A stretch of DNA of 64,000 bases from the NCBI GenBank assembly GCA_025060695.1, contig JANXBH010000009.1, positions 1 to 64,000 of the forward strand, read 5' to 3'. Below the pieces are notes generated by a model. That model was not told the origin of the DNA, made no database searches, and worked only from the letters and a program-made list of their open reading frames with translations. The position numbers and the translations under genes were made by a program. Each line of letters begins with the position of its first letter. The stretch's first letter is position 1. Positions 1 through 64,000 of the stretch are shown here, piece after piece. Origin of the DNA: Caldifarciminota bacterium (GTDB lineage Bacteria; Hydrothermota; Hydrothermia; LBFQ01; DSFT01).

Positions 1-588
1 GACGAGAAGGGGAACATATACTTCATTGAGATGAACACCAGAATTCAGGTGGAGCATCCAGTGACAGAGATGATAACGGGTATAGACATAGTCAAGTGGC
101 AGATAAGGATTGCCGCAGGTGAGCCTTTAAGGTATAAGCAGGAGGATGTTAACTTTAACGGCTACTCCATAGAGGTGCGCGTAAACGCAGAAGACCCTAA
201 AAAGAACTTTGCACCCAGCATAGGGACCATCGAAAGATACTATGCACCGGGAGGCTTTGGCATAAGGGTTGAGCATGCAGCCTCAAGGGGCTTTGAAATA
301 ACGCCTTACTACGATTCCATGATAGCCAAGCTAATAGCATGGGCACCCCAGTGGGAGGTGGCAGTAGACAGAATGAAGGCAGCGCTGGAGACTTACGAGA
401 TAACTGGTATAAAAACAACTATACCCCTGCTCATAGAAATCATGAAAGACCCTGACTTTAGGGCTGGCAAGTTCAACACCAAGTATTTAGAAACCCATCC
501 TCAGCTCTTTGAGTATCAAGAACAGATGGGTAAAGAAGACTTTGTAGCTTTCATATCCGCAGCCATAGCGGCGTATCACGGGCTATGA
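1..588 (+). CDS. cfiB: Biotin carboxylase C-terminal part (2-oxoglutarate carboxylase small subunit / AccC family), 5' end outside the window
   Basis: The reading frame is open from base 1, upstream of the ATG given in the ORF track, so the gene enters from the left. The protein starts inside the ATP-grasp domain, with the biotin-carboxylase signature MNTRIQVEHPVTE, and continues through the C-terminal domain (RVNAEDP, PGGFGIRVEHA, YYDSMIAKLIAWA) to a stop after YHGL. The family carboxylates biotin with ATP and bicarbonate. The sequence strongly resembles what I recall of the Hydrogenobacter 2-oxoglutarate carboxylase small subunit, which works in the reductive TCA cycle; plain AccC or PycA is the alternative. 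G+C content and codon use are much higher than in the region after 2.6 kb. Confidence 0.85.
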   Translation, partial: DEKGNIYFIEMNTRIQVEHPVTEMITGIDIVKWQIRIAAGEPLRYKQEDVNFNGYSIEVRVNAEDPKKNFAPSIGTIERYYAPGGFGIRVEHAASRGFEITPYYDSMIAKLIAWAPQWEVAVDRMKAALETYEITGIKTTIPLLIEIMKDPDFRAGKFNTKYLETHPQLFEYQEQMGKEDFVAFISAAIAAYHGL

Positions 589-671
589 GAACTTTGAGAA
601 GTACTTCAACGCACAGCTTTGGCTCTTCTGGTAGAGTGGCGCACGACTCGAGGAAGTTCTATGCCAGAAAA

Positions 672-1490
672 ATGTTTGAAAGTTTTCAGGTGAACTACGG
701 TTGTGAATGTGAACCCATGGAGAATCCTATACCTCAGAACTATCTTGACCGAGTATTTTGCAAGTCTTCTGAAGACATGGCGGAGCTCCCAGATAACAGC
801 GTCCATCTTATGGTAACATCGCCACCTTACAACGTAGGCAAAGAATACGACCAAGACCTGAGCTTCGAGGAATACAGAGAGTTTCTCAAAAGGGTTTGGA
901 GAGAGGTTTATAGAGTTTTAGTTTGGGGTGGGAGAGCTTGTATAAATGTGGCTAATCTTGGCAGGAAGCCATACATACCCCTACATGCCTTTATCATTCA
1001 AGACATGCTTGAGATAGGTTTTCTCATGAGAGGTGAGATAATTTGGGTCAAGACTGGTGGAGGTGCACCTTCTACCGCTTGGGGCTCGTGGATGTCTGCC
1101 AAAAATCCTGTCATAAGAGACGAGCACGAGTATATTTTGGTCTTTTCAAAAGGCTCATACGAAAGGAAAAAGCCAGAGGACAAAGAAGACACAATAAGTA
1201 GAGAGGAGTTTTTGGAGTTTACCAGAAGTGTGTGGTATATAAGACCTGAGTCCGCAAAGAAAGTAGGACACCCTGCACCTTTTCCTGTAGAACTACCTTA
1301 CAGACTCATTCAGCTTTACACCTTCAAGGGTGAGATAGTCCTTGACCCTTTCATGGGTAGCGGTCAGACCGCTATAGCCAGCCTAATGGCAAACAGATAT
1401 TATGTAGGCTACGAAGTAAAGCCCGAGTATGTTAACCTTGCAAACCTGAGAATACAGGAGTATGTGAAAAGCTATGCATGTGCTCGTTAG
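672..1490 (+). CDS. DNA methyltransferase, motif IV before motif I (beta-class N4-cytosine/N6-adenine)
   Basis: The catalytic motif TSPPYNVGK lies in the N-terminal third and the AdoMet-binding motif DPFMGSGQT near the C-terminus, the beta-class order. The TSPPY form favours N4-cytosine methylation, but adenine is possible. The ORF track starts at 585, overlapping the biotin carboxylase stop; those first 29 residues look unlike a methyltransferase. I prefer the ATG at 672 (MFESFQVN), with the ATG at 717 as an alternative; neither has a convincing ribosome site. It overlaps the next methyltransferase by 17 bases, so the two were probably co-transcribed, as in restriction-modification systems with asymmetric targets. 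No restriction enzyme is visible. Composition matches the Aquificales-like block. Confidence 0.85.
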   Translation: MFESFQVNYGCECEPMENPIPQNYLDRVFCKSSEDMAELPDNSVHLMVTSPPYNVGKEYDQDLSFEEYREFLKRVWREVYRVLVWGGRACINVANLGRKPYIPLHAFIIQDMLEIGFLMRGEIIWVKTGGGAPSTAWGSWMSAKNPVIRDEHEYILVFSKGSYERKKPEDKEDTISREEFLEFTRSVWYIRPESAKKVGHPAPFPVELPYRLIQLYTFKGEIVLDPFMGSGQTAIASLMANRYYVGYEVKPEYVNLANLRIQEYVKSYACAR

Positions 1491-2562
1491 AGAACCTTTA
1501 ACCGAATGTGTTAGCTTTAGAGACCTTTACGCCTATCCTTCCACCGGCTATTGTCTTTTCGGTCTTTACAGATACCCTGCCAAGTTTATTCCTCAGGTAG
1601 TCTTGTACGCCATTAAAGAATACGCACAGCATGGAGATGTGGTTTTTGACCCCTTTGCGGGAAACGGAACGGTGGGGATTGCGTGTAGGCTTTTGTGGTA
1701 TGACTATGAACTCTGGGATATAAACCCTATGCTCTCTTTTCTGCACGACTTCTGTCGTATTAACCACATAGTGTCTATGAAAGAGGTAATAAAAAGCCTT
1801 GAAGAAGTTCAAAACTCAAAAGGCGTGTATTTACCCAAGTGGGACAATGTGGCTTACTGGTATCCAGAGGGCTTTCTTGAAGAGCTTGGTAGGTTAAGGC
1901 ATGCCATAGAGAAGGTAGAAAATTATCAGGTCAAGCTCATTCTGTTGCTTGCTTTTCTTAAAACTGCCAAATACTTTTCCTATGCGGACGAAAAAGTTCA
2001 CAAGCTATACAAGTCAAAAAAGGCTAAAGAAAAAGTAGAAAAACTTCTGAGAGATAACTGGAGAAGCCTTATGAGGGAAAACCTGTGGTCTAATGTGGTG
2101 TATATTTTGGGAAAACTTCAGGAATACCTTTTGGAAAAACCGAAAGAAGTTCAAGGTGTGGTGATGGCAGGTGTGGATACTCTAAAGCAGGAACTTGATA
2201 GGGATGTGGACCTTTTGTTAACTTCGCCCCCTTATCTTCAGGCTCAGGAATATATAAGGTCAACAAAGTTGGAGCTTTTCTGGTTGGGACATACGCAGGA
2301 ACAGGTGAGCCAGCTCTCTAAAAGGGAAATTCCTTATAGGAAGGATGTTCCTGAAGTCTCTATAAAATCAGAAACTTACCATGTGCTATACGAAGCCATA
2401 GGAGAGGAAAAGCTAAGGGAAGTTTACAAAAAATATTTTATGTCTATAATAGGTTCACTTCAGAGACTTTCGGAGAAGGTTAAAAAAAGAATGCTTATAT
2501 TCGTAGGTCCTGTATACTCAGGAAATGTAAGAGTTGTTTTTATCGTCCCTATGAGGGATTGA
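1474..2562 (+). CDS. DNA methyltransferase, motif I before motif IV (alpha-like order), C-terminus replaced by a CRISPR-type repeat
   Basis: The N-terminal third carries the AdoMet motif DPFAGNGTVGIA and, about 190 residues later, the catalytic motif TSPPYLQAQ; the long gap between them would house the target-recognition domain. It starts inside the preceding methyltransferase gene. The normal family fold ends around MLIFVGPVYSGNVR; the remaining residues VVFIVPMRD are translated from the 30-base repeat at 2536-2565 and the stop lies in that repeat. The protein therefore probably lacks its last residues. The cut could be an assembly join or a real recombination. Composition changes abruptly right after this point. 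Confidence 0.8.
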   Translation: MHVLVREPLTECVSFRDLYAYPSTGYCLFGLYRYPAKFIPQVVLYAIKEYAQHGDVVFDPFAGNGTVGIACRLLWYDYELWDINPMLSFLHDFCRINHIVSMKEVIKSLEEVQNSKGVYLPKWDNVAYWYPEGFLEELGRLRHAIEKVENYQVKLILLLAFLKTAKYFSYADEKVHKLYKSKKAKEKVEKLLRDNWRSLMRENLWSNVVYILGKLQEYLLEKPKEVQGVVMAGVDTLKQELDRDVDLLLTSPPYLQAQEYIRSTKLELFWLGHTQEQVSQLSKREIPYRKDVPEVSIKSETYHVLYEAIGEEKLREVYKKYFMSIIGSLQRLSEKVKKRMLIFVGPVYSGNVRVVFIVPMRD

Positions 2563-2565
2563 AAC
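2536..2565 (+). repeat. CRISPR-type direct repeat (copy 1) at the composition break
   Basis: A 30-base unit beginning GTTTTTATC and ending TCCCTATGAGGGATTGAAAC. The inner CCCTAT/ATGAGGG part is partly palindromic and the ATTGAAAC end is the classic crRNA 5'-handle sequence of thermophile arrays. It differs from copy 2 (2844) at two positions. The copies are 278 bases apart, far too long for one spacer, so the array is not continuous here. DNA to the left is Aquificales-like; DNA to the right is not. Confidence 0.8.
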
Positions 2566-2574
2566 ATTTAGAAG

Positions 2575-2676
2575 ATGAAAAGAGTAAAAACACGTTTTGC
2601 TCCGTCTCCGACGGGGCAAATACACATAGGCAATTTGAAAATAGCATTAATAAATTATTTATATGCCAAGAAATAA
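2575..2676 (+). pseudogene. gltX: Glutamyl-tRNA synthetase N-terminal fragment
   Basis: An ATG opens a 33-codon frame reading [14 protein letters not shown] followed by [11 protein letters not shown], the unmistakable N-terminus of a GluRS with its class-I HIGN signature, and then a TAA stop. Shifting one base gives an open frame beginning NNG, compatible with the next GluRS residues, but similarity fades quickly. The fragment starts 9 bases after repeat copy 1 and is followed by AT-rich sequence with no recognisable gene up to repeat copy 2. It is a broken gene or a piece joined by assembly; it does not look like the Aquificales version of the enzyme. Confidence 0.7.
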
Positions 2677-2843
2677 TGGATTTGCATATTATGTTTATTA
2701 TACTGGCGATATAATAAAGCAAATAAAATTAGAGCAAATAAGAAATATTAGCAATGAAAATATTGAGAAAATAATAAACGATATTTATAACGAAATCGAA
2801 AATGATCATAATGAACATTCAACAATTTTCCGATACAAAACTA

Positions 2844-2941
2844 GTTTTTATCATCCCTATGAGGGATTGAAATTCAGAAGTATTTTTCACCTCCCTTTCT
2901 ATCGTTATTTTGTTTCTATCATACTTATGAAGAATTGAAAA
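2844..2941 (+). CRISPR. Trailer end of a CRISPR array: one good repeat, one 38-base spacer, one degenerate terminal repeat
   Basis: Repeat copy 2 (2844-2873) differs from copy 1 at two of 30 positions. It is followed by a 38-base spacer (2874-2911) and a third copy (2912-2941) that keeps GTTTCTATCAT and AATTGAAA but matches copy 2 at only about 24 of 30 positions. A decayed last repeat is typical of the leader-distal end, and the ATTGAAA handle orientation agrees with transcription to the right. No cas gene is in the window. The stretch from 2677 to 2843 between the gltX fragment and copy 2 shows no gene that I recognise. Confidence 0.7.
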
Positions 2942-3012
2942 AGAAATGTGCTGTCTGTGAACTGGTATTGGGCTTTAAGCTTTTACATCTCTCCTATAGG
3001 AAATTAAAACTA

Positions 3013-3924
3013 ATGATAGAGAATGAAATAAAAAATCACATCTTGAAAAATGGTTTTGACCTTGTGGGAATAACCGATATTGAGATACCAGAGAAGATAA
3101 GGAATAGCTTTATAAATTGGATAAAAAATAATCATCATGGAGAAATGAAGTATATGGAAAATATGGAAAAGAGACTAAACTTAAAAGCTATCTGGGAAGA
3201 TGTAAAAAGTGTAATAGTAGTTGCAAAGAACTACTATAAAAAAGTGCAATATAAAAATTACAAAATCTCAATTTATGCACTATCAAAGGACTATCATAAG
3301 GTGATTAAAAAAAAACTTATAAAAATTTTTAGGGAGTTTTCAAGGAAGTATAGTTTTAACTTTAAAGTTTATGTAGATAGTGGTCCTGTACTTGAGAAAG
3401 TTTTAGCACAAAAGGCTGGACTTGGCTGGCAAGGTAAAAACTCACTTTTAATAAACCCAAAATTTGGCTCATATATATTTTTAGCAGTAATATTAGTAGA
3501 TATAGAACTAAAACCTGACAAACCTTTTTTATATGACTATTGTGGAAAGTGTAATAAATGCATTAAATCTTGTCCTACAGGAGCAATTTTAGAAAATAGA
3601 ACAATAGATGCAAAAAAGTGCATATCTTACTTAACAATAGAATACAAGGGAGAAAATATTCCAATACCATATAAAGACTGGATATTCGGATGCGATATAT
3701 GTCAAATAGCATGTCCTTGGAATACAAAAGCAAAAGAAACAGACTGGGAAGAATTTAAAAAACTTGAAGTTTTAGAATATTCACTATACGAGCTTTTAAA
3801 ACTGAAAAAAGAAGAATATGATAGAATTTTTCAAGGAATGCCAATTAAAAGAGCAAATTTTGAAAGATTTAAAAGAAATATTCTTCACATTATGGAAATA
3901 GACCCCTCCTCCTATAAGCATTAG
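3013..3924 (+). CDS. queG: Epoxyqueuosine reductase (tRNA queuosine synthesis)
   Basis: QueG reduces epoxyqueuosine to queuosine in tRNA using cobalamin and two [4Fe-4S] clusters. Visible hallmarks are the DSGPVLEK and AGLGWQGKNSLL motifs and two ferredoxin-type clusters, CGKCNKCIKSCPTGA and CDICQIACPWN. The ORF-track start at 2935 lies inside the degenerate CRISPR repeat; the family N-terminus begins at the ATG at 3013 (MIENEIKNHILKNGFDLVG), giving 303 residues, a normal length. The gene ends 35 bases inside the oppositely oriented gdhA. No other queuosine genes are nearby. Confidence 0.92.
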   Translation: MIENEIKNHILKNGFDLVGITDIEIPEKIRNSFINWIKNNHHGEMKYMENMEKRLNLKAIWEDVKSVIVVAKNYYKKVQYKNYKISIYALSKDYHKVIKKKLIKIFREFSRKYSFNFKVYVDSGPVLEKVLAQKAGLGWQGKNSLLINPKFGSYIFLAVILVDIELKPDKPFLYDYCGKCNKCIKSCPTGAILENRTIDAKKCISYLTIEYKGENIPIPYKDWIFGCDICQIACPWNTKAKETDWEEFKKLEVLEYSLYELLKLKKEEYDRIFQGMPIKRANFERFKRNILHIMEIDPSSYKH

Positions 3925-5161
3925 CAATTCGCTCAATCGCAAGAATATAAGAAGAAGTTCTAAGATCTACTAAATATTTTTTAGAAGTAGAATAAACTTC
4001 GTTTATTACTCTAATTAGTCTTTTTTCTAAGCTTGCATTTACTTCCGCTTCATCCCAATAATATCCAATTTTATCCTGAATCCATTCTAAATACGAAACA
4101 ATTACTCCTCCAGAGTTTGCTAATATATCGGGAATTACAATTTTCCCATTTGAAAGTAAAATTTCATCAGCCTCAAAAGTTGTAGGACCATTTGCACCTT
4201 CTACTATATACCTTGCTTTTATATATCCTGCATTTTCTTCAGTTATTTGATTTTCCATTGCAGCTGGTACTAAAATATCTACATCTAATTTAAATAATTC
4301 TTCATTTGTTATACTATCTGCGTTTGGATAACCTGCAACAGTTCTTCTTATTTTACCTTCTATATTCTTCTCGTAGTATGCATATTTTATTAAGTCCTGA
4401 ATATCTAAGCCATTTTCATTATATACCCCTCCACCCGAATCAGTTATACCAACCACTTTTGCACCCATTTGAGTTAAAAACAAAGCAGTATAACTTCCTA
4501 CATTTCCAAAGCCCTGAATTGCAACCTTTTTACCTTCAACACTATCTCCAAAAATTTTTAAAAACTCTCTAATGTTAATAGCTACACCTCTTCCAGTTGC
4601 TTCCTTTCTTCCCTTTGAACCACCAAGGAAAACAGGCTTACCTGTAACAACTGCAGGCTCATTGTATCCCTTTATTACACTATATGTATCCATAATCCAT
4701 GCCATAATTTGCTCATTTGTCAAAACATCAGGTGCAGGAATATCAAGAGAAGGACCAATTAAACTAATAATCTCATATGTATATCTTCTTGTTAAGTTCT
4801 CAAGTTCTCTTAAGGACAGCTTCGTTGGGTCTACCTTTACCCCACCCTTCGCACCTCCAAATGGCAAATCTACAAGAGCACACTTAAATGTCATCCACTG
4901 GGCTAATGCTATTACTTCGTCCCTGTCTAAATCAGGAGAATATCTAATACCACCCTTATATGGACCTAATGCATTGTTATACTGACATCTATAACCTTCA
5001 AAAACCTTTATCTCGCCATTATCCATTCTTACAGGAATATAAACTTCTACAACTCTCTCTGGATAGCTAAGTATTTCTCTTATCCAGTTTTCAAGATGCA
5101 TTATCTCTGCAGCCTTGTTAAATTGCTTCATTGCCTCAACTCTTGGATTTTTTTGCTCCAT
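3890..5161 (-). CDS. gdhA: Glutamate dehydrogenase (Glu/Leu/Phe/Val family)
   Basis: 423 residues, usual for the hexameric enzyme that interconverts glutamate and 2-oxoglutarate with NAD(P)H. The substrate-binding motif GPYKGGIRY, the catalytic PFGGAKGG (Lys near residue 105), DIPAPDV and the Rossmann motif GFGNVGS are all present. Nicotinamide coenzyme preference cannot be told from sequence alone. Its ATG lies 7 bases after a TAAAAT box on the minus strand, so the message is probably leaderless. It is divergent from the gene at 5212 and overlaps queG by 35 bases at its 3' end. Confidence 0.95.
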   Translation of the reverse strand: MEQKNPRVEAMKQFNKAAEIMHLENWIREILSYPERVVEVYIPVRMDNGEIKVFEGYRCQYNNALGPYKGGIRYSPDLDRDEVIALAQWMTFKCALVDLPFGGAKGGVKVDPTKLSLRELENLTRRYTYEIISLIGPSLDIPAPDVLTNEQIMAWIMDTYSVIKGYNEPAVVTGKPVFLGGSKGRKEATGRGVAINIREFLKIFGDSVEGKKVAIQGFGNVGSYTALFLTQMGAKVVGITDSGGGVYNENGLDIQDLIKYAYYEKNIEGKIRRTVAGYPNADSITNEELFKLDVDILVPAAMENQITEENAGYIKARYIVEGANGPTTFEADEILLSNGKIVIPDILANSGGVIVSYLEWIQDKIGYYWDEAEVNASLEKRLIRVINEVYSTSKKYLVDLRTSSYILAIERIANAYRRRGLFP

Positions 5162-5211
5162 ATTGAAAATTTTAAAGTAATAATTAAATACTTTAAAATT
5201 TATAACTTCTT
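5162..5211. promoter_or_regulatory. Divergent promoter region, gdhA / 5212 gene
   Basis: Two back-to-back CTTTAAAAT elements occupy a 50-base gap. The minus-strand TAAAAT (5169-5174) is 7 bases from the gdhA ATG; the plus-strand TAAAAT (5194-5199) is 12 bases from the ATG at 5212. No consensus -35 is obvious. Confidence 0.6.
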
Positions 5212-6324
5212 ATGGGTTTTGCATATACGCCCGGTTTAAAGGTTACAAAATATACAAGAATAGTAAAGGAAAGGAAATTACCAATTAAGGGAAATGTTCT
5301 TGTAGATAAAGGGCAAAAGGTAGCAGCGGAAGACATAGTAGCAAAAACCGAAATTCCCGGAAATGTTAATATAATAAACATTGCAGGAATACTTGGAATA
5401 ACACCTAAGGAAATTTATAAGTATATAACCAAAAAGGAAGGAGAAGAGATAAAAAAAGGAGAAATTATAGCAATAAACAAAGTACTTTTTGGTCTAATTA
5501 GAAATCCAGTTCTATCTCCAATTGATGGATTTGTAGAGAATATTTCAGATATTACAGGACAAGTTATATTAAGAGAGCACCCAATTCCTATACAAGTAAA
5601 TGCATATGTAGATGGAAATGTAATAAAGGTTATTGAAAATGAAGGAATTGAAGTTGAATGCCATGGTGCTTTTATTCAAGGTATATTCGGTATAGGCGGT
5701 GAAAAGATTGGAAAAATTAGAATTGCAGTAAAAAACCCTGAAGATAGTTTAAAAATAGAACATCTTTTAGAAGATGAAACAGGGAATATTATAGTAGGTG
5801 GTTCATATGCAAATAGCGAAGTAATAAGAGAAGCAATGAGAAGAAATGCTATAGGAATAGTTTTAGGAGGAATAGATGATTATACAATAAAGGAAATACT
5901 TGGATATGATATTGGAGTTGCAATTACAGGAAATGAAAATATTAGTACAACCATAATAATAACTGAAGGATTTGGAAAAATACCAATAGCAAGTAGAACT
6001 TTTGATATATTAAGTTCATTAGATGGTAAAAAAGCTTCTATAAATGGAGCAACTCAAATAAGAGCAGGAGTTATGCGACCAGAGATAGTTGTCCCATTAA
6101 GCGTAGGAAAAGAGGTTGAAAATAAAGAGGATGGGACACTAAAAGTTGGAAAACTTGTAAGAATTATAAGAAGTCCGTATTTTGGTATGATTGGTAAAGT
6201 TGCGGAGCTTCCCATTGAACCTGTAGGTATAGAAACTGAATCAAAAGTAAGAATACTACGAGTTCAAATAGACGGACAAATTATATCTGTCCCAAGAGCA
6301 AATGTAGAATTAATAGAAGAGTAA
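5212..6324 (+). CDS. Conserved-looking protein of unknown function, sandwich-hybrid N-terminus and KOW-like C-terminus
   Basis: 370 residues, no signal peptide or membrane segment. The first part (PGLKVTKYTRIVKERKLP, then GNVLVDKGQKVAAEDIVAKTE) looks like the barrel-sandwich fold seen in RnfC and lipoyl-type domains. A middle part holds GAFIQGIFGIGGEKIGKI and repeated Gly-rich strands with VGGSYANSEVIREAMRR. The C-terminus (GKLVRIIRSPYFGMIGKVAEL then RVQIDGQIISVPRANVELIE) resembles a KOW/SH3-like nucleic-acid or protein-binding domain. I do not recognise the family by name. A TTG-started ABC exporter begins one base after its stop, so the two are likely co-transcribed. Confidence 0.75.
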   Translation: MGFAYTPGLKVTKYTRIVKERKLPIKGNVLVDKGQKVAAEDIVAKTEIPGNVNIINIAGILGITPKEIYKYITKKEGEEIKKGEIIAINKVLFGLIRNPVLSPIDGFVENISDITGQVILREHPIPIQVNAYVDGNVIKVIENEGIEVECHGAFIQGIFGIGGEKIGKIRIAVKNPEDSLKIEHLLEDETGNIIVGGSYANSEVIREAMRRNAIGIVLGGIDDYTIKEILGYDIGVAITGNENISTTIIITEGFGKIPIASRTFDILSSLDGKKASINGATQIRAGVMRPEIVVPLSVGKEVENKEDGTLKVGKLVRIIRSPYFGMIGKVAELPIEPVGIETESKVRILRVQIDGQIISVPRANVELIEE

Positions 6325-6325
6325 A

Positions 6326-8272
6326 TTGGGCGAGTTTAGAAGACTACTAAAGTTTGTTCTTCCATACAAAAAATTTCTAATAATCTCTATATTTGTAGTT
6401 TTAATCTCCGCATTTGTAGAACTTTCTATGCCGTACTTAATAAAAATAGCAATAGATAAGCATATATCTCCACAAGTTGTCCAACTAAATAAAATACCAG
6501 AATGGAAAGATAAATATCCACAAGCATTTTATGAAAACTTCGTTCTCATATATGAAATACCAAATCATTTAAGAAGTGAATTAGAAAAGCTCGGTTATTT
6601 AAGCGAAAAGAAATACTATATTATATCAGATTCTATGGAAAATGCAATAAAGTTCAAGGATAAATACATAATTTCAGTTGAAGAATATAGTAAATTAGAA
6701 AATAAGTTTGCATTAAGGAAAGATGACATTAAGGCTATTATCTTTATTTCCGTAGTTTACATTGGACTTTTGGTTCTTGATTTTATTTTGGTATATTTAC
6801 AGATTTTGATTTTAACGATATTGGGACAAAAAAGCGTATTTGAAATAAGAACTAAGTTATTTGAGCATTTGCTAAAGCTTAGAATAGAGTTCTTTCAAAA
6901 GCAAAAGGTTGGAAGATTAGTAACGAGAGTTGCTAACGATGCAGATGCCATAAATGAATTTTATACTTCAGTTTTAGTAAATTTAATTAGAGACATAGTT
7001 TTAATTATTGGAATAGTAATTTTGATGCTAATTATGAATGTTAAAATTACGCTAATTGTGCTTTCAATTATTCCATTTTTAATTATTGCAAGTGCTATAT
7101 TTAGATACTATGCAAGAAAGGCATATGATAATGTAAGAAGGATACTTGGAGACTTAAATGCATTTTTAAACGAGAGTATAGTTGGAATTTCAGCTATTCA
7201 AGCATTTAATGGTCAAGCTCATATGTTTAAGAAATTTAGTAATGTTAACACTGATTTATATAAGGCATTTTTAAATGTTATTTATGTATTTGGAATATTT
7301 ATGCCAATAGTAAGTCTTGCATCCTCTATTGCAATAGCATTTCTAATTTACCAGGGAGGAATTGATATTATAAAACAATCATTTACATTTGGAAGTCTCG
7401 TAGCATTTATTAACTATATAGAAATGCTATTTAATCCAATTAGGGATTTGGCTGAAAAATACAATACTATGCAGTCCGCATTTATTGCATCAAAAAGAAT
7501 ATTTTTACTAATGTCAGAAAAGACAGAAAACTACTCTCAAGGAAAGATAATTCAGGATGTAAAAGGTCGTATTGAGTTTAAAAATGTATACTTTGCATAT
7601 GAAGAAGAAAATTGGGTCTTAAAGGATTTTAATTTAACCATAGAACCTGGGCAAAAAGTTGCAATAGTTGGTCCAACGGGAAGTGGAAAAACTACCATTA
7701 TGAATTTACTTTTAAGATTTTGGGATGTTCAAAAAGGTCAAATATTGCTTGATGGAGTAGATATTAGGGAATTAAATATTAGCTTTTTAAGAAGTCAATT
7801 TTCATGGGTTTTGCAAGATGTTTTTCTATTTTCTGGTAGTGTTAAGGATAATGTATTTTTATATAGGAAAAATGGGAAAATTGAAAACTACTTGGATTAC
7901 TTTGGAGTAAGTGAATATATAAAGGTTGATAAATTAGTAAACGAAAGAGGAACTACTTTTTCGCAAGGTCAAAGACAAATTATTTCATTCATTAGAGCAA
8001 TTGCAAATAATCCTAAAATATTACTCTTAGATGAAGCAACAAGTAGCATAGACCAAGAAACTGAAAATATAATACAAAAGTCTTTAGAAAAATTACTAAA
8101 AGATAAAACTGCAATAATAATTGCACATAGATTATCTACTATAAAGAATGCTGATAAAATAGTAGTGCTATATAATGGAGAAAAGATTGAAGAAGGAAAG
8201 CATGAAGAACTAATAAATAAAAAAGGCTTTTACTATCATCTATATTCAATACAATTTGAAGCTATAAACTAA
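6326..8272 (+). CDS. ABC exporter, fused membrane and ATPase domains (MsbA/multidrug type) with a large loop insertion
   Basis: 648 residues. A first hydrophobic helix (about 14-40) is followed by roughly 95 mostly hydrophilic residues before the second helix (about 137-160), an insertion absent from simple MsbA-type proteins and predicted to face outside. The ATPase domain (from about 410) has Walker A GPTGSGKTT, an MsbA-like signature FSQGQRQ, Walker B ILLLDEATSS and the switch His in IIAHRLST. The start is TTG, one base after the preceding stop; no better ATG precedes the first helix. It should act as a dimer pumping lipid, peptide or drug outward; the substrate is not evident. It ends 4 bases inside purH. 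Confidence 0.88.
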   Translation: MGEFRRLLKFVLPYKKFLIISIFVVLISAFVELSMPYLIKIAIDKHISPQVVQLNKIPEWKDKYPQAFYENFVLIYEIPNHLRSELEKLGYLSEKKYYIISDSMENAIKFKDKYIISVEEYSKLENKFALRKDDIKAIIFISVVYIGLLVLDFILVYLQILILTILGQKSVFEIRTKLFEHLLKLRIEFFQKQKVGRLVTRVANDADAINEFYTSVLVNLIRDIVLIIGIVILMLIMNVKITLIVLSIIPFLIIASAIFRYYARKAYDNVRRILGDLNAFLNESIVGISAIQAFNGQAHMFKKFSNVNTDLYKAFLNVIYVFGIFMPIVSLASSIAIAFLIYQGGIDIIKQSFTFGSLVAFINYIEMLFNPIRDLAEKYNTMQSAFIASKRIFLLMSEKTENYSQGKIIQDVKGRIEFKNVYFAYEEENWVLKDFNLTIEPGQKVAIVGPTGSGKTTIMNLLLRFWDVQKGQILLDGVDIRELNISFLRSQFSWVLQDVFLFSGSVKDNVFLYRKNGKIENYLDYFGVSEYIKVDKLVNERGTTFSQGQRQIISFIRAIANNPKILLLDEATSSIDQETENIIQKSLEKLLKDKTAIIIAHRLSTIKNADKIVVLYNGEKIEEGKHEELINKKGFYYHLYSIQFEAIN

Positions 8273-9783
8273 TGCGTAAAATGCCTAATACCTGTAAATA
8301 CAAGCTTTATATTATATTTCCTTGCTTTTTCTATAATTTCTTTATCTCTAATTGAACCACCTGGCTCTACTATTAAGTAAATTCCATTTTCATGTGCAAG
8401 TTCAATACTATCTGAAAATGGGAAAAATCCATCGCTTATTAAAATGCTATTTTTTGACCTTTCCCCTGATTTCATAATAGCAACTTTAAGCGCGTCAATC
8501 CTACTTGTCTGACCTATACCCATACCAACCGTAGAAAAATCCTTTACTAATAAAATTGCATTTGACTTCATATACTTTATTACTTTAAGACCAAACTCTA
8601 TATTTTTTATTTCATATTCAGTTAAATTTTCACCACTTAAAAGCTCCATCTTTGAATACAAAACACTATCATCTTCACATATTAGAATATCTCCTCCAAT
8701 ATCTCTAATAAAAAACTTAGGCTTATTAAAATCTTTAACTTTTAACAGCTTTCTATTTTTCTTCTTTCTTAAAATTTCAATACTATCGTTTGTATAGTCT
8801 TTAGCTATAATGATTTCATAAAACTGTTCGTTCAGTAAATGTGCAACTTCCTCATTTACTAAAAAATTAAATGCAACTATTCCACCATATGCGGAAGTTT
8901 TATCGCTTTCATATGCTTTTAAATATACCTCAGTATCACTACTTCCTATTGCAACACCACATGGATTATTGTGCTTTACAATGGCACAAGCAAACTCACT
9001 AAACTCACTTACAATACTATAAGCATAAAAACTATCAAGAAGGTTATTATATGATAGCTCTTTTCCATAAATTAGTTCTATAGACTGAGAAAAACCCTTA
9101 TAGTAATTGTTAAACAATAAACTTGCATTTTGATGAGGATTTTCTCCATATTTTAATTTAAACCCCTTCCTATAAGAAAAAACTACTTCACTATCAAATA
9201 AGCTATATTTCCACCTATTTAAAAGTTCGTTATAAATGAAACTATCATAGCTTGCACTCTTGTAAAATGCCTTTAATGCAAGTTTCCTTCTATCTTCAAT
9301 ACTAAGAATATTAGTTTTTAATTTCTCAATTACCCAGCTCAAATCATTTAAATCTACTATAACTATTACATCTTTATAGTTCTTTGCACCTGCCCTAATT
9401 AAAGAAATTCCACCAATATCAATAAATTCAAATAGTTTTTCCTCATCATATTCTATCTTTGAAAAATTTTCAAAAGGATATAATTCTACTATTACTAATT
9501 CAATATTAGGAATATTGTTTTCCATTGCCTCTATTATATGTTTTTGAACATTTCTCCTATAAAGTATTCCACCAAATATATATGAATTTAATGTTTTTAC
9601 CCTTCCGTCAAATAGTTCTTTTTGACTAAACAATTCACCAATAGTATTAACATCTATTTGCAAATTTCTTAAATAGCTTGCAGTTCCATCTGTAGAGATA
9701 ATTCTATATCCAAGATTTATTAGTTCTATTACATACTTCTCTATATTTTCTTTTGACCATACTGAAACGAGTGCATACTTCAT
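8269..9783 (-). CDS. purH: Bifunctional AICAR transformylase / IMP cyclohydrolase
   Basis: 504 residues, normal for PurH, which does the last two steps of IMP synthesis. The N-terminal cyclohydrolase part shows ISTDGTASYLR, FDGRVKTL and VIVELYPF; the transformylase part shows KHNNPCGVAIG, SAYGGIVAFN, GMGIGQTSR and SDGFFPFSDSIE. It stands alone, with no other purine genes nearby. The ATG is 10 bases from a minus-strand TAAAAT box, in a 34-base gap shared with ymdB. Confidence 0.95.
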   Translation of the reverse strand: MKYALVSVWSKENIEKYVIELINLGYRIISTDGTASYLRNLQIDVNTIGELFSQKELFDGRVKTLNSYIFGGILYRRNVQKHIIEAMENNIPNIELVIVELYPFENFSKIEYDEEKLFEFIDIGGISLIRAGAKNYKDVIVIVDLNDLSWVIEKLKTNILSIEDRRKLALKAFYKSASYDSFIYNELLNRWKYSLFDSEVVFSYRKGFKLKYGENPHQNASLLFNNYYKGFSQSIELIYGKELSYNNLLDSFYAYSIVSEFSEFACAIVKHNNPCGVAIGSSDTEVYLKAYESDKTSAYGGIVAFNFLVNEEVAHLLNEQFYEIIIAKDYTNDSIEILRKKKNRKLLKVKDFNKPKFFIRDIGGDILICEDDSVLYSKMELLSGENLTEYEIKNIEFGLKVIKYMKSNAILLVKDFSTVGMGIGQTSRIDALKVAIMKSGERSKNSILISDGFFPFSDSIELAHENGIYLIVEPGGSIRDKEIIEKARKYNIKLVFTGIRHFTH

Positions 9784-9817
9784 AAGTTAGAAAATTTTAA
9801 TCTTTAAAATTTTTTAT
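9784..9817. promoter_or_regulatory. Very short divergent promoter, purH / ymdB
   Basis: Only 34 bases separate the two start codons. The minus-strand TAAAAT (9794-9799) and the plus-strand TAAAAT (9805-9810) are 5 bases apart and lie 10 and 7 bases from their ATGs. Any -35 element would have to sit within the other gene. Confidence 0.6.
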
Positions 9818-10609
9818 ATGTCAAAATTTCTTAGAGTATTAGCGATTGGAGATGTTTACGGACATCCCGGTAGAGATATTCTAAAAAGGTTTATTTTAGA
9901 TTTAAAGAAAAAATATAATCCAAGCATCATTATAGTAAATGGGGAAAATGCGGCACATGGAAGGGGAATAAGTCCTAAAATCTATGAGGAAATTATTTCT
10001 CTTGGTATCGATGTTATAACTCTTGGAAATCATACATTCGATGAGGAAAAAGTATTAGAAATCATTGAAAAGCCTGAAATACTTGTTCCATATAACTATC
10101 CCGATGGGACACCCGGAAGGAAGATATTTGAATTTGAATATTATGGTAGAAAGGTAAAGGTTTTGAATCTTCTTGGAAGATTATTTATGGATGATTTTAG
10201 AATAGATGACCCTTTTAGAAAAGCTATAGAAGTATATGAAAAAGACCCAGATGCAATTTATATTTTAGACTTTCATGCGGAAGCTACAAGCGAAAAATTG
10301 GCAATGGGTTTATTCCTTGATGGTAAATATTCATTAGTATTTGGGACACATACGCATGTTCAAACTGCTGATGAAAGAATATTTCCAAATGGAACAGCGT
10401 ATATTACAGATATTGGAATGACAGGAGGACTTCTCTCAGTTATTGGTGCGGACTATAAAGTAGTAATAGAAAGATTTCTATATCCTCACATTAAAAAGAA
10501 AGCAGAGCCTTCTTATTTAGACTTACACATTCAAGGTATATACTGCGAAATCGATATTAATACTAAAAAAGCTTATAAAATTCAAAGAATCTCAGTTAAG
10601 AATATTTAA
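9818..10609 (+). CDS. ymdB: YmdB-family metallophosphoesterase
   Basis: 263 residues, standard for this family of two-metal phosphodiesterases that hydrolyse 2',3'-cyclic AMP-type nucleotides in tested members. Metal-binding motifs are visible in order: GDVYGHPGR, VNGENAAHGRG, LGNHTFD, LDFHAEATSEK and GTHTHVQTAD. The ATG is 7 bases after a TAAAAT box. In many bacteria ymdB follows rny; no rny is here. The physiological role in this organism is unknown. Confidence 0.92.
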   Translation: MSKFLRVLAIGDVYGHPGRDILKRFILDLKKKYNPSIIIVNGENAAHGRGISPKIYEEIISLGIDVITLGNHTFDEEKVLEIIEKPEILVPYNYPDGTPGRKIFEFEYYGRKVKVLNLLGRLFMDDFRIDDPFRKAIEVYEKDPDAIYILDFHAEATSEKLAMGLFLDGKYSLVFGTHTHVQTADERIFPNGTAYITDIGMTGGLLSVIGADYKVVIERFLYPHIKKKAEPSYLDLHIQGIYCEIDINTKKAYKIQRISVKNI

Positions 10610-10617
10610 ATGAGCTC

Positions 10618-10623
10618 TAAAAT
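10618..10623 (+). promoter_or_regulatory. -10-like box of the 10630 gene
   Basis: A TAAAAT hexamer in the context CTCTAAAATTT lies 6 bases before a GTG start, right after the ymdB stop. It supports both the GTG choice and separate transcription. Confidence 0.5.
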
Positions 10624-10629
10624 TTCAGT

Positions 10630-11562
10630 GTGATTTTAGTTATTTCTTTTCTTAATATCTACGATACTACAGGAAGCTTGAAAATTTCTGATGAATTTGC
10701 TATCATTCATGGTAAAGTAAATGGTGATATTTCATTGCTTAATGGTTCAATATTGCTTACTGATAGTGGTTATATAAATGGAAATATAGAATTTTTCGGT
10801 GATAGTTTAATATTGCAAGGTAGAGTTAATGGCTACGTATCATTTATAGGTAAAAAGGTTAATATTTCAGGAAGATTAGTTGGAGATGTTTTGCTTATTG
10901 GTTATGACGTAATTATTGATAGTTCTGGGTATATTAATGGCAATGCCGATATTGTTGCAATAAACTATGAAGATAATGGGAAAATTACAGGTGAAAAGCG
11001 ACTTATCTCAGTAGGCGCTCTATTACAAATTTTAGAGAAAAGAGAGAAAGCAGAAATTGCTAAGGATGCTAACAAAAATCCAATAGCGCATATAATAACT
11101 CTTCTTATCTTTTTTATAATAACATTTATCACATTTTTATTTATAAAAAATCTCATTCCTAATCTGCTTGAAAAGTTTTACGAAAACCCAACAAGAACTG
11201 TTATTATAGGACTAATTTTTTCACTTCTTGTTGTCCCAATATTGATATTATTGATAATCAGTATTATAGGTATACTACTTATTCCTCTATACCTTATTTT
11301 TATAGCAGCTTTCACAATCTCATCTATTGCTGTAGGTCTTACTTTTGTTGGTAAGACTATATCTAAAAATCTTGGAATAAAGGATAACCTATGGGCTTAC
11401 TATTTTATTGGAGTTTTTATGACGATTTTGTTCTATGTACTGCATATTACATTTAACTTAATTAATCTTGATTGGTTAGGTTTTACTTTGCTTGGTTCAT
11501 ATGCAGGTATTTTAATTATAATTGGTCTTGGTAGTTTATCAAGAGCTGCATTTAAGATTTAG
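10630..11562 (+). CDS. Bactofilin-like repeat domain joined to a membrane domain
   Basis: 310 residues from a GTG start set 6 bases after a TAAAAT box. After a short hydrophobic leader (MILVISFLNIYD) come about 110 residues of alternating strands with repeated G-x-V/I-N/S-G-D/Y patterns (HGKVNGDISLLNGS, QGRVNGYVSFIGKKVNISG), the beta-helix pattern of polymer-forming bactofilin-type domains. The C-terminal half has several hydrophobic helices (from about 155 on) separated by short loops. Probably an envelope scaffold or membrane-shaping protein; the function is not known. If the leader is a signal, the repeat domain lies outside the cytoplasm. Confidence 0.75.
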   Translation: MILVISFLNIYDTTGSLKISDEFAIIHGKVNGDISLLNGSILLTDSGYINGNIEFFGDSLILQGRVNGYVSFIGKKVNISGRLVGDVLLIGYDVIIDSSGYINGNADIVAINYEDNGKITGEKRLISVGALLQILEKREKAEIAKDANKNPIAHIITLLIFFIITFITFLFIKNLIPNLLEKFYENPTRTVIIGLIFSLLVVPILILLIISIIGILLIPLYLIFIAAFTISSIAVGLTFVGKTISKNLGIKDNLWAYYFIGVFMTILFYVLHITFNLINLDWLGFTLLGSYAGILIIIGLGSLSRAAFKI

Positions 11563-11568
11563 AGAAAC

Positions 11569-11934
11569 TTACTTTCTATCTATTGAAAATTTACCTGCTC
11601 CAAGAAAAATAAGGGAAGTATATAATATTAGATATAAAATCTCCATTTCATTTTCTTTAATAGTTTCTCCTAAAACAAAAAGCTTAAAGTATACAACGAA
11701 TATGAAATTTATAGTTAAAATAATGGCAGATACTCTGGTAAAAAGTCCAACAATTATAAAAACTGCAAATAGCGTTTCTGATAAAACAGAAGCCCAAGTA
11801 AAGAGCTCAGGAAATGGAAGACCAATCATCTTTACTGCCTTATAGTGAGGATTTTGTATTTTCGGTAAACCATGGTATACTAAAAGCATAAAGCTTGGGA
11901 TAGCTCTGATAAGTAAAATTCCAATATCTCTCAT
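11569..11934 (-). CDS. DoxX-family small membrane protein
   Basis: 121 residues with four hydrophobic helices, the typical DoxX size. The motif LIRAIPSFMLLVYHGLPKI at the start and the later GLFTRVSAIILTINF match the family, whose members accompany quinone-linked oxidoreductases or stress responses. The ATG is 35 bases after the stop of the large subtilase gene, with a GC-rich hairpin in between, so it may be read through or have its own promoter. It ends 6 bases from the convergent bactofilin-like gene. Confidence 0.8.
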   Translation of the reverse strand: MRDIGILLIRAIPSFMLLVYHGLPKIQNPHYKAVKMIGLPFPELFTWASVLSETLFAVFIIVGLFTRVSAIILTINFIFVVYFKLFVLGETIKENEMEILYLILYTSLIFLGAGKFSIDRK

Positions 11935-11947
11935 ATCTTTTATTTAC

Positions 11948-11963
11948 CCGCCCCAAAGGGCGG
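11948..11963 (-). terminator. GC-rich hairpin after the subtilase gene (terminator-like)
   Basis: A 6-bp perfect stem (CCGCCC/GGGCGG) with a 4-base loop stands out in very AT-rich DNA between the subtilase stop and the DoxX start. No clear U-run follows on the minus strand, so it may be a 3'-end stabiliser or attenuator rather than a classic terminator. Confidence 0.45.
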
Positions 11964-11969
11964 AAAGTT

Positions 11970-14597
11970 TTAATTATTTATTAGCTTATATAACTTATCA
12001 TCTATTTTTAAAATGTATATTCCCTTTAATTTCAAAGGAATTTTATGTATACCGTATTTTGCACCATTAATCTTAGTACTATATATTTTTGCTCCACTCA
12101 CTGAATAGAGCTCTATATTTAAGTCCTTACTCTCTTTAAAGTGATACTTGATTACAAGTTTTGAATTTGTAATAGTTGGATATATACCAAAAGGTATTAA
12201 GCCAACTTCATCAGAAGAAACGTTTACAAAACAATTTAAAATTGCAGAAAGTAAGTCCTCTCTTTTATTCCAACCAGAATGATTATTACTTATGGCTTCA
12301 AATGGACCTGCTAAGAATACAGTTTTACACATTCCATTACTTAATTGATATACAATAGCACCTCCATAATCACCTGAACCTGTAAGTGTGGTCCATCTAA
12401 ATGCCCTTCTTGAGTTTGGATTGTTAGGAGCTATATTATCATCTGAATTGGCATTTTGAGCACCATCAGGATTTACCAATCTAAATCTCATGTTATTTCC
12501 TAAGGGGTCATTTGCATCCGCAACCATAGCCCTATAGGCTATGCCCGTTTGAACTATATTCGCACCTAAGTGGTTTTGAATAAAAGCTGAACCAATTGGA
12601 TCTTCTGCAAGGTACTGACTTGATATGAATAATTTCTTATTAGCATTTAGCCAAGATATAAGAGAGTCTCTTTCTTGGGATGTCATTACGTTTACATTTC
12701 TATTCCCTGTATGCCAAATTATTATATTTCTTGTAGAAGAAATAAACAACTGTGGTTCATTGAACTTGACAATTTCATAAACTTTATTTAAATTCTCAAG
12801 TGTCTGGGAATAGTAAGTTTCAAAGTTAGTCAAAGTATCACCATCTACCACAAGTATATCAGGATAACCTATAATAAGTCTTAAGTTTATTAAAGTATCT
12901 GCATTTTGAGGAGTTGAAATTATTTTCACTTTAAAGTCCCAAAATCTTGGTTGTGTTCCTGAAACAGAAAATTCAAAAAAGTCATTAGGCTCAAGAGTTT
13001 GATCCGTACTAAGAGAACTAACACTTATAGTTCCATCTATCACATTTATATTAGGGTCATTATTTATAAGTTGAATTTGAATATTACTTGCATTTCTATA
13101 GCATCTTAAGTTCGTAAGTGTTAAATATAATTTTACTTGCTCATTAACTTCTGCTCTTTTATTATTATTATAATTACTATCATCTACTCTCATTTTTATA
13201 ACATTTATACCTGCAAATTTTGCCATTCTTACTGCCTTGAACATATTAACTCTTCCCGAACCAAGCTTTCCTACATATGAAGGGTTTAATGCATCTATAT
13301 TATCCGCAGAACATACCAAAATTGTATCTACATCATCTACACTTAAACTTGGATTTGCAGCTTTTATCATAGCACCAACACCCGCTGCTGATGGACTTGC
13401 CATAGATGTTCCAGAGTATGCAGCATAACCGAAAGTATTATTTGAGGAGTTCCAAGCTGTTGAATATACAGGATCACCTGGTGCGGAAACATCCACACAA
13501 CTTCCATAGTTTGAAAAAGATGCCCTTATATCACTTTGCATAGTAGCTGCAACACATATAGTTGCATCATTATAACAACAAGGATATCTTGGACTAACAC
13601 CTACATCTAAATCTTGATTACCTGCTGCAGCATAGTTATTAGCTCCCATACTCCTTGCATAGAGAAGTGAATTTCTCGCCGAACCGCTATATCCGGAACC
13701 ACCATAGGAATGATTAGTTATATGAGCTCCTTTATTTGCAGCGTAATAAGTCGCATTTATTGGTTGAGTTATATAACCACAAGTTCCCGCCTGTATAGCC
13801 ATATTCTTTGCATTCCATGCTTCACCTGCTACACCAACACCATTATTAGTCCAAGCAGCCATTATACCTGTTACGTGTGTTCCGTGGTCATCATATAAAC
13901 TATTGCAGGGATTAGGTTTGGGGTTTCTATCATTTCCTGTAAAATCCCAGCCGATTAAATCATCAATAAATCCATTACCATCATTATCTACATTATTCAA
14001 GTCTCCAGGGTCAAAAACCCAAGTAGAACCATTAAATATAATAGTCTGTCCATTACCATTGGCATCTTCTCCGAGATTGTTCCATATTACTCCACCTAAG
14101 TCAGGATGGTCCCAAGCCACACCACCATCTATTGCAGCAACAACTATATTATCCGCCTTATTAATATCCCAAGCACTATATGCCTGAATTTTACTTAAGT
14201 GCCACTGATTATTAATTAGAGGATCATTTGGAGTTAGTTCTATTTTGTATATATACCAAGGTTCAACATAGTCAAATAAACCAGTAAACTGAAGTTCTTT
14301 TACTATTTTAGGTACATCCACTTCGTTATTAAAGTAAATTACAATAATTCTATCTAAGCCAAACTCCATTGCTTTAGGTGTTATTTTACCAAGAACTAAA
14401 CCCTCTATGGACTTTATACTATAATTAGAAAGCAACGTGTTTACACTATGGGGAAGTTTGTAAAATCTTGTAAGAGCACCATTTACATATTTCATGTCTG
14501 AAAGCTCAAATAAAGGAAGATATTCACTCTTTATCTGAGCTATTACCCTATCCTTAAAATACAGAACATCATTTAAATTTAAAATAATTAAAAGCAT
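11970..14597 (-). CDS. Secreted subtilisin-like serine protease (S8) with C-terminal sorting domain
   Basis: 875 residues. The catalytic triad is intact: Asp about 157 (AAIDGGVAWDHPDL), His about 238 (DDHGTHVTG) and Ser about 398 (GTSMASP). Between Asp and His is a calcium-loop insertion (NNVDNDGNGFIDD), common in exported subtilases. Residues 25-125 look like a propeptide. After a beta-rich region, the last 75 residues form a type IX-like sorting tail (IELYSVSGAKIYS ... KGIYILKI). The N-terminal leader is only MLLIILN with no positive charge. The ATG sits 6 bases after a TAAAAT box, so no upstream extension is likely. Probably degrades protein or peptides outside the cell or on its surface. 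Confidence 0.93.
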   Translation of the reverse strand: MLLIILNLNDVLYFKDRVIAQIKSEYLPLFELSDMKYVNGALTRFYKLPHSVNTLLSNYSIKSIEGLVLGKITPKAMEFGLDRIIVIYFNNEVDVPKIVKELQFTGLFDYVEPWYIYKIELTPNDPLINNQWHLSKIQAYSAWDINKADNIVVAAIDGGVAWDHPDLGGVIWNNLGEDANGNGQTIIFNGSTWVFDPGDLNNVDNDGNGFIDDLIGWDFTGNDRNPKPNPCNSLYDDHGTHVTGIMAAWTNNGVGVAGEAWNAKNMAIQAGTCGYITQPINATYYAANKGAHITNHSYGGSGYSGSARNSLLYARSMGANNYAAAGNQDLDVGVSPRYPCCYNDATICVAATMQSDIRASFSNYGSCVDVSAPGDPVYSTAWNSSNNTFGYAAYSGTSMASPSAAGVGAMIKAANPSLSVDDVDTILVCSADNIDALNPSYVGKLGSGRVNMFKAVRMAKFAGINVIKMRVDDSNYNNNKRAEVNEQVKLYLTLTNLRCYRNASNIQIQLINNDPNINVIDGTISVSSLSTDQTLEPNDFFEFSVSGTQPRFWDFKVKIISTPQNADTLINLRLIIGYPDILVVDGDTLTNFETYYSQTLENLNKVYEIVKFNEPQLFISSTRNIIIWHTGNRNVNVMTSQERDSLISWLNANKKLFISSQYLAEDPIGSAFIQNHLGANIVQTGIAYRAMVADANDPLGNNMRFRLVNPDGAQNANSDDNIAPNNPNSRRAFRWTTLTGSGDYGGAIVYQLSNGMCKTVFLAGPFEAISNNHSGWNKREDLLSAILNCFVNVSSDEVGLIPFGIYPTITNSKLVIKYHFKESKDLNIELYSVSGAKIYSTKINGAKYGIHKIPLKLKGIYILKIDDKLYKLINN

Positions 14598-14649
14598 AGC
14601 TAAATTTTAAAGGTAAAAAGTGATAGTCTTTAAAATTTTAATTAAATTT
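14598..14649. promoter_or_regulatory. Divergent promoter, subtilase / rsmH
   Basis: A minus-strand TAAAAT (14604-14609) is 6 bases from the subtilase ATG; a plus-strand TAAAAT (14631-14636) is 13 bases from the rsmH ATG chosen here at 14650. Confidence 0.55.
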
Positions 14650-15498
14650 ATGCATAAGCCTGTAATGGTAAGAGAAGTAATTGAGCTAACTAAACCAAAG
14701 ATAGATAGTATAGTAATTGATGCAACTTTTGGATTTGGAGGACATGCAAGAGCATTTTATGAAATAGTAAAAAATGGACTTATAGTTGGTTTTGAAAAAA
14801 ATCCATTTACATATGAAATAGCCAAAGAGCTATACAAAAATTATGAAAGAATAAGAATTTTTAATGTTGGATATGAGAATATGTTAGAAGTTATTGAAAA
14901 ATTAGAATTAGTCGGTAAAGTTGATATTGTAATTTTCGATCTTGGACTTTCTTTGTTTCTAATTAAAAAATCTAATCTTGGATTTAGCTATAAAAGTGAT
15001 GAAGTACTGGATATGAGATTCAATCCAAATGAGGGGAAACCACTATATGAAATATTAGAAAAATTAGAACAAAAGGAAATAGAGAAAATATTAAGAAATT
15101 ACGGAGACATAAAACATGCACGGAAAATTTCATATGAAATAGTAAGGAATAAACCTATAAGAAGAACTATTCAATTAAGGGAAATTGTAGAAAGATTAGC
15201 ACCAAGAAATAAGAAGGATAAATTATTGAAGAAAACTTTTCAAGCCTTTAGAATTTTTGTAAATGATGAGGTAAATACTATAAAAAAAGGATTATTAAAT
15301 GCTTACAAATGCTTAAAAATTGAAGGAAGACTTGCAGTTTTAAGCTATCACTCTATTGAAGATAGAATAGTAAAAAATCTATCTAAATCTCCACTCTTTA
15401 TTCCACTTTTTAAAAAACCATTAACACCATCACAAGAAGAAATATTAGAAAATCCGAGGTCAAGAAGTGCAAAACTAAGGGTTTTTCTTAAGAAATGA
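14650..15498 (+). CDS. rsmH: 16S rRNA (cytosine-1402-N4) methyltransferase
   Basis: 282 residues from the ATG at 14650 (MHKPVMVREVIEL), which matches the family N-terminus; the ORF-track start at 14620 overlaps the -10 box and is unlikely. AdoMet motif DATFGFGGHA, FDLGLSL, LDMRFNP and the C-terminal SYHSIEDRIVK and NPRSRSAKLR are all characteristic. RsmH methylates the ribosomal P-site cytosine. In most bacteria it heads the division-wall cluster, but here a CorC-like gene follows with a 4-base overlap and no mur or fts genes are present. Confidence 0.93.
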   Translation: MHKPVMVREVIELTKPKIDSIVIDATFGFGGHARAFYEIVKNGLIVGFEKNPFTYEIAKELYKNYERIRIFNVGYENMLEVIEKLELVGKVDIVIFDLGLSLFLIKKSNLGFSYKSDEVLDMRFNPNEGKPLYEILEKLEQKEIEKILRNYGDIKHARKISYEIVRNKPIRRTIQLREIVERLAPRNKKDKLLKKTFQAFRIFVNDEVNTIKKGLLNAYKCLKIEGRLAVLSYHSIEDRIVKNLSKSPLFIPLFKKPLTPSQEEILENPRSRSAKLRVFLKK

Positions 15499-16358
15499 TA
15501 TCTTATATTTTAATTTCCTCAATAATCCTTATTCTCGGTTTTAGCTTTGTAGCATTTGAAATTGCCTATTTATCTTGCACTTATCCTATAATATTTGAAA
15601 ATACAAAAAATAAAATATTCATTGAAAACCCAGCAGGTATATTATTTACTATACTTTTAGGAGTAAATTTACTTGCTATATCTTATGCTATTATTAGTTT
15701 TGAATTTTTCAAAAAAATTCTACCTTTGGAAAGTGCAATAGTTTTTAGTGGAATATTTTCAACAGTTAACTTCGTATTCTTTTCGGAATATATTCCAAGG
15801 TTTTTTGCAAGAAGACATCCTGAAATAATTCTTAGATATTTCAAAGGTTTAATTTCTTTGTCTTACTATATAGTCTATCCAATAAATTACTTAATTGGTA
15901 AGCTTTTGCCAAGAAAACCAGAGGGAATTTTAGAATTTTATTTAGACGAGCTTGAAAGGTCAAAAATTATAGATAGTTCTCAAAAAAGTTTAATTCAAAA
16001 AAGTATGAAATTAATAGATATGCCCGCAAGCTTAGTAGTTAAACCCTATAGCGAGTTTGATATAATTGACATAGAAAAGTTTAAATTAACCAATTACAAA
16101 TCGGATATTATTGTCATAAAAAAAGAAAACGATATCTTAGGATTTATCTACAAAAAGGACTTATTAAAGTTAGAAGACATGGACTTAAAGGACATCATTA
16201 GAAAACCAGTATTTCTTGAAAAGAATAAAAGTATATACGATGCCATAAATTTGATGAAAGAAAGAAAAACAAGTGTAATTTTTACTAATGAGGGTATTTT
16301 AACCATTGAGGATATTTGGGAATCAGTTAGTGTTGCTATTTCCTCATTTTCTAAATAA
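15495..16358 (+). CDS. CNNM/CorC-like membrane protein with CBS region
   Basis: 287 residues, start ATG overlapping the rsmH stop (ATGA). The N-terminal 140 residues hold about four hydrophobic helices in a DUF21-like pattern (SEYIPRFFARRHPE resembles the family's conserved EIxPK-type segment). The rest resembles a divergent pair of CBS motifs (DIIVIKKENDILGFIYKKDLLKLE, then SIYDAINLMKERKTSVIF). The family is linked to magnesium/cobalt transport or efflux. It is short and divergent, so the exact role is uncertain. Overlaps the convergent DUF2905 gene by 15 bases. Confidence 0.8.
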   Translation: MISYILISSIILILGFSFVAFEIAYLSCTYPIIFENTKNKIFIENPAGILFTILLGVNLLAISYAIISFEFFKKILPLESAIVFSGIFSTVNFVFFSEYIPRFFARRHPEIILRYFKGLISLSYYIVYPINYLIGKLLPRKPEGILEFYLDELERSKIIDSSQKSLIQKSMKLIDMPASLVVKPYSEFDIIDIEKFKLTNYKSDIIVIKKENDILGFIYKKDLLKLEDMDLKDIIRKPVFLEKNKSIYDAINLMKERKTSVIFTNEGILTIEDIWESVSVAISSFSK

Positions 16359-16559
16359 AAAGAAAATTATAGTTAAAATAATGCTTAGTATTATAGAAAG
16401 AAGTATAGAAGTGCCCAATGGAAAATAAAAAGTAAAGTTATCTTTTTGTATCAATATATCACCGGGAAGCTTAAATTTTGGTAAAAATAGAAATATAAGA
16501 CCAACTATTATAAATATAAAACCAATAATTATCAATAACTTTGAAACTTCAGAAAACAT
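16344..16559 (-). CDS. Small membrane protein, DUF2905 family
   Basis: About 71 residues from the ATG at 16559 (MFSEVSKLLIIIG). Two hydrophobic helices flank the family signature LPKFKLPGDILIQKDNFTFYFPL. The ORF-track start 13 codons upstream is possible, but the DUF2905 domain starts at the later ATG. A TAAAAT box lies about 20 bases upstream. Function unknown across bacteria. Confidence 0.85.
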   Translation of the reverse strand: MFSEVSKLLIIIGFIFIIVGLIFLFLPKFKLPGDILIQKDNFTFYFPLGTSILLSIILSIILTIIFFLFRK

Positions 16560-16672
16560 ATTAAAACAGCAATTTTTAAATTTTAAAGTATAATTCAATT
16601 TGCTAAATTTAGGTTATGTAAATTTAATTTTTAGGTAATTTTAAAATTTAGAACTTTAAAGGAGGTTAAAAC

Positions 16673-18538
16673 ATGTTAATATTAGTAATATCTCAACTAC
16701 AAAATACAGACTTTGAAAATTGGTCCTATATTACAAGAAGTATACCTTTTGCATGGGATACCATAAAAAATTCACCTGCATCTTGTTCTTGGCAGATAGA
16801 GCAAAATACAGTAAGGTTAGGTAGCTATTCCGTGAGGATTACCATAAATTCTACTGCAAGTGGATACGACTGTGCTATAGGTCAAGCAAAGGGTGTAAGC
16901 CCATCTACAAATTATAACGTATCCGCATGGGTTTATGATAATGATAACAGAATTAGCGCACAACTATATGTTGCTTGTTATGACAATAACGAAAATCTAT
17001 TGAATTCTCAACTCATAGGTTCTCAATCAACTGACAACCCAAGCTGGCAACAACTTACAGGCACATACACGACACCTAACAATTGTAGATACATGGATGT
17101 TCAAGTAAGAACATACGACGATAATAGTCCAAATGGGGTAATTTATATAGATGGGATAAGTTTAACAACAGGAACTGCTCCGAATGAATTAAGAGAAAGT
17201 TTTGGTTCTTATCCACCATCTCAGTGGAGAGAATTTGACATCGGAACAACTCCTGATGGACTTTTACAAAGAAGAACTAGTGCATGTCCATTTTCTAATA
17301 ACGATAATTCCTGCTTTGGTATAAAGTTTAGACAGCAGGATGCAGATTCAAGTGTAGTAGGATTAAGTTTTCTTATGACTGATACTTTGGACTTCACTTC
17401 AACTTCTGCTGAAACATTAAGATTTAGTTGGAGAGTTAATCAAACAAATGAAAATATTCCTCCATCTGACTCAATAGTAATACAAATATCAACGGATTTA
17501 GGAAATTCTTGGACAAGAATATGGAGATGGAATGGAAATTTATCTATGTCAAGAATAGATGAAAGTATCCCACTAAACCAATATAATGGTATAGAACAGG
17601 TCTTGCTAAGAATTGCTTTTTATAAGCATTCAACGAATGGAAGCTCAACTTTACAAAATAGATATTTTAATTTGGACTCCTTTATAGTAAGAAACTCATA
17701 TGTTTCAAGATATAACAGATTAACTAACAGTTCAGTAGAAAGATGGCTAATTGCAAACCAGGACATGATGCCCAATCATTGGAGAAGGTGGAACAACAGA
17801 GCACCAGAGAATAACGGAAGAAGTGCTCAACTATGGATTACAAGGGAAAACTCTAATTATTCTGGAAATTATTCAGTCAAGGCATTTTTTACAACTATAC
17901 TTAATCCGTTTATTGAACAAAAGTTTTCAAATCCATTTAATAGTTGTGCAGGATATCCAATTAGCTTAGTAGATAGTTTTGTTGCAATATCTAGTATTAG
18001 ATTTTACGATAATGATCCAAAGGCAAGAGCAAGAACTGGTATAGTTTGGTACTATCAAAATTTAACGCAAAACGACTATCCAAACAACTATACAACAGAT
18101 AACACTAACTGGCAAAGCTATACTAATAGAGCGGTGTTTCTTGGACCAAATCAACCAGGTGGAAATAATTTTGATTCTATAGCCTTTAGAATTAGATTTT
18201 ATAATCAAGGCTCTTTTCAAGAAGCTGAGGATGGAGGAACAATTTTCGCAGATAGTCTTAATTTTAGATTACTTTGCTTTGTAGGTGGAACTACACCTGT
18301 GGATATAGTTGAGTTTCCTATGAATGAATATTTTACCTATATCAGAACTAACAATTTTGGAATTGAAATTATGCCAAGAAGTAATGTTAACATTAGCATA
18401 TACTCCATAGATGGAAGAAAAGTATACTCAAAGCATATAAATACTAAAACTCATATTCCTTTAAGAAGTGGAATATATACAATTGTAGCATATAGAGATA
18501 ATAAACTTGTGTTTTCAAAGAAATACATAGTAAAATGA
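16673..18538 (+). CDS. Large secreted protein with carbohydrate-binding-like domain and C-terminal sorting domain
   Basis: 621 residues. The start is well fixed by an AAAGGAGG site 7-8 bases upstream and an in-frame TAA just before it. The leader is only about eight residues (MLILVISQ). Residues 15-165 look like a carbohydrate-binding-like jelly roll (NVSAWVYDNDNR, MDVQVRTYDDNSPNG, IYIDGISL); further beta-rich modules follow. The C-terminal 70 residues are a type IX-like tail (ISIYSIDGRKVYS ... RSGIYTIVAYRDNK). No catalytic motif is evident. The next gene, a secreted PLD-type protein with the same tail, overlaps its stop by 4 bases, so the two are probably made together. Likely cell-surface or released. 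Confidence 0.8.
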   Translation: MLILVISQLQNTDFENWSYITRSIPFAWDTIKNSPASCSWQIEQNTVRLGSYSVRITINSTASGYDCAIGQAKGVSPSTNYNVSAWVYDNDNRISAQLYVACYDNNENLLNSQLIGSQSTDNPSWQQLTGTYTTPNNCRYMDVQVRTYDDNSPNGVIYIDGISLTTGTAPNELRESFGSYPPSQWREFDIGTTPDGLLQRRTSACPFSNNDNSCFGIKFRQQDADSSVVGLSFLMTDTLDFTSTSAETLRFSWRVNQTNENIPPSDSIVIQISTDLGNSWTRIWRWNGNLSMSRIDESIPLNQYNGIEQVLLRIAFYKHSTNGSSTLQNRYFNLDSFIVRNSYVSRYNRLTNSSVERWLIANQDMMPNHWRRWNNRAPENNGRSAQLWITRENSNYSGNYSVKAFFTTILNPFIEQKFSNPFNSCAGYPISLVDSFVAISSIRFYDNDPKARARTGIVWYYQNLTQNDYPNNYTTDNTNWQSYTNRAVFLGPNQPGGNNFDSIAFRIRFYNQGSFQEAEDGGTIFADSLNFRLLCFVGGTTPVDIVEFPMNEYFTYIRTNNFGIEIMPRSNVNISIYSIDGRKVYSKHINTKTHIPLRSGIYTIVAYRDNKLVFSKKYIVK

Positions 18539-19797
18539 TAAACTTATTATTTCTTCAAATATCGGTATTTTTCTCAAGAGACACAAATTTAGAAACTATA
18601 ATTCTAAATGCCATAGATAATGCCCAAAAGACTATAGATATAAGCATATATAGTTTTTGGGGAAGTCCAACAGCGGACAATATAAAAAATGCAATTATAA
18701 ATGCAAAGAATAGGGGCATAAGGATAAGAATTATTGCAGAAAATTACATTGCAAATTCAAACTCAAATAGCTATCCATACATAAGTCAAATAATTAACAG
18801 TGGAATACCTGTGCTCTTTGATAGTACAACTAATATAGGATATGGTTGTCAATACAATAGTGGATATTTAAACCATCAAAAATTCATAGTAATAGATAGT
18901 CAAATTGTAATATTAGGTTCGTTTAACTTAACTTACAATGCATTAAATGTAGATGCAAATGATTTAGTAATAATAAATGATAAAAATTTTGCAAATAGAT
19001 TTATAAAGGAGTTTGAAATGATATGGGGAGGAAACGGGAATATACCAAACACTTCGCATTGTAAGTTTCAAAACTATAAATCAAACCTTGGAAATAATAC
19101 TTTCTATTACAACACTCCTATAGTAGACTCTATGAAGGTATTCTTTTCACCAACTGGAAATACCTACAATGTCCTTGCAAGTTTAATAAGTAAAGCACAA
19201 AGTTCTATATATATTGCATTAAGTAAATTTACACTATGTAATTATAGAGACTCTTTATATCCAAAGAAAAATTTTTCATACTTTGTAGTAGACTATGGAA
19301 CTTGGAATGATAAGCCTGCAATGAATATTAGAGGATTAAATATCACACCTGATCCATATTGCACTAACTTCCCTTGGCAACCACCAGGAAATATTCTATT
19401 GGACAATGTCCCAAATAACGGACTATTACACTATAAATTTGCAGTATTTGATAGATATATAGTTCTAACAGGCTCCATGAATTGGACATTTAGTGGAGCT
19501 TATAGAAACGATGAAGTTGTTTTGGTTATATATTCAAACTATATTGCAAATAAGTACTTTAATGAGTTTTCAAAAAGATGGCAAGAGGCTGGAGGTCAAT
19601 CTAATACCAAAGAATATATAAATATTAAAGATGGCAACTTGGTAATTAAAAACTATAAGGGCTCTATTGAAATATATAGCATAGATGGAAAGCTAATTAG
19701 AAAAGTCTTAATAAATAATGATTTTCAGATAAAATTACAAAAAGGCATTTACATAGTAAAAGCGGAGAAATTAAGAAAGTTTATTGTAGTTCCTTAA
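18535..19797 (+). CDS. Secreted phospholipase D-superfamily protein (nuclease-like) with C-terminal sorting domain
   Basis: 420 residues with two HKD active-site motifs: HQKFIVID (His114, Lys116, Asp121), followed by GSFNLTYNA, and HYKFAVFD (His299, Lys301, Asp306), followed by GSMNWTFSGA. One chain therefore contains a full two-motif active site. The S/N-rich sequence after each motif fits nuclease-type rather than lipid-type members, but the substrate is unproven. The leader is very short (MINLLFLQ). The last 60 residues are a type IX-like tail (IEIYSIDGKLIRK ... KGIYIVKAEK). The start overlaps the preceding stop as ATGA; the end runs 27 bases into the convergent rfbB. Confidence 0.88.
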   Translation: MINLLFLQISVFFSRDTNLETIILNAIDNAQKTIDISIYSFWGSPTADNIKNAIINAKNRGIRIRIIAENYIANSNSNSYPYISQIINSGIPVLFDSTTNIGYGCQYNSGYLNHQKFIVIDSQIVILGSFNLTYNALNVDANDLVIINDKNFANRFIKEFEMIWGGNGNIPNTSHCKFQNYKSNLGNNTFYYNTPIVDSMKVFFSPTGNTYNVLASLISKAQSSIYIALSKFTLCNYRDSLYPKKNFSYFVVDYGTWNDKPAMNIRGLNITPDPYCTNFPWQPPGNILLDNVPNNGLLHYKFAVFDRYIVLTGSMNWTFSGAYRNDEVVLVIYSNYIANKYFNEFSKRWQEAGGQSNTKEYINIKDGNLVIKNYKGSIEIYSIDGKLIRKVLINNDFQIKLQKGIYIVKAEKLRKFIVVP

Positions 19798-20772
19798 TAA
19801 GCTACTTACAAAATTATTTACAAAATCATATTTTTCTCTTAGCCATTGAATATTTTCTAAATACCATTCAATTGTAATTTTTAAACCATTATCCAACTTG
19901 TATTTTGGTATAAAACCAAGAGATTTTATCTTTTCGTAGTTTAGAGAATATCTAAAGTCATGCCCTGGTCTATCAGAAACAAATTCAATTAGTTCAAAAG
20001 GCTTTTTTAAATAATTTAAAATCTTCTTTACAACTTCTAAGTTTTCATATTCTTCATCTGAAGATATATTGTAAATTTCTCCAATATTACCATTTTTTAA
20101 AATTAATTTCAGAGCATCTACAAAATCCTCTACATATAGCCAAGTCCTTCTTTGCTTTCCATTTCCATAAATAGGAATTTTTTGATTATTTACAGCTTTT
20201 AGTATTGTAAGTGGAATAAGTTTTTCTGGATATTGAAAAGGTCCATAGTTGTTAGTAGGTCTAAGGATTATAGAGGGAATTTTATATGTTCTATAGTAAG
20301 ACTTCACTACTAAGTCTGAACTTGCCTTTGAAGAAGCATATGGAGAGCTTGGAGAAAGAACACTATTTTCCATAAAGCTTCCTTCAAATATCTCACCATA
20401 TACTTCATCTGTAGAAACGTGAACGAACTTACTAATAGATATATCCTTTATAGCTTCAAGTAAATTGAGAGTTCCTATAATATTGTTTTCAATGGTTTCT
20501 CTTGGAAACATAATGCTTCTGTCAACATGGGTATAAGATGCTAAGTGAATTACTATACTTGGTTTTTTTTCTAATATCAATTTTCTTAGTTTTTCATAGT
20601 CTAAAAGGTCTAATCTATAAAATTCAATTTCGTTTAAAACATGTTCTAATCTTTTAATATCTCCACTATAGTCAAGCTTGTCTATTACAATAATTTCAAA
20701 ACCTTCTTTCAATAAACCTTTTACTACAAAACTTCCCATAAAACCTGCACCACCTGTTATTAATACCTTCAT
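19771..20772 (-). CDS. rfbB: dTDP-glucose 4,6-dehydratase-like nucleotide-sugar dehydratase
   Basis: 333 residues of the extended SDR family. The NAD-binding motif TGGAGFMGS, VSTDEVYGEI, the catalytic YASSK, RPTNNYGP, GNGKQRRTWLYVEDF and RPGHDFRYS match RmlB closely. It would convert dTDP-glucose to the 4-keto-6-deoxy sugar for surface polysaccharide. Partner rmlA, rmlC and rmlD genes are absent here. It follows the 20769 gene with a 4-base overlap, so the two form a small operon next to the phosphohexomutase. Confidence 0.9.
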   Translation of the reverse strand: MKVLITGGAGFMGSFVVKGLLKEGFEIIVIDKLDYSGDIKRLEHVLNEIEFYRLDLLDYEKLRKLILEKKPSIVIHLASYTHVDRSIMFPRETIENNIIGTLNLLEAIKDISISKFVHVSTDEVYGEIFEGSFMENSVLSPSSPYASSKASSDLVVKSYYRTYKIPSIILRPTNNYGPFQYPEKLIPLTILKAVNNQKIPIYGNGKQRRTWLYVEDFVDALKLILKNGNIGEIYNISSDEEYENLEVVKKILNYLKKPFELIEFVSDRPGHDFRYSLNYEKIKSLGFIPKYKLDNGLKITIEWYLENIQWLREKYDFVNNFVSSLLRNYNKLS

Positions 20773-21617
20773 ACGCTATAAATCTTATAAGCTTTCTTAG
20801 TCTTTACGTGAAAACCTAAATTTGGAATATCAGTAAAAATATAAACTAATTTTACGTTTTCTAAAATCAAGCTCTCAAGAATCTTTAAAAAACCTAAATT
20901 TCTAACTTCTTCATTAGCTTCATAATGCCAAATATAAGCCCTTGATTTATACACAAAGGTTATAAAGTAAAACTCTTTATCTATGCTAAATATCCTTAAA
21001 AATCCATTAGTTTTGCATATAGAAATTAAGTCTGAGATAAAAAGTTGTAGTTTTTGAGGGAGCAAGTATAGTTTAGCCTTTATTAAAACTTCGTAGAAGT
21101 CAAAATTATTAACTAATTCAAAATTATGATGTTTTGCTGACTTTTTCAAAATTTTCACTAAGTCGTCTCTTCTTTTTGATTTATAAATTAGCTCTTCCAA
21201 CATTTTAGGCAATTCTAAATAGTAAATCTCCGAAAAAACCTCCTTTTTTATATTGAAATTTTCAGATAGAATTTTAACAGTTGGGCTATCTTCAAGTATT
21301 GGAAATAATATAAATTTCTTACCCTTTAAAACGTTGACTATAAAATCCTTTCTAAATCTATTATCTACTATAAAATCTTGATATGGATTTACACCTTCGT
21401 AAGTTGGGAACATAAAATAGTCTTCTTCTATTCTTAAGGCAGAAATACCAGAAAGCTTATTCTCATAATAATATCCATAAAACTCACAAAAGTCATCTTT
21501 CAATATATCATAAAGAGGTATTTGAAAATATGGAGATAGAATAAAATCATCTTTTGAGATTAACTCAAATTCTTTGAATTCTGAATAAATTTCTTCTATT
21601 TTTATGATTCTAATCAA
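20769..21617 (-). CDS. Unrecognised protein, possible GNAT/FemAB-like acyltransferase
   Basis: 282 residues if started at the TTG at 21617; the ORF-track TTG at 21668 would run across the promoter of the opposite gene. The TTG at 21617 lies 8 bases after a minus-strand TAAAAT box, the usual arrangement in this genome. The pattern of an early domain (FSYF-type strands, GYYYENKLSGISALRIEE) and a C-terminal half with IFSIDKEFYFITFVYKSRAYIWHYEA, then NLGFLKILESLIL, resembles the acetyl-CoA or aminoacyl-tRNA-using GNAT/FemAB folds that modify sugars or peptides. Position next to rfbB suggests a surface-sugar role. Identification is weak. Confidence 0.6.
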   Translation of the reverse strand: MIRIIKIEEIYSEFKEFELISKDDFILSPYFQIPLYDILKDDFCEFYGYYYENKLSGISALRIEEDYFMFPTYEGVNPYQDFIVDNRFRKDFIVNVLKGKKFILFPILEDSPTVKILSENFNIKKEVFSEIYYLELPKMLEELIYKSKRRDDLVKILKKSAKHHNFELVNNFDFYEVLIKAKLYLLPQKLQLFISDLISICKTNGFLRIFSIDKEFYFITFVYKSRAYIWHYEANEEVRNLGFLKILESLILENVKLVYIFTDIPNLGFHVKTKKAYKIYSV

Positions 21618-21671
21618 TTTTAGAAATTTTAAAGGTTTTTCAGAGTAAACTACTTTAAAATTTAGCAAGAT
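21618..21671. promoter_or_regulatory. Divergent promoter, 21617 gene / phosphohexomutase
   Basis: A minus-strand TAAAAT (21626-21631) is 8 bases from the TTG at 21617; a plus-strand TAAAAT (21656-21661) is 10 bases from the ATG at 21672. The pair argues for the shortened left-hand gene. Confidence 0.5.
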
Positions 21672-23045
21672 ATGAAGTGGAATAGAGAAGTTTTTAGAAT
21701 GTACGATATTAGAGGAATCGCTGAGGTTGATATAAATGAAGAATTTGCATATAAGCTTGGTCTTGCATACGGAATTTATATCTCAAATAGTGGAAAAGTT
21801 GTAGTAGGAGGAGATGTAAGAAGTACTACGGAAAAATATAAAAAAGCTTTAATTGAAGGATTAAGAGATAGCAGTTTAGATGTAATAGACATTGGTATAG
21901 TCCCTACACCCTTAATGTATTTTTCACTATTTAATTTAGATGCAATAGGAGGAATACAGGTAACCGCAAGTCATAATCCTAAGGAATACAATGGATTTAA
22001 AATCGCAATTGGAAAAGAAACAATATATGGAGATGAGATACAAAAATTAGGATATCTTATGGAAAGTGAAATTTTTCCGTCAAAAATAAAAGGAACATAT
22101 GAAAGATTTAATATAGCTGAAGTTTACGTTAATTTTATAAGGGAAAAATTTAGATTTGAAAGGAATTTTAATTTAGTAATAGATACAGGAAATGGAGTGG
22201 TTGGAGTTATTATTGAAGAAATATTAAAAAGCTTGAATATAAAATACAAAGGACTTTTTATAGAGCCAGATGGGGAATTTCCAAACCACTTACCCGACCC
22301 AACAGTAGTTAAATACATGTCATACGCTATTGAAGAAGTAAAAAGAAATAATTATGATGGAGGTTTTGGATATGACGGAGATGGTGATAGAATAGGTATA
22401 ATTGATGAAAAAGGTAATCTAATATTTGGAGATAAAATTACCGCAATAATAGCAAAAGGTATCTTAAATAAATACAAAAATCCTAAAATTATATTAGATG
22501 TAAAGTCATCTAAAGGAGTAATTGAATATATCAAAAACTTAGGTGGAGACGTAGTGTTATATAAAACAGGTCATTCGCTTATGAAAGCAAAACTAAAAGA
22601 ACTAAATAGTCCGCTTGCTGGAGAAATGAGTGGACATATATTTATAAAAGATGAATTTTTTGGCTACGACGATGCAATATATAGCTCTTTAAGATTTCTA
22701 AAAGAAGTCGAAAAATCCGAAAAAAGCTTTTTTGAAAATTTTGAAGAAATACCATTCTATTATTCAACACCTGAAATTAGAGTAGAAATTACACCTGAAA
22801 GTAAAAAATTTGAAATTGTAAATGATTTAGTATTAAAATTTAAAGAAAAAGGATATGATGTAATAGATATTGATGGGGCAAGAATTGAATTTGATGATGG
22901 ATTTATTTTAGTTAGGGCTTCAAATACTCAACCAGTCTTAGTTTTAAGATTTGAGGCAAAAACTAAAGAAAAATTAGCCGAGTATCAAAATCTTTTATAT
23001 GATGAATTAAAAGTGTATAATAAATACATAAAAAATGAAAATTAA
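21672..23045 (+). CDS. manB: Phosphomannomutase/phosphoglucomutase
   Basis: 457 residues of the alpha-D-phosphohexomutase family. The phosphoserine motif TASHNPKEYNGFK (Ser100), the metal loop GYDGDGDRIGI, the sugar-binding LAGEMSGHIF and the C-terminal RASNTQPVLVLRFEA are all there. It interconverts hexose 1- and 6-phosphates for surface polysaccharide, consistent with rfbB next door. Glucose versus mannose preference cannot be told by eye. Confidence 0.92.
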   Translation: MKWNREVFRMYDIRGIAEVDINEEFAYKLGLAYGIYISNSGKVVVGGDVRSTTEKYKKALIEGLRDSSLDVIDIGIVPTPLMYFSLFNLDAIGGIQVTASHNPKEYNGFKIAIGKETIYGDEIQKLGYLMESEIFPSKIKGTYERFNIAEVYVNFIREKFRFERNFNLVIDTGNGVVGVIIEEILKSLNIKYKGLFIEPDGEFPNHLPDPTVVKYMSYAIEEVKRNNYDGGFGYDGDGDRIGIIDEKGNLIFGDKITAIIAKGILNKYKNPKIILDVKSSKGVIEYIKNLGGDVVLYKTGHSLMKAKLKELNSPLAGEMSGHIFIKDEFFGYDDAIYSSLRFLKEVEKSEKSFFENFEEIPFYYSTPEIRVEITPESKKFEIVNDLVLKFKEKGYDVIDIDGARIEFDDGFILVRASNTQPVLVLRFEAKTKEKLAEYQNLLYDELKVYNKYIKNEN

Positions 23046-23929
23046 GAAGGCAACTTGTGTTTACCATTTTTTGTTATCGGGTAAGAAACTTTCTTTAACT
23101 AAGGATGAAATATATAAAAAAATTCTTAAAACAACTCGTTTTGAAACTAAAGAAGCCTATTGAAGGTATAGAGGTTTTGAGTACAAAAAACCATCATGAA
23201 CACTACTGGTGGTGTAGTCATGGAGTTTTCCCTAAAGGAGTTGTAGAGATTGATTACGAGTTTAAAGTAGATAAAAAGCTTAAGGAAAGCTCAAAACTTA
23301 CAAAAATGGAAGGAGTATTTTTTAGGTCATTGGAAATTTAGTGGGGCAAAGAAAGCAAATAGAGTTTGTAAACTACAAGCCAAGGGTTAAAGATGTTAAG
23401 CCTAAATTAAACGTTAAATTAAAACCACACAAGAATAAACAACTATATAATGTAGTAAATGAAAAAAAGTTTTTACTTTCCGATGGAAGAAGAGTAATTC
23501 TAGGAAGCATAAGGGAAGACAAAGTTCCAGAAGCTATAAACTATCTAAATCAATAAGTAATAGCGTAAGGGTATTCTTGAAAAATAGGTAGCAATTTAAT
23601 AGACCATAAGAAGCATGTCAAACCTCAAAAGTATTTAGAAATGTGAAAACCAAAAGCTATATAGAAGCTATTTCTTAGGAATGGAGGTGTACAAAAAAAT
23701 TGAGGATTGCGTAAATTACATAAAAAACCTCATTTTTGATAGAACTTTTCAATGTTTTAAAAAAGAAAAAAGGATTGAGTTAAATGAAGTGAGTGATGAA
23801 TGGGTTAAGAAGTATAACATTGACTATTATATAGAATGTGAAAAAGGATACATAGGTATTCAAATAAAGCCAACAGGCACCCTAGATATACAAGTAAGGA
23901 AACTCATGAAAGGTTTAAGAAAGAAATAG
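23035..23929 (+). pseudogene. Decayed gene in three frames, possibly a type II restriction endonuclease (MjaI-like)
   Basis: Three open pieces lie in succession with stops and frame changes between them: a piece beginning at the ATG at 23035 (MKIKKATCVYHFLLSGKKLS), one around 23105-23556 split at 23341, and one at 23681-23929. The last ends in KYNIDYYIECEKGYIGIQIKP, which has the D...QxK layout of a PD-(D/E)XK nuclease core and recalls MjaI-type enzymes (from memory, not searched). It also contains LLSDGRRVILGSIREDKVPEAINYLNQ. The block follows manB and no methyltransferase is adjacent. Several stops indicate decay rather than one sequencing error. No other feature is seen in 23557-23680. Confidence 0.5.
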
Positions 23930-23986
23930 TGGGAAAAATACAAAGAAAGGAACTGCCATAAAAAGATAAAAAACCAACTTAAAATT

Positions 23987-25345
23987 CTAATTCTCAATAG
24001 CCTTAAATTCCTTAATCTCTACTCTATCAAAACCTTTAACATTAGGTTTATATTGTGTAGTATCTGCCAAGACTACAACTACAAAATTCTTAGGTAAATA
24101 TTCCTTTGCAGTTTTATTTACTTCTTCTAATTTCAAGTCCTTAATTTCCTGAATATCCCTTAACCAGTAGTCATATGGAATTTTCCATATTTTAGCATTT
24201 ATTATAATACTTGCGACTTGAGAATACGTCTGAACTTGTCTTGCAATGGAACCTTCATAGTAACTTTTTGATGCATCCAATTCCTCCTGAGTAAATCCCT
24301 CATTAATTGCCTTATTTAACTCTTCTAATAAAAGCTCAATCGCATGATTAGCACTTCCAATTTTTGTAGAAAAACCTGCAATAAAAGCACCTTCATATAT
24401 AGCATTATTTCTTCTATACCCTGGATCTAAACTACTATATGACCAATATGCATAACCATATTTAACTCTAATAACTTTAGTAATTCTTGAAGAAAATCCC
24501 GAACCACCGAACATATAATTTACTACTCTTAACTTAGTAAAATCCTTGTTAGTTCTTGATATTCCCTTTGCTCCTAAAAATACATATGCCTGATTTATAC
24601 CCGGAAAATGATAAACTAACATCTCTTTTTCCTTTGGATATTCAATATTTTCAATATACTCCCTCTTTAGCTCACCTCTTTTCCATTTAGAAAGATACTT
24701 TTCCACTAAGGAGATTGCCTTTTTAGGTTCTAAACTTGAAACCACAACTAAGATGGAATTATTGGGAAGGTAAAATTTACTATAGAAATTAACAATATCA
24801 TCTCTACCTATATTCATTATAGTATTTTCATATCCTTCAATAGGATGAGAAAGAGGGTGTTTCCGGTATAATTCTTTGTCTAATAGTAGCCTCACTACAT
24901 AGTCTGGATCACCTTTTTGAGATATGATATTGCTAATTGTTCTTTTTTTTAGTTTCTCAAGTTCTTCACTTGGAAATGTTGGATTTAATAGAACTTCTGA
25001 AAATATTTCAAGTGATTTCTCTGCATTTTCAGTGAGTGACTTTAAACTAATTGTTGTTGACCAATTTCCTGCAGAAATGGAAAATTCTGTTCCAAGTTCT
25101 TCAAATTTTTCAAATATTTCAATTGAAGTATATTTTTTTGAACCTTCATCTAAAAGAGAAGCAGTTAAATTAGCCAAACCTTCCTTTCCTCTTGGATCGT
25201 CAACTGAACCTGCACTTATTACTAAACTTAACTGAAAAATTGGTAGATTATCTTTCTTTACGGCTACTATCTCAAGACCATTTTCTAATATCTTTTCCTC
25301 TACCTTTTGCATTGTTTTTACCTCCGCAAGAATAAAGTATATCAT
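23987..25345 (-). CDS. M16 peptidase-family protein lacking the metal site (partner subunit)
   Basis: 452 residues with the M16B two-domain pattern (EKILENGLEIVAVKKDN, SLVISAGSVDDPRGKEGLANL). Where active members have HxxEH this protein reads NLTASLLDEG, so it should not bind zinc. It sits 3 bases behind an active M16 gene, as in the two-subunit bacterial and mitochondrial processing-type peptidases. The start is ambiguous: the first ATG gives the hydrophobic leader MIYFILAE, while the ATG 11 codons later has GGAGGT about 7 bases upstream and would make a cytoplasmic protein (start 25312). Probably forms a heterodimer with its neighbour. Confidence 0.88.
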   Translation of the reverse strand: MIYFILAEVKTMQKVEEKILENGLEIVAVKKDNLPIFQLSLVISAGSVDDPRGKEGLANLTASLLDEGSKKYTSIEIFEKFEELGTEFSISAGNWSTTISLKSLTENAEKSLEIFSEVLLNPTFPSEELEKLKKRTISNIISQKGDPDYVVRLLLDKELYRKHPLSHPIEGYENTIMNIGRDDIVNFYSKFYLPNNSILVVVSSLEPKKAISLVEKYLSKWKRGELKREYIENIEYPKEKEMLVYHFPGINQAYVFLGAKGISRTNKDFTKLRVVNYMFGGSGFSSRITKVIRVKYGYAYWSYSSLDPGYRRNNAIYEGAFIAGFSTKIGSANHAIELLLEELNKAINEGFTQEELDASKSYYEGSIARQVQTYSQVASIIINAKIWKIPYDYWLRDIQEIKDLKLEEVNKTAKEYLPKNFVVVVLADTTQYKPNVKGFDRVEIKEFKAIEN

Positions 25346-25348
25346 ATC

Positions 25349-26671
25349 TTACCTCTCCATCTCAGTTGCTTTTTTTAAACCCTCAAAATATACCTTAATA
25401 TCTGAAGGTGGTATCGGATGAACTATAATTGTAGATTTGTTATCTTCAGTTAGATAGTTGTTTATAACGTTATTTATATCTTCAATAGTAGCTCTTTGAA
25501 TGAGTTTTGGATATTCATTTATGTAGTTTGGGTTTTCTGTGTTTATAAGTGCATCACCAAGCTGAAAACCTATTCTTACTACTGATTCTCTTGAATATAT
25601 GAAACTTGCTAATGTGCTGTTTTTTGCTCTTTTTAGTTCTTCATTAGTTATAGGATTAGTTTTTAAATTTTCTATTTCTTCATTTATTGCTTTTTCAAGG
25701 TCATGTATATTTTTTCCTTGTTGTAAAATTGCAAAAATTACAAGCATTCCGTCATCTTTTAAACCATAGTAAAATGCACTTATTGAAGTTGCAAGCTGTT
25801 TTTCATGAACTATTGACCTGTATAATCTTGAAGTCTTTCCACCTCCCAATATATCTGAAAGCAAAGAAATTATGGGAGCATCTGGACTTGAACTTTTTGT
25901 AGTTCTATATGCAATAGCAATATATGTAGCAAAACCCTCCTTTTTAATTTCTACTCTTCTTTGACCCTTTTGCTTAGGTTCCAAGGTATAAAACTTCGGT
26001 ATTTCCTTTGGTTCGTACTTCCCAAAGTATTTTTCAGCCAACCTGAAAATTTCTTCAGCTTTCACGTCTCCTACAACTATTAAATATGCATTATTTGGAG
26101 CATAGTATTTTTCATAAAATTCCTTAACTTGTAAAAGTGATACATTTTCTAAATCACTTCTCCAACCAATTACGGGATTTTTATAGGGATGTGCCCAAAA
26201 TACCGTTGAAAACAAAGCCTCCCACAAAGCACCCCTTTGGTCATTCTCTGTTCTCCATCTTCTTTCTTCAATTACAACATTTCTTTCTTCCTCAAATCCA
26301 TTAAAGGTAATATTTCTCATCCTGTCTGCTTCCATCATTAATACCTTTTCAACAGCACTTGAAGGTATTTCACACCAGTATGCGGTCTCATCAAAACTTG
26401 TAAAGGCATTATCAGTTCCACCAAGCTGGTCTATTATCTCTGAGTAGTCCTTTATTTTTTCTGTCCCTCTAAACATCATATGTTCTAAAAGATGTGCAGA
26501 ACCTGTAATTCCTGGATATTCATTTTTAGAGCCAACTTTATACCATACTTGAACAGATGCAACAGGAGAAGAATGTTCTTCAATTACAAAAACCCTAAGC
26601 CCATTGTTTAAGCTTTTTTCCTTTATTTGTATTGGTTTAACATCTATTAAAGTTTCAATCATAAGAAACAT
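25349..26671 (-). CDS. M16 zinc peptidase, active subunit
   Basis: 440 residues. The inverted zinc motif HLLEH (His60, Glu63, His64), with the further Glu in NVVIEERRW about 75 residues on, makes it an active metalloprotease. The C-terminal half carries the usual LSDILGGGKTSRLYRSIV region. M16B enzymes cleave signal or leader peptides or short peptides. The ATG at 26671 is 6 bases after a minus-strand TAAAAT box; the leader (MFLMIETL) is not a clear signal. It heads an operon with the inactive partner. Confidence 0.93.
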   Translation of the reverse strand: MFLMIETLIDVKPIQIKEKSLNNGLRVFVIEEHSSPVASVQVWYKVGSKNEYPGITGSAHLLEHMMFRGTEKIKDYSEIIDQLGGTDNAFTSFDETAYWCEIPSSAVEKVLMMEADRMRNITFNGFEEERNVVIEERRWRTENDQRGALWEALFSTVFWAHPYKNPVIGWRSDLENVSLLQVKEFYEKYYAPNNAYLIVVGDVKAEEIFRLAEKYFGKYEPKEIPKFYTLEPKQKGQRRVEIKKEGFATYIAIAYRTTKSSSPDAPIISLLSDILGGGKTSRLYRSIVHEKQLATSISAFYYGLKDDGMLVIFAILQQGKNIHDLEKAINEEIENLKTNPITNEELKRAKNSTLASFIYSRESVVRIGFQLGDALINTENPNYINEYPKLIQRATIEDINNVINNYLTEDNKSTIIVHPIPPSDIKVYFEGLKKATEMER

Positions 26672-26713
26672 TTAAAAATTTTAAAGTAAAACAATAACCT
26701 TATAATTTTCCGA
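26672..26713. promoter_or_regulatory. Divergent promoter, M16 pair / ftsE
   Basis: A minus-strand TAAAAT (26678-26683) is 6 bases from the peptidase ATG. A plus-strand TATAAT (26701-26706), the exact bacterial -10 consensus, is 7 bases from the ftsE ATG. Confidence 0.6.
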
Positions 26714-27379
26714 ATGATAAAACTGAAGAATATTTCAAAAAGTTTTGGAGATAAAAAAGTATTAGAAAATGTAAATTTTGAGGTGAATAAGGGAGATTTT
26801 ATCTTTATAATAGGTGAAACTGGAATAGGTAAGACAACTCTATTGAAGCTTTTATATTTAGAAGAATTTGCTGACAGCGGAGAAGTTTATATATTTGAAA
26901 AGCTAATTAGAAAAGACATGAAGATGAAGGAAATACAGGATTTAAGAAAAAAGATTGGTGTAATTTTTCAAGACTATAAGATATTACCAAATAGGACAGT
27001 TTATGAGAATGTAGTTTTACCACTAAGATATATGGGACTTTCTAAAAGTGTAAGTGAAGAAAGGGTAGAATTTGCACTAAAAATTACAAAGCTTATAGAT
27101 AAAAAAAATGACTATCCCTATTACCTATCAGGTGGAGAACAGCAAAGAATATCAATAGCAAGAGCGGTTGCAAGACAACCTGAAATTTTAATAGCAGATG
27201 AACCAACCGGCAATTTAGATATAAATACCTCTACTGAAATTTTGAAAATTCTAATAGATTTAAACTTTCAAGGTATGACAGTAATAATAGCCACGCATGA
27301 TTTGGAACTTCTAAATTATTACGAAAAATCAAAAGTATACAAGATTGAAAACTTTAAACTTATTAAGATTTCTCAATAA
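26714..27379 (+). CDS. ftsE: FtsE-like ABC ATPase
   Basis: 221 residues, one ATPase domain. Walker A GETGIGKTT, the FtsE-typical FQDYKILPNRTVYENVVLPLR, signature YLSGGEQQR, Walker B ILIADEPTGNLD and the His in ATHD. FtsE with FtsX transmits septum signals to wall hydrolases. No ftsX follows; the next gene is convergent and overlaps by 17 bases, so the partner must be elsewhere. A LolD-type ATPase is a less likely alternative. Confidence 0.85.
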   Translation: MIKLKNISKSFGDKKVLENVNFEVNKGDFIFIIGETGIGKTTLLKLLYLEEFADSGEVYIFEKLIRKDMKMKEIQDLRKKIGVIFQDYKILPNRTVYENVVLPLRYMGLSKSVSEERVEFALKITKLIDKKNDYPYYLSGGEQQRISIARAVARQPEILIADEPTGNLDINTSTEILKILIDLNFQGMTVIIATHDLELLNYYEKSKVYKIENFKLIKISQ

Positions 27380-27812
27380 TAGCTAAAACTTCCCTAATGT
27401 TCACATTCTTTCCCTTTTGAACTTTCACATATTTTACTATTCCATCAGCTGGAGACCTTACTTGATTTCTCATCTTCATTGCTTCTATAATAAATAAAAT
27501 ATCATCCTTTTTCACTTCTTGACCTTCACTAATAAGAACATCTACTATCAAACCCGGTATAGGGGACAAGATTTCGTATATACTATGCACTTTTGTAATA
27601 TCTTCAGTATTTGAAAAGTGATAGATTTGAAATTGCCATTTATTTATGCCATCATCTAATACTACTCTGCTTCTTTCTTTCTCTAACTTAAATAAAAAAG
27701 GTTTATTGTTGAAAAATACTAAATATATGTTTTTTGAAATTTGTTGAAATTCCAAATTTTCAAGTTTTTCTAATTCTAAAATTTCTCCATATATCTGAGT
27801 ATAGCTTTTCAT
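27363..27812 (-). CDS. Biotinyl carrier protein of an acyl-CoA carboxylase or decarboxylase
   Basis: 149 residues. The C-terminal 70 residues are a biotinyl domain with the modified lysine in EAMKM (Lys113) and the usual SPIPGLIVDVLISEGQEV and GIVKYVKVQKGKNV. The N-terminal 75 residues are the variable domain seen in small carriers of propionyl-CoA carboxylase or methylmalonyl-CoA decarboxylase. It starts 4 bases inside the enoyl-CoA hydratase gene. With methylmalonyl-CoA mutase at 47.9 kb it suggests a propionyl/methylmalonyl-CoA pathway. The carboxylase subunits are not in the main part of the window. Confidence 0.88.
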   Translation of the reverse strand: MKSYTQIYGEILELEKLENLEFQQISKNIYLVFFNNKPFLFKLEKERSRVVLDDGINKWQFQIYHFSNTEDITKVHSIYEILSPIPGLIVDVLISEGQEVKKDDILFIIEAMKMRNQVRSPADGIVKYVKVQKGKNVNIREVLAIIEKS

Positions 27813-28582
27813 TCTCCGATATATTTAGGAGTTCTTTTTTCAAGAAACGCACTTATGCCCTCAAGTGCATCCTTAGTGGAAAACAAGTAGTAAAACATTT
27901 TTCTTTCATATTCAAGACCATCTTGCAAATTTAACTCATAACTCATCTTGATACTATCCTTTGCAATATTTAGAGAAATAGGAGGTTTATCTAAAAACTG
28001 CCTCGCAAACTTTATAGTCATTTCAAGATATATTTCAGTCGGGACTATTTTATTGACTATTCCTAATTTATATGCTGTCCAGACATCTATGTATTTACCA
28101 GATAGTATATATTCCATTGCTCTCTGCTTTTGAATAAGTTTAGTAAGTCTTTGAGTTCCACCTGCTCCTGGCATTAGCCCTACATTAATTTCGGGCTGTC
28201 CAAATACAGCACTATCGGATGCAACTATCATATCACATATCATTGCAAGCTCGAAACCTCCACCAAGTGCATATCCACTTACTGACGCAATTAAAGGCTT
28301 ATAACATTTATATACTCTTTCCCACTCTAAAAATCTATAATTTTCAAACATTTCATTTGGTGTTTTCTTATTAAATTCTAATAAATCTGCACCTGCTGCA
28401 AATGCTCTTTCATTTCCCGTTAAAATAATAATCCTTATATCCTTATCTTGTTCAAACTTTTCCACGGCATCAGCAACCTCTTTCATAAGTTCTTTACTTA
28501 GAGCATTTAAGGACTTTGGTCTATTGAACTTTATTATACCTATTTTATCTTCCTTAAAAACCAAGATGTTTTGATAACTCAT
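27809..28582 (-). CDS. Enoyl-CoA hydratase
   Basis: 257 residues, typical crotonase size. Family hallmarks are RPKSLNALS, AFAAGADLLEF, SGYALGGGFELAMICD and FGQPEINVGLMPGAGGTQRL. It hydrates trans-2-enoyl-CoA in beta-oxidation or butyrate-type routes. It is divergent from the FadN-like gene, with which it probably works, and co-transcribed with the biotinyl protein. The ATG is 6 bases after a minus-strand TAAAAT box. Confidence 0.93.
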   Translation of the reverse strand: MSYQNILVFKEDKIGIIKFNRPKSLNALSKELMKEVADAVEKFEQDKDIRIIILTGNERAFAAGADLLEFNKKTPNEMFENYRFLEWERVYKCYKPLIASVSGYALGGGFELAMICDMIVASDSAVFGQPEINVGLMPGAGGTQRLTKLIQKQRAMEYILSGKYIDVWTAYKLGIVNKIVPTEIYLEMTIKFARQFLDKPPISLNIAKDSIKMSYELNLQDGLEYERKMFYYLFSTKDALEGISAFLEKRTPKYIGE

Positions 28583-28634
28583 ATGAAAATTTTAAAGTCG
28601 TATCAATGCTTAAAACTTTAAAATTTCAATAATT
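28583..28634. promoter_or_regulatory. Divergent promoter, enoyl-CoA hydratase / FadN-like gene
   Basis: A minus-strand TAAAAT (28589-28594) is 6 bases from the hydratase ATG; a plus-strand TAAAAT (28619-28624) is 10 bases from the ATG at 28635. Confidence 0.6.
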
Positions 28635-30938
28635 ATGAAAATTAAAAAAGTTGCAATTTTAGGTGCAGGAACAATGGGTTCGCAAATAGCAGCTCATATT
28701 GCAAATGCTGGTTTTGAAGTTTTACTATTGGATGTAAGTAAAGAACTTGCAAGAAATGGACTTAGAAAAGCACTTGAAATAAACCCACCTGCATTTATGG
28801 ATAAGGATTTTAAATATTATATAAATATTGGGTCTTTTGAGGAAGATTTTGAAAAAATAAGAGAATACGACTGGATAATTGAGGCTGTTGTGGAGAATGT
28901 AGAAGTAAAAAGAAAGATTTTTGAAAAGGTTGAAAAATATAGAAAAAATGACTCAATAGTATCAAGTAATACATCTGGTATTCCAATAAAACTGCTTGCA
29001 GAAGATAGAAGTGAAGAATTTAGAAGCTATTTTTTAGGAACTCACTTTTTTAATCCACCAAGATACATGAAACTCTTGGAAATTATACCTACTGAATGGA
29101 CAAAAAGTGAAGTAATTGAAGAGATTAAGTTATTTTGTGAAGACTACTTAGGAAAAGGCATAGTATTTGCAAAAGACACACCTAACTTTATAGCAAATAG
29201 AATTGGTATATTTTCCATAATGACAATATTTAAGCTTACAAAAGAAATGGACTTAAGTGTAGAGGAAGTAGACTATTTAACAGGAGAGCTTATAGGAAGA
29301 CCAAGAACTGCAACTTACAGACTGGCGGATTTAGTTGGTATTGATGTTTTATACAATGTTGCTACGAATTTAAAAAATCTATTAAAAGAAGATGAATTTA
29401 AGGAAATTTTTGAAATACCAAATTTTCTTGAATTTATGATAAAAAACAATCTTTTAGGTGATAAAACGAAAGGTGGTTTTTATAAGAAGGAAGGTGATAA
29501 AAGGTTCGTTCTGGATATAAATACTCTTGAGTATAGAGAGCAAAAAGTTGTAAATTTACCTGAATTTTTACAAATTCAAAATATTGAAAGTGTAGAAGAG
29601 CGAATTAGAACAATATTCAAGTTAGATTCTAAGTATGCCGAGTTTTTAAAAAAGCTTTTAACGTCCATTTTTGTATATAGTATAAACAGAGTTGGAGAAA
29701 TATCCGACGATATTGTAAATATAGATAATGCTATGAAATGGGGATTTAACTGGAAAATTGGTCCATTTGAAACTATAGATGTTATTGGAAAGGAAAAATT
29801 ATTAGAGCTTTCTAAAAAATACGGATATAGCTTAAATCGTAGCATACCTGAAAGATTTTATATAGAAAACAAGTATTATGACTTTTTAAAGGATAATTAC
29901 GAAGTGATTTCAAGGAGAAAAGAAATTATTGTAATTTCAGAATTAAAAAAGAGAGGGGATGTAATTTTAGAAAATGCTGATGCAAGCTTAATAGATTTAA
30001 AAGATGGAGTACTACTTTTAGAATTTCATTCAAAAGCAAACACTATAGGAATAGGGACTATTAGCATGTTAAATACAAGCTTAGATATATTAGAGAAAGA
30101 AAAATCATATAATGGACTTGTAATAACTAACGACGATGAGAGGAACTTTTCTGCTGGTGCAAATTTAGGATTAATTGCTATGTCAATTGGAGAAAGTGCA
30201 TACGATGAAATTGAGAGAGCAGTTATTAATTTTCAAAAGTTAAATATGCGTATGAAGTATTTTAAAAAGCCAATAGTAGCAGGTGCATTTGGTATTGCAG
30301 TTGGAGGCGGATGCGAAATACTATTACATACACACAAAATAGTAGCACACGCTGAACTATATACAGGTTTAGTAGAAATTGGTGTGGGACTTATACCTGC
30401 AGGTGGAGGTACTAAAGAGCTTACAATTAGAGCTTTAAGTCATCCTGAAAATTTAGAAAATTACGATGAATTACCAATTTTGAGATTTTATTTAGAGAAT
30501 ATAGCAACAGCAAAAGTTAGCACATCCGCATATGAAGCAAAGAAAATGGGAATAATAAGAGAGGGTGATATTATAATTGCAAATAGAGACTTCATGACTT
30601 ACTATGCAAAGAATTTAGTAATAGGACTATATAATAGTGGGTTTAGGGGTTTTAGACCAAAAAAAGTAAGAGTTCTGGGTTGGGATGGATACAGTGCGGT
30701 ATTAGCAAGTTTAGTAAATTTAAAGACAGGTAAATTTATAACTGAATACGATGCATTTATTATTGAAAAATTGGCATATGTAATGACAGGTGGACCTGAT
30801 ATTGCACCTAATACTCTTGTAGATGAATGGCAAATATTAGAATGGGAAAGAAAGGCATTTCTTGAGCTTGTAAAACAACCAAGAACACAAGAAAGAATAT
30901 TTTATTTTCTAAAAAATAGAAAACCTCTAAGAAACTAA
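28635..30938 (+). CDS. 3-hydroxyacyl-CoA dehydrogenase / enoyl-CoA hydratase fusion (FadN-like)
   Basis: 767 residues. The order is dehydrogenase first (NAD motif AILGAGTMGSQIAAH, then SNTSGIP, GTHFFNPPRYMKLLE, DTPNFIANRIG) and crotonase-like domain second, from about residue 460 (FSAGANLGLIA, GIAVGGGCEILLHT, VGLIPAGGGTKEL). This order and length match FadN of Bacillus rather than E. coli FadB, where the hydratase is N-terminal. It oxidises fatty acyl-CoA. nuoH starts 2 bases after its stop, an unusual linkage. Confidence 0.92.
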   Translation: MKIKKVAILGAGTMGSQIAAHIANAGFEVLLLDVSKELARNGLRKALEINPPAFMDKDFKYYINIGSFEEDFEKIREYDWIIEAVVENVEVKRKIFEKVEKYRKNDSIVSSNTSGIPIKLLAEDRSEEFRSYFLGTHFFNPPRYMKLLEIIPTEWTKSEVIEEIKLFCEDYLGKGIVFAKDTPNFIANRIGIFSIMTIFKLTKEMDLSVEEVDYLTGELIGRPRTATYRLADLVGIDVLYNVATNLKNLLKEDEFKEIFEIPNFLEFMIKNNLLGDKTKGGFYKKEGDKRFVLDINTLEYREQKVVNLPEFLQIQNIESVEERIRTIFKLDSKYAEFLKKLLTSIFVYSINRVGEISDDIVNIDNAMKWGFNWKIGPFETIDVIGKEKLLELSKKYGYSLNRSIPERFYIENKYYDFLKDNYEVISRRKEIIVISELKKRGDVILENADASLIDLKDGVLLLEFHSKANTIGIGTISMLNTSLDILEKEKSYNGLVITNDDERNFSAGANLGLIAMSIGESAYDEIERAVINFQKLNMRMKYFKKPIVAGAFGIAVGGGCEILLHTHKIVAHAELYTGLVEIGVGLIPAGGGTKELTIRALSHPENLENYDELPILRFYLENIATAKVSTSAYEAKKMGIIREGDIIIANRDFMTYYAKNLVIGLYNSGFRGFRPKKVRVLGWDGYSAVLASLVNLKTGKFITEYDAFIIEKLAYVMTGGPDIAPNTLVDEWQILEWERKAFLELVKQPRTQERIFYFLKNRKPLRN

Positions 30939-30939
30939 C

Positions 30940-31884
30940 ATGATATTTAATATCATCAAGGGATTTATATTAGTTTTCGGAGTTCTAACAGGTTCAGCTT
31001 ATATGGTTTGGCTTGAAAGAAGAGTATCGGCATGGATACAAGATAGAATCGGTCCAAACAGAGTTGGGCCTTTTGGACTATTACAACCTCTTGTAGACGT
31101 TGTTAAACTACTATTTAAAGAAGAAATTGTTCCTATTACAGCAGAAAAATTCATTCACTTCCTTGCTCCGGGTATTATAATAGTTAGTGTCATAACCGCA
31201 TCGGTTCTAATTCCTGTAGACCCAAACTTTATTATTACAAATCCAGGTATTGGCATTTTACTCATAATGGGATTAAGCTCACTTTCCGCTTACTCAGTCG
31301 TACTTTCTGGCTTTGCATCACTTACAAAATATCCCGTTTTAGGAAGTCTAAGAGCTTCCGCACAAGTGGTTTCCTATGAAATACCAATAGCACTTAGTGT
31401 TCTTTCAGTTGTCGTTTTATCTAATAGTTTATCTTTAGTGGATATAGTAAACGCTCAAAAAGAAACATGGTTTATATTAATAAATCCTATTGGATTTATA
31501 GTGTTTTTAATTGCTTCCTTTGCAGAAACCAATAGAGCACCATTTGACTTGCCTGAAGCAGAGAGTGAGCTAACAGGTGGTTATCATACTGAGTTTTCAT
31601 CCATGAGATTTGCTTGGTTTTTTGCAGGAGAATACGGACATATTATAATATCATCAGCTGTTATTACTACCTTGTTCTTGGGCGGTTATCATGGTCCAAT
31701 AGCAAGTGGACTTTGGTGGTTTCTTATTAAAGTCTTTATACTTTGCTATATTTTCGTTTGGGTAAGGTGGACATTCCCAAGACTTAGATATGACCAACTT
31801 ATGAAATTCTCATGGAAGCTTCTAATACCAGTCTCACTGATAAATCTACTTATCATTGCATTAGTAAAAATACTACAACTTTAA
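30940..31884 (+). CDS. nuoH: NADH-quinone oxidoreductase subunit H (complex I subunit 1)
   Basis: 314 residues, multi-pass membrane protein. The family's most conserved loops are present: ERRVSAWIQDRIGPNRVGP, then GLLQPLVDVVKLLFKE, and ETNRAPFDLPEAESELTGGY. NuoH lines the quinone chamber of complex I. No other nuo gene is nearby; it lies between the FadN-like gene and rseP, so the complex I genes appear dispersed. Membership in a membrane-bound hydrogenase is possible, but the length and loops fit NuoH. Confidence 0.93.
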   Translation: MIFNIIKGFILVFGVLTGSAYMVWLERRVSAWIQDRIGPNRVGPFGLLQPLVDVVKLLFKEEIVPITAEKFIHFLAPGIIIVSVITASVLIPVDPNFIITNPGIGILLIMGLSSLSAYSVVLSGFASLTKYPVLGSLRASAQVVSYEIPIALSVLSVVVLSNSLSLVDIVNAQKETWFILINPIGFIVFLIASFAETNRAPFDLPEAESELTGGYHTEFSSMRFAWFFAGEYGHIIISSAVITTLFLGGYHGPIASGLWWFLIKVFILCYIFVWVRWTFPRLRYDQLMKFSWKLLIPVSLINLLIIALVKILQL

Positions 31885-31887
31885 AAT
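31882..31887 (+). promoter_or_regulatory. -10-like box of rseP
   Basis: TAAAAT in the context CTTTAAAATTT overlaps the nuoH stop codon and lies 9 bases before the rseP ATG, suggesting separate or additional transcription of the rseP-lpxD pair. Confidence 0.5.
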
Positions 31888-31896
31888 TTAAAAGTC

Positions 31897-33150
31897 ATGC
31901 TTATATGGACAATTATCCTTACCCTTATCATAATAGGTATATTGATATTTGTCCATGAGCTTGGACATTTTCTATTTGCAAAACTATTTAAAGTAAAGGT
32001 TGAGACATTTTCTATTGGATTTGGACCAAGTATATTTTCATTTAAAAAAGGCGAAACAAAATACACAATTTCAATATTACCAATTGGTGGATATGTAAAA
32101 ATGGCTGGAGATGAACCAAGTAGTTATAGTGGACTACCTGATGAATTTTTATCTAAAAAGAACTATCAAAAAATACTTATAGTTTTCGCAGGACCACTAT
32201 TTAATATAATTTTTGGTATTCTTCTATTTTTCCTCGCTTTTAAGTTCTTTGGAGTATCTAATATAAAATCAAACGAAATTTACAAAAGTGAAATTGCACA
32301 AATTCAAAAGGGTGATAAAATAATCCAAGTAAATGATAAACCATTTAAAGGATGGTTTTTTCTTGAAAGAGAAAACCAATACGAGAGCACAAAACTAAAA
32401 GTAGTAAGAGGTATAGATACCTTAATAGTAAACTTAAAAAAGGGTGAAGTATACAAACTAAGACCTAAAATTGAACCTGTTGTAGATAAGGTTTTAGTAG
32501 GATATCCCGCACATAATGCAGGAATTAGAAAAGGAGATAAGATACTGGAAATAGACGGGATAAAGATTGAAGACTGGTCAGATATACATAGTATAGTTGC
32601 AAATAAGGTAAATCAAGAAATAACAATAAAGTATGAAAGAAATAATCAGGTTTTTGAAACAAAATTGAAGGTAAGAGGAGAGATAGTAGACCAGAAAGGA
32701 AGAAAAGAAGGCAAATTAGGAATAATAAGAGAGTTTGAAACATACAGACCAGATGTCTTCTCATCTATAGTTTTTTCTATAGATAGAACAATTAATGCAT
32801 CACTTTTAATTTTTAAGGTAATAATTGGATTATTTACTGGTGAAACTTCACTTAACGTTATTGGTGGTCCTGTCATGGTAGGAAAGACTTTAGGTGAAGG
32901 TGCACAGATGGGAATACAAATGCTTATTTTAATTACTGCACTAATATCTATAAATCTTGCAGTAGTAAATTTACTCCCTATTCCTGCACTTGATGGAAGT
33001 CATATTTTAATATTTCTCATAGAGTCAATTATTAGAAAAAGAATAAATCCAAAACTTTATTTTGCAATTCAGATGACAGGTTTCGTTATTCTTATGGCCC
33101 TAATGTTCATTATTGTAATTTTTGATTTATATAGAATACTTATTCCATGA
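31897..33150 (+). CDS. rseP: Site-2 intramembrane zinc protease, RseP family
   Basis: 417 residues. The zinc motif HELGH (His20, Glu21, His24) is in the first membrane helix and the matching [12 protein letters not shown] in the third. [11 protein letters not shown] marks the family, and a PDZ region ([21 protein letters not shown]) follows. It cleaves membrane-bound anti-sigma factors or leftover signal peptides. It is followed with a 4-base overlap by lpxD, echoing the rseP-bam-skp-lpxD order of other diderms. Confidence 0.94.
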
Positions 33151-34145
33151 AAGTTTCCGAAATTTCAAAATATGTAAATAAGCAATTTGAAGGAGAAGAT
33201 ATTGATATTTCTTATGTAAGGGATATTAAGGATGCGGATGAAAAATCATTGGTATTTTTATTTGATAAAAAAAATGATATTGAGAAAAGCGTAGGTCTTG
33301 TAATTAGCACTATAAAGCCCGAAAGATTAAAATATAAATCCATAATAATAGTAGAGGACATAAAATTAGCTATGATAGACATATTAAAATTATTTGATTG
33401 GCATAAGTCCTCAAATAAAGGTTATATATCAGAAAAAGCCAAAGTAGAAGAAAATGTTGAAATTGGAGAGAATACCACAATCATGGATTTCTCTTATATA
33501 TCAAGCAATTCAAAAATAGGAAAAAACTGCCTAATTTATCCTTTTGTATTTATAGGTGAAAATGTAAAAATCGGAGATAATTGTATAATATATCCCCACG
33601 TATACATAGGTGAGAATTGTATAGTTGGGAACAATGTAATACTTCACTCAGGAGTAAAGATTGGAGCAGATGGTTTTGGATACTACAAGAATAGAAAAGT
33701 TCCCCAAATAGGAAATGTAATAATTGAAGATAGCGTTGAAATTGGTGCAAATACTTGTATTGATAGAGCTACGATTTCAAGCACTATTATTATGGAGGGA
33801 ACGAAGATAGACAATTTGGTTCAAATAGCACACAATGTTATTATTGGGAAAAATTGCTATATTGCTTCACAAACAGGTATAGCAGGTAGTAGCAAAATTG
33901 GAAATAATGTAATAATTGCTGGACAGGTAGGCATAGCTGATCATACCATTGTTGAAGATAATGTAATTTTACTTGCAAAAACTGGAGTAAATGGAACATT
34001 GAAAGCGAATAATATTTACGGGAGTGCCTTACCTCCCTTTGAAAGAAACCAATACTTAAGATTAATAAACATTATAAAGAAATTACCTGAAATCTACGAA
34101 GTATTCAAAAGGCTAATTTCTTCAAACAGAGAAGAATCCAAGTAA
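33147..34145 (+). CDS. lpxD: UDP-3-O-acylglucosamine N-acyltransferase
   Basis: 332 residues. A short N-terminal domain is followed by a left-handed beta-helix of hexapeptide repeats ([27 protein letters not shown] and so on), with the catalytic His in QIAHNVIIG (His229) and GADGFGYY for acyl-carrier binding. LpxD adds the N-linked acyl chain in lipid A synthesis, good evidence that the organism makes a lipopolysaccharide-type outer membrane. The end overlaps the convergent gene by 52 bases, the largest overlap in the window. Confidence 0.94.
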
Positions 34146-36022
34146 AAACTATAATACTTATCATCTACGATAATATCATAACCATCTACAAAATATATAT
34201 AATCTTTATAATTCATAGAGCCATAGAAGTTATTACCTCTTTTAACAATATATCCATTTTCAAATGCCAAGAATTCCAAGTCAGACTCTATATTACACTT
34301 ATCACTCATAGAACCCTTTGTTTTTATTTGAGATTTTAAAGAACCGTCCTTATGATATGTGGATATTTTCCCATTTTCATAAACTATAGATACATAGTCA
34401 TCAAACCTTTCAATGTACTTAATAGGTTTTGATATATCCCTTGAAAGAACTTGCTCTACTTCCCAAAAAGGTGTAAATATCAAGATGCCATCACCATCTA
34501 CTATAAGAATATATTTTTTATATGGAGAAATAACCTTTATTTCACTACCTGAAACTTTATATTCTTTGTGTATTGATAAATCGTTTAAATTCAGAAATTT
34601 CACGATGCCTTCCTTTGTGCCCAAAATAACCTCTCGGTTATATATTAAATAAGAAGACACATTCAGATCATAACTTGTCTGAACTTGACCATTTAATTTA
34701 CAAACATCAAATTTTTCATTATAAAATAAAATCAAGTAATTTCCTGTCCATACAAAATCCTTAATATTTACTTTTAGAGTGTGTAGTTCAGAAAAATCGT
34801 TGGCGCTTACAACTTTTAACACTCCATCATCTGCATATGCGAACAAGTAATTGTCATATAACTTTACTTTTACTACATTACCCTTAGAAATGGGAATTTT
34901 CCTATATTCCTTGAAAGTATTAAAGGTTTTAAAAAGCAATTTATCTCTTAACTTGTATACTATTAAATATCCGTTAGAACCTACTACTACATAATTTTCA
35001 TTAAAGTCAATACTATAAACCACTTCATTTATGGAACTAATACTTTTCATCTTTAAATCTCCCAAGTCCAACAATTTCAAACTATTCAGCTTATCAACAC
35101 TAATCATAAGATTGTTTCTAAATGAAAATGCCACTTCATCTGAAAGTGAAATCACTACTGATCTTTTTTCAAAATCGTAGAGGTAAAGAATATTATCTTT
35201 CATAGCAATATAGCTTTCAAGTGCAAAGACTATATTTTCTGTCGTAAAGTCTATTTTATAAATATTTGAGAAAGCTCTTTCATTTTCCTTGGCATAAAAT
35301 ATCTGCCCTTCATGAACAATTACAAAATATTCATTTATATCAATCTTTGTACGTTGCTGAGGTAGTTTTTCATAGACATCCGCTAAGTCATAAACTACTT
35401 CATTGTCAGATATTCTTATACCTTGCTTTATTTTTCCATAGAATACATAAACGATATCTCCATTAGATTCTAAAGCCTCAATTTTATAGGGAAAAACTTT
35501 TTCAGTTATCTTTGTCTCAGATTTAATATTATAAACGATAAGTTTTTCACCTAATGCATAATATAGATAATCTCCAAGGACTTCGTATGGTCCATAGCCT
35601 GCATTCAATACCCCTATTTCCTTTAGAAAGTAAAAATAGTTATCGTAATAAATCCAAAACCTTACTAATCCATCTTCACCTCTACTATAAAGTAGATTAT
35701 CCTTGAATTTTATATCTTTATAAAAACTTCCTTTTGGAAATTTAAACTTTAAAACGGGATAAGAAAACCCCTGCTTTTTAAGGTTTTCTATAAGTTCTTG
35801 CGATATTATACCATTTAGAACCTCAGAAGCTGATAAATCAATAGAAAGAGCTCCTTTTAGTAAACTATAAAAACCACCTAAGACCTTATTAGTATCTATA
35901 CCCATCTCCTTAGATAGAATTTCTGCAACAACTTGCATCCTTATGGAACTTCCCATATATAAATTATAGTACTCTACAAATCTTTCTATAAAGGCTTTCT
36001 CCCAATCGTTTAGCTTTATCAT
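34094..36022 (-). CDS. Unknown protein with helical N-terminus and predicted beta-propeller
   Basis: 642 residues, no signal peptide. Residues 1-95 look helical ([28 protein letters not shown]). The remainder is a long run of about 40-residue beta-rich units with recurring patterns such as [42 protein letters not shown] and [15 protein letters not shown], which resemble WD40/PQQ-type propeller blades. Function unknown; a cytoplasmic scaffold or sensor is plausible. The start overlaps the dehydrogenase stop by 4 bases, making it the last gene of the envelope operon. Confidence 0.75.
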
Positions 36023-37014
36023 ATTTCACCTCCCATTTTAACTATAACCTTAATGGCCTCTGGTTTTTTTGCAGTTTTAAATGCTTGGTCTATTTCATTA
36101 AAATTAAATCTATGGGTTATAAGTTCTGATGGTCTTATTAAGCCTGATACAATTAAATTTAGAGCTATCCTTGTATCAAGCGGTCCTGAGGAATAACTTG
36201 GAATTATAGATATTTCATTAAAATAAATATAGTTTACATCTAAGTCTAATGTTTCAGAAGGAGGAGTTGGAGCAAATAGTATAATTTTTCCTCCTCTATC
36301 AACGATTTTTAAAGAAAATCTTATTGCATCAATCGAAGGGGGACCAACTACAACTATATTAAACTTTTCCTTATAATCAAAATTTTCTGGGTGAAATACC
36401 TCATCTAATCCTGACCAATTAGTTCCTAAAGTTCTTCTATTTTCGTAAAAATCAAAACCCACAACTTTACCTACTCCAAATTGTTTCAACAACTTTGCAT
36501 TTAAAAGACCCATAAATCCAAGACCTATTACCGCTACTTTATCTAAGTAAGTTATTTTTAGTTTTCTTATTGCTTTTACTGAACAAGCAAGCGGTTCTAT
36601 TAAAGCAGCGTCTTCATCACTCACAAAATCAGGAATTTTTAAAATATCTGTTTTATATATATTCTCAGGAACACTTATTATTTCACTAAAGCCACCAGGA
36701 TATATTTTATTTTTTCTCCAGATATCACAGGAAGTATATTCTTCGCGCTTGCAATAAATACATTGCATACACGGACCATGATGATGAACAAAAACTCTAT
36801 CTCCTATGGAAAAATTATGTATATGTTCTGGAAGTTTTATTATTCTGCCGACAATTTCATGACCCGGCGTATAGGGAGATTTGGACTTGACGTACCATTC
36901 CATTAGCTCTCCAGTGCAAATTCCACACAGAGTAACTTTAACTAAAAATTCATCATATATTGCCTCTTCAAGAAAACGCAGATCATCATATCCATTAAAT
37001 AATAAATATTTCAA
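36019..37014 (-). CDS. Zinc-dependent medium-chain dehydrogenase (alcohol/polyol type)
   Basis: 331 residues. The catalytic-zinc side reads LCGICTGELMEWY and TPGHEIVGRI; the structural-zinc Cys cluster is CMQCIYCKREEYTSC; the NAD motif is VIGLGFMGLLNAKLLK. The GICTGE variant in place of the common GICGSD places it among less-studied members (sorbitol/threonine-dehydrogenase-like), so the substrate is unknown. Both the start and the end overlap neighbouring genes by 4 bases, tying it to the envelope operon. Confidence 0.85.
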   Translation of the reverse strand: MKYLLFNGYDDLRFLEEAIYDEFLVKVTLCGICTGELMEWYVKSKSPYTPGHEIVGRIIKLPEHIHNFSIGDRVFVHHHGPCMQCIYCKREEYTSCDIWRKNKIYPGGFSEIISVPENIYKTDILKIPDFVSDEDAALIEPLACSVKAIRKLKITYLDKVAVIGLGFMGLLNAKLLKQFGVGKVVGFDFYENRRTLGTNWSGLDEVFHPENFDYKEKFNIVVVGPPSIDAIRFSLKIVDRGGKIILFAPTPPSETLDLDVNYIYFNEISIIPSYSSGPLDTRIALNLIVSGLIRPSELITHRFNFNEIDQAFKTAKKPEAIKVIVKMGGEI

Positions 37015-37487
37015 TGATTTTCTTTTAATGCGTTAATTATTTGCTGTTCAAACCATTCTTTTGGACGATAGCCTACAGCTTTTGATTTTATTCTTCTATC
37101 CTTACCAATTATAAATGTAGTGGGAAGACCAGTAATACCTCCAAATAAGTTTTCTATTTTTTCATCGGAATAACCAATAGTATAGTTTATACCCATGGAC
37201 TTTGCAAACTCTATAACCTTATCCGGCTCTTCATTAACGTTCAATCCTATAAATTTTACTTCATTTTTATATTTTTCTTGAAGTTCTATAAAGTGAGGTA
37301 TTTCTTTTAAACAAGGGGGACACCACGTCGCCCAAAAATCCACAACTAAAACCTTCCCATCAAAATTAGACGTTTTTACTAAATTACCATGCACAGTTTT
37401 AAACTCAAAGTATATTTTTTCCTCTTTAGTATTTACTTTATTACAATTTAATACAAAAAGTAGAGCAAAAAGGATACGGTTTATCAC
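37011..37487 (-). CDS. Thioredoxin-like lipoprotein, TlpA/ResA type
   Basis: 158 residues. A leader with a lipobox-like LFVLNC precedes a thioredoxin fold with the active site WATWCPPC (Cys56, Cys59), ENLFGGITGLPTTFII and the cis-Pro in LPTT. It should reduce or isomerise disulfides, or serve cytochrome maturation, on the outer face of the inner membrane. Placement behind the TonB system suggests service to envelope proteins. Confidence 0.88.
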   Translation of the reverse strand: MINRILFALLFVLNCNKVNTKEEKIYFEFKTVHGNLVKTSNFDGKVLVVDFWATWCPPCLKEIPHFIELQEKYKNEVKFIGLNVNEEPDKVIEFAKSMGINYTIGYSDEKIENLFGGITGLPTTFIIGKDRRIKSKAVGYRPKEWFEQQIINALKENH

Positions 37488-37490
37488 CTT

Positions 37491-38405
37491 TTACTTAAAT
37501 TTAAATACAATTTTTTCTAACTTTATTCCTCCTCCTTCATAATAACCAGGCTTTAGAACAAGGTTTCCTTCTTCAACAGGTAGTCTAGACATTATAAACT
37601 GCCTTAACATTCTCATTCTTTCCTCCATTACAGCCATACCTTCTGGGCTTGGATAATAAGTTATTTCAATAGGGGAAGTCCAAGGATAGTTTTCCTTCAA
37701 TATATTTAAAGCTTCAATTATTCTATCTTCTTGACCCTCTCTAAATACCGCAAAACCTCTCTCAAATACGTCTCCAATATCTACTATAGTGTATTTATAT
37801 CCGCCCTCTTCATAGTAATAGCCCTTTACTGAAAATGGCTTACTTAGTTCCCTTCTTGTTTCTCTCCCATCAGAAACTGTAATTCTATAGTGGAATAATT
37901 GTCCAGGTTCTGTTACCGCTTTTCCTTTAGTATCTTTTCCATCCCAATAAACGAATTCTGGTAACTTACCCTTACCTGAATACTCTTTTAGCTTATTACC
38001 CCAAGAGTCATAGATTTCTATCTTCCATTCTTTTACGTTTTTATACTTTTTGTTGAATTCACCGACATTAAGAGGAATATCCTTATAGACATTTATAGGG
38101 AAAATAGGCTGTCTTATAAATAAATTTTCAAGTTTGATTACTTTCCTAATTTCATCTTCTATAGTTTTTGGAAGTCTGAGTTCTAATTTCCTTTCCTTTC
38201 TATATAAAAGTGAGTCAATTGGCTCAAATGGCTCAAGAGAAACGTCAGTTATTGGCTTTAAAGCATCATCTATGGAATACTCTGCTTTCTCAACTACTTC
38301 TTCCTCTTGTTCTGTACCCGCACCCTGACCCGTTGGAGCTTCCTGACCTTGAGACATAAGTATTCCTATAAATCCAAATAATATTAAAATCTTAAAGATT
38401 CTCAT
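37491..38405 (-). CDS. Exported envelope protein with FlgD-like Ig domain
   Basis: 304 residues. The signal peptide is conventional (MRIFKILILFGFIGILMSQ) and is followed by a Q/E/G-rich linker. Residues about 120-195 form a FlgD/gliding-type Ig domain (EIYDSWGNKLKEYSGKG, FVYWDGKDTKGKAVTEPG, YRITVSDGRE). The C-terminal 100 residues (FERGFAVFREGQEDRIIEALNIL, then ITYYPSPEGM) recall an OmpA-like peptidoglycan domain but key residues are not clear. The position directly after TonB suggests a Pal-like role. Confidence 0.7.
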   Translation of the reverse strand: MRIFKILILFGFIGILMSQGQEAPTGQGAGTEQEEEVVEKAEYSIDDALKPITDVSLEPFEPIDSLLYRKERKLELRLPKTIEDEIRKVIKLENLFIRQPIFPINVYKDIPLNVGEFNKKYKNVKEWKIEIYDSWGNKLKEYSGKGKLPEFVYWDGKDTKGKAVTEPGQLFHYRITVSDGRETRRELSKPFSVKGYYYEEGGYKYTIVDIGDVFERGFAVFREGQEDRIIEALNILKENYPWTSPIEITYYPSPEGMAVMEERMRMLRQFIMSRLPVEEGNLVLKPGYYEGGGIKLEKIVFKFK

Positions 38406-38417
38406 AATTATAACCTC

Positions 38418-39542
38418 TTACGTTAAAACAAACCTTACAGTTAATCTTCCTTTTTCCTCTGCTTTACCGGGTTTTGGAGCAAACTTCCATTGACTTAGTG
38501 CCTGAATTGCAGAATTATCCAAGTCGGGATATCCAGATGACCTTATTACCTGTATGTTAAATACACTTCCATTAGCATCTACTGAAAACGAAAGCACAAC
38601 AGTTCCTTCCCAACCCTGCTGTTTTGCCCTCTTTGGATATACAGGTTTTACTCTATTTAGAATTTGTCTATTCGCTACTTCTCCTTCTAACTGCATACCA
38701 GCAGGTGAAGAAACACTAGCTACTTCTTGGACTGCAGGAGCAGTTACTGTAGGCTTACTCACCTCAATCTTAACTTCACTCGCAAGACTTGGGTTTTGGG
38801 CTAAGCTAACCGCTTTTCCGCCTCCTCCTATTCCACCTCCCACGTCAGTTCCAAGACCAAGACCTCCACTTGCTCCACCTTCAATACCTCCACCGAGTGA
38901 TATAGCAGGAACTGCTTCCTGTGATAATATATCAGATATACTTGCTCCCCTACCTGTCACACCTACCACTACGTCAGCCACACCAACATCAGCCAAGTTA
39001 GCAGAACTTATATCTATTTCGGCTTGTAAATTAGCTATACCTTCTATATTCATTTTATTTAAATCAACCTTAACGTCAAGTTGCTCAGTTTGAATAGAAG
39101 GTGAACTAAGTAGTCTTGGATCTATGTTTACATTAATATCAAGTTTTGGACCTCCTCCAAGACCAGGGGTAGGCTTTGGTAATTCTGTAGATTGCGTTTG
39201 AAGCTTAGGACTTAAATCTATTTTCTTTTGATCACCTGGCTTATCATCTTTCTTTGCTGTTTCTTGTTGTTTCTTCGGTTCCTCTTTCTTCTGGACTTCT
39301 TTCTTCATTTGTTCAACTTTTCTTTGGAGTTTAGGATTGATAAATTTACTCTTCATCGCTCTTTCTTCAAGTAGTTGTATTTCTCTTAATCTAGCTTCTT
39401 CAATCGCCCTAGCTATTTGACTCCTTAAAGTCCAAAGGATGCCTGCATGTATCAAGATAGCAAATAGAAGGAATATTATGAACCTTTTCTTTGAACCCTT
39501 GTCTTCTTGCCACTCTGGCAAAACCACTTGTCTCTCTCTCAT
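38418..39542 (-). CDS. tonB: TonB-type energy transducer
   Basis: 374 residues. One N-terminal membrane helix (about 21-38) is followed by a long K/E/P-rich then G/S/V-rich periplasmic stretch and a C-terminal TonB domain (about 285-374: NRVKPVYPKRAKQQGWEGTVVLSFSVDANG, VIRSSGYPDLDNSAIQAL, WKFAPKPG). An AGGAGGT site lies about 5 bases before the ATG. It transmits inner-membrane ion force from ExbB/ExbD to outer-membrane proteins. No TonB-dependent receptor is nearby; the operon's barrel protein is of another type. Confidence 0.9.
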   Translation of the reverse strand: MRERQVVLPEWQEDKGSKKRFIIFLLFAILIHAGILWTLRSQIARAIEEARLREIQLLEERAMKSKFINPKLQRKVEQMKKEVQKKEEPKKQQETAKKDDKPGDQKKIDLSPKLQTQSTELPKPTPGLGGGPKLDINVNIDPRLLSSPSIQTEQLDVKVDLNKMNIEGIANLQAEIDISSANLADVGVADVVVGVTGRGASISDILSQEAVPAISLGGGIEGGASGGLGLGTDVGGGIGGGGKAVSLAQNPSLASEVKIEVSKPTVTAPAVQEVASVSSPAGMQLEGEVANRQILNRVKPVYPKRAKQQGWEGTVVLSFSVDANGSVFNIQVIRSSGYPDLDNSAIQALSQWKFAPKPGKAEEKGRLTVRFVLT

Positions 39543-39552
39543 ATTCTACCTC

Positions 39553-39984
39553 CTATGTTTTCTTAACAACTGCCAACGTTATTCTCTTACTACCACCTCT
39601 TTTTACTGCGTCAATAGTATTTAAAACTGTTTGCCAGTCAACTGATTTATCTGCTCTTATTACAACTAATTGTTCTCCAAGTTCCGCATCTGGATTTTTT
39701 GCTTTATATTCTTCCTGCGCTGATTTTATAAGTTGAACTAATTCTTGCAAACTCACCTGTTTGTCTTTTAAATATACAGTTTTATCTTTCTTTATAGAGA
39801 CTGCCAAGCTTTGCTCTAAATCAGCCTCTATAACTCTTGCTTTTGGAACTTCAACCTCTACACTAGTACTCTGAAACATCTGCTTTGACGCAATAATCAA
39901 CGTTATGAAAATGAATGCAAATATATTAGCAAGGTTAAATACCGCTTGTGCTACTTCTCCTTCTCCACCTTTTGCCTTGGCCAT
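39553..39984 (-). CDS. exbD: ExbD/TolR-like protein (second copy)
   Basis: 143 residues. One N-terminal hydrophobic helix (FNLANIFAFIFITLIIA) is followed by a periplasmic domain with VSIKKDKTVYLKDKQVSLQEL and VVIRADKSVDWQTVLNTIDAVKRGG, the ExbD/TolR pattern. An Asp is expected in the helix of the motor protein; here the helix reads without it, which may mean a non-motor or structural role. A strong GGGAGG site precedes the ATG. Adjacent to a second, different ExbD. Confidence 0.87.
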   Translation of the reverse strand: MAKAKGGEGEVAQAVFNLANIFAFIFITLIIASKQMFQSTSVEVEVPKARVIEADLEQSLAVSIKKDKTVYLKDKQVSLQELVQLIKSAQEEYKAKNPDAELGEQLVVIRADKSVDWQTVLNTIDAVKRGGSKRITLAVVKKT

Positions 39985-39987
39985 AAT

Positions 39988-40422
39988 TTAACCTCCCCTC
40001 TTCATTATCAAAACATCACCCGCTCCTTTACTTTTTAGAAAATCGATCATTTGAACAACATTTTCATAAACAACTTCAGGATCAGCAGACAGTAAGGCAT
40101 TTTTTTCTATACTTCTAGCTAATAACTTTGGTACAAGGTCTTCAAGTTGTTCCTGAGTAACAGGTTTTTTATTTAACTCAATTATTCCGTCTGCTCTCAT
40201 ATGTATACTAACCTTTACGTCAGTTTTAACTTGTTTTTGTTGTATAGGTCTATTTAACTTAGCAGCCATTGACCTACTTATAAAAATTCCAGATTCTACA
40301 ATAAATGGAATAGTTAGAACGAAAACCTTAACCAAAGAACCCATTACATCTGTCAAAGAAATGAGGCCCGCTGCTGGGACCTCTGCTTCAACACTACCGT
40401 GTTCTAACCTTCTTTTTGGCAT
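39988..40422 (-). CDS. exbD: ExbD/TolR-like protein (first copy)
   Basis: 144 residues. The N-terminal region SLTDVMGSLVKVFVLTIPFIVES holds the membrane helix with an Asp just before it (TDVMGSL), the position of the conserved ion-carrying Asp in this family. The periplasmic part shows IHMRADGIIELNKKPVTQEQL and ADPEVVYENVVQMIDFLKSKG. Two different ExbD subunits next to one ExbB are common in FCB-type envelope clusters. The gene is preceded by a GAGGGGGTG site. Confidence 0.87.
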   Translation of the reverse strand: MPKRRLEHGSVEAEVPAAGLISLTDVMGSLVKVFVLTIPFIVESGIFISRSMAAKLNRPIQQKQVKTDVKVSIHMRADGIIELNKKPVTQEQLEDLVPKLLARSIEKNALLSADPEVVYENVVQMIDFLKSKGAGDVLIMKRGG

Positions 40423-40427
40423 TTAAA

Positions 40428-41084
40428 TCACCCCCTCGCAGTCTGATACTCTTTCAAAATAACTAAAAATTCTTGAACAGATGCTTCTATTCTTGAAATA
40501 AGAACCTCTACACTTCTATTGAAAATATTAAAGAAAATTATTGCCAAAACTGCTATTATTAGACCTGTCCAAGTAGCAACAAGCGACGTAGAAATACCTT
40601 CTCCTACAACTTCAGGACCACCTGTTCCAGTTACCGCTATCTCGTGGAATGCGTGAATAAGACCATCAACTGTTCCAAATAGACCAAGAAGAGGAGCCAA
40701 AACGCTTATAACACTAATTGCAGTTAATCTCTGGGTTAATCTATCTTTCTCGTTGAGTATTCTTGCATACATTAACTTTTCCACTTCCTCAGGAGGTAGT
40801 TCTGCGTTTTGAAGACCTACTCTTAGAACATTTCTTACAGGAGTATCTGCATCTCCTAATCTCTTCATTGCACCTTCAATATCACCTTCCCTTAGATGAG
40901 TAAGAGTTTCCTTTACTATCCTATTGGCATCAGCCTCCTTCCTTCTGTTATAAGCTATAAATCTCTCTATAATAAGAGCTATGAGAAGTATGGAAACAAC
41001 AAGCAATATGAACATCGGGAAACTTGAGAAGTAGGTTTTGGGTCCTACCACACCATCCCAAACTGCATATAGTTTAAATATCAT
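40428..41084 (-). CDS. exbB: ExbB/TolQ/MotA-family proton channel subunit
   Basis: 218 residues with three hydrophobic helices (about 18-40, 113-145, 165-190) around the family core: RLTAISVISVLAPLLGLFGTVDGLI, then GISTSLVATWTGLIIAVLAIIFFN. With ExbD it forms the ion-driven motor. A perfect AAGGAGGTG site is 7 bases upstream. It lies between the TPR gene and the first ExbD in an operon order typical of Tol/Ton-like clusters. Confidence 0.92.
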   Translation of the reverse strand: MIFKLYAVWDGVVGPKTYFSSFPMFILLVVSILLIALIIERFIAYNRRKEADANRIVKETLTHLREGDIEGAMKRLGDADTPVRNVLRVGLQNAELPPEEVEKLMYARILNEKDRLTQRLTAISVISVLAPLLGLFGTVDGLIHAFHEIAVTGTGGPEVVGEGISTSLVATWTGLIIAVLAIIFFNIFNRSVEVLISRIEASVQEFLVILKEYQTARG

Positions 41085-41101
41085 CCTCTCGCACCTCCTT
41101 T

Positions 41102-43699
41102 TTATTTAGGTAAGATTTCTAAAATTTGATCTATTTGGCTAACCATTTGAGTATTTCCTTCCTGTTCATATAAGGTTCTCGCCTGTTGTAAATAATTTAT
41201 CGCTTCTCTTGAATTTCCTAATTGCGAATAAGCCCATCCTATGTTAAAGAGTATTTTGGATTTGTTCTTAGTTTGAGGAAACTTCTGTAATGCTTCCTGA
41301 CCAATTTGTATAGCAGAACCAAAATCGTTTGTAGCCAAATATGAAGTCATCAAATAGTTATATACATCCTCTATATTAGTCCCATCCGGGAAAAAGTCCT
41401 TATATTTCTTCAAAGCTTGTATAGCTTGCTGATATTTCTTGTGCTTTAAATACAATGCTCCAGCAGTATATAATGCTTCTGGTGTTTTCGGACTTTTTGG
41501 AAACTCATTTGCAACTCTAAAGAATAAATCTGCTGCTTTTTCCTCATCACCAGCTTGATAACTCTGTGCTGCTTGATAATATAAAGCTTCTGCTGCTTTA
41601 TCGCTTGCAGGATATTTCTGTGCAAGTTGCTCTGCATATTTAGGATCTTGAGTAGATGCTGCAAGATAAACATCCTCAACTCTCCTCCTTACATCTGGAG
41701 CAAGTTCGTGATCAGGATATAAATATAGGAATTTTTCATAAACCTGTATAGCCTTGTCAAATTCCCTGTTAATAGTATAGTTTCTACCTAATGCATACAT
41801 TGCTCTTGGAGTTGTTGGATGCCCTGGAAAGTGCTCAACTTCCCACTCTAATAGAGCAATTGCTTTATCAACTTGCCCCGCCTTTAAATAAATATCCGCA
41901 GCTCTAAAAGCAGCAAGTGCAGCCCTTGGGTGATCTGGATATTCGTTTACCACTCTCTCCCAAAGTTTAACTGCATCACCATAAGATTTTAAAGCTAATG
42001 CAGCAAATCCTTGGAAATAAAGGGCTTCACCACTTTCATATCTTGGTGTATACAAAGCAGAGATTGCAAAGTCCTTAAATGCATCCATATATTCACCTTT
42101 ATTAAATTTCGCAACACCTTTGCCTAAGAATAATGCAATTATAAGTGAAGTATCACCTCTTGCTCTAACAGCACCATCTATGGAATTAAAGTGTGACAAT
42201 GCATCATCGTATCTCTTTTGATGATAAGCAATCCATCCAAGTCCAAGTCTTGAAAGTATTACTAAATCTCTTGTTAATTGTTTTTTGATATTTATATTAT
42301 ATCTTAATTCTGCCTCAGGATAAGCTCCTGCATAGTAGTGTGCTTCTGCTAAACCGTAAACGTACCATCCTTTCCATAGGTCAAAAGAAGTATCTTGGAC
42401 TTCTGGTCTTAAGGTATCTTGCATTTCAGCATAATAAATATTACCTTTTAATAATGCTTCTTTGAATTTTCTATCACGAACAAGTGATAGCATTTCCATA
42501 GCCATGGAAGGTTTTCTAAGAAATGTCTTTTTATAGTTTTCTATTACTAGCTCAAAGTTTTTTGCAGCAGCTGTATATTTACCTAAAGAATAATCAATAG
42601 CACCCCTTCCATACTCGCCTATACCTGCTTCTTCAGGTGGGAACTTCATCTGTCTTAACTGATCTGCCATGGTATAGGATTTTAGAGTATCTCCCACATA
42701 AAAGTTGGCTTGCATTAGCCTAATAAATGATACATTGTATATATCTTGGTCATTTGCCTTTGCTAAGGCAGCTTCATAATACTTTACAGCTTCTTTATAT
42801 TTTGCTTTCGCGTCATCTAATTTTCCTTCGGCTTTATACTGACGACCCCATTCCTTCTCAGCATTACCAGCAAAGTATGCTGCTAAGTTTGCAAATTCAA
42901 AATTTTGCTTTTTAGATATCAGAGTTAGCTTTTCTATTGCAGATTGATATTCCCTCATTCTATATAGAGATATTCCCCAATAGTACTGAACCCAATCTGA
43001 AAATAATGAACCATGATATTTTTCTATAAAACTCTTTGCCAATTCAGCAGTACCTTTATAGTCTGCATATATGAAATTTGCTTCTACCATAGCATATGCA
43101 ATAAATGGTTCTCTCGGTGTATTTTTATATCTTTCTAATAGGACTTTATAAACACCAATTGCTTCTAATGGTCTTTGTAAAAGCGCCAAACTTCTTGCAT
43201 AATAAAATTGAGCTTCAGGAATATCTTTGATATCTCTTAATTTTTCAATTGCTTCATCGTATCTTCCCTCTCTATAGTCTATAATACCTAATAGCATCTT
43301 AGTTCTATTAGAGTTTTTATAATAAGGATATTTCTGAAGCTCCTGAATTACCTGCTTTGCTTCCTTTGGATCTCTAAAATTAGTAAAGAATACAGCAATA
43401 GCATATGCAACTTCACCTTTTAAATATGGAAGCTTCTTCTCAACATATCCATCTTTATATAATGCCATAAATCCATCGTAAGCATTTTTATAATTACCCT
43501 TATTGAAATTACACTCAGATATTCTATATAAAAATTCCTTTTCATATCCGAATTTCCTTGCATCAGAAAGAAGTCTCTTGTATATTCTTTCAGCTCTATC
43601 GTATTTACCAGCAAAGAAGAGAGCCTCAGCTTCCCTATACGACTTATAAAATTCTTCATATGTTAAGCTTATAAGCACATTTAAGAACATATTCATCAT
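41102..43699 (-). CDS. Large exported TPR protein of the Ton/Tol-like cluster
   Basis: 865 residues, mainly tetratricopeptide repeats throughout (FFAGKYDRAERIYKRLL, YREGRYDEAIEKLRDI, YLKHKKYQQAIQALKKY and many more). The leader is short (MMNMFLNVLIS), uncharged, and followed by mature-like sequence. It starts 4 bases inside the barrel-protein gene and is followed by exbB. Such long periplasmic TPR proteins accompany Tol/Ton motors in FCB bacteria and probably scaffold the complex; YbgF/CpoB is a distant parallel. Confidence 0.85.
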   Translation of the reverse strand: MMNMFLNVLISLTYEEFYKSYREAEALFFAGKYDRAERIYKRLLSDARKFGYEKEFLYRISECNFNKGNYKNAYDGFMALYKDGYVEKKLPYLKGEVAYAIAVFFTNFRDPKEAKQVIQELQKYPYYKNSNRTKMLLGIIDYREGRYDEAIEKLRDIKDIPEAQFYYARSLALLQRPLEAIGVYKVLLERYKNTPREPFIAYAMVEANFIYADYKGTAELAKSFIEKYHGSLFSDWVQYYWGISLYRMREYQSAIEKLTLISKKQNFEFANLAAYFAGNAEKEWGRQYKAEGKLDDAKAKYKEAVKYYEAALAKANDQDIYNVSFIRLMQANFYVGDTLKSYTMADQLRQMKFPPEEAGIGEYGRGAIDYSLGKYTAAAKNFELVIENYKKTFLRKPSMAMEMLSLVRDRKFKEALLKGNIYYAEMQDTLRPEVQDTSFDLWKGWYVYGLAEAHYYAGAYPEAELRYNINIKKQLTRDLVILSRLGLGWIAYHQKRYDDALSHFNSIDGAVRARGDTSLIIALFLGKGVAKFNKGEYMDAFKDFAISALYTPRYESGEALYFQGFAALALKSYGDAVKLWERVVNEYPDHPRAALAAFRAADIYLKAGQVDKAIALLEWEVEHFPGHPTTPRAMYALGRNYTINREFDKAIQVYEKFLYLYPDHELAPDVRRRVEDVYLAASTQDPKYAEQLAQKYPASDKAAEALYYQAAQSYQAGDEEKAADLFFRVANEFPKSPKTPEALYTAGALYLKHKKYQQAIQALKKYKDFFPDGTNIEDVYNYLMTSYLATNDFGSAIQIGQEALQKFPQTKNKSKILFNIGWAYSQLGNSREAINYLQQARTLYEQEGNTQMVSQIDQILEILPK

Positions 43700-44805
43700 A
43701 TTCCCCTAACCCCCTTTTTAACATTTACTAAGCCTCCTCTCCTTTTATATATTTTACCATCTTCAGTCCTAACTATAAAATCATAGTAATAAACACCTTT
43801 CCCCACATATCTACCCTCTTCATCTACTATGTGCCAATATATACACTCACTTGGGGGATTATCATCACCCCAATAAGTTTTATAAACTTTACCCCATCTA
43901 TTAGTTATATTAAATGTCCATCTAGTAATTTTTGAAGGTAGAATGTATCTAAAGCAAATTTTCGTTACGCTTGCTTCAGCTTCTGGTATAACCTCTACGA
44001 TTTTAGGAGAGGACTCTGCCCATACCGTATGACCAAAAAACTTCACTGTCAAACCAAAAGTATAGACTTTATCTTTACTTTGTGCTTGAATATCATTAAC
44101 ACTTACATCACCAAGTATATCAACAGTATTATAAACATATAAGATGCCTAAACCTGCTGGAATTTTATGACCCAAGTCAGGATTATATAAATAACCAAAT
44201 CTTAAAAACAACGGATAAAGTGGAGATAACTCCATTCCTATAGACGCTAAATCCTGACTTTTTACATTTCTTGCCATAGTAGAGTTTAAATCCATAGTAA
44301 ATGTCAAACTTCTTCCTATTACAGGTAATGGATAGTTTGCAACTTGAATACCAAATCTCAACTTTAACGCATTAGGTGTATCCAAATTTTCTGCAGTGAA
44401 ACCAAACATAAAGTAATCACTAAAATAGAAACTAAACCCTCCATAAACATGAGGTCTTGGTTTTAGACTATCCTTTAACATAGTATCCTGAATATACAAA
44501 TATTGAATACCCAAACCTATATTAAACCCACTAAAGTTCCTTGCTAATACTCCATAAATCATAGCGTTCCTTGTAGTATCCAAAACTCCACCTAGTCCAA
44601 GAGCTACAAATCTATTAGGAATAGCTATACCTCCACCATAATAGCCACTTTGAGAGTAAAAACCACCAATCATTACCCTCGTAGCCATAGAAGCTGCAGA
44701 AGGATTAAAGAATATACCATCTACTCTTTCTGCATAAGCATTATACGCATTAGCCATAGATACAGGATGCGGACCAAACATTAAACTATAAATTAAAATA
44801 AGCAT
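43696..44805 (-). CDS. Outer-membrane beta-barrel (PorV/UPF0164-like) with C-terminal Ig-like domain
   Basis: 369 residues. After the short leader MLILIYSLMFG comes ANAYNAYAERVDGIFFNPSAA, the typical start of PorV/FadL-like barrels, then alternating strands with aromatic ends (GGGIAIPNRFVALGLGG, IGLGIQYLYIQ). Residues about 270-355 form a FlgD/CHU_C-like domain (WTFNITNRWGKVYKTYWGDDN, YWHIVDEEGRYVGKGVYYYDF). In Bacteroidetes PorV carries type IX cargo to the surface; here, with four sorting-tail proteins in the window, the same job is an inference. The TAAAAT box lies 8 bases before the ATG, inside thpR. Confidence 0.75.
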   Translation of the reverse strand: MLILIYSLMFGPHPVSMANAYNAYAERVDGIFFNPSAASMATRVMIGGFYSQSGYYGGGIAIPNRFVALGLGGVLDTTRNAMIYGVLARNFSGFNIGLGIQYLYIQDTMLKDSLKPRPHVYGGFSFYFSDYFMFGFTAENLDTPNALKLRFGIQVANYPLPVIGRSLTFTMDLNSTMARNVKSQDLASIGMELSPLYPLFLRFGYLYNPDLGHKIPAGLGILYVYNTVDILGDVSVNDIQAQSKDKVYTFGLTVKFFGHTVWAESSPKIVEVIPEAEASVTKICFRYILPSKITRWTFNITNRWGKVYKTYWGDDNPPSECIYWHIVDEEGRYVGKGVYYYDFIVRTEDGKIYKRRGGLVNVKKGVRGI

Positions 44806-44808
44806 CTT

Positions 44809-45345
44809 TTATAATTTTAAAGGATAAGTTTTAAGAATTTCATACTTAGGCCCTGAAGGATATAGAAAACTCTGAAAAAGAGCTATTTCTTTTACTTCAA
44901 AATCATCATTGAATTTTAGATTTACTACTTCCAAATTAAACGAATACAACGAATTCTTATTCCTTGCTATAGTTATATGAGGACTAAAAGGTTTACTATC
45001 ACCTAAATTATAAAAACTATCCATAACCTCTCTTGCAAGACAATCCAATTCTCTTGTGTTTTCAATACCTATCCAAATTACTGAAACTTTATCACCATAA
45101 ATAGGAAATTTTCCAAGAGTAGCAAGTTTTAGACTAAACTTAGTATGATTCTTTGAAATTTCTTTTAGTTTATCGTCAATTCTATAAACCATATCCTCTT
45201 CTACCTCACCAAGAAATTTTAAAGTCAAGTGATACAAGTTTGGAGAAACCCACTTAAAATTGTATTTTTTCATAAGTGGTTTTACTAAGTTGTATATGCT
45301 ATTTTTTATATGAAGTGGTAAATCAATACCTATAAACAATCTCAT
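44809..45345 (-). CDS. thpR: RNA 2',3'-cyclic phosphodiesterase (2H phosphoesterase)
   Basis: 178 residues. The two HxTx motifs of the 2H superfamily are YHLTLKFLGE and FSPHITIAR, and the N-terminus MRLFIGIDLP is diagnostic. It opens 2',3'-cyclic phosphate on RNA ends. It lies between mfd and the envelope operon; a TATAAT box at the mfd stop is 12 bases before its ATG. Confidence 0.92.
   Translation of the reverse strand: MRLFIGIDLPLHIKNSIYNLVKPLMKKYNFKWVSPNLYHLTLKFLGEVEEDMVYRIDDKLKEISKNHTKFSLKLATLGKFPIYGDKVSVIWIGIENTRELDCLAREVMDSFYNLGDSKPFSPHITIARNKNSLYSFNLEVVNLKFNDDFEVKEIALFQSFLYPSGPKYEILKTYPLKL
44814..44819 (-). promoter_or_regulatory. -10-like box of the envelope operon
   Basis: On the minus strand TAAAAT, in CTTTAAAATTA, lies 8 bases before the ATG of the barrel gene and overlaps the 3' end of thpR. 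It would drive the ten-gene run down to 34094. Confidence 0.5.
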
Positions 45346-45360
45346 TTAAAAACGCCAAAA

Positions 45361-47865
45361 TTATAAAGCCTCCACTCTACCATAAGGTAAAAGTATTACA
45401 TTATTTTCCTCAACAATCACTTTTTTATAATTACTATAAACTAACTTCAACTTGAAAGCTTTTATTAAATTTTCCAACTGCTTTGGTATATCTCCAAACC
45501 TATCTTTTAACTCCTCTTCTACTATTTCTATTTCTTTTATGAATTTTGCATTAACTATTTTTTCATAAAAATAAATCCTCATTTCCTCATCCTCTATGTA
45601 TTCCTTTGGAATATACGCGGGCACTTTAATTTCTAATTCATTCTCGGAGTATTCTATATTCCTTAGTTCATAAATTGCCTTTTCAAGCATATCAAGATAT
45701 AAATAAAATCCTACATTATGAGCATGACCTGATTGTTCAAAACCAAAAATATTACCTGCACCTCTAATTTCTAAGTCAGAAAGTGCAATATCATAACCAC
45801 TTCCAAGATAGCTAAAATTTTCAATAACTTTTAATCTCTTAATAGCATTCTCATTTAAGTTATCATCTTCTATTAAAAAATATGCATAAGCCTGCTTATC
45901 ACTCCTTCCTACTCTACCCCTTAGTTGATGCAACTCGGAAAGTCCAAGTATTTCCGCTCTATGAACTATTATAGTATTTGCATTAGGAAAATCTAAACCC
46001 GCATCAATTATATTGGTTGATACAAGAATATCTATCTTTTGCTCATAAAAGTCTAAAAATACACTTTCTATATCATTTCTTTTCATTCTTCCATGTATTA
46101 ATCTAATCCTTGCACCTTTAAACATATTCTGAAGTTTATGAAAAATATCGTAAATACCATCAATTCTATTATATACATAGAAAACTTGCCCTTTTCTTAT
46201 TAATTCGTTTGAAATGGCATTTTTTACAATTTCATCACTATACTTATATACAAAAGTCCTTATGTCCTTTCTGTCCTTTGGAGGTGTTCTTATAATGCTA
46301 ATATCCAAAAGACCCTTTAAAGCACTTGCTAAGGTTCTTGGAATTGGTGTAGCTGAAAGATATATAGTATCTACTAATAGATTTAAATTTCTTAACTTTT
46401 CTTTTTGTAAAACACCAAATTTATGCTCTTCATCAACTACAAGCAGTCCTAAGTCTCTAAATACAATGTCCTTGGATAAAAGTTTATGCGTCCCAATAAC
46501 AATGTCTATACTTCCTCTTCTTAAGCCTTCTTTAATCTTTCTTACTTCCTCTTTTAATGTTAGTCTGCTAAGCATTCTTACTTCAACGCCAAATCTTTCT
46601 AATCTTGTCTTGAAGTTCCTATAATGCTGGTAAGCCAAAACTGTTGTAGGGACTAATACAGCAACCTGCTTATTATTCAATACTGCTTTTAAACTTGCTC
46701 TTATTATAATCTCAGTTTTGCCAAAACCTACATCTCCAACAATTAGCCTATCTACAACCTTCTCACTTTCCATATCACTCAAAACTTCCTCAATAGCTTT
46801 CTTTTGGTCCTGTGTTTCCTCATATGGAAAAGTTAATTTTAAAATTTCTTCTTCCTGAAATCTTTTGAACTTAAAACCTTTTTGACTTTTCCTTATTGAT
46901 AACTTTGAAATTATTATACTTGCCTGTTTTTTTGCATGTTCATAAGCTTTTTTATAAACTCTCTTCCAAGTATTATCTGACAGGCTACTCATTTCTACAT
47001 TTTTATCACCGAAATATTTTTTTATAAAATGTAAATTGTATATAGGAACAAAGAGAACACCATCTTTATATTGAATTTTAAAAAACTCTATTATTCCTCT
47101 AACTTCAGTTCCTAAAAATTTTCCTATACCATAGTCTTTATGGACAACTAAATCCCCTACACTAAGTGTTTTATAAACTTTATAACTTCTCAAGTTTCCA
47201 TGAAATCCAAGAGAAAATAGTGCAATTTTCTTCTTCATGTCAATAAAACTCTCACTAAACTCGCCCTTTATAACTTTAATTTCTTTATAAATTTTCTTAA
47301 CGCTCTTAGCCCTCTCTCTATCTGAAGTTGCAAAATATACCCTATAACCTTTCTTTAAATAGTAGCTTATATCAATATTCTCCAGTTCATTCTTCAAAAT
47401 TACTAATTTTATACTTTTTCTTACTGGTTTTACTACTTCCCTTACAACTAAAAAATTTTCACAATTTCCCTGACCTTTTATAACTATATCAATTTCCTTT
47501 AAATTCATAAAACTTCTTTGATTATATACATCAAATGCCCTAATACTTTCTATAATATCGCCATCATACTCAACTCTAACTGGATACTCATAACCATCAG
47601 GATAAATATCTAAAATATTTCCTCTTCTTGAGAATTCTCCTTCCTTTTCTACAAAATCTACTCTTAGATATCCACTGTCTATAAGAATGCTTATCAATTT
47701 ATCCTGACTTAAACAACTTGAAACTGAAATTTTCAAAGTATTAAAATTGTGTATTTCATAATCACTTTTGATAAACTTTATTCTCCTTAAAATCTTTAAC
47801 TCTCGGTCTTCATCTCCTATGTAAAAAATAATACTATACTTTTTTAGCAGTTTTCTTAGAATCAA
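45361..47865 (-). CDS. mfd: Transcription-repair coupling factor, short N-terminal version
   Basis: 834 residues from a TTG start, against about 1150 in E. coli. A UvrB-like stretch (GYLRVDFVEKEGEFSRRGNI), the CarD-like polymerase-binding module from about residue 233 (LSVGDLVVHKDYGIGKF), helicase motifs (VGDVGFGKTE, VVDEEHKFG, YLSATPIPRT, LRGRVGRSDKQAYAYF) and a TRCF C-terminal domain are present. Only about 230 residues precede the CarD-like module, about half the usual, so the UvrB-homology part is reduced. The frame stays open 16 codons upstream (KILLSKFLPNSYKYL) with no standard start, so the true N-terminus is uncertain. Confidence 0.9.
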   Translation of the reverse strand: MILRKLLKKYSIIFYIGDEDRELKILRRIKFIKSDYEIHNFNTLKISVSSCLSQDKLISILIDSGYLRVDFVEKEGEFSRRGNILDIYPDGYEYPVRVEYDGDIIESIRAFDVYNQRSFMNLKEIDIVIKGQGNCENFLVVREVVKPVRKSIKLVILKNELENIDISYYLKKGYRVYFATSDRERAKSVKKIYKEIKVIKGEFSESFIDMKKKIALFSLGFHGNLRSYKVYKTLSVGDLVVHKDYGIGKFLGTEVRGIIEFFKIQYKDGVLFVPIYNLHFIKKYFGDKNVEMSSLSDNTWKRVYKKAYEHAKKQASIIISKLSIRKSQKGFKFKRFQEEEILKLTFPYEETQDQKKAIEEVLSDMESEKVVDRLIVGDVGFGKTEIIIRASLKAVLNNKQVAVLVPTTVLAYQHYRNFKTRLERFGVEVRMLSRLTLKEEVRKIKEGLRRGSIDIVIGTHKLLSKDIVFRDLGLLVVDEEHKFGVLQKEKLRNLNLLVDTIYLSATPIPRTLASALKGLLDISIIRTPPKDRKDIRTFVYKYSDEIVKNAISNELIRKGQVFYVYNRIDGIYDIFHKLQNMFKGARIRLIHGRMKRNDIESVFLDFYEQKIDILVSTNIIDAGLDFPNANTIIVHRAEILGLSELHQLRGRVGRSDKQAYAYFLIEDDNLNENAIKRLKVIENFSYLGSGYDIALSDLEIRGAGNIFGFEQSGHAHNVGFYLYLDMLEKAIYELRNIEYSENELEIKVPAYIPKEYIEDEEMRIYFYEKIVNAKFIKEIEIVEEELKDRFGDIPKQLENLIKAFKLKLVYSNYKKVIVEENNVILLPYGRVEAL

Positions 47866-47902
47866 ATATTTATAACTGTTTGGAAGAAACTTTGAAAGAA
47901 GG

Positions 47903-47936
47903 ATTTTAAAATTTTAATGGCTTTAAAATTTGGACT
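47903..47936. promoter_or_regulatory. Divergent promoter region, mfd / methylmalonyl-CoA mutase
   Basis: Minus-strand TAAAAT boxes at 47903-47908 and 47911-47916 are 37 or more bases from the mfd TTG. The plus-strand TAAAAT (47924-47929) is 7 bases from the mutase ATG. Confidence 0.5.
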
Positions 47937-49613
47937 ATGGAAAATAAAGATTTAGAAAAAGTATACAGTGAGTGGTTAGAAAAAAAGAAAAAATTTCAAG
48001 ACACTTCTAGACCTTCATATAGAACTATTTCAGGCATTCCTATAAAGGACATTTATACTCCAAAAGATATTGAAAATACAGATTATCTTAAAGATATTGG
48101 CTTTCCGGGAGAGTATCCATACACAAGAGGTATTCACTATAATATGTATAGAGGTAAAATTTGGACAATGCGTATGTTTGCAGGATTTGGTAGAGCAAAA
48201 GACACAAACGAAAGATTTAAATTTTTAATTAAGCAAGGTCAAACAGGACTATCTACAGCATTTGATATGCCAACACTTATGGGCTATGATTCAGATGACC
48301 CAAGAGCTGAAGGAGAAGTAGGAAGAGAGGGTGTTGCAGTTGACACATTAGCCGACTTTGAAATTCTATTTGACGGAATAAACCTTGCTGAGGTATCTAC
48401 TTCATTTACTATAAACTCTCCTGCTATATTTATATATGCACTATATTTAGCTATTGCGGAAAAACAAGGTGTACCTTTTGAAAAAATTAGAGGAACATTA
48501 CAAAACGATATACTAAAGGAATATCATGCACAAAATGAATTTATCTTTCCTCCTGAACCATCTGTTAAATTAATTGTAGACATAATGGAATTTTCAAGTA
48601 GACATACTCCAAAGTTCAATACAGTTTCAGTTTCAGGTTATCATATTAGAGAAGCAGGCTCAACTGCTGTTCAAGAACTTGCATTTACACTTGCGGATGG
48701 ATTTGCATATGTTGAAGCGGGTATAAGAAGGGGTTTAGATGTAGATAGCTTTGCTCCAAGAATATCATTTTTCTTTAATGCACACATTGATTTCTTTGAG
48801 GAAATTGCAAAATATAGAGCAGCAAGGAGAATATGGGCAAGAGAAATGAAAAATAGATATAAGGCAAAAAATCCACAAAGTTTATTATTAAGATTTCATA
48901 CTCAAACTGCAGGCTGCTCTTTAACAGCACAACAACCTCTAAATAATATTATAAGAACTACAATTGAAGCTCTTGCAGCAGTTTTAGGTGGCACACAAAG
49001 TCTACATACCAATTCTTACGATGAAGCATTACAATTACCAAGTGAAGAGGCGGTAACCATAGCATTAAGAACACAACAGATAATTGCGTACGAAAGTGGA
49101 GTAATTAACACTGTCGATCCATTAGCAGGAAGTTATTTTGTAGAAGCTTTAACTAACGAAGTAGAAAGACAGGCGTATGAATATTTTAATAAGATTTTGG
49201 AAATGGGTAATGGCTCATTTTTGGATGGTGTAATAAATGCAATATATAGTGGTTATATCAAAAAGGAAATAGCTGATGCAGCATATGAGTTTCAAAAAAG
49301 GGTAGAAGAAAAGGACTTTATAATTGTAGGAGTAAACGAATATATTGATGAAAACGAAACAATAGAACCACCTAAGTTTAAGATAGAACACAAGACTGAA
49401 ATAGAACAAAGGGAATTTTTAAAACATATAAAGGAAACAAGAGATAATTTATTAGTAAGGCATAAAATTGAAGAACTTAAAAACGCAGCAAAAAGAGGAG
49501 ACAACCTTGTTCCATATGTATTAGATGCAGTTAAAGTATATGCAACTGAACAAGAAATTATTGAAACATTAAAAAGTGTATATGGAGTATTTAGAGAAGT
49601 GGTAGTATTGTAA
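47937..49613 (+). CDS. Methylmalonyl-CoA mutase large (catalytic) subunit
   Basis: 558 residues. The N-terminal [65 protein letters not shown] and [15 protein letters not shown] are hallmarks. It lacks the C-terminal B12-binding domain (no DxHxxG), so it needs a separate small subunit, not seen here. It interconverts methylmalonyl- and succinyl-CoA, pairing with the biotinyl protein at 27.4 kb in propionate or branched-chain amino-acid metabolism. The family also holds isobutyryl-CoA mutases, which cannot be excluded. Confidence 0.93.
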
Positions 49614-49616
49614 AGT

Positions 49617-51278
49617 TCATTCTTTATTTAGAAGTTTCTTTAAAATTTCGTAATGATTTCTAATTTCGCTATCATTCTGGTCTTTTTCATAAGCGGTTTT
49701 GATATACTTAAAGGCTTCTTCATATTCTCCCTTTTTAAATAGTGCCCATCCGAATGAATCTAATATTTTAGGATTGGTAGGATCTAATTGTATTGCCTTT
49801 TTTAATAATTCAAAACCTTTTTCAATATCTAAATTCTCATTTACAAGCAAATAGCCATAGTTATTGTATATTTTTGAAGCAAAATTTAGAATTTTCTTAT
49901 CCACTGTTGTATCTATTATTGCTTGTATTGATTTTATACTCATTTCATAATACTTAATAGCAGTTTGAATTTTCCCCTCCTTAAAATACTCCTGTGCAAG
50001 TTGAAAATTCGCTTCATAGTCATCTGGTCGTTTTTGAACATATTCAATTAGTATCTCTTTATATAGAACATAATTTCCGCGTCTTTTATAAAAGTCCGCT
50101 AAATTTTTGTACCTTGTAGGGTTATTCTTATCAGCTCTTAATGCATTTTTAAAGTATTTTTCAGCAAGCTTTAGTTTATTCTGATATTCAAAACTGTATG
50201 CAAGAATTGAATATGCGGAAGAATTCATCTTATTCAAGGTTAAGGCTATTTCCTTTAATTGCTCAAATTCTTTTTTATCTAAAAGTATATACATTTTCAA
50301 GATTTTATACTCATCACCGTAGTCTAAGACTTTATCTATCAAATCTAATGCCTTATCTTTCAAACCCAAGTTGTAATATGCTTCAGCTAAGAAAAAAACT
50401 ATATGGGGTGAAAAAACTATTTCGTTAGCTATTGTGAAACTCTCTATTGCTTTTAAATATAAACTATCTAATTTTACTTTCTTTGCAAGATTATAATATG
50501 CATAGCCCATATACTCATAGAAAAAGCTCTCATCGCTATAGTGCTCTAGCACGGACTTACACACTTCAATAATGTCTTTGTACTTCTCATATTTGTATAA
50601 CATCTTTACTAAATACTCATAAAAATTTTTTCTTTCAGGTGTTGCATAAATATAAGCTCTCATCCCATAGTATATTGCGCTATCTTTTATGCCGTTTTGA
50701 TTATACATAGCAGTAAGTGCAAACAGAATTCTAAAGTGCTCGCTTTGGTATTTTAAAAATGTGTCAAAATTACCAGATAACTCTGCTTTACTTATTATAC
50801 TATCTGATAGCCTCAAATAATATAGCGCTTTTGCATAGTCATGACTACTTTTAGAATGGACAAACTTGCTATATAATCCAATAGCATAATTTACCAAATT
50901 TTCTATTGAACTATCTATCTCGTAAACCTTTTTATAAATTACCAATGCATCATCAATTTTAGATAGTTTTTCTAAAAAGATAGCCTGATATTTTAAAAAG
51001 TTTATATTTTTAGGCATTAACAAGTATGCTTTCCTTGACCAATTATACGCACTTTTATAATCTCTCTGCGTTGAATATATCCTTATAATTAAATCATATG
51101 CACTATCATCGTCCTTTCTATATTTTATGTAATTTTTGAGAGTTTTTAAAGCTTTCTTATATTGCTCTTTTTTTATATAATAATAAGCAAGCTGTTTTAA
51201 GGCTGAAATATTACCTTCTTTAAAGTCTTTTTTGTACTTAATTTCTAATGTATCGCTAAGAAGAATTAAAAATATCAC
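49617..51278 (-). CDS. TPR protein, probably exported
   Basis: 553 residues made of about 12 tetratricopeptide repeats ([60 protein letters not shown]). The leader MIFLILLSD is short and uncharged like those of other exported proteins in the window. It starts 4 bases inside the V-ATPase B gene and so is co-transcribed with it. Function unknown; an envelope assembly scaffold is plausible. Confidence 0.82.
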
Positions 51279-52660
51279 TCCATCGGTTTATAAAACTTAT
51301 CTAAGTACTCTTTTGATATTCTTACCAATTCGCTTCTTGGGAGTATAGACAGGAGTTTCCAACCAATCTCAAATGTTTGCTCTATACTTCTTCCTTCCCT
51401 TCTTTGATTTATCATTAACTTCTCAAATTCATCAGCAAATCTTATATACTTTCTATCTATTTCAGAAAGTGCGTCCTCTCCTACAATAGCCGCAAGCCTT
51501 CTATTGTCCTTGCCTCTTGCATAAGCAGAAAATATCTGGTCGGACCACTGCCTGTGGTATCTTTCAGTCTTACCTTCACCAATACCATTATTCATCAATC
51601 TGGATAGTGAAGGTAAAATATCTATTGGTGGAAATACACCAATTCTATGCAATTCCCTTGAGAGAACTATTTGACCTTCTGTGATATAACCTGTTAAATC
51701 TGGTATAGGATGGGTAATATCATCATCGGGCATAGTAAGTATTGGTATTTGTGTTACTGAACCCTTCTTGTTTTTAATTCTTCCTGCTCTTTCATAAATA
51801 TTAGCTAAATCCGTATACATATAACCTGGATAGCCTCTTCTTCCGGGAACTTCTTCTCTTGCAGAAGATATCTCTCTTAATGCTTCGCAGTAGTTAGTAA
51901 TATCAGTTAAAATTACAAGAACATGGTAGTCTAATTCAAATGCAAAGTATTCAGCTACCGTTAGTGCAAATCTCGGCGTTAGTATTCTTTCAATAGTTGG
52001 ATCATCAGCAAGATTAATAAATGCAATTAGTCTATTACTTGCTCCCATTTCTTCAAATTCTTGCTTAAAAAATGCATACTCCCTTTGAGTTATACCAATT
52101 GCACCAAATACTACCAAAAATTGTTCTCCCTCTCCCCTTACAGTTGCATATCTCATTATCATTGCAGCAATTTCATTTGCAGGCAATCCTGAACCTGAAA
52201 ATATTGGCAATTTTTGACCCCTAACAAGTGTATTAAACCCATCTATCGCGGATATACCTGTTTGTATAAAGTCAGATGGCTTTTCTCTTGCAACAGGATT
52301 TATCGGAGAACCAACAATTGGTATTCTTTTTTCTGGAATTACAGGACCAAGTCCATCAATAGGTTCACCTCTACCATTGAATATTCTACCTATCATATTT
52401 CTACTTACACCAAATCTTATAACGTCCTCAACAAGTCTTACTTTACAAGTCTTTACATCAAGTCCTAATGTTCCCTCAAGCACCTGAATAACCGCAAAAT
52501 CCTCAGTAATTTCTAAAACTTGACCACTCCTAACTATTCCTGTTTCAGTTTCTATCTGAACTAACGCTCCATAAGAAAGTTCCTTAGCATTTCTTACTAC
52601 AAGTAGAGGTCCTGATATATAATCTACTGACGTATATTCCTTAATTGAAAGGTCAGTCAT
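51275..52660 (-). CDS. atpB: V/A-type ATP synthase subunit B
   Basis: 461 residues. The regulatory nucleotide-binding subunit is recognised by [36 protein letters not shown] (no full Walker A lysine, as expected for B), [19 protein letters not shown] and [10 protein letters not shown]. It pairs with catalytic subunit A to couple ATP to proton or sodium movement. No other ATPase subunit is adjacent; a TPR gene follows, so the complex is encoded at dispersed loci. The ATG is 6 bases after a TAAAAT box. Confidence 0.95.
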
Positions 52661-52701
52661 GCTGAAATTTTAAACTACAAAATAGCTTTAAAATTTTCCA
52701 A
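52661..52701. promoter_or_regulatory. Divergent promoter, V-ATPase B / metal-binding lipoprotein
   Basis: A minus-strand TAAAAT (52667-52672) is 6 bases from the atpB ATG; a plus-strand TAAAAT (52689-52694) is 7 bases from the ATG at 52702. Confidence 0.6.
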
Positions 52702-53643
52702 ATGCCTAAAAAAATTTTTTGGTTAATTTTTTTAAATAGTTGCATTAACCCATATGAAGGTATTTTATACCACCACCCTAAAAATTGTGAGTTTAGGGTT
52801 TTAACAACTATTACTATTTTATACGATCTTGCAAAAGAAATTGGTGGCAATAGAGTATGTGTTGAAAGTCTTGTCCCTGTTGGAGGTGACCCACACAAGT
52901 ATGAACCTATTCCATCAGATATAGTAAGAATTTCCAAAGCAGACATTATACTTGCCAATGGACATAACCTTGAAAATTGGCTATTAAAATTACTATCTAA
53001 TAAAAGAGAAGATGCAGTATATTATGAGGTAGCAGGAAATATAGAACCAGTAAACGATGATCCGCACTTATGGATGGATGTAAACTATGCAAAATTATAT
53101 GCAAAGAACATAAAAGAATTATTTTCTAAAATTGACAGAGAAGGAGCAAGAACTTACGAAATAAATTACGAAAGATATATAAGAAACTTAGATGAACTGA
53201 ATAATTTTATAGTTTGTGTAGTTTCAAAGATATCAAAGGAAGATAGAAAGTTAGTGACAACACACGATGCTTTTAGTTATTTTGCAAGAAGATATGGCTT
53301 TGAATTTGTTGGAAGTATATGGGGTATATCCACTGAAGATGAACCTTCTATTAGGGAAATTAAAAATCTTATTGATTTAATTAAAAAAACAAATACCAAA
53401 GCTCTATTTATTGAAACAACTGTAAATCCAAAAATTATGGAGAGTATATCTAAAGAAACTGGTGTTAGAATGGGTGGGAAACTATATGGCGACTCAATAG
53501 GCAAGGAAGGCTCTAATGCGGAAAATTATATAAAAATGCAAATATACAATATAATTACTATTTACGAAGGAATAACTAAAAATAGATATAAAGGTGAGTG
53601 TGATGGTGAGCTTAAGAATATCAAATCTTACAGTATACTATGA
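52702..53643 (+). CDS. Metal ABC transporter substrate-binding lipoprotein (ZnuA/MntC family)
   Basis: 313 residues. A leader with a lipobox-like LNSC is followed by the cluster A-I fold: GGDPHKYEP, DPHLWMD, TTHDAFSYFARRYGFEFVG and SIRE / FIETTVNPKIME. Metal-ligand His residues are in GDPHKYEP, DDPHLW and TTHDAF. It captures Zn(II) or Mn(II) for the ATPase and permease that follow. The last 41 bases overlap the ATPase gene. Confidence 0.92.
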   Translation: MPKKIFWLIFLNSCINPYEGILYHHPKNCEFRVLTTITILYDLAKEIGGNRVCVESLVPVGGDPHKYEPIPSDIVRISKADIILANGHNLENWLLKLLSNKREDAVYYEVAGNIEPVNDDPHLWMDVNYAKLYAKNIKELFSKIDREGARTYEINYERYIRNLDELNNFIVCVVSKISKEDRKLVTTHDAFSYFARRYGFEFVGSIWGISTEDEPSIREIKNLIDLIKKTNTKALFIETTVNPKIMESISKETGVRMGGKLYGDSIGKEGSNAENYIKMQIYNIITIYEGITKNRYKGECDGELKNIKSYSIL

Positions 53644-54319
53644 TATAAATCCGATTTTAATAGATGTTAACTTAGAATTTGAAAGTGGGAAGATTTATGG
53701 AATAATTGGACCTAATGGTGCAGGAAAAACTACTTTAATAAAGTCAATTTTAAATCTTGTTAAATACGAGGAAGGTGAAATAGTATTTTTTGATAGTATG
53801 AAATTTGAGAATGTAAGAAACAAAGTAGCATATATTCCCCAAAAGGAAGTTGTAGATTGGGATTTTCCTATTACAGTCTTTGAAGTAGTTTTAATGGGTA
53901 GATTTGTTCATTTAGGTTTATTTAAAAGACCTAAAAAATATGATTTGGAGATAACTGAGAAAGCACTAAGAGCATCAAATATATATCATCTAAGGGATAG
54001 ACAAATTTCAGAGCTTTCTGGTGGTCAACAGCAAAAGGTTTTAATTGCAAGAGCCATATGCCAAGAAGCTGATATATATCTACTTGATGAACCATTTACT
54101 GCTATCGATATTTTAACTGAAAAAAAGCTAACTGAAATTTTAAGAAACTTAAAAAACCATGGAAAAACTATAATAATAATAGATCATGACTTATCAAGAG
54201 CAAAAACTTACGATGAATTGGTTTTACTAAATAGGAGAGTTATAGCAAAAGGAAAGCCATCAGATGTATTAAATGATAAAAACCTCTTTGAGCTATATAG
54301 TGAAAAGCTCTTAGTATAG
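53603..54319 (+). CDS. Metal ABC transporter ATPase
   Basis: 238 residues from the ATG at 53603 (MVSLRISNLTVYY), preceded by AAAGGTG; the ORF-track GTG at 53594 adds three residues. Walker A GPNGAGKTT, ISELSGGQQQKV, Walker B YLLDEPFTAID and IIIDHDL. The IPQKEVVDWDFPITVFEVVLMG stretch is typical of the Mn/Zn subfamily. It energises uptake through the permease encoded 1 base downstream. Confidence 0.93.
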   Translation: MVSLRISNLTVYYDINPILIDVNLEFESGKIYGIIGPNGAGKTTLIKSILNLVKYEEGEIVFFDSMKFENVRNKVAYIPQKEVVDWDFPITVFEVVLMGRFVHLGLFKRPKKYDLEITEKALRASNIYHLRDRQISELSGGQQQKVLIARAICQEADIYLLDEPFTAIDILTEKKLTEILRNLKNHGKTIIIIDHDLSRAKTYDELVLLNRRVIAKGKPSDVLNDKNLFELYSEKLLV

Positions 54320-54320
54320 T

Positions 54321-55454
54321 ATGTTTGAACCATTTCAGTATGGATTTTTTATTAAAGCATTAATTGCTTCTATAATCATATCCATCACTAGTTCCTTTAT
54401 TTCTCCCTTTTTAATAAGTAAAAGATGGTCATTATTAGGTGATACAATATCACACGCAGTTCTTCCTGGAATAGCAATAGCCTATATTTTAAAAATTCCA
54501 TTTTTTATTGGGGCAGTTGCTAGTGCAGTTTTAACAGCTATATTCGTAGGGTTCATTGAAAATAAAACGAAAATAAAAGGTGATACTGCACTCGGCATTG
54601 GCCTAACAGGCGCTTTTGCACTTGGCATAGCTATTATGAGTATTATTAGAACAAAGGATATTGACCTTTATCATATACTATTTGGTAATGTGCTTGCAAT
54701 TAGATTATCTGATATCTTGTTAGTTTCAATAATTGGAGCAATAGTCGTATTATCAATAATTATTTTGTATAAGGAATTTGTTCTTTGGACATTCAATCAA
54801 ACCTTATTTAAATTATACGGATTTCCAGATAAACTATTTAGATATGTGCTTATAGTTTTAGTATCAATTAGCATAGTTTCTGCAGTTGTAGCGGTAGGAG
54901 TAGTATTAGCAGTTGCTCTTGTTATTATCCCAGGAGCAATAGGATATTTAATCTTTAGGAAAATCTCAGACATTATTAAGTTTGGCATTTTAATTAGTTC
55001 AATTTCAGTAATTTTAGGTTTATATAGTTCATATTATTTAAATGTTTCAAGTGGTCCTGCTATTGTTGTTATACTGACGCTATTTTTCTTACTCTTTATG
55101 TTTGTCTCACCAAAAGAGGGTATCATAGCAAAAACTATACGTACATACAAAAGTAGAAAATTCATTGAACTGCAGGATGAACTAAAATTAATATATGAGT
55201 TGTCAAGAAGTGAAATTAAGCTTTCAAATCTTAAAAATAGTAAAATTTCCAAATTTATAAAGCTTGGAATAATAGAGCTTGAAAATGACAAGATTAAGTT
55301 CACAGAAAAAGGGAAAAAAGCTGTAGATAAACTTATTAAAGCTCATGAGTTATGGGAAGAATATCTTAAAAGTCATAATGTAGCAGAAAAACTTGAACAC
55401 TATACCGACGATGAAATAATGGAAATTTTAGAAAAACTAACAAAAAACCGATAA
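54321..55454 (+). CDS. Metal ABC permease fused to a DtxR/MntR-like winged-helix domain
   Basis: 377 residues. Residues 1-270 are an ABC-3 permease (ISKRWSLLGDTISHAVLPGIAIAY, GLTGAFALGIAIMS, VLAVALVIIPGAIGYL) with seven to nine helices. Residues about 290-377 are a winged-helix-like stretch (RKFIELQDELKLIYELSRSEIKLS, then GKKAVDKLIKAHELWEEYL and EKLEHYTDDEIMEIL) that matches the DtxR/MntR DNA-binding and dimer part. The fusion is known in some phyla and suggests the permease tail senses or answers to metal. The exact metal is not evident. Confidence 0.85.
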   Translation: MFEPFQYGFFIKALIASIIISITSSFISPFLISKRWSLLGDTISHAVLPGIAIAYILKIPFFIGAVASAVLTAIFVGFIENKTKIKGDTALGIGLTGAFALGIAIMSIIRTKDIDLYHILFGNVLAIRLSDILLVSIIGAIVVLSIIILYKEFVLWTFNQTLFKLYGFPDKLFRYVLIVLVSISIVSAVVAVGVVLAVALVIIPGAIGYLIFRKISDIIKFGILISSISVILGLYSSYYLNVSSGPAIVVILTLFFLLFMFVSPKEGIIAKTIRTYKSRKFIELQDELKLIYELSRSEIKLSNLKNSKISKFIKLGIIELENDKIKFTEKGKKAVDKLIKAHELWEEYLKSHNVAEKLEHYTDDEIMEILEKLTKNR

Positions 55455-55457
55455 CTT

Positions 55458-55463
55458 TAAACT
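55458..55463 (+). promoter_or_regulatory. -10-like box of the amidinotransferase gene
   Basis: TAAACT in CTTTAAACTTT lies 8 bases before the TTG start at 55472, just after the permease stop. It supports the TTG choice. Confidence 0.4.
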
Positions 55464-55471
55464 TTTAGTCT

Positions 55472-56284
55472 TTGAAAAGAAAATTTATTTTATGTCCACC
55501 ATGTTATTATAGAGTTGAATACGATTTTTCAGACGATAATGAATTTTATGATATTTATAGAGGAAAACAAGTGGACCAAAAAAAGTCAAATAATCAATGG
55601 CTTAATGTTTACCATAGTTATTTAAAGCATGGAATTGATATAGAAATTGTTCCACCAGCAGAAAATTTACCGGAACTTACATTTATAGGAGATTCAATAT
55701 TTTTAATGAAAGACAAAGCAATAATAAGTAACTTTAAACACCCTATAAGACAAAAGGAAGCGGAATATATAAAAACATGGGCATATAGCAAAAACTTTGA
55801 AGTTATAGAAACTCCGAAAAACCTAACTTTTGAAGGAAATGCAGAAACCATTTATATTTATTCTAAAAATGTTATTTTAATGGCATATGGTAAAAGAACT
55901 TCATTAGAAATGAAAGATTTTTTAGAAAAGACCTTAGGTATTAAAGTTATACCTATTGAAACATATAGATTTCATCTTGACATTTGTTTATTTGCAATAA
56001 ACGATATAATCATATATGCAGAAAATACTATCAGTGAAAAGTCATTAGAATTACTAAAAGAGAACAAATTTTATCTAATTAAAGTTCCAGAAGAGTGGAC
56101 AATTCATTTTGGATTAAATAATACGTATTATGAAGATGTAATCTTTTGCAATCAATCTAAAATTAGCGATAAATTATCAGAAATACTTCTAAATTTTGGA
56201 TATAAAACTGAGTGTCTTGATTTATCTGAATTTCATTTAGTAGGTGGCGGAGTCAAGTGTTTAACATTAGAACATTATAAATAA
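55472..56284 (+). CDS. Amidinotransferase-family hydrolase (dimethylarginine/arginine deiminase type)
   Basis: 270 residues from a TTG start. The family's pentein core is visible: FILCPPCYYRVEY, FEGNAETIYI (acidic residue near 121), YRFHLD (catalytic His168) and a C-terminal GGGVKCLTLEH (nucleophile Cys263). The triad of Cys, His and Glu is complete. Members hydrolyse methylated arginine, arginine or related guanidines; the true substrate here is unknown. No arginine genes flank it. Confidence 0.82.
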   Translation: MKRKFILCPPCYYRVEYDFSDDNEFYDIYRGKQVDQKKSNNQWLNVYHSYLKHGIDIEIVPPAENLPELTFIGDSIFLMKDKAIISNFKHPIRQKEAEYIKTWAYSKNFEVIETPKNLTFEGNAETIYIYSKNVILMAYGKRTSLEMKDFLEKTLGIKVIPIETYRFHLDICLFAINDIIIYAENTISEKSLELLKENKFYLIKVPEEWTIHFGLNNTYYEDVIFCNQSKISDKLSEILLNFGYKTECLDLSEFHLVGGGVKCLTLEHYK

Positions 56285-56310
56285 TTGATAATCTAATATT
56301 TAAGGGGGTA

Positions 56311-56339
56311 TTGACTTTGAGGGGGAGAAGCTTTAAAAT
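56311..56339 (+). promoter_or_regulatory. Full sigma-70-type promoter of the FG-GAP protein gene
   Basis: TTGACT (56311-56316), a 17-base spacer and TAAAAT (56334-56339), only 6 bases before the ATG. This is the clearest consensus promoter in the window and, as drawn, leaves no room for a 5' leader or ribosome site. Confidence 0.75.
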
Positions 56340-56345
56340 TATAAT

Positions 56346-58322
56346 ATGTTAGTTTATATACTTTCACAAGTAAGTGTAATACAAACTGATTGGTATAATG
56401 GGCCAGAGAGGGCAAATCTTTCACCATTCTGTCAAAACAATCCTACCAACTTAATTTGTTCAAATGATTGTCCCTTAGTTACAAACCCACCACATGGTAG
56501 CTTCTCCAATAAATTTTGCAAGCACGACGGAAATATATTCTACTTATTTCAGGGAAAACTTAGACTAAAAGGAGTTTTTAGAACAATATTAGAACATTCT
56601 TTAGATCCAAGTGTTGGAGGATGGGATAATGACCCTGATATTTTCGACGTAAATAAAGACGGATTTTTAGACTTAGTAGTAACTGATGAACAAAGCCCGA
56701 ACAGACATGCTTGGGTTTATTTCAATCCATACGGATGTGGTAATTTCTCGCAAGCAAATAGAGTGACAGCAGTAAATGATATAGAAAGTATAGATGAAAT
56801 AGATGAAGGCGATGCTGATAGGGATGGTGATATTGATTTATTTACTGTTGGTCATAGTAATCACGACGAAGATGTAGTACTGCTAATAAATAACGGTAAT
56901 TCTACAAATTGGTCAAAGTGCGTCATTTGTATGGACTTGAACGGTAATAATTGTTCGAATGGAACTGGTGAAGCTGAAGGCATAGCAGTTGGAGATTTAG
57001 ATAATGACGGAGACCTTGATATAGCCGTCACGCAATTAAACGATGGTAGAGTATACTGGTTTGAAAAACTACCAAATAATTCAAACTTAGGCTTTGGATG
57101 TAATAATATTGACGGCAAAAATCACAGATATAATAGATATGAAATTTATAGTGGAGGGACAGGCACAGCATGGGATGCTTGGATAGCTGATATGAATAAC
57201 GATGGAAGAAGAGATATTATAGTAACAACGCAAAGGGAAGTAATGTGGTTTAGAAACAATGGAGGAAGTCCATTAACATTTACAAGGTTTACAATCGAAA
57301 ATAACAATAATGCGAACTTCTATGCACTATGGGTAAAAGATATAAATAATGACGGTGATTTAGATATAGTAGTAACAGATAGAGCAGGAAGAATAAGAAT
57401 ATATAGAAATGATGGTTTAGGAAGCTTTCCAAATAATTGGCAAATTACGATAAATGTCAATAACCCTATGGGTGTTGTAATAGCGGACTTAGAACCAGAC
57501 GGAGATCAGGATATATTTGTAGCAAGCTATGTGCCAAACGATAAAAGGATATACGCATACGAAAATACAAGTGGAAATGTTTTAGATAACCAAAATATAA
57601 ACTTTACGCAAATTATTCCAGCGAATGTTCCACAGAGAAGTTATTTTGGACTTGGTGTTGGTGATGTAGATAGTGATGCTGACCCTGACTTGGTTGTAAG
57701 AGCAGGAACAAATGGAAATCCAGAGGGTCTATATTGGTATTCAACTGAACTGCTTTACGTCAATCGAGGTATAATGATTTCAAATGTAGTAGACATAAAT
57801 GGTATAATGAAAACTTGGAAATTACACAGAATTGAACTAATAGGCTTTGATCCGTTAAATTGTCAAGCCATAGTACCAAATGAGCAATTTTATTATAGAT
57901 ATACAAGCAGTTCTAACTGGACGGATATATATAATCAAAACTGGATAGGACCAATAACGAACTTTCCATATACACCACCATCAACACAAATGGTAAAATA
58001 CATACAATATATGCTAATTTTAAACTCACTTAATAATAATGAACGAACTCCAGTAGTTGAGGAAGTTAGGTTTATCTTTGATACTCTTATAACTCCTGTA
58101 AGTGCAGAGGAAAACGAAAATAAGCACTATTACAAGCTAATTAAAAATAAAATCCAATTTAACATGGAAGGTCATGTAAGGATATTAAAACTTGATGGCA
58201 CAGTATATAAAGAAATGAAAGTTAAAACAGGAGATGAAATTACATTGAAGAAAGGAATATACATTATACAGTTTACAAATAATTACCTAAAACTTCAAAG
58301 GAATAAGATAGTAATTAAATAG
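56346..58322 (+). CDS. Secreted FG-GAP/VCBS-repeat protein with C-terminal sorting domain
   Basis: 658 residues. From about residue 97 to 470 there are seven calcium-loop repeats of the type D-x-(D/N)-x-D-G-x-x-D: DVNKDGFLD, DADRDGDID, DLDNDGDLD, DMNNDGRRD, DINNDGDLD, DLEPDGDQD and a weaker DVDSDADPD. This forms an integrin-alpha-like beta-propeller. The C-terminal tail is type IX-like (RILKLDGTVYKEMKVK ... KKGIYIIQF). The leader is MLVYILSQ with an in-frame TAA 12 bases upstream, so it cannot be longer. Probably a surface adhesin or scaffold. Ends 8 bases inside prfB. Confidence 0.88.
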   Translation: MLVYILSQVSVIQTDWYNGPERANLSPFCQNNPTNLICSNDCPLVTNPPHGSFSNKFCKHDGNIFYLFQGKLRLKGVFRTILEHSLDPSVGGWDNDPDIFDVNKDGFLDLVVTDEQSPNRHAWVYFNPYGCGNFSQANRVTAVNDIESIDEIDEGDADRDGDIDLFTVGHSNHDEDVVLLINNGNSTNWSKCVICMDLNGNNCSNGTGEAEGIAVGDLDNDGDLDIAVTQLNDGRVYWFEKLPNNSNLGFGCNNIDGKNHRYNRYEIYSGGTGTAWDAWIADMNNDGRRDIIVTTQREVMWFRNNGGSPLTFTRFTIENNNNANFYALWVKDINNDGDLDIVVTDRAGRIRIYRNDGLGSFPNNWQITINVNNPMGVVIADLEPDGDQDIFVASYVPNDKRIYAYENTSGNVLDNQNINFTQIIPANVPQRSYFGLGVGDVDSDADPDLVVRAGTNGNPEGLYWYSTELLYVNRGIMISNVVDINGIMKTWKLHRIELIGFDPLNCQAIVPNEQFYYRYTSSSNWTDIYNQNWIGPITNFPYTPPSTQMVKYIQYMLILNSLNNNERTPVVEEVRFIFDTLITPVSAEENENKHYYKLIKNKIQFNMEGHVRILKLDGTVYKEMKVKTGDEITLKKGIYIIQFTNNYLKLQRNKIVIK

Positions 58323-59383
58323 AATTTCTTTTAAGTAGTAAATATGCTCTAATGAATTCGTCAATTTCGCCATCTAATACTAAATCTGGGTTAGTATGTT
58401 CAAAATTAGTTCTATGGTCCTTTACTAATTTATATGGGTGGAGTATATACGACCTAATTTGGTGACCCCATGCAATATCGGTTTTTTGCTCCTCAATTTC
58501 CTTTAATTTTTGTTCTTCTTGCTGTTTATAATAATCATATAACTTAGATTTTAAAATCTTTAAAGCAATTTCTTTATTTTTATGTTGAGAACGCTCACTT
58601 CTAATTGTTACTACTATACCTGTAGGAATATGGGTAATTCTTACTGCACTTTCTGTTTTATTTACATGCTGACCTCCTGCCCCACTAGACCTAAAAGTTT
58701 CAATTTTTAAATCATTTTCATTTATACTAATTCTTAAGTCTTCCTTTTGAGGATAAACGAAGACAGAAGCAAAAGAAGTATGTCTTCTACTATTTGCATC
58801 AAAAGGTGATATTCTTATTAATCTATGAACACCCACCTCACTCCTTAATAAGCCATATGCATATTTACCCTTAACAAGAATTGACACTGATTTAATTCCT
58901 ACAACTTCACCAGGGATAATATCCAATATCTCGTATTTAAAATTTTTCTTTTCTATCCATCTTAAATACATGCGCATCAACATCTGTGCCCAATCGTGAC
59001 TTTCTGTTCCACCCGCACCGGGATGAATTTCTAAAATAGCATCAAGTTTATCATCTTCATTTCCCAAAAGCGTACTTATTTCAAGCTCATTTAATTTCTT
59101 TTCAAACAACTTTAACTTTATTTCATATTCTTTTTGAAAATCAGTATCTTCTAATGCCAATTCAGATAAAAGCATTATTTCTTCATGAAGCTTTTTTATA
59201 GTATCAATCTCTTGAAGTTTTTCCTTTAAATTTGAAAGTTCTAATAATAATTCTCTTGCTCTTTCCTTATTCTTCCAAAATTCTTCACTGTTGGAAAGAC
59301 TCTCAATTTCACTTATTCTGTGTCTTATCTTTTCCTCTTCAAAGATAGGAAATTAATTTTTTGTATCTTTCAAAAATATCCAT
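58315..59383 (-). CDS. prfB: Peptide chain release factor 2, made by a programmed +1 frameshift
   Basis: The ORF track shows only 58315-59175. The gene really begins at the ATG at 59383: 14 codons (MDIFERYKKLISYL) reach an in-frame TGA at 59341-59339; slipping +1 at CTT-TGA continues in the frame EEEKIRHRISEIESLSNSEEFW, which joins the tracked ORF. Downstream are LLSELALEDTD, HPGAGGTESHDWAQMLMRMY and the peptidyl-release motif [18 protein letters not shown] appears as IRISPFDANSRRHTSFASV. RF2 terminates at UGA/UAA and the TGA in its own mRNA gives feedback control. Total about 355 residues. prfA is encoded at the right edge. Confidence 0.93.
59339..59347 (-). promoter_or_regulatory. prfB programmed +1 frameshift site
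   Basis: On the minus strand TAT-CTT-TGA, the same nine bases as the E. coli RF2 site. The upstream bases (AATTTCC) do not include the AGGGGG-type Shine-Dalgarno-like element that stimulates the E. coli shift, and the site comes after only 14 codons. Confidence 0.85.
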
Positions 59384-59386
59384 AAG

Positions 59387-59402
59387 CTTTAAAATTTTAA
59401 AG
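59387..59402. promoter_or_regulatory. Palindromic bidirectional -10 element, prfB / tRNA-Ser
   Basis: A perfect 16-base palindrome CTTTAAAATTTTAAAG contains TAAAAT on both strands: 10 bases from the prfB ATG on the minus strand and 14 bases from the tRNA on the plus strand. The two -10 boxes overlap. Confidence 0.6.
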
Positions 59403-59409
59403 CTTTCTT

Positions 59410-59498
59410 GGAGGGATGGCCGAGCGGACGAAGGCGGCGGCCTGGAGAGCCGTTATTCCCTTAAAAGGGAATCGTGGGTTCAAATCCCACTCCCTCCG
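59410..59498 (+). tRNA. tRNA-Ser (anticodon GGA)
   Basis: The acceptor stem GGAGGGA pairs perfectly with TCCCTCC. The D-arm region is GGCCGAGCGGACGAAGGC, the anticodon loop CTGGAGA gives GGA for UCC/UCU serine codons, and a long variable arm (ATTCCC/GGGAAT) is typical of class II tRNA. The T arm GTGGGTTCAAATCCCAC is perfect. CCA is not encoded. G+C is high as expected for a hyperthermophile or thermophile tRNA in AT-rich DNA. Confidence 0.96.
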
Positions 59499-59502
59499 CT
59501 TT

Positions 59503-59883
59503 ATGAATAATCCCTTGGAACATCCACTGTATGTTTATTATAAATATCCTAGATATAGAGGAAAATTAGATAATTATAATAAAACTGCTCATAAAGGAAA
59601 TCCAAGTTGTGGAGATGAAATTATATTTTATGTAGAAGTTGAAAATAATATAATTAAACAAATAGGCTATGAAGGTCATGGGTGTTCAATAAGCCAGGCA
59701 TCAGCCGATATCTTATCAGATTGGGCATTAGGGAAACATGTAAATGAAATAATAAATTTAGAAGAAAGGCAATTTTTAAATATGTTAGGAGAAATAATAC
59801 AAACAAGAATAAAGTGTGCACTTTTGAGTCTTGAAGTATTAAAAACTGCTTTAAAAAGAGGAGGAGAGAATGAAGGACATTAG
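59503..59883 (+). CDS. sufU: Iron-sulfur cluster assembly scaffold, SufU/NifU-like
   Basis: 126 residues from the ATG at 59503; the ORF-track start at 59416 lies inside the tRNA and is wrong. Zinc/cluster ligands are in NPSCGDEI, GHGCSISQASA and RIKCALLSL, in the SufU order. It acts as sulfur acceptor or scaffold for Fe-S clusters. It starts 4 bases after the tRNA and overlaps gltA by 14 bases. No sufS or sufBCD is nearby. Confidence 0.92.
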   Translation: MNNPLEHPLYVYYKYPRYRGKLDNYNKTAHKGNPSCGDEIIFYVEVENNIIKQIGYEGHGCSISQASADILSDWALGKHVNEIINLEERQFLNMLGEIIQTRIKCALLSLEVLKTALKRGGENEGH

Positions 59884-61036
59884 AGAAATAGGAGAACCTG
59901 TGTTTAGCTCAGGTCTTGAAAATATATACTTCTCAGAAACTAAACTTTGTTATATTGATGGTGAAAATGGAAGATTGTATTACTTAGGTATTCCTATTGA
60001 AGAACTTGCTGATAATTCAACATTTGAGGAAAGTTCATATTTACTTCTTTATCAGAAACTACCTAATAAAGAAGAACTTGAAAATTTTGATAGAAAACTA
60101 AGAGAGAATAGAGAGATTTCAGAAATACTACTAAAGGAGGAAGAGTTAATTCCCAAAAATGCTCATCCCATGGATGTAATAAGAACAATTGTATCATTTA
60201 ATGGAATGCTAGATGAAAAAGCAACATCAAGAAATGAAGAAGAACTATTAGAAAAGGCAAATAAGCTAATAGCTATGCTACCAACGATAGTCGCATACTT
60301 CCACAGAATAAGAAATAATCTAAATACCGTTAAACCTGATAGAGAATTAAATCATGCAGGCAACTTTCTATACATGCTAAGAGGAGAAAAACCATCAGAT
60401 ATTGAAATTGAAATTTTTGATAAAACATTAATCTTATATTTGGAACACGGAATGAATGCATCTACATTCTCCGCAATAGTTACAGCATCAACTCAATCTG
60501 ATATTTATTCATCAATTACAAGCGCAATAGGAACACTTAAAGGTCCACTTCATGGAGGTGCCAACGAAGAAGCTATGAAAATGTTGTTTGAAATTGATGA
60601 AAAATATAATGGGGATGTTGAGAAGTATTTAAAAGAAAAACTTGCAAGAAAAGAAAGAATAATGGGTTTTGGTCATAGAGTTTATAAAGCATACGATCCA
60701 AGAGCAAGAATACTTAAAAACTTAGCTTTAAAATTAGCGGACTACACAAACAATAGAAAGTGGATAGATATGCAAATTCAATTAGAAGAAAAGGCAGGAC
60801 CAATTCTTGGAGAAAAGCAAATCTATCCAAATGTAGATTATTATGCTGCAAGTATATACTACATGTTAAAAATACCATTCGATTTGTATACGCCCATTTT
60901 TGCAATTGCGAGAATTGTAGGATGGATATCACACATTTTAGAATATTGGAAGTCTTCAGGGAGGCTTATAAGACCGAGAGAAAAGTATATAGGAGAATTA
61001 AACAAGCCATATATAAAAATTAACGAAAGGAGGTAG
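59870..61036 (+). CDS. gltA: Citrate synthase
   Basis: 388 residues. The catalytic residues are His228 (GPLHGGANEE), His269 (MGFGHRVYK) and Asp323 (PNVDYYAASIY), with the substrate-binding LEHGMNAST and DPRA. It condenses acetyl-CoA and oxaloacetate. The start overlaps sufU and is preceded by a GGAGGAG site. It is the shorter Gram-positive/archaeal-type enzyme. Followed directly by the acidic Trp-repeat gene. Confidence 0.95.
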   Translation: MKDIREIGEPVFSSGLENIYFSETKLCYIDGENGRLYYLGIPIEELADNSTFEESSYLLLYQKLPNKEELENFDRKLRENREISEILLKEEELIPKNAHPMDVIRTIVSFNGMLDEKATSRNEEELLEKANKLIAMLPTIVAYFHRIRNNLNTVKPDRELNHAGNFLYMLRGEKPSDIEIEIFDKTLILYLEHGMNASTFSAIVTASTQSDIYSSITSAIGTLKGPLHGGANEEAMKMLFEIDEKYNGDVEKYLKEKLARKERIMGFGHRVYKAYDPRARILKNLALKLADYTNNRKWIDMQIQLEEKAGPILGEKQIYPNVDYYAASIYYMLKIPFDLYTPIFAIARIVGWISHILEYWKSSGRLIRPREKYIGELNKPYIKINERR

Positions 61037-61237
61037 ATGATGGAAGAGTTAAAGAAAATGTGGTTGCTAGCAAAGGAAGAAGAGGAAGAGGAAGAAGAAT
61101 GGGAAGAGGAAGACTGGGACGAAGAGGAAAATTGGGACGACGAAGAAGACTGGGAAGATGACGAAAACTGGGAAGATGAAGAGGATTGGGAAGAGGAGGA
61201 AGACTGGGACGAGGAAGAGGAGGAAGAAGAGAAGTAG
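61037..61237 (+). CDS. Extremely acidic small protein with Trp hexad repeat
   Basis: 66 residues from ATG-ATG right after the gltA stop, with a strong AAGGAGGT site overlapping the end of gltA. Residues 14-65 are nearly all Glu/Asp/Asn with tryptophan at 22, 27, 33, 39, 45, 51 and 57, so from 27 on one Trp every six residues, of the form W-[DE]-[DE]-E-[DE]-[DN]. The short N-terminus MMEELKKMWLLAKEE is amphipathic. No family comes to mind. The opposite-strand Ser-rich ORFs are shadows. Low-complexity DNA could be a misread, but the ribosome site and the operon placement argue for a real gene. Confidence 0.7.
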   Translation: MMEELKKMWLLAKEEEEEEEEWEEEDWDEEENWDDEEDWEDDENWEDEEDWEEEEDWDEEEEEEEK

Positions 61238-61248
61238 AAAAGAACATT

Positions 61249-61265
61249 GGGTGGCAAAGCCACCC
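61249..61265 (+). terminator. GC-rich hairpin after the acidic gene (terminator-like)
   Basis: A perfect 7-bp stem GGGTGGC/GCCACCC with AAA loop lies 11 bases after the acidic gene's stop and 10 bases before the next ATG. No U-run follows. Like the hairpin at 11948, it is strikingly G+C-rich for this DNA. Confidence 0.5.
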
Positions 61266-61275
61266 CATAAAAGCT

Positions 61276-61803
61276 ATGAATATAGTAATTCTATATTTAG
61301 AGATAGATAGTGCAAAAAGTGTTGATTTAAAAAATGACTTTATTATAAAAGTTCTTAAACCTGAAAGCCTTTATATTAGAATTTCTAACAGATATTACTA
61401 CTTTTTTATGGGTTATACGCCATTTGAAATGAAATTACCAGAAGGCTTTTACTACATCGAATATCAGAATAAAAAAGATAGCCTCTTTTTAAAAGGAGGA
61501 TATATTTACAATATTGAAATACCACAAGATTTAAAAGCAAATAAACCTAAGAAAGTAGGATACGAATATCAAATTAGAAAAGAGTTTAATAAAGATATAA
61601 GCAGAGATAGTTGTTATCTAGTTCTTGAAGGAGGAACTGATAGTTTAACAATTGAAGTTGATACAATGAAATACTCATATAAGGTTCCTTCGGAATTTTA
61701 CTTCATAGCAAAGAAGAAAATAAAAATTATAACAAAAGACGTTGAAAAAGAAATATTTTTAGAGCCTCAGTTTATATACTATATAAACATAAAATCAAGA
61801 TGA
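61276..61803 (+). CDS. Unknown small exported-looking protein, beta-rich
   Basis: 175 residues from the ATG at 61276; the tracked start at 61186 reads through the hairpin and the acidic gene and is unlikely. A brief hydrophobic leader (MNIVILYLE) is followed by beta-strand patterns (LYIRISNRYYYFFMGYTP, FEMKLPEGFYYIEYQNKKDS) reminiscent of PEGA-type or carboxypeptidase-regulatory folds, repeated once (SLTIEVDTMKYSYKVPSEFYF). Not recognised by name. The stop overlaps the following lipoprotein gene as ATGA. Confidence 0.65.
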   Translation: MNIVILYLEIDSAKSVDLKNDFIIKVLKPESLYIRISNRYYYFFMGYTPFEMKLPEGFYYIEYQNKKDSLFLKGGYIYNIEIPQDLKANKPKKVGYEYQIRKEFNKDISRDSCYLVLEGGTDSLTIEVDTMKYSYKVPSEFYFIAKKKIKIITKDVEKEIFLEPQFIYYINIKSR

Positions 61804-62861
61804 GAAAATTAGTTTTCATATTTTTAATTTCATGCTCTGCTCTAAAACTACAAACGATTGAAAAAGAAAGTGAGAAGCTTGAAGTATACTGCGATGAAAA
61901 TAAGTATGTGGAAGATACTATTATTACTATTGCAAGTTATAACGTAGAAAACCTATTTGATGATATTGAAGACGGATATGAATATAAGGACTATTCAAAA
62001 AATACAAGTAATTATTCTACTGAGTTCTTTATAAAGAAAATAAACAATATAAAAAAAGTTCTAACCGATATTAATCCTGATATTGTAGGTTTTCAAGAAA
62101 TAGAGAACAAAAGAGCACTAAGTAAACTCTTTGAAAATATAAAAGATTTAAATTACAAATGTTTTGTTATTGCAGATAAACCCCAATTTTCAACGGTAAA
62201 AACCGCATTAATATCAAAATATGAAATTATAGAAGCCATAGGATATAAAACCATACCCGATGTAAGAAATATACTCTTTGCAAAAATTTCAGTAAATGGT
62301 AATATATTATATGTTTTTGTAAATCATTGGAAAAGTAAAAAAGGACCAGAATCAGAAAGAATCAAAATAGCAAAAATTCACAGAAAAATTATAGATAGTT
62401 TGCTTAAAGTTGAGCCAGATGCAGATATTGTTTCAATAGGAGATTTCAACACACATTACGATGACAAACAAAGCGATGTTATTGAAGGTAATGCATTTAA
62501 CTACAAACCAATAATAGGTCTTATAGACATACTAAAAACAACTGGAAACATAGATTCACTAAAATACGGATACCTATACAACTTATGGTACGATATACCA
62601 AAAGAAGAGAGGGGAAGCCATTATTATAAAGGAAACTGGGGGACGTTGGACCACATATTAATTAGCAAAGGACTGCTTGATACCATTGGAATTAGTTATA
62701 TAAAAAATAGTTTTAGGGTGTTTAAAGCAAGCTATCTTTTAGATGAAGCGGGAATTCCATATAGATGGCAAGTAGAATTTGAAGGTGATAGAACTATACA
62801 TCTTGGAAAAGGATTTGCTGACCATTTACCTATATATGCAAAGTTTAAATTAAGAAAATAG
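61800..62861 (+). CDS. Lipoprotein of the endonuclease/exonuclease/phosphatase family
   Basis: 353 residues. Leader MRKLVFIFLISC with a lipobox Cys, so membrane-anchored. The catalytic fold is shown by IASYNVENLF, DIVGFQEIENK, VNHWKSKKGPES, SIGDFNTHYDD, WGTLDHILISK and GFADHLPIYAKF, giving the Asn, Glu, Asp/Asn and final Asp-His pairs of Mg-dependent phosphodiesterases. It may act as extracellular nuclease or phosphatase. Belongs to the same small operon as the 61276 gene. Confidence 0.88.
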   Translation: MRKLVFIFLISCSALKLQTIEKESEKLEVYCDENKYVEDTIITIASYNVENLFDDIEDGYEYKDYSKNTSNYSTEFFIKKINNIKKVLTDINPDIVGFQEIENKRALSKLFENIKDLNYKCFVIADKPQFSTVKTALISKYEIIEAIGYKTIPDVRNILFAKISVNGNILYVFVNHWKSKKGPESERIKIAKIHRKIIDSLLKVEPDADIVSIGDFNTHYDDKQSDVIEGNAFNYKPIIGLIDILKTTGNIDSLKYGYLYNLWYDIPKEERGSHYYKGNWGTLDHILISKGLLDTIGISYIKNSFRVFKASYLLDEAGIPYRWQVEFEGDRTIHLGKGFADHLPIYAKFKLRK

Positions 62862-62868
62862 TTTACTT

Positions 62869-62874
62869 TAAAAT
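62869..62874 (+). promoter_or_regulatory. -10-like box of rplU-prfA
   Basis: TAAAAT in CTTTAAAATTTT lies 9 bases before the rplU ATG, directly after the lipoprotein gene. Confidence 0.55.
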
Positions 62875-62883
62875 TTTCACACT

Positions 62884-63198
62884 ATGAAATATGCTATAAT
62901 TGAAATTTCTGGAAGGCAAAATAAAGTGGAAGAGGGTAAAGAAATAGTTGTAAATAAAGTCAATAAAAACGAAGGAGAATATGTGGAAATCAATAAAGTA
63001 CTTTTTATAAAAAATGGAAATAGTTTTCTATTTGGAAATCCAACTATATCAAATGCAAAAGTTATAGCAAAAGTTATACAACATTTTAAAGGACCGAAAA
63101 TTCTAGTATTTAAATACAAAAGAAAAAATAACTATAGAAGAAGGAAAGGTCATAGACAATTTTTGACAAAACTTTTGATTGAAAAAATTGAGTATTAA
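62884..63198 (+). CDS. rplU: 50S ribosomal protein L21
   Basis: 104 residues, standard L21. [18 protein letters not shown], then [21 protein letters not shown] and [20 protein letters not shown], the signature. It binds 23S rRNA. In most genomes rpmA (L27) follows; here the stop overlaps the prfA start by one base (TAATG) and L27 must be elsewhere. Confidence 0.95.
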
Positions 63199-64000
63199 TG
63201 GATCTTGAAAAAATTTTAGAAAAGTATAAGGAATTAGAGAAAAAACTGTATGAACTAAGTAGTGAAAAGAAATTTGAAGAACTAAAAGAAGTTGCAAAAG
63301 AATACGAATATCTAAAAGAATTAGTCTTGAAAATTGAGGACTATAAAAAATTAAAAGAATACATAGAAGAATTGGAAAAACTAAAAGAATTAGAAAAAGA
63401 CCCAAAGATGAAGTCAGAAATCACAGAAGAAATTGAAAATTCAGCAAAAAGCTTAGAAAAGATAGAAAATGAACTAAAGGAATTGATAAAACCCAAAGAT
63501 CCAAATGATGAACTAAATGCGATAATTGAAATTAGAGCAGGAGCAGGTGGAGATGAAGCAGGAATATTTGCAGGAGATTTATTTAGGATGTATTCAAAGT
63601 ATGCAGAAAAAAAAGGCTGGAAAATTCATGTAATTGATAGTCATCCAAACGATTACGGAGGATTTAAAGAAATAGTATTTATAGTGGAAGGAAGAGGAGC
63701 TTATGGAAGATTAAAATACGAAGGTGGAGTTCATAGAGTTCAAAGAGTACCAATTACTGAAGCAGGAGGCAGAATACATACTTCAACTATAAGCGTAGTA
63801 GTTTTACCTGAATACAAAGATACTTCCGATATTGAAATAAAAGAAGAAGATTTAAAAATTGAAACTTTTAGATCTAGTGGAGCAGGAGGTCAGCATGTAA
63901 ATAAAACAGAAAGTGCAGTAAGAATTACCCATATCCCTACAGGTATAGTTGTTAGTGTCCAAGACGAAAGAAGCCAGCATCAAAATAAAGCAAAAGCCCT
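63198..64000 (+). CDS. prfA: Peptide chain release factor 1, 3' end outside the window
   Basis: Not in the ORF track because it runs off the end. The frame is open from the ATG at 63198 ([20 protein letters not shown]), with the release-factor core [38 protein letters not shown] and [15 protein letters not shown], the GGQ peptidyl-release motif. The [12 protein letters not shown] context distinguishes RF1 from RF2. It is translated in a one-base overlap with rplU. About 267 of the usual 355-360 residues are visible. Confidence 0.95.

Follow-up and report, generated by a model that had tools for sequence, protein, structure and literature searches.

Along a window of 64,000 nucleotides from a Caldifarciminota bacterium, by which the whole analysed stretch of DNA is meant, the hexamer TAAAAT or a close variant stands a few bases ahead of one start codon after another. 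This raises the question of whether the hexamer is a promoter element so close to the gene that the mRNA would have almost no leader, as the initial annotation proposed, or a signal of another kind. The boxes and distances given in that annotation, for example at gdhA, purH, ymdB, rsmH, prfB and rplU, were found where it had placed them (Table 1). The evidence favours a nearly fixed putative promoter, CTTTAAAATTT, which would abut the start codon in about 40% of genes in the source bacterium and its relatives.

The source genome (G000) is a MAG of 1.50 Mb in 77 contigs, 94.9% complete and with about 30% GC, and the window lies on its contig C77. Together with further stretches, the window made up 627 kb of analysed DNA, of which 85 kb are intergenic and 542 kb coding. 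The samples of relatives, which were smaller than that of the source genome, comprised one genus mate (G001) and two family mates (G002 and G003; 52-53% GC), which with G000 form family f1, the order-mate family f2 (G004-G011), and the families f3, f4, f6 (G015) and f10 of the same class, with small samples for f3, f4 and f10. Genes were called, and starts assigned, by a home-made codon-bias caller. For the chance test, start codons picked without reference to the box (box-blind starts) were used, with dinucleotide shuffles as control (200 for the window, with at most 6 box-bearing first genes in any of them). In addition, an EM model learned start codon, Shine-Dalgarno (SD) site and box jointly, with distances of 0-45 bases permitted and TAnnAT as the sole seed. 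A test set of genes with a stop codon close upstream of the start was discarded in favour of the box-blind starts and the EM model; it was biased because the TAA of the box is an in-frame stop whenever the distance d is a multiple of 3.

Table 1. Boxes ahead of genes in the window, with two contrasting cases (nt, nucleotides between box and start)
Element	Position	Strand	Context
TAAAAT	5169..5174	-	7 nt before gdhA ATG (5161); Pfam ELFV dehydrogenase
TAAAAT	5194..5199	+	12 nt before ATG 5212
TAAAAT	9794..9799	-	10 nt before purH ATG (9783)
TAAAAT	9805..9810	+	7 nt before ymdB ATG (9818)
TAAAAT	10618..10623	+	6 nt before GTG 10630 (bactofilin-like)
TAAAAT	14604..14609	-	6 nt before subtilase-like gene ATG (14597)
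TAAAAT	14631..14636	+	13 nt before rsmH ATG (14650)
TAAAAT	21626..21631	-	8 nt before TTG start (21617)
TAAAAT	21656..21661	+	10 nt before phosphomannomutase ATG (21672)
TAAAAT	26678..26683	-	6 nt before M16 peptidase ATG (26671)
TATAAT	26701..26706	+	7 nt before ftsE-like ABC gene ATG (26714)
TAAAAT	28589..28594	-	6 nt before enoyl-CoA hydratase ATG (28582)
TAAAAT	28619..28624	+	10 nt before FadN-like ATG (28635)
TAAAAT	31882..31887	+	9 nt before rseP ATG (31897)
TAAAAT	44814..44819	-	8 nt before ATG 44805
TAAAAT	47924..47929	+	7 nt before methylmalonyl-CoA mutase ATG (47937)
TAAAAT	52667..52672	-	6 nt before V/A-type ATP synthase B ATG (52660)
TAAAAT	52689..52694	+	7 nt before ZnuA-like lipoprotein ATG (52702)
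TAAACT	55458..55463	+	8 nt before TTG 55472
TAAAAT	56334..56339	+	6 nt before FG-GAP protein ATG (56346)
TAAAAT	59390..59395	+	14 nt before mature tRNA-Ser 5' end (59410); non-coding RNA with the same element
TAAAAT	59394..59399	-	10 nt before prfB ATG (59383); overlaps the tRNA-Ser box in a palindrome
TAAAAT	62869..62874	+	9 nt before rplU ATG (62884)
Contrast, leadered first gene	16673..18538	+	box about 33 nt upstream, then AGGAGG right before ATG (16673)
Contrast, operon-internal genes	39553..40422	-	SD sites GGGGAGG and GAGGGGG; no box

The window holds some further features. The palindrome shared by tRNA-Ser and prfB, AAGCTTTAAAATTTTAAAGCTT (59388-59409), is a perfect one of 22 bp and drives the tRNA gene and prfB on opposite strands. 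Near 59340 the prfB gene (58315-59383, - strand) reads TAT CTT TGA, as is characteristic of the programmed frameshift of RF2, and the open reading frame listed from 59175 is only its downstream part. Positions 1-2560 have 45% GC as against about 30% elsewhere and are possibly a chimeric join or a horizontally acquired stretch; CRISPR-like repeats follow (at about 2538 and 2846; ATCCCTATGAGGGATTGAAA). The segment 23040-23980, after the phosphomannomutase gene, has no intact long open reading frames and looks like the remnants of a mobile element or another decayed gene.

With box-blind starts, 13 of the 31 operon-first genes of the window have TA[AT]A[AC]T at 6-13 bases, compared with 1.7 ± 1.2 in shuffled sequence; the box-aware model gives a higher count because several of the starts chosen by coding score sit too far downstream. 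In the whole 627 kb the box-blind figure is 111/254, against 12.9 ± 3.7 (maximum 23) after shuffling. Intergenic DNA contains the longer form CTTTAAAATT 147 times, where dinucleotide shuffles predict 5, and coding DNA contains it 26 times, where 19 are expected; with at most one mismatch, this form is found at d=5-13 and then nearly vanishes until a small second group at 24-35. The unconstrained motif search with the EM model arrived at RCTTTAAAATTT, with about 15 bits and a distance peak at 6-11 bases, or more exactly at aaCTTTAAAATTTt, with 14.8 bits and a modal distance of 7 (probabilities of 0.18 at 6, 0.26 at 7, 0.12 at 8, 0.11 at 9, 0.08 at 10 and 0.05 at 11). The genome-wide distance peak at 6-10 that had been named as a check on the initial annotation is present, and the TAAAAT hexamer on which that annotation was built is real, although the full motif is 12 bp long and not plain TAAAAT. 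In promoter numbering, it has R at -16, C at -15 (0.86), T at -14 (0.80), T at -13, TAAAAT at -12 to -7 and TT at -6/-5; the positions at which the box varies least include T-12, A-11 and T-7. Leaderless-type genes make up about 40% of the total by EM calls (214/541), which is an upper-side estimate as these calls lean toward starts near a box, and about 30% by box-blind counts.

The function of the element is clearest at genes of stable RNAs. In the source genome, all 11 lead tRNA genes (11/11) have the box ahead of their mature 5' end, at 9-14 bases and most often at 10; the tmRNA has it at 28 bases, and in the rRNA operon CCTTTAAAATTTT precedes the 16S gene by about 100 bp. The tRNA genes of G001, G002, G003, G006 and G008 show the same arrangement, even at 52-55% GC. 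A box placed before tRNA, tmRNA and rRNA genes is therefore a promoter -10 element and not a translation signal, and this settles, as far as sequence can, that the element directs transcription. If transcription starts 6-7 bases past the hexamer, tRNA leaders of about 3-8 nt are predicted.

Among protein-coding genes, the use of the box depends on the gene context. The initial description of the tight arrangement as near-universal holds for divergently oriented first genes, with a box at 14 bases or less in 124/152 to 124/156 of them (about 80%; 627 kb), but not for same-strand genes preceded by a gap of more than 60 bp, where 22-25 of about 80 have one. Where the gap is 1-25 bp, 55 of 116 same-strand genes carry it, the TAA often being the stop codon of the previous gene; with about half of these genes having a box, it is therefore not restricted to obvious operon heads. 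Same-strand genes that overlap the previous gene have it in 12 of 163 cases. An SD-like site was detected at 2/139 leaderless-type first genes vs 44/93 other first genes, and the anti-SD is intact at the 3' end of the 16S gene. An SD site is frequent at those first genes whose box lies farther off, such as the gene at 16673, and the operon-internal genes at 39553..40422 have SD sites and no box (Table 1).

Among 76 divergent pairs, both members are leaderless-type in 48, and in these the distance between the start codons is 42 bp at the median and 20 bp at the least, so that there is no room for a leader plus an SD site. The closest pair is served by attactttaaaattttaaat, a single palindromic box read both ways, and in 40 of the 48 pairs any -35 box would land in the box, the start or the coding region of the partner. 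The start codons of purH and ymdB in the window have 34 bp between them, and the purH orthologue of G001 has CCTTAAAATTTT ahead of the same start. The median divergent gap is 47.5 bp in the source genome, 57 bp in G001 and about 150 bp in f1g2 and f2; it is larger in f4, f10 and f6, for which the samples are tiny.

Canonical sigma70 promoters combine the -10 box with a TTGACA-like -35 box at a spacer of 16-18, which is essentially absent here: no column from -57 to -17 is informative in the promoters of the source genome. Matches to TTGACA of at least 4/6 at this spacing are found at 24% of f1 sites vs 17% of control windows, a weak residual signal, and at 12% vs 10% in f2; the corresponding figures in f4, which served as a positive comparison, are 31% vs 16%. 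The TG at -15/-14 of an extended -10 (TGn) is likewise missing, with C and T there instead, and the CTT may act like an extended -10 made of other bases. RpoD keeps its regions 2.4, 3.0 and 4.2. At what is taken to be position Q446 of E. coli sigma70, f1 and f2 have a common His (ADQ/ADN to ADH), where most relatives have Gln and f3 has Asn; the substituted site adjoins the -10 recognition helix. G000 and G001 also have I/M at the position assigned, under the same presumed numbering, to T440. One hypothesis is that the His is linked to the C at -15. The source genome contains two further sigma-factor-like genes.

The start codon at leaderless-type genes is TTG in 25/213 cases (about 12%) in the source genome, at d=6-9. 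The next in-frame ATG or GTG of these genes is at least 13 codons on, or absent within 60 codons, and two of the TTG starts align start-to-start (Met-to-Met) with orthologues.

The same motif and distance are found in G001 and in G002/G003, in the latter with 13.7 bits at 52% GC, and in 19 pairs of reciprocal-best orthologues the box is kept and the flanks have diverged. In f2 the motif takes the form C(-18, 95%)..C(-15, 68%).tTAnAATa, 5-12 bases before the starts and without a -35 box, and the box is present in about 53% of genes according to the model, with SD sites in only 7/105. The near-invariant C at -18 with the C at -15 (G004-G010) forms an upstream element unlike both a -35 box and TGn. 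Family f3 is mixed. In f4 and f10 a -35 box is present and more genes have SD sites, with TTG at spacer 17-18 in 17/49 sites of f4, and f6 (G015), the negative control, is SD-led and has no distance peak.

The motif, its position, its presence at tRNA, tmRNA and rRNA genes, the exclusion of SD sites and the order-wide conservation, all read from the DNA itself, make it highly probable that RCTTTAAAATTT is the housekeeping core promoter and that the resulting mRNAs are leaderless or near-leaderless. The exact 5' ends, the recognition by RpoD and the route of translation are predictions. TAAAAT at -12 to -7 would be the -10 hexamer, with the CTT at -15 to -13 filling the place of TGn, TT downstream at -6/-5, and the -35 box normally missing. 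Transcription would start 6-7 bases past the hexamer. As only 6-11 bases separate the end of the hexamer from the start codon, about 40% of genes would give an mRNA whose leader measures 0 to about 5 nt. The claim of almost no leader made at the outset is supported in this sense, and 0 to about 5 nt is the more exact wording, since d spans 6-13 and its upper values permit short leaders and not strictly none. The ribosome would presumably bind the 5' start codon directly. Operon-internal genes, and first genes whose box is farther away, would rely on SD pairing with the intact anti-SD.

Other explanations of the box differ in where they place the start of transcription or of translation. As the box occupies the usual SD place, and as its frequency at same-strand genes with short gaps fits operon-internal use, it could be an A/U-rich ribosome or S1 site in the mRNA, as in Bacteroidetes, with transcripts that begin further upstream. 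The same 12-mer, however, precedes untranslated tRNA genes at a near-fixed distance, as well as tmRNA and rRNA genes, it matches a -10 hexamer and varies least at positions that include T-12, A-11 and T-7, and it is rare at genes overlapping the previous one, all of which makes such a site very unlikely. Another reading keeps the box as a -10 element and takes the annotated starts to be mistaken, with the true ones downstream, after a normal leader with an SD site; several possible starts do exist at some loci, and f2 genomes often use GTG or TTG. This is extremely unlikely, as PurH (MKYALVSV...), RsmH, FtsE and L21 start exactly at the codon near the box, most box-sharing orthologue pairs align residue 1 to residue 1, and nearly no SD sites occur upstream of leaderless-type first genes. 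TAAAAT-like words are common in an AT-rich genome of 30% GC, but both shuffled controls fall far below the observed counts and the same box and distance recur in G002/G003 at 52% GC, which leaves chance a negligible probability. Stable-RNA boxes, orthologue starts and shuffles were the grounds on which the translation signal, mis-annotation and AT-richness were rejected.

It is also conceivable, if unlikely, that the long motif is read by a factor other than RpoD, either a global activator or another sigma factor, and that RpoD uses other promoters. About 15 bits in one block without a -35 box would be unusual for a primary sigma factor, two more sigma-like genes are available, and region 4.2 of RpoD is intact. 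However, housekeeping, rRNA and tRNA genes all have the box, which is what one would expect if the primary sigma factor read it, and f1 and f2, both with C at -15, share the ADH substitution in RpoD beside the -10 helix. The housekeeping promoter, probably read by RpoD, is the preferred account.

The machinery of tRNA maturation in f1 is unusual as well. RNase P RNA (RF00010 and RF00011; types A and B) and RnpA (PF00825) were not found in any of the four f1 genomes (4/4), and HARP (PF08745), a protein-only RNase P, was found in all of them (4/4; in G000 at C22:7721-8152). The reverse is seen in f2, with RNase P RNA and RnpA and no HARP. In f1 the RNA enzyme has apparently been replaced by the protein-only one, which fits the very short tRNA leaders predicted. 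HARP-only bacteria are a small group of thermophiles (PMC10941002), of which f1 looks like a further case. The small bacterial SRP RNA (RF00169) was not found in 13 genomes (G000-G012), where another SRP type is perhaps in use.

Leaderless expression itself is of a known kind, and what is unusual here is its stereotypy and compactness. Archaeal leaderless transcripts, made from TATA/BRE promoters about 26 bp upstream, likewise lack a leader and have the start codon as 5' end, whereas the promoter described here lies 6-11 bp upstream. The closest bacterial parallel is that of Deinococcus-Thermus, in which RpoD needs no more than a -10 hexamer lying 6-7 bp from the ORF, a -35 box merely enhances, and the 6-bp motif TANNNT precedes about 30% of ORFs, the highest average among the phyla studied (Zhong et al. 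2025, PMC12340547). The two have in common a -10 element next to the start codon, the dispensable -35 box and the role as an alternative to SD sites, which in Deinococcus-Thermus is phylum-wide (PMC12340547). They differ in that the element here is a near-invariant block of 12 bp, its hexamer preceded by CTT (-15 to -13) and followed by TT, appears in about 40% of genes (53% in f2) by the model, and is also found on tRNA, rRNA and tmRNA genes.

TA-led genes, whose starts follow a -10-like signal at a distance of about 10 bp, are widespread in bacteria and occur beside SD-led genes (PMC3160421); for Lactococcus, Zheng et al. (2011, PMC3160421) describe a TG peak, the -35 box having probably been lost. 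The lineage studied here has the features of such genes: the hexamer is enriched about 6-13 bp upstream with a sharp distance peak, SD sites are missing at these starts and present elsewhere with an intact anti-SD, and the tRNA, tmRNA and rRNA boxes mark the hexamer as a probable promoter element. Unlike in low-GC TA-led genomes such as Lactococcus, with TG, the extension is CTT in f1 or C(-18)/C(-15) in f2. The leaderless class of GeneMarkS-2 covers 21.6% of bacterial species, as cited in PMC9581028; the available text of that paper and of PMC3160421 does not mention the lineage, and nothing relevant on the motif or on leaderless genes of WOR-3 came up in literature searches. Mycobacteria also have a large class of leaderless mRNAs beside leadered ones (Shell et al. 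2015, PMC4633059), in which leaderless initiation occurs only at AUG/GUG (PMC4633059), unlike the TTG starts described above, for which the 5' ends are predicted. Bidirectional bacterial promoters with pseudo-symmetric -10 elements, which overlap in opposite directions and are read both ways, are also known (PMC12825309, PMC10268837); overlapping elements of this kind lie here between two genes, protein-coding or for a tRNA, whose start codons are 20-26 bp apart. The initial annotation had noted that leaderless mRNAs are known in other bacteria and that the tight form is unusual, and both points stand: they are known in Deinococcus-Thermus and Actinobacteria, and four features are unusual here, namely the near-absence of the -35 box with CTT or C(-18)/C(-15) in its stead, the divergent spacing of 20-42 bp, the TTG starts and the apparent reliance on HARP. 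Information content, extent and use on all stable-RNA genes examined are further differences.

Joined into a single account, which is tentatively given a little less than an even chance, these observations would mean that the primary promoter has been rebuilt in an order of uncultured bacteria. One extended block, CTT-TAAAAT-TT in f1 and C(-18)..C(-15).TAnAAT in f2, would have taken over from a discarded -35 box, together with the change of ADQ to ADH in RpoD, which would allow divergent genes to be packed at 20-42 bp, sometimes on one palindromic box. Leaderless translation would accept UUG, and in one family tRNAs with short leaders would be matured by protein-only RNase P.

The lineage would be another one among bacteria with leaderless expression as a main route. 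Its stereotyped promoter, with about 15 bits and no -35 box, would make operons, transcription start sites and correct start codons readable from sequence alone, and annotations such as those of rsmH and prfB can be corrected in this way. Leaderless TTG starts, if the 5' ends confirm them, would be a difference in translation and not in promoters alone, and leaderless UUG starts, if true, would break the rule known from mycobacteria. The class forms a graded series, from SD sites with a -35 box (f6, f4, f10) through a mixed state (f3) to leaderless genes without a -35 box (f2, f1). How the -35 box is lost and how leaderless genes spread, a question about the evolution of promoters and translation, can therefore be tested directly in these bacteria.
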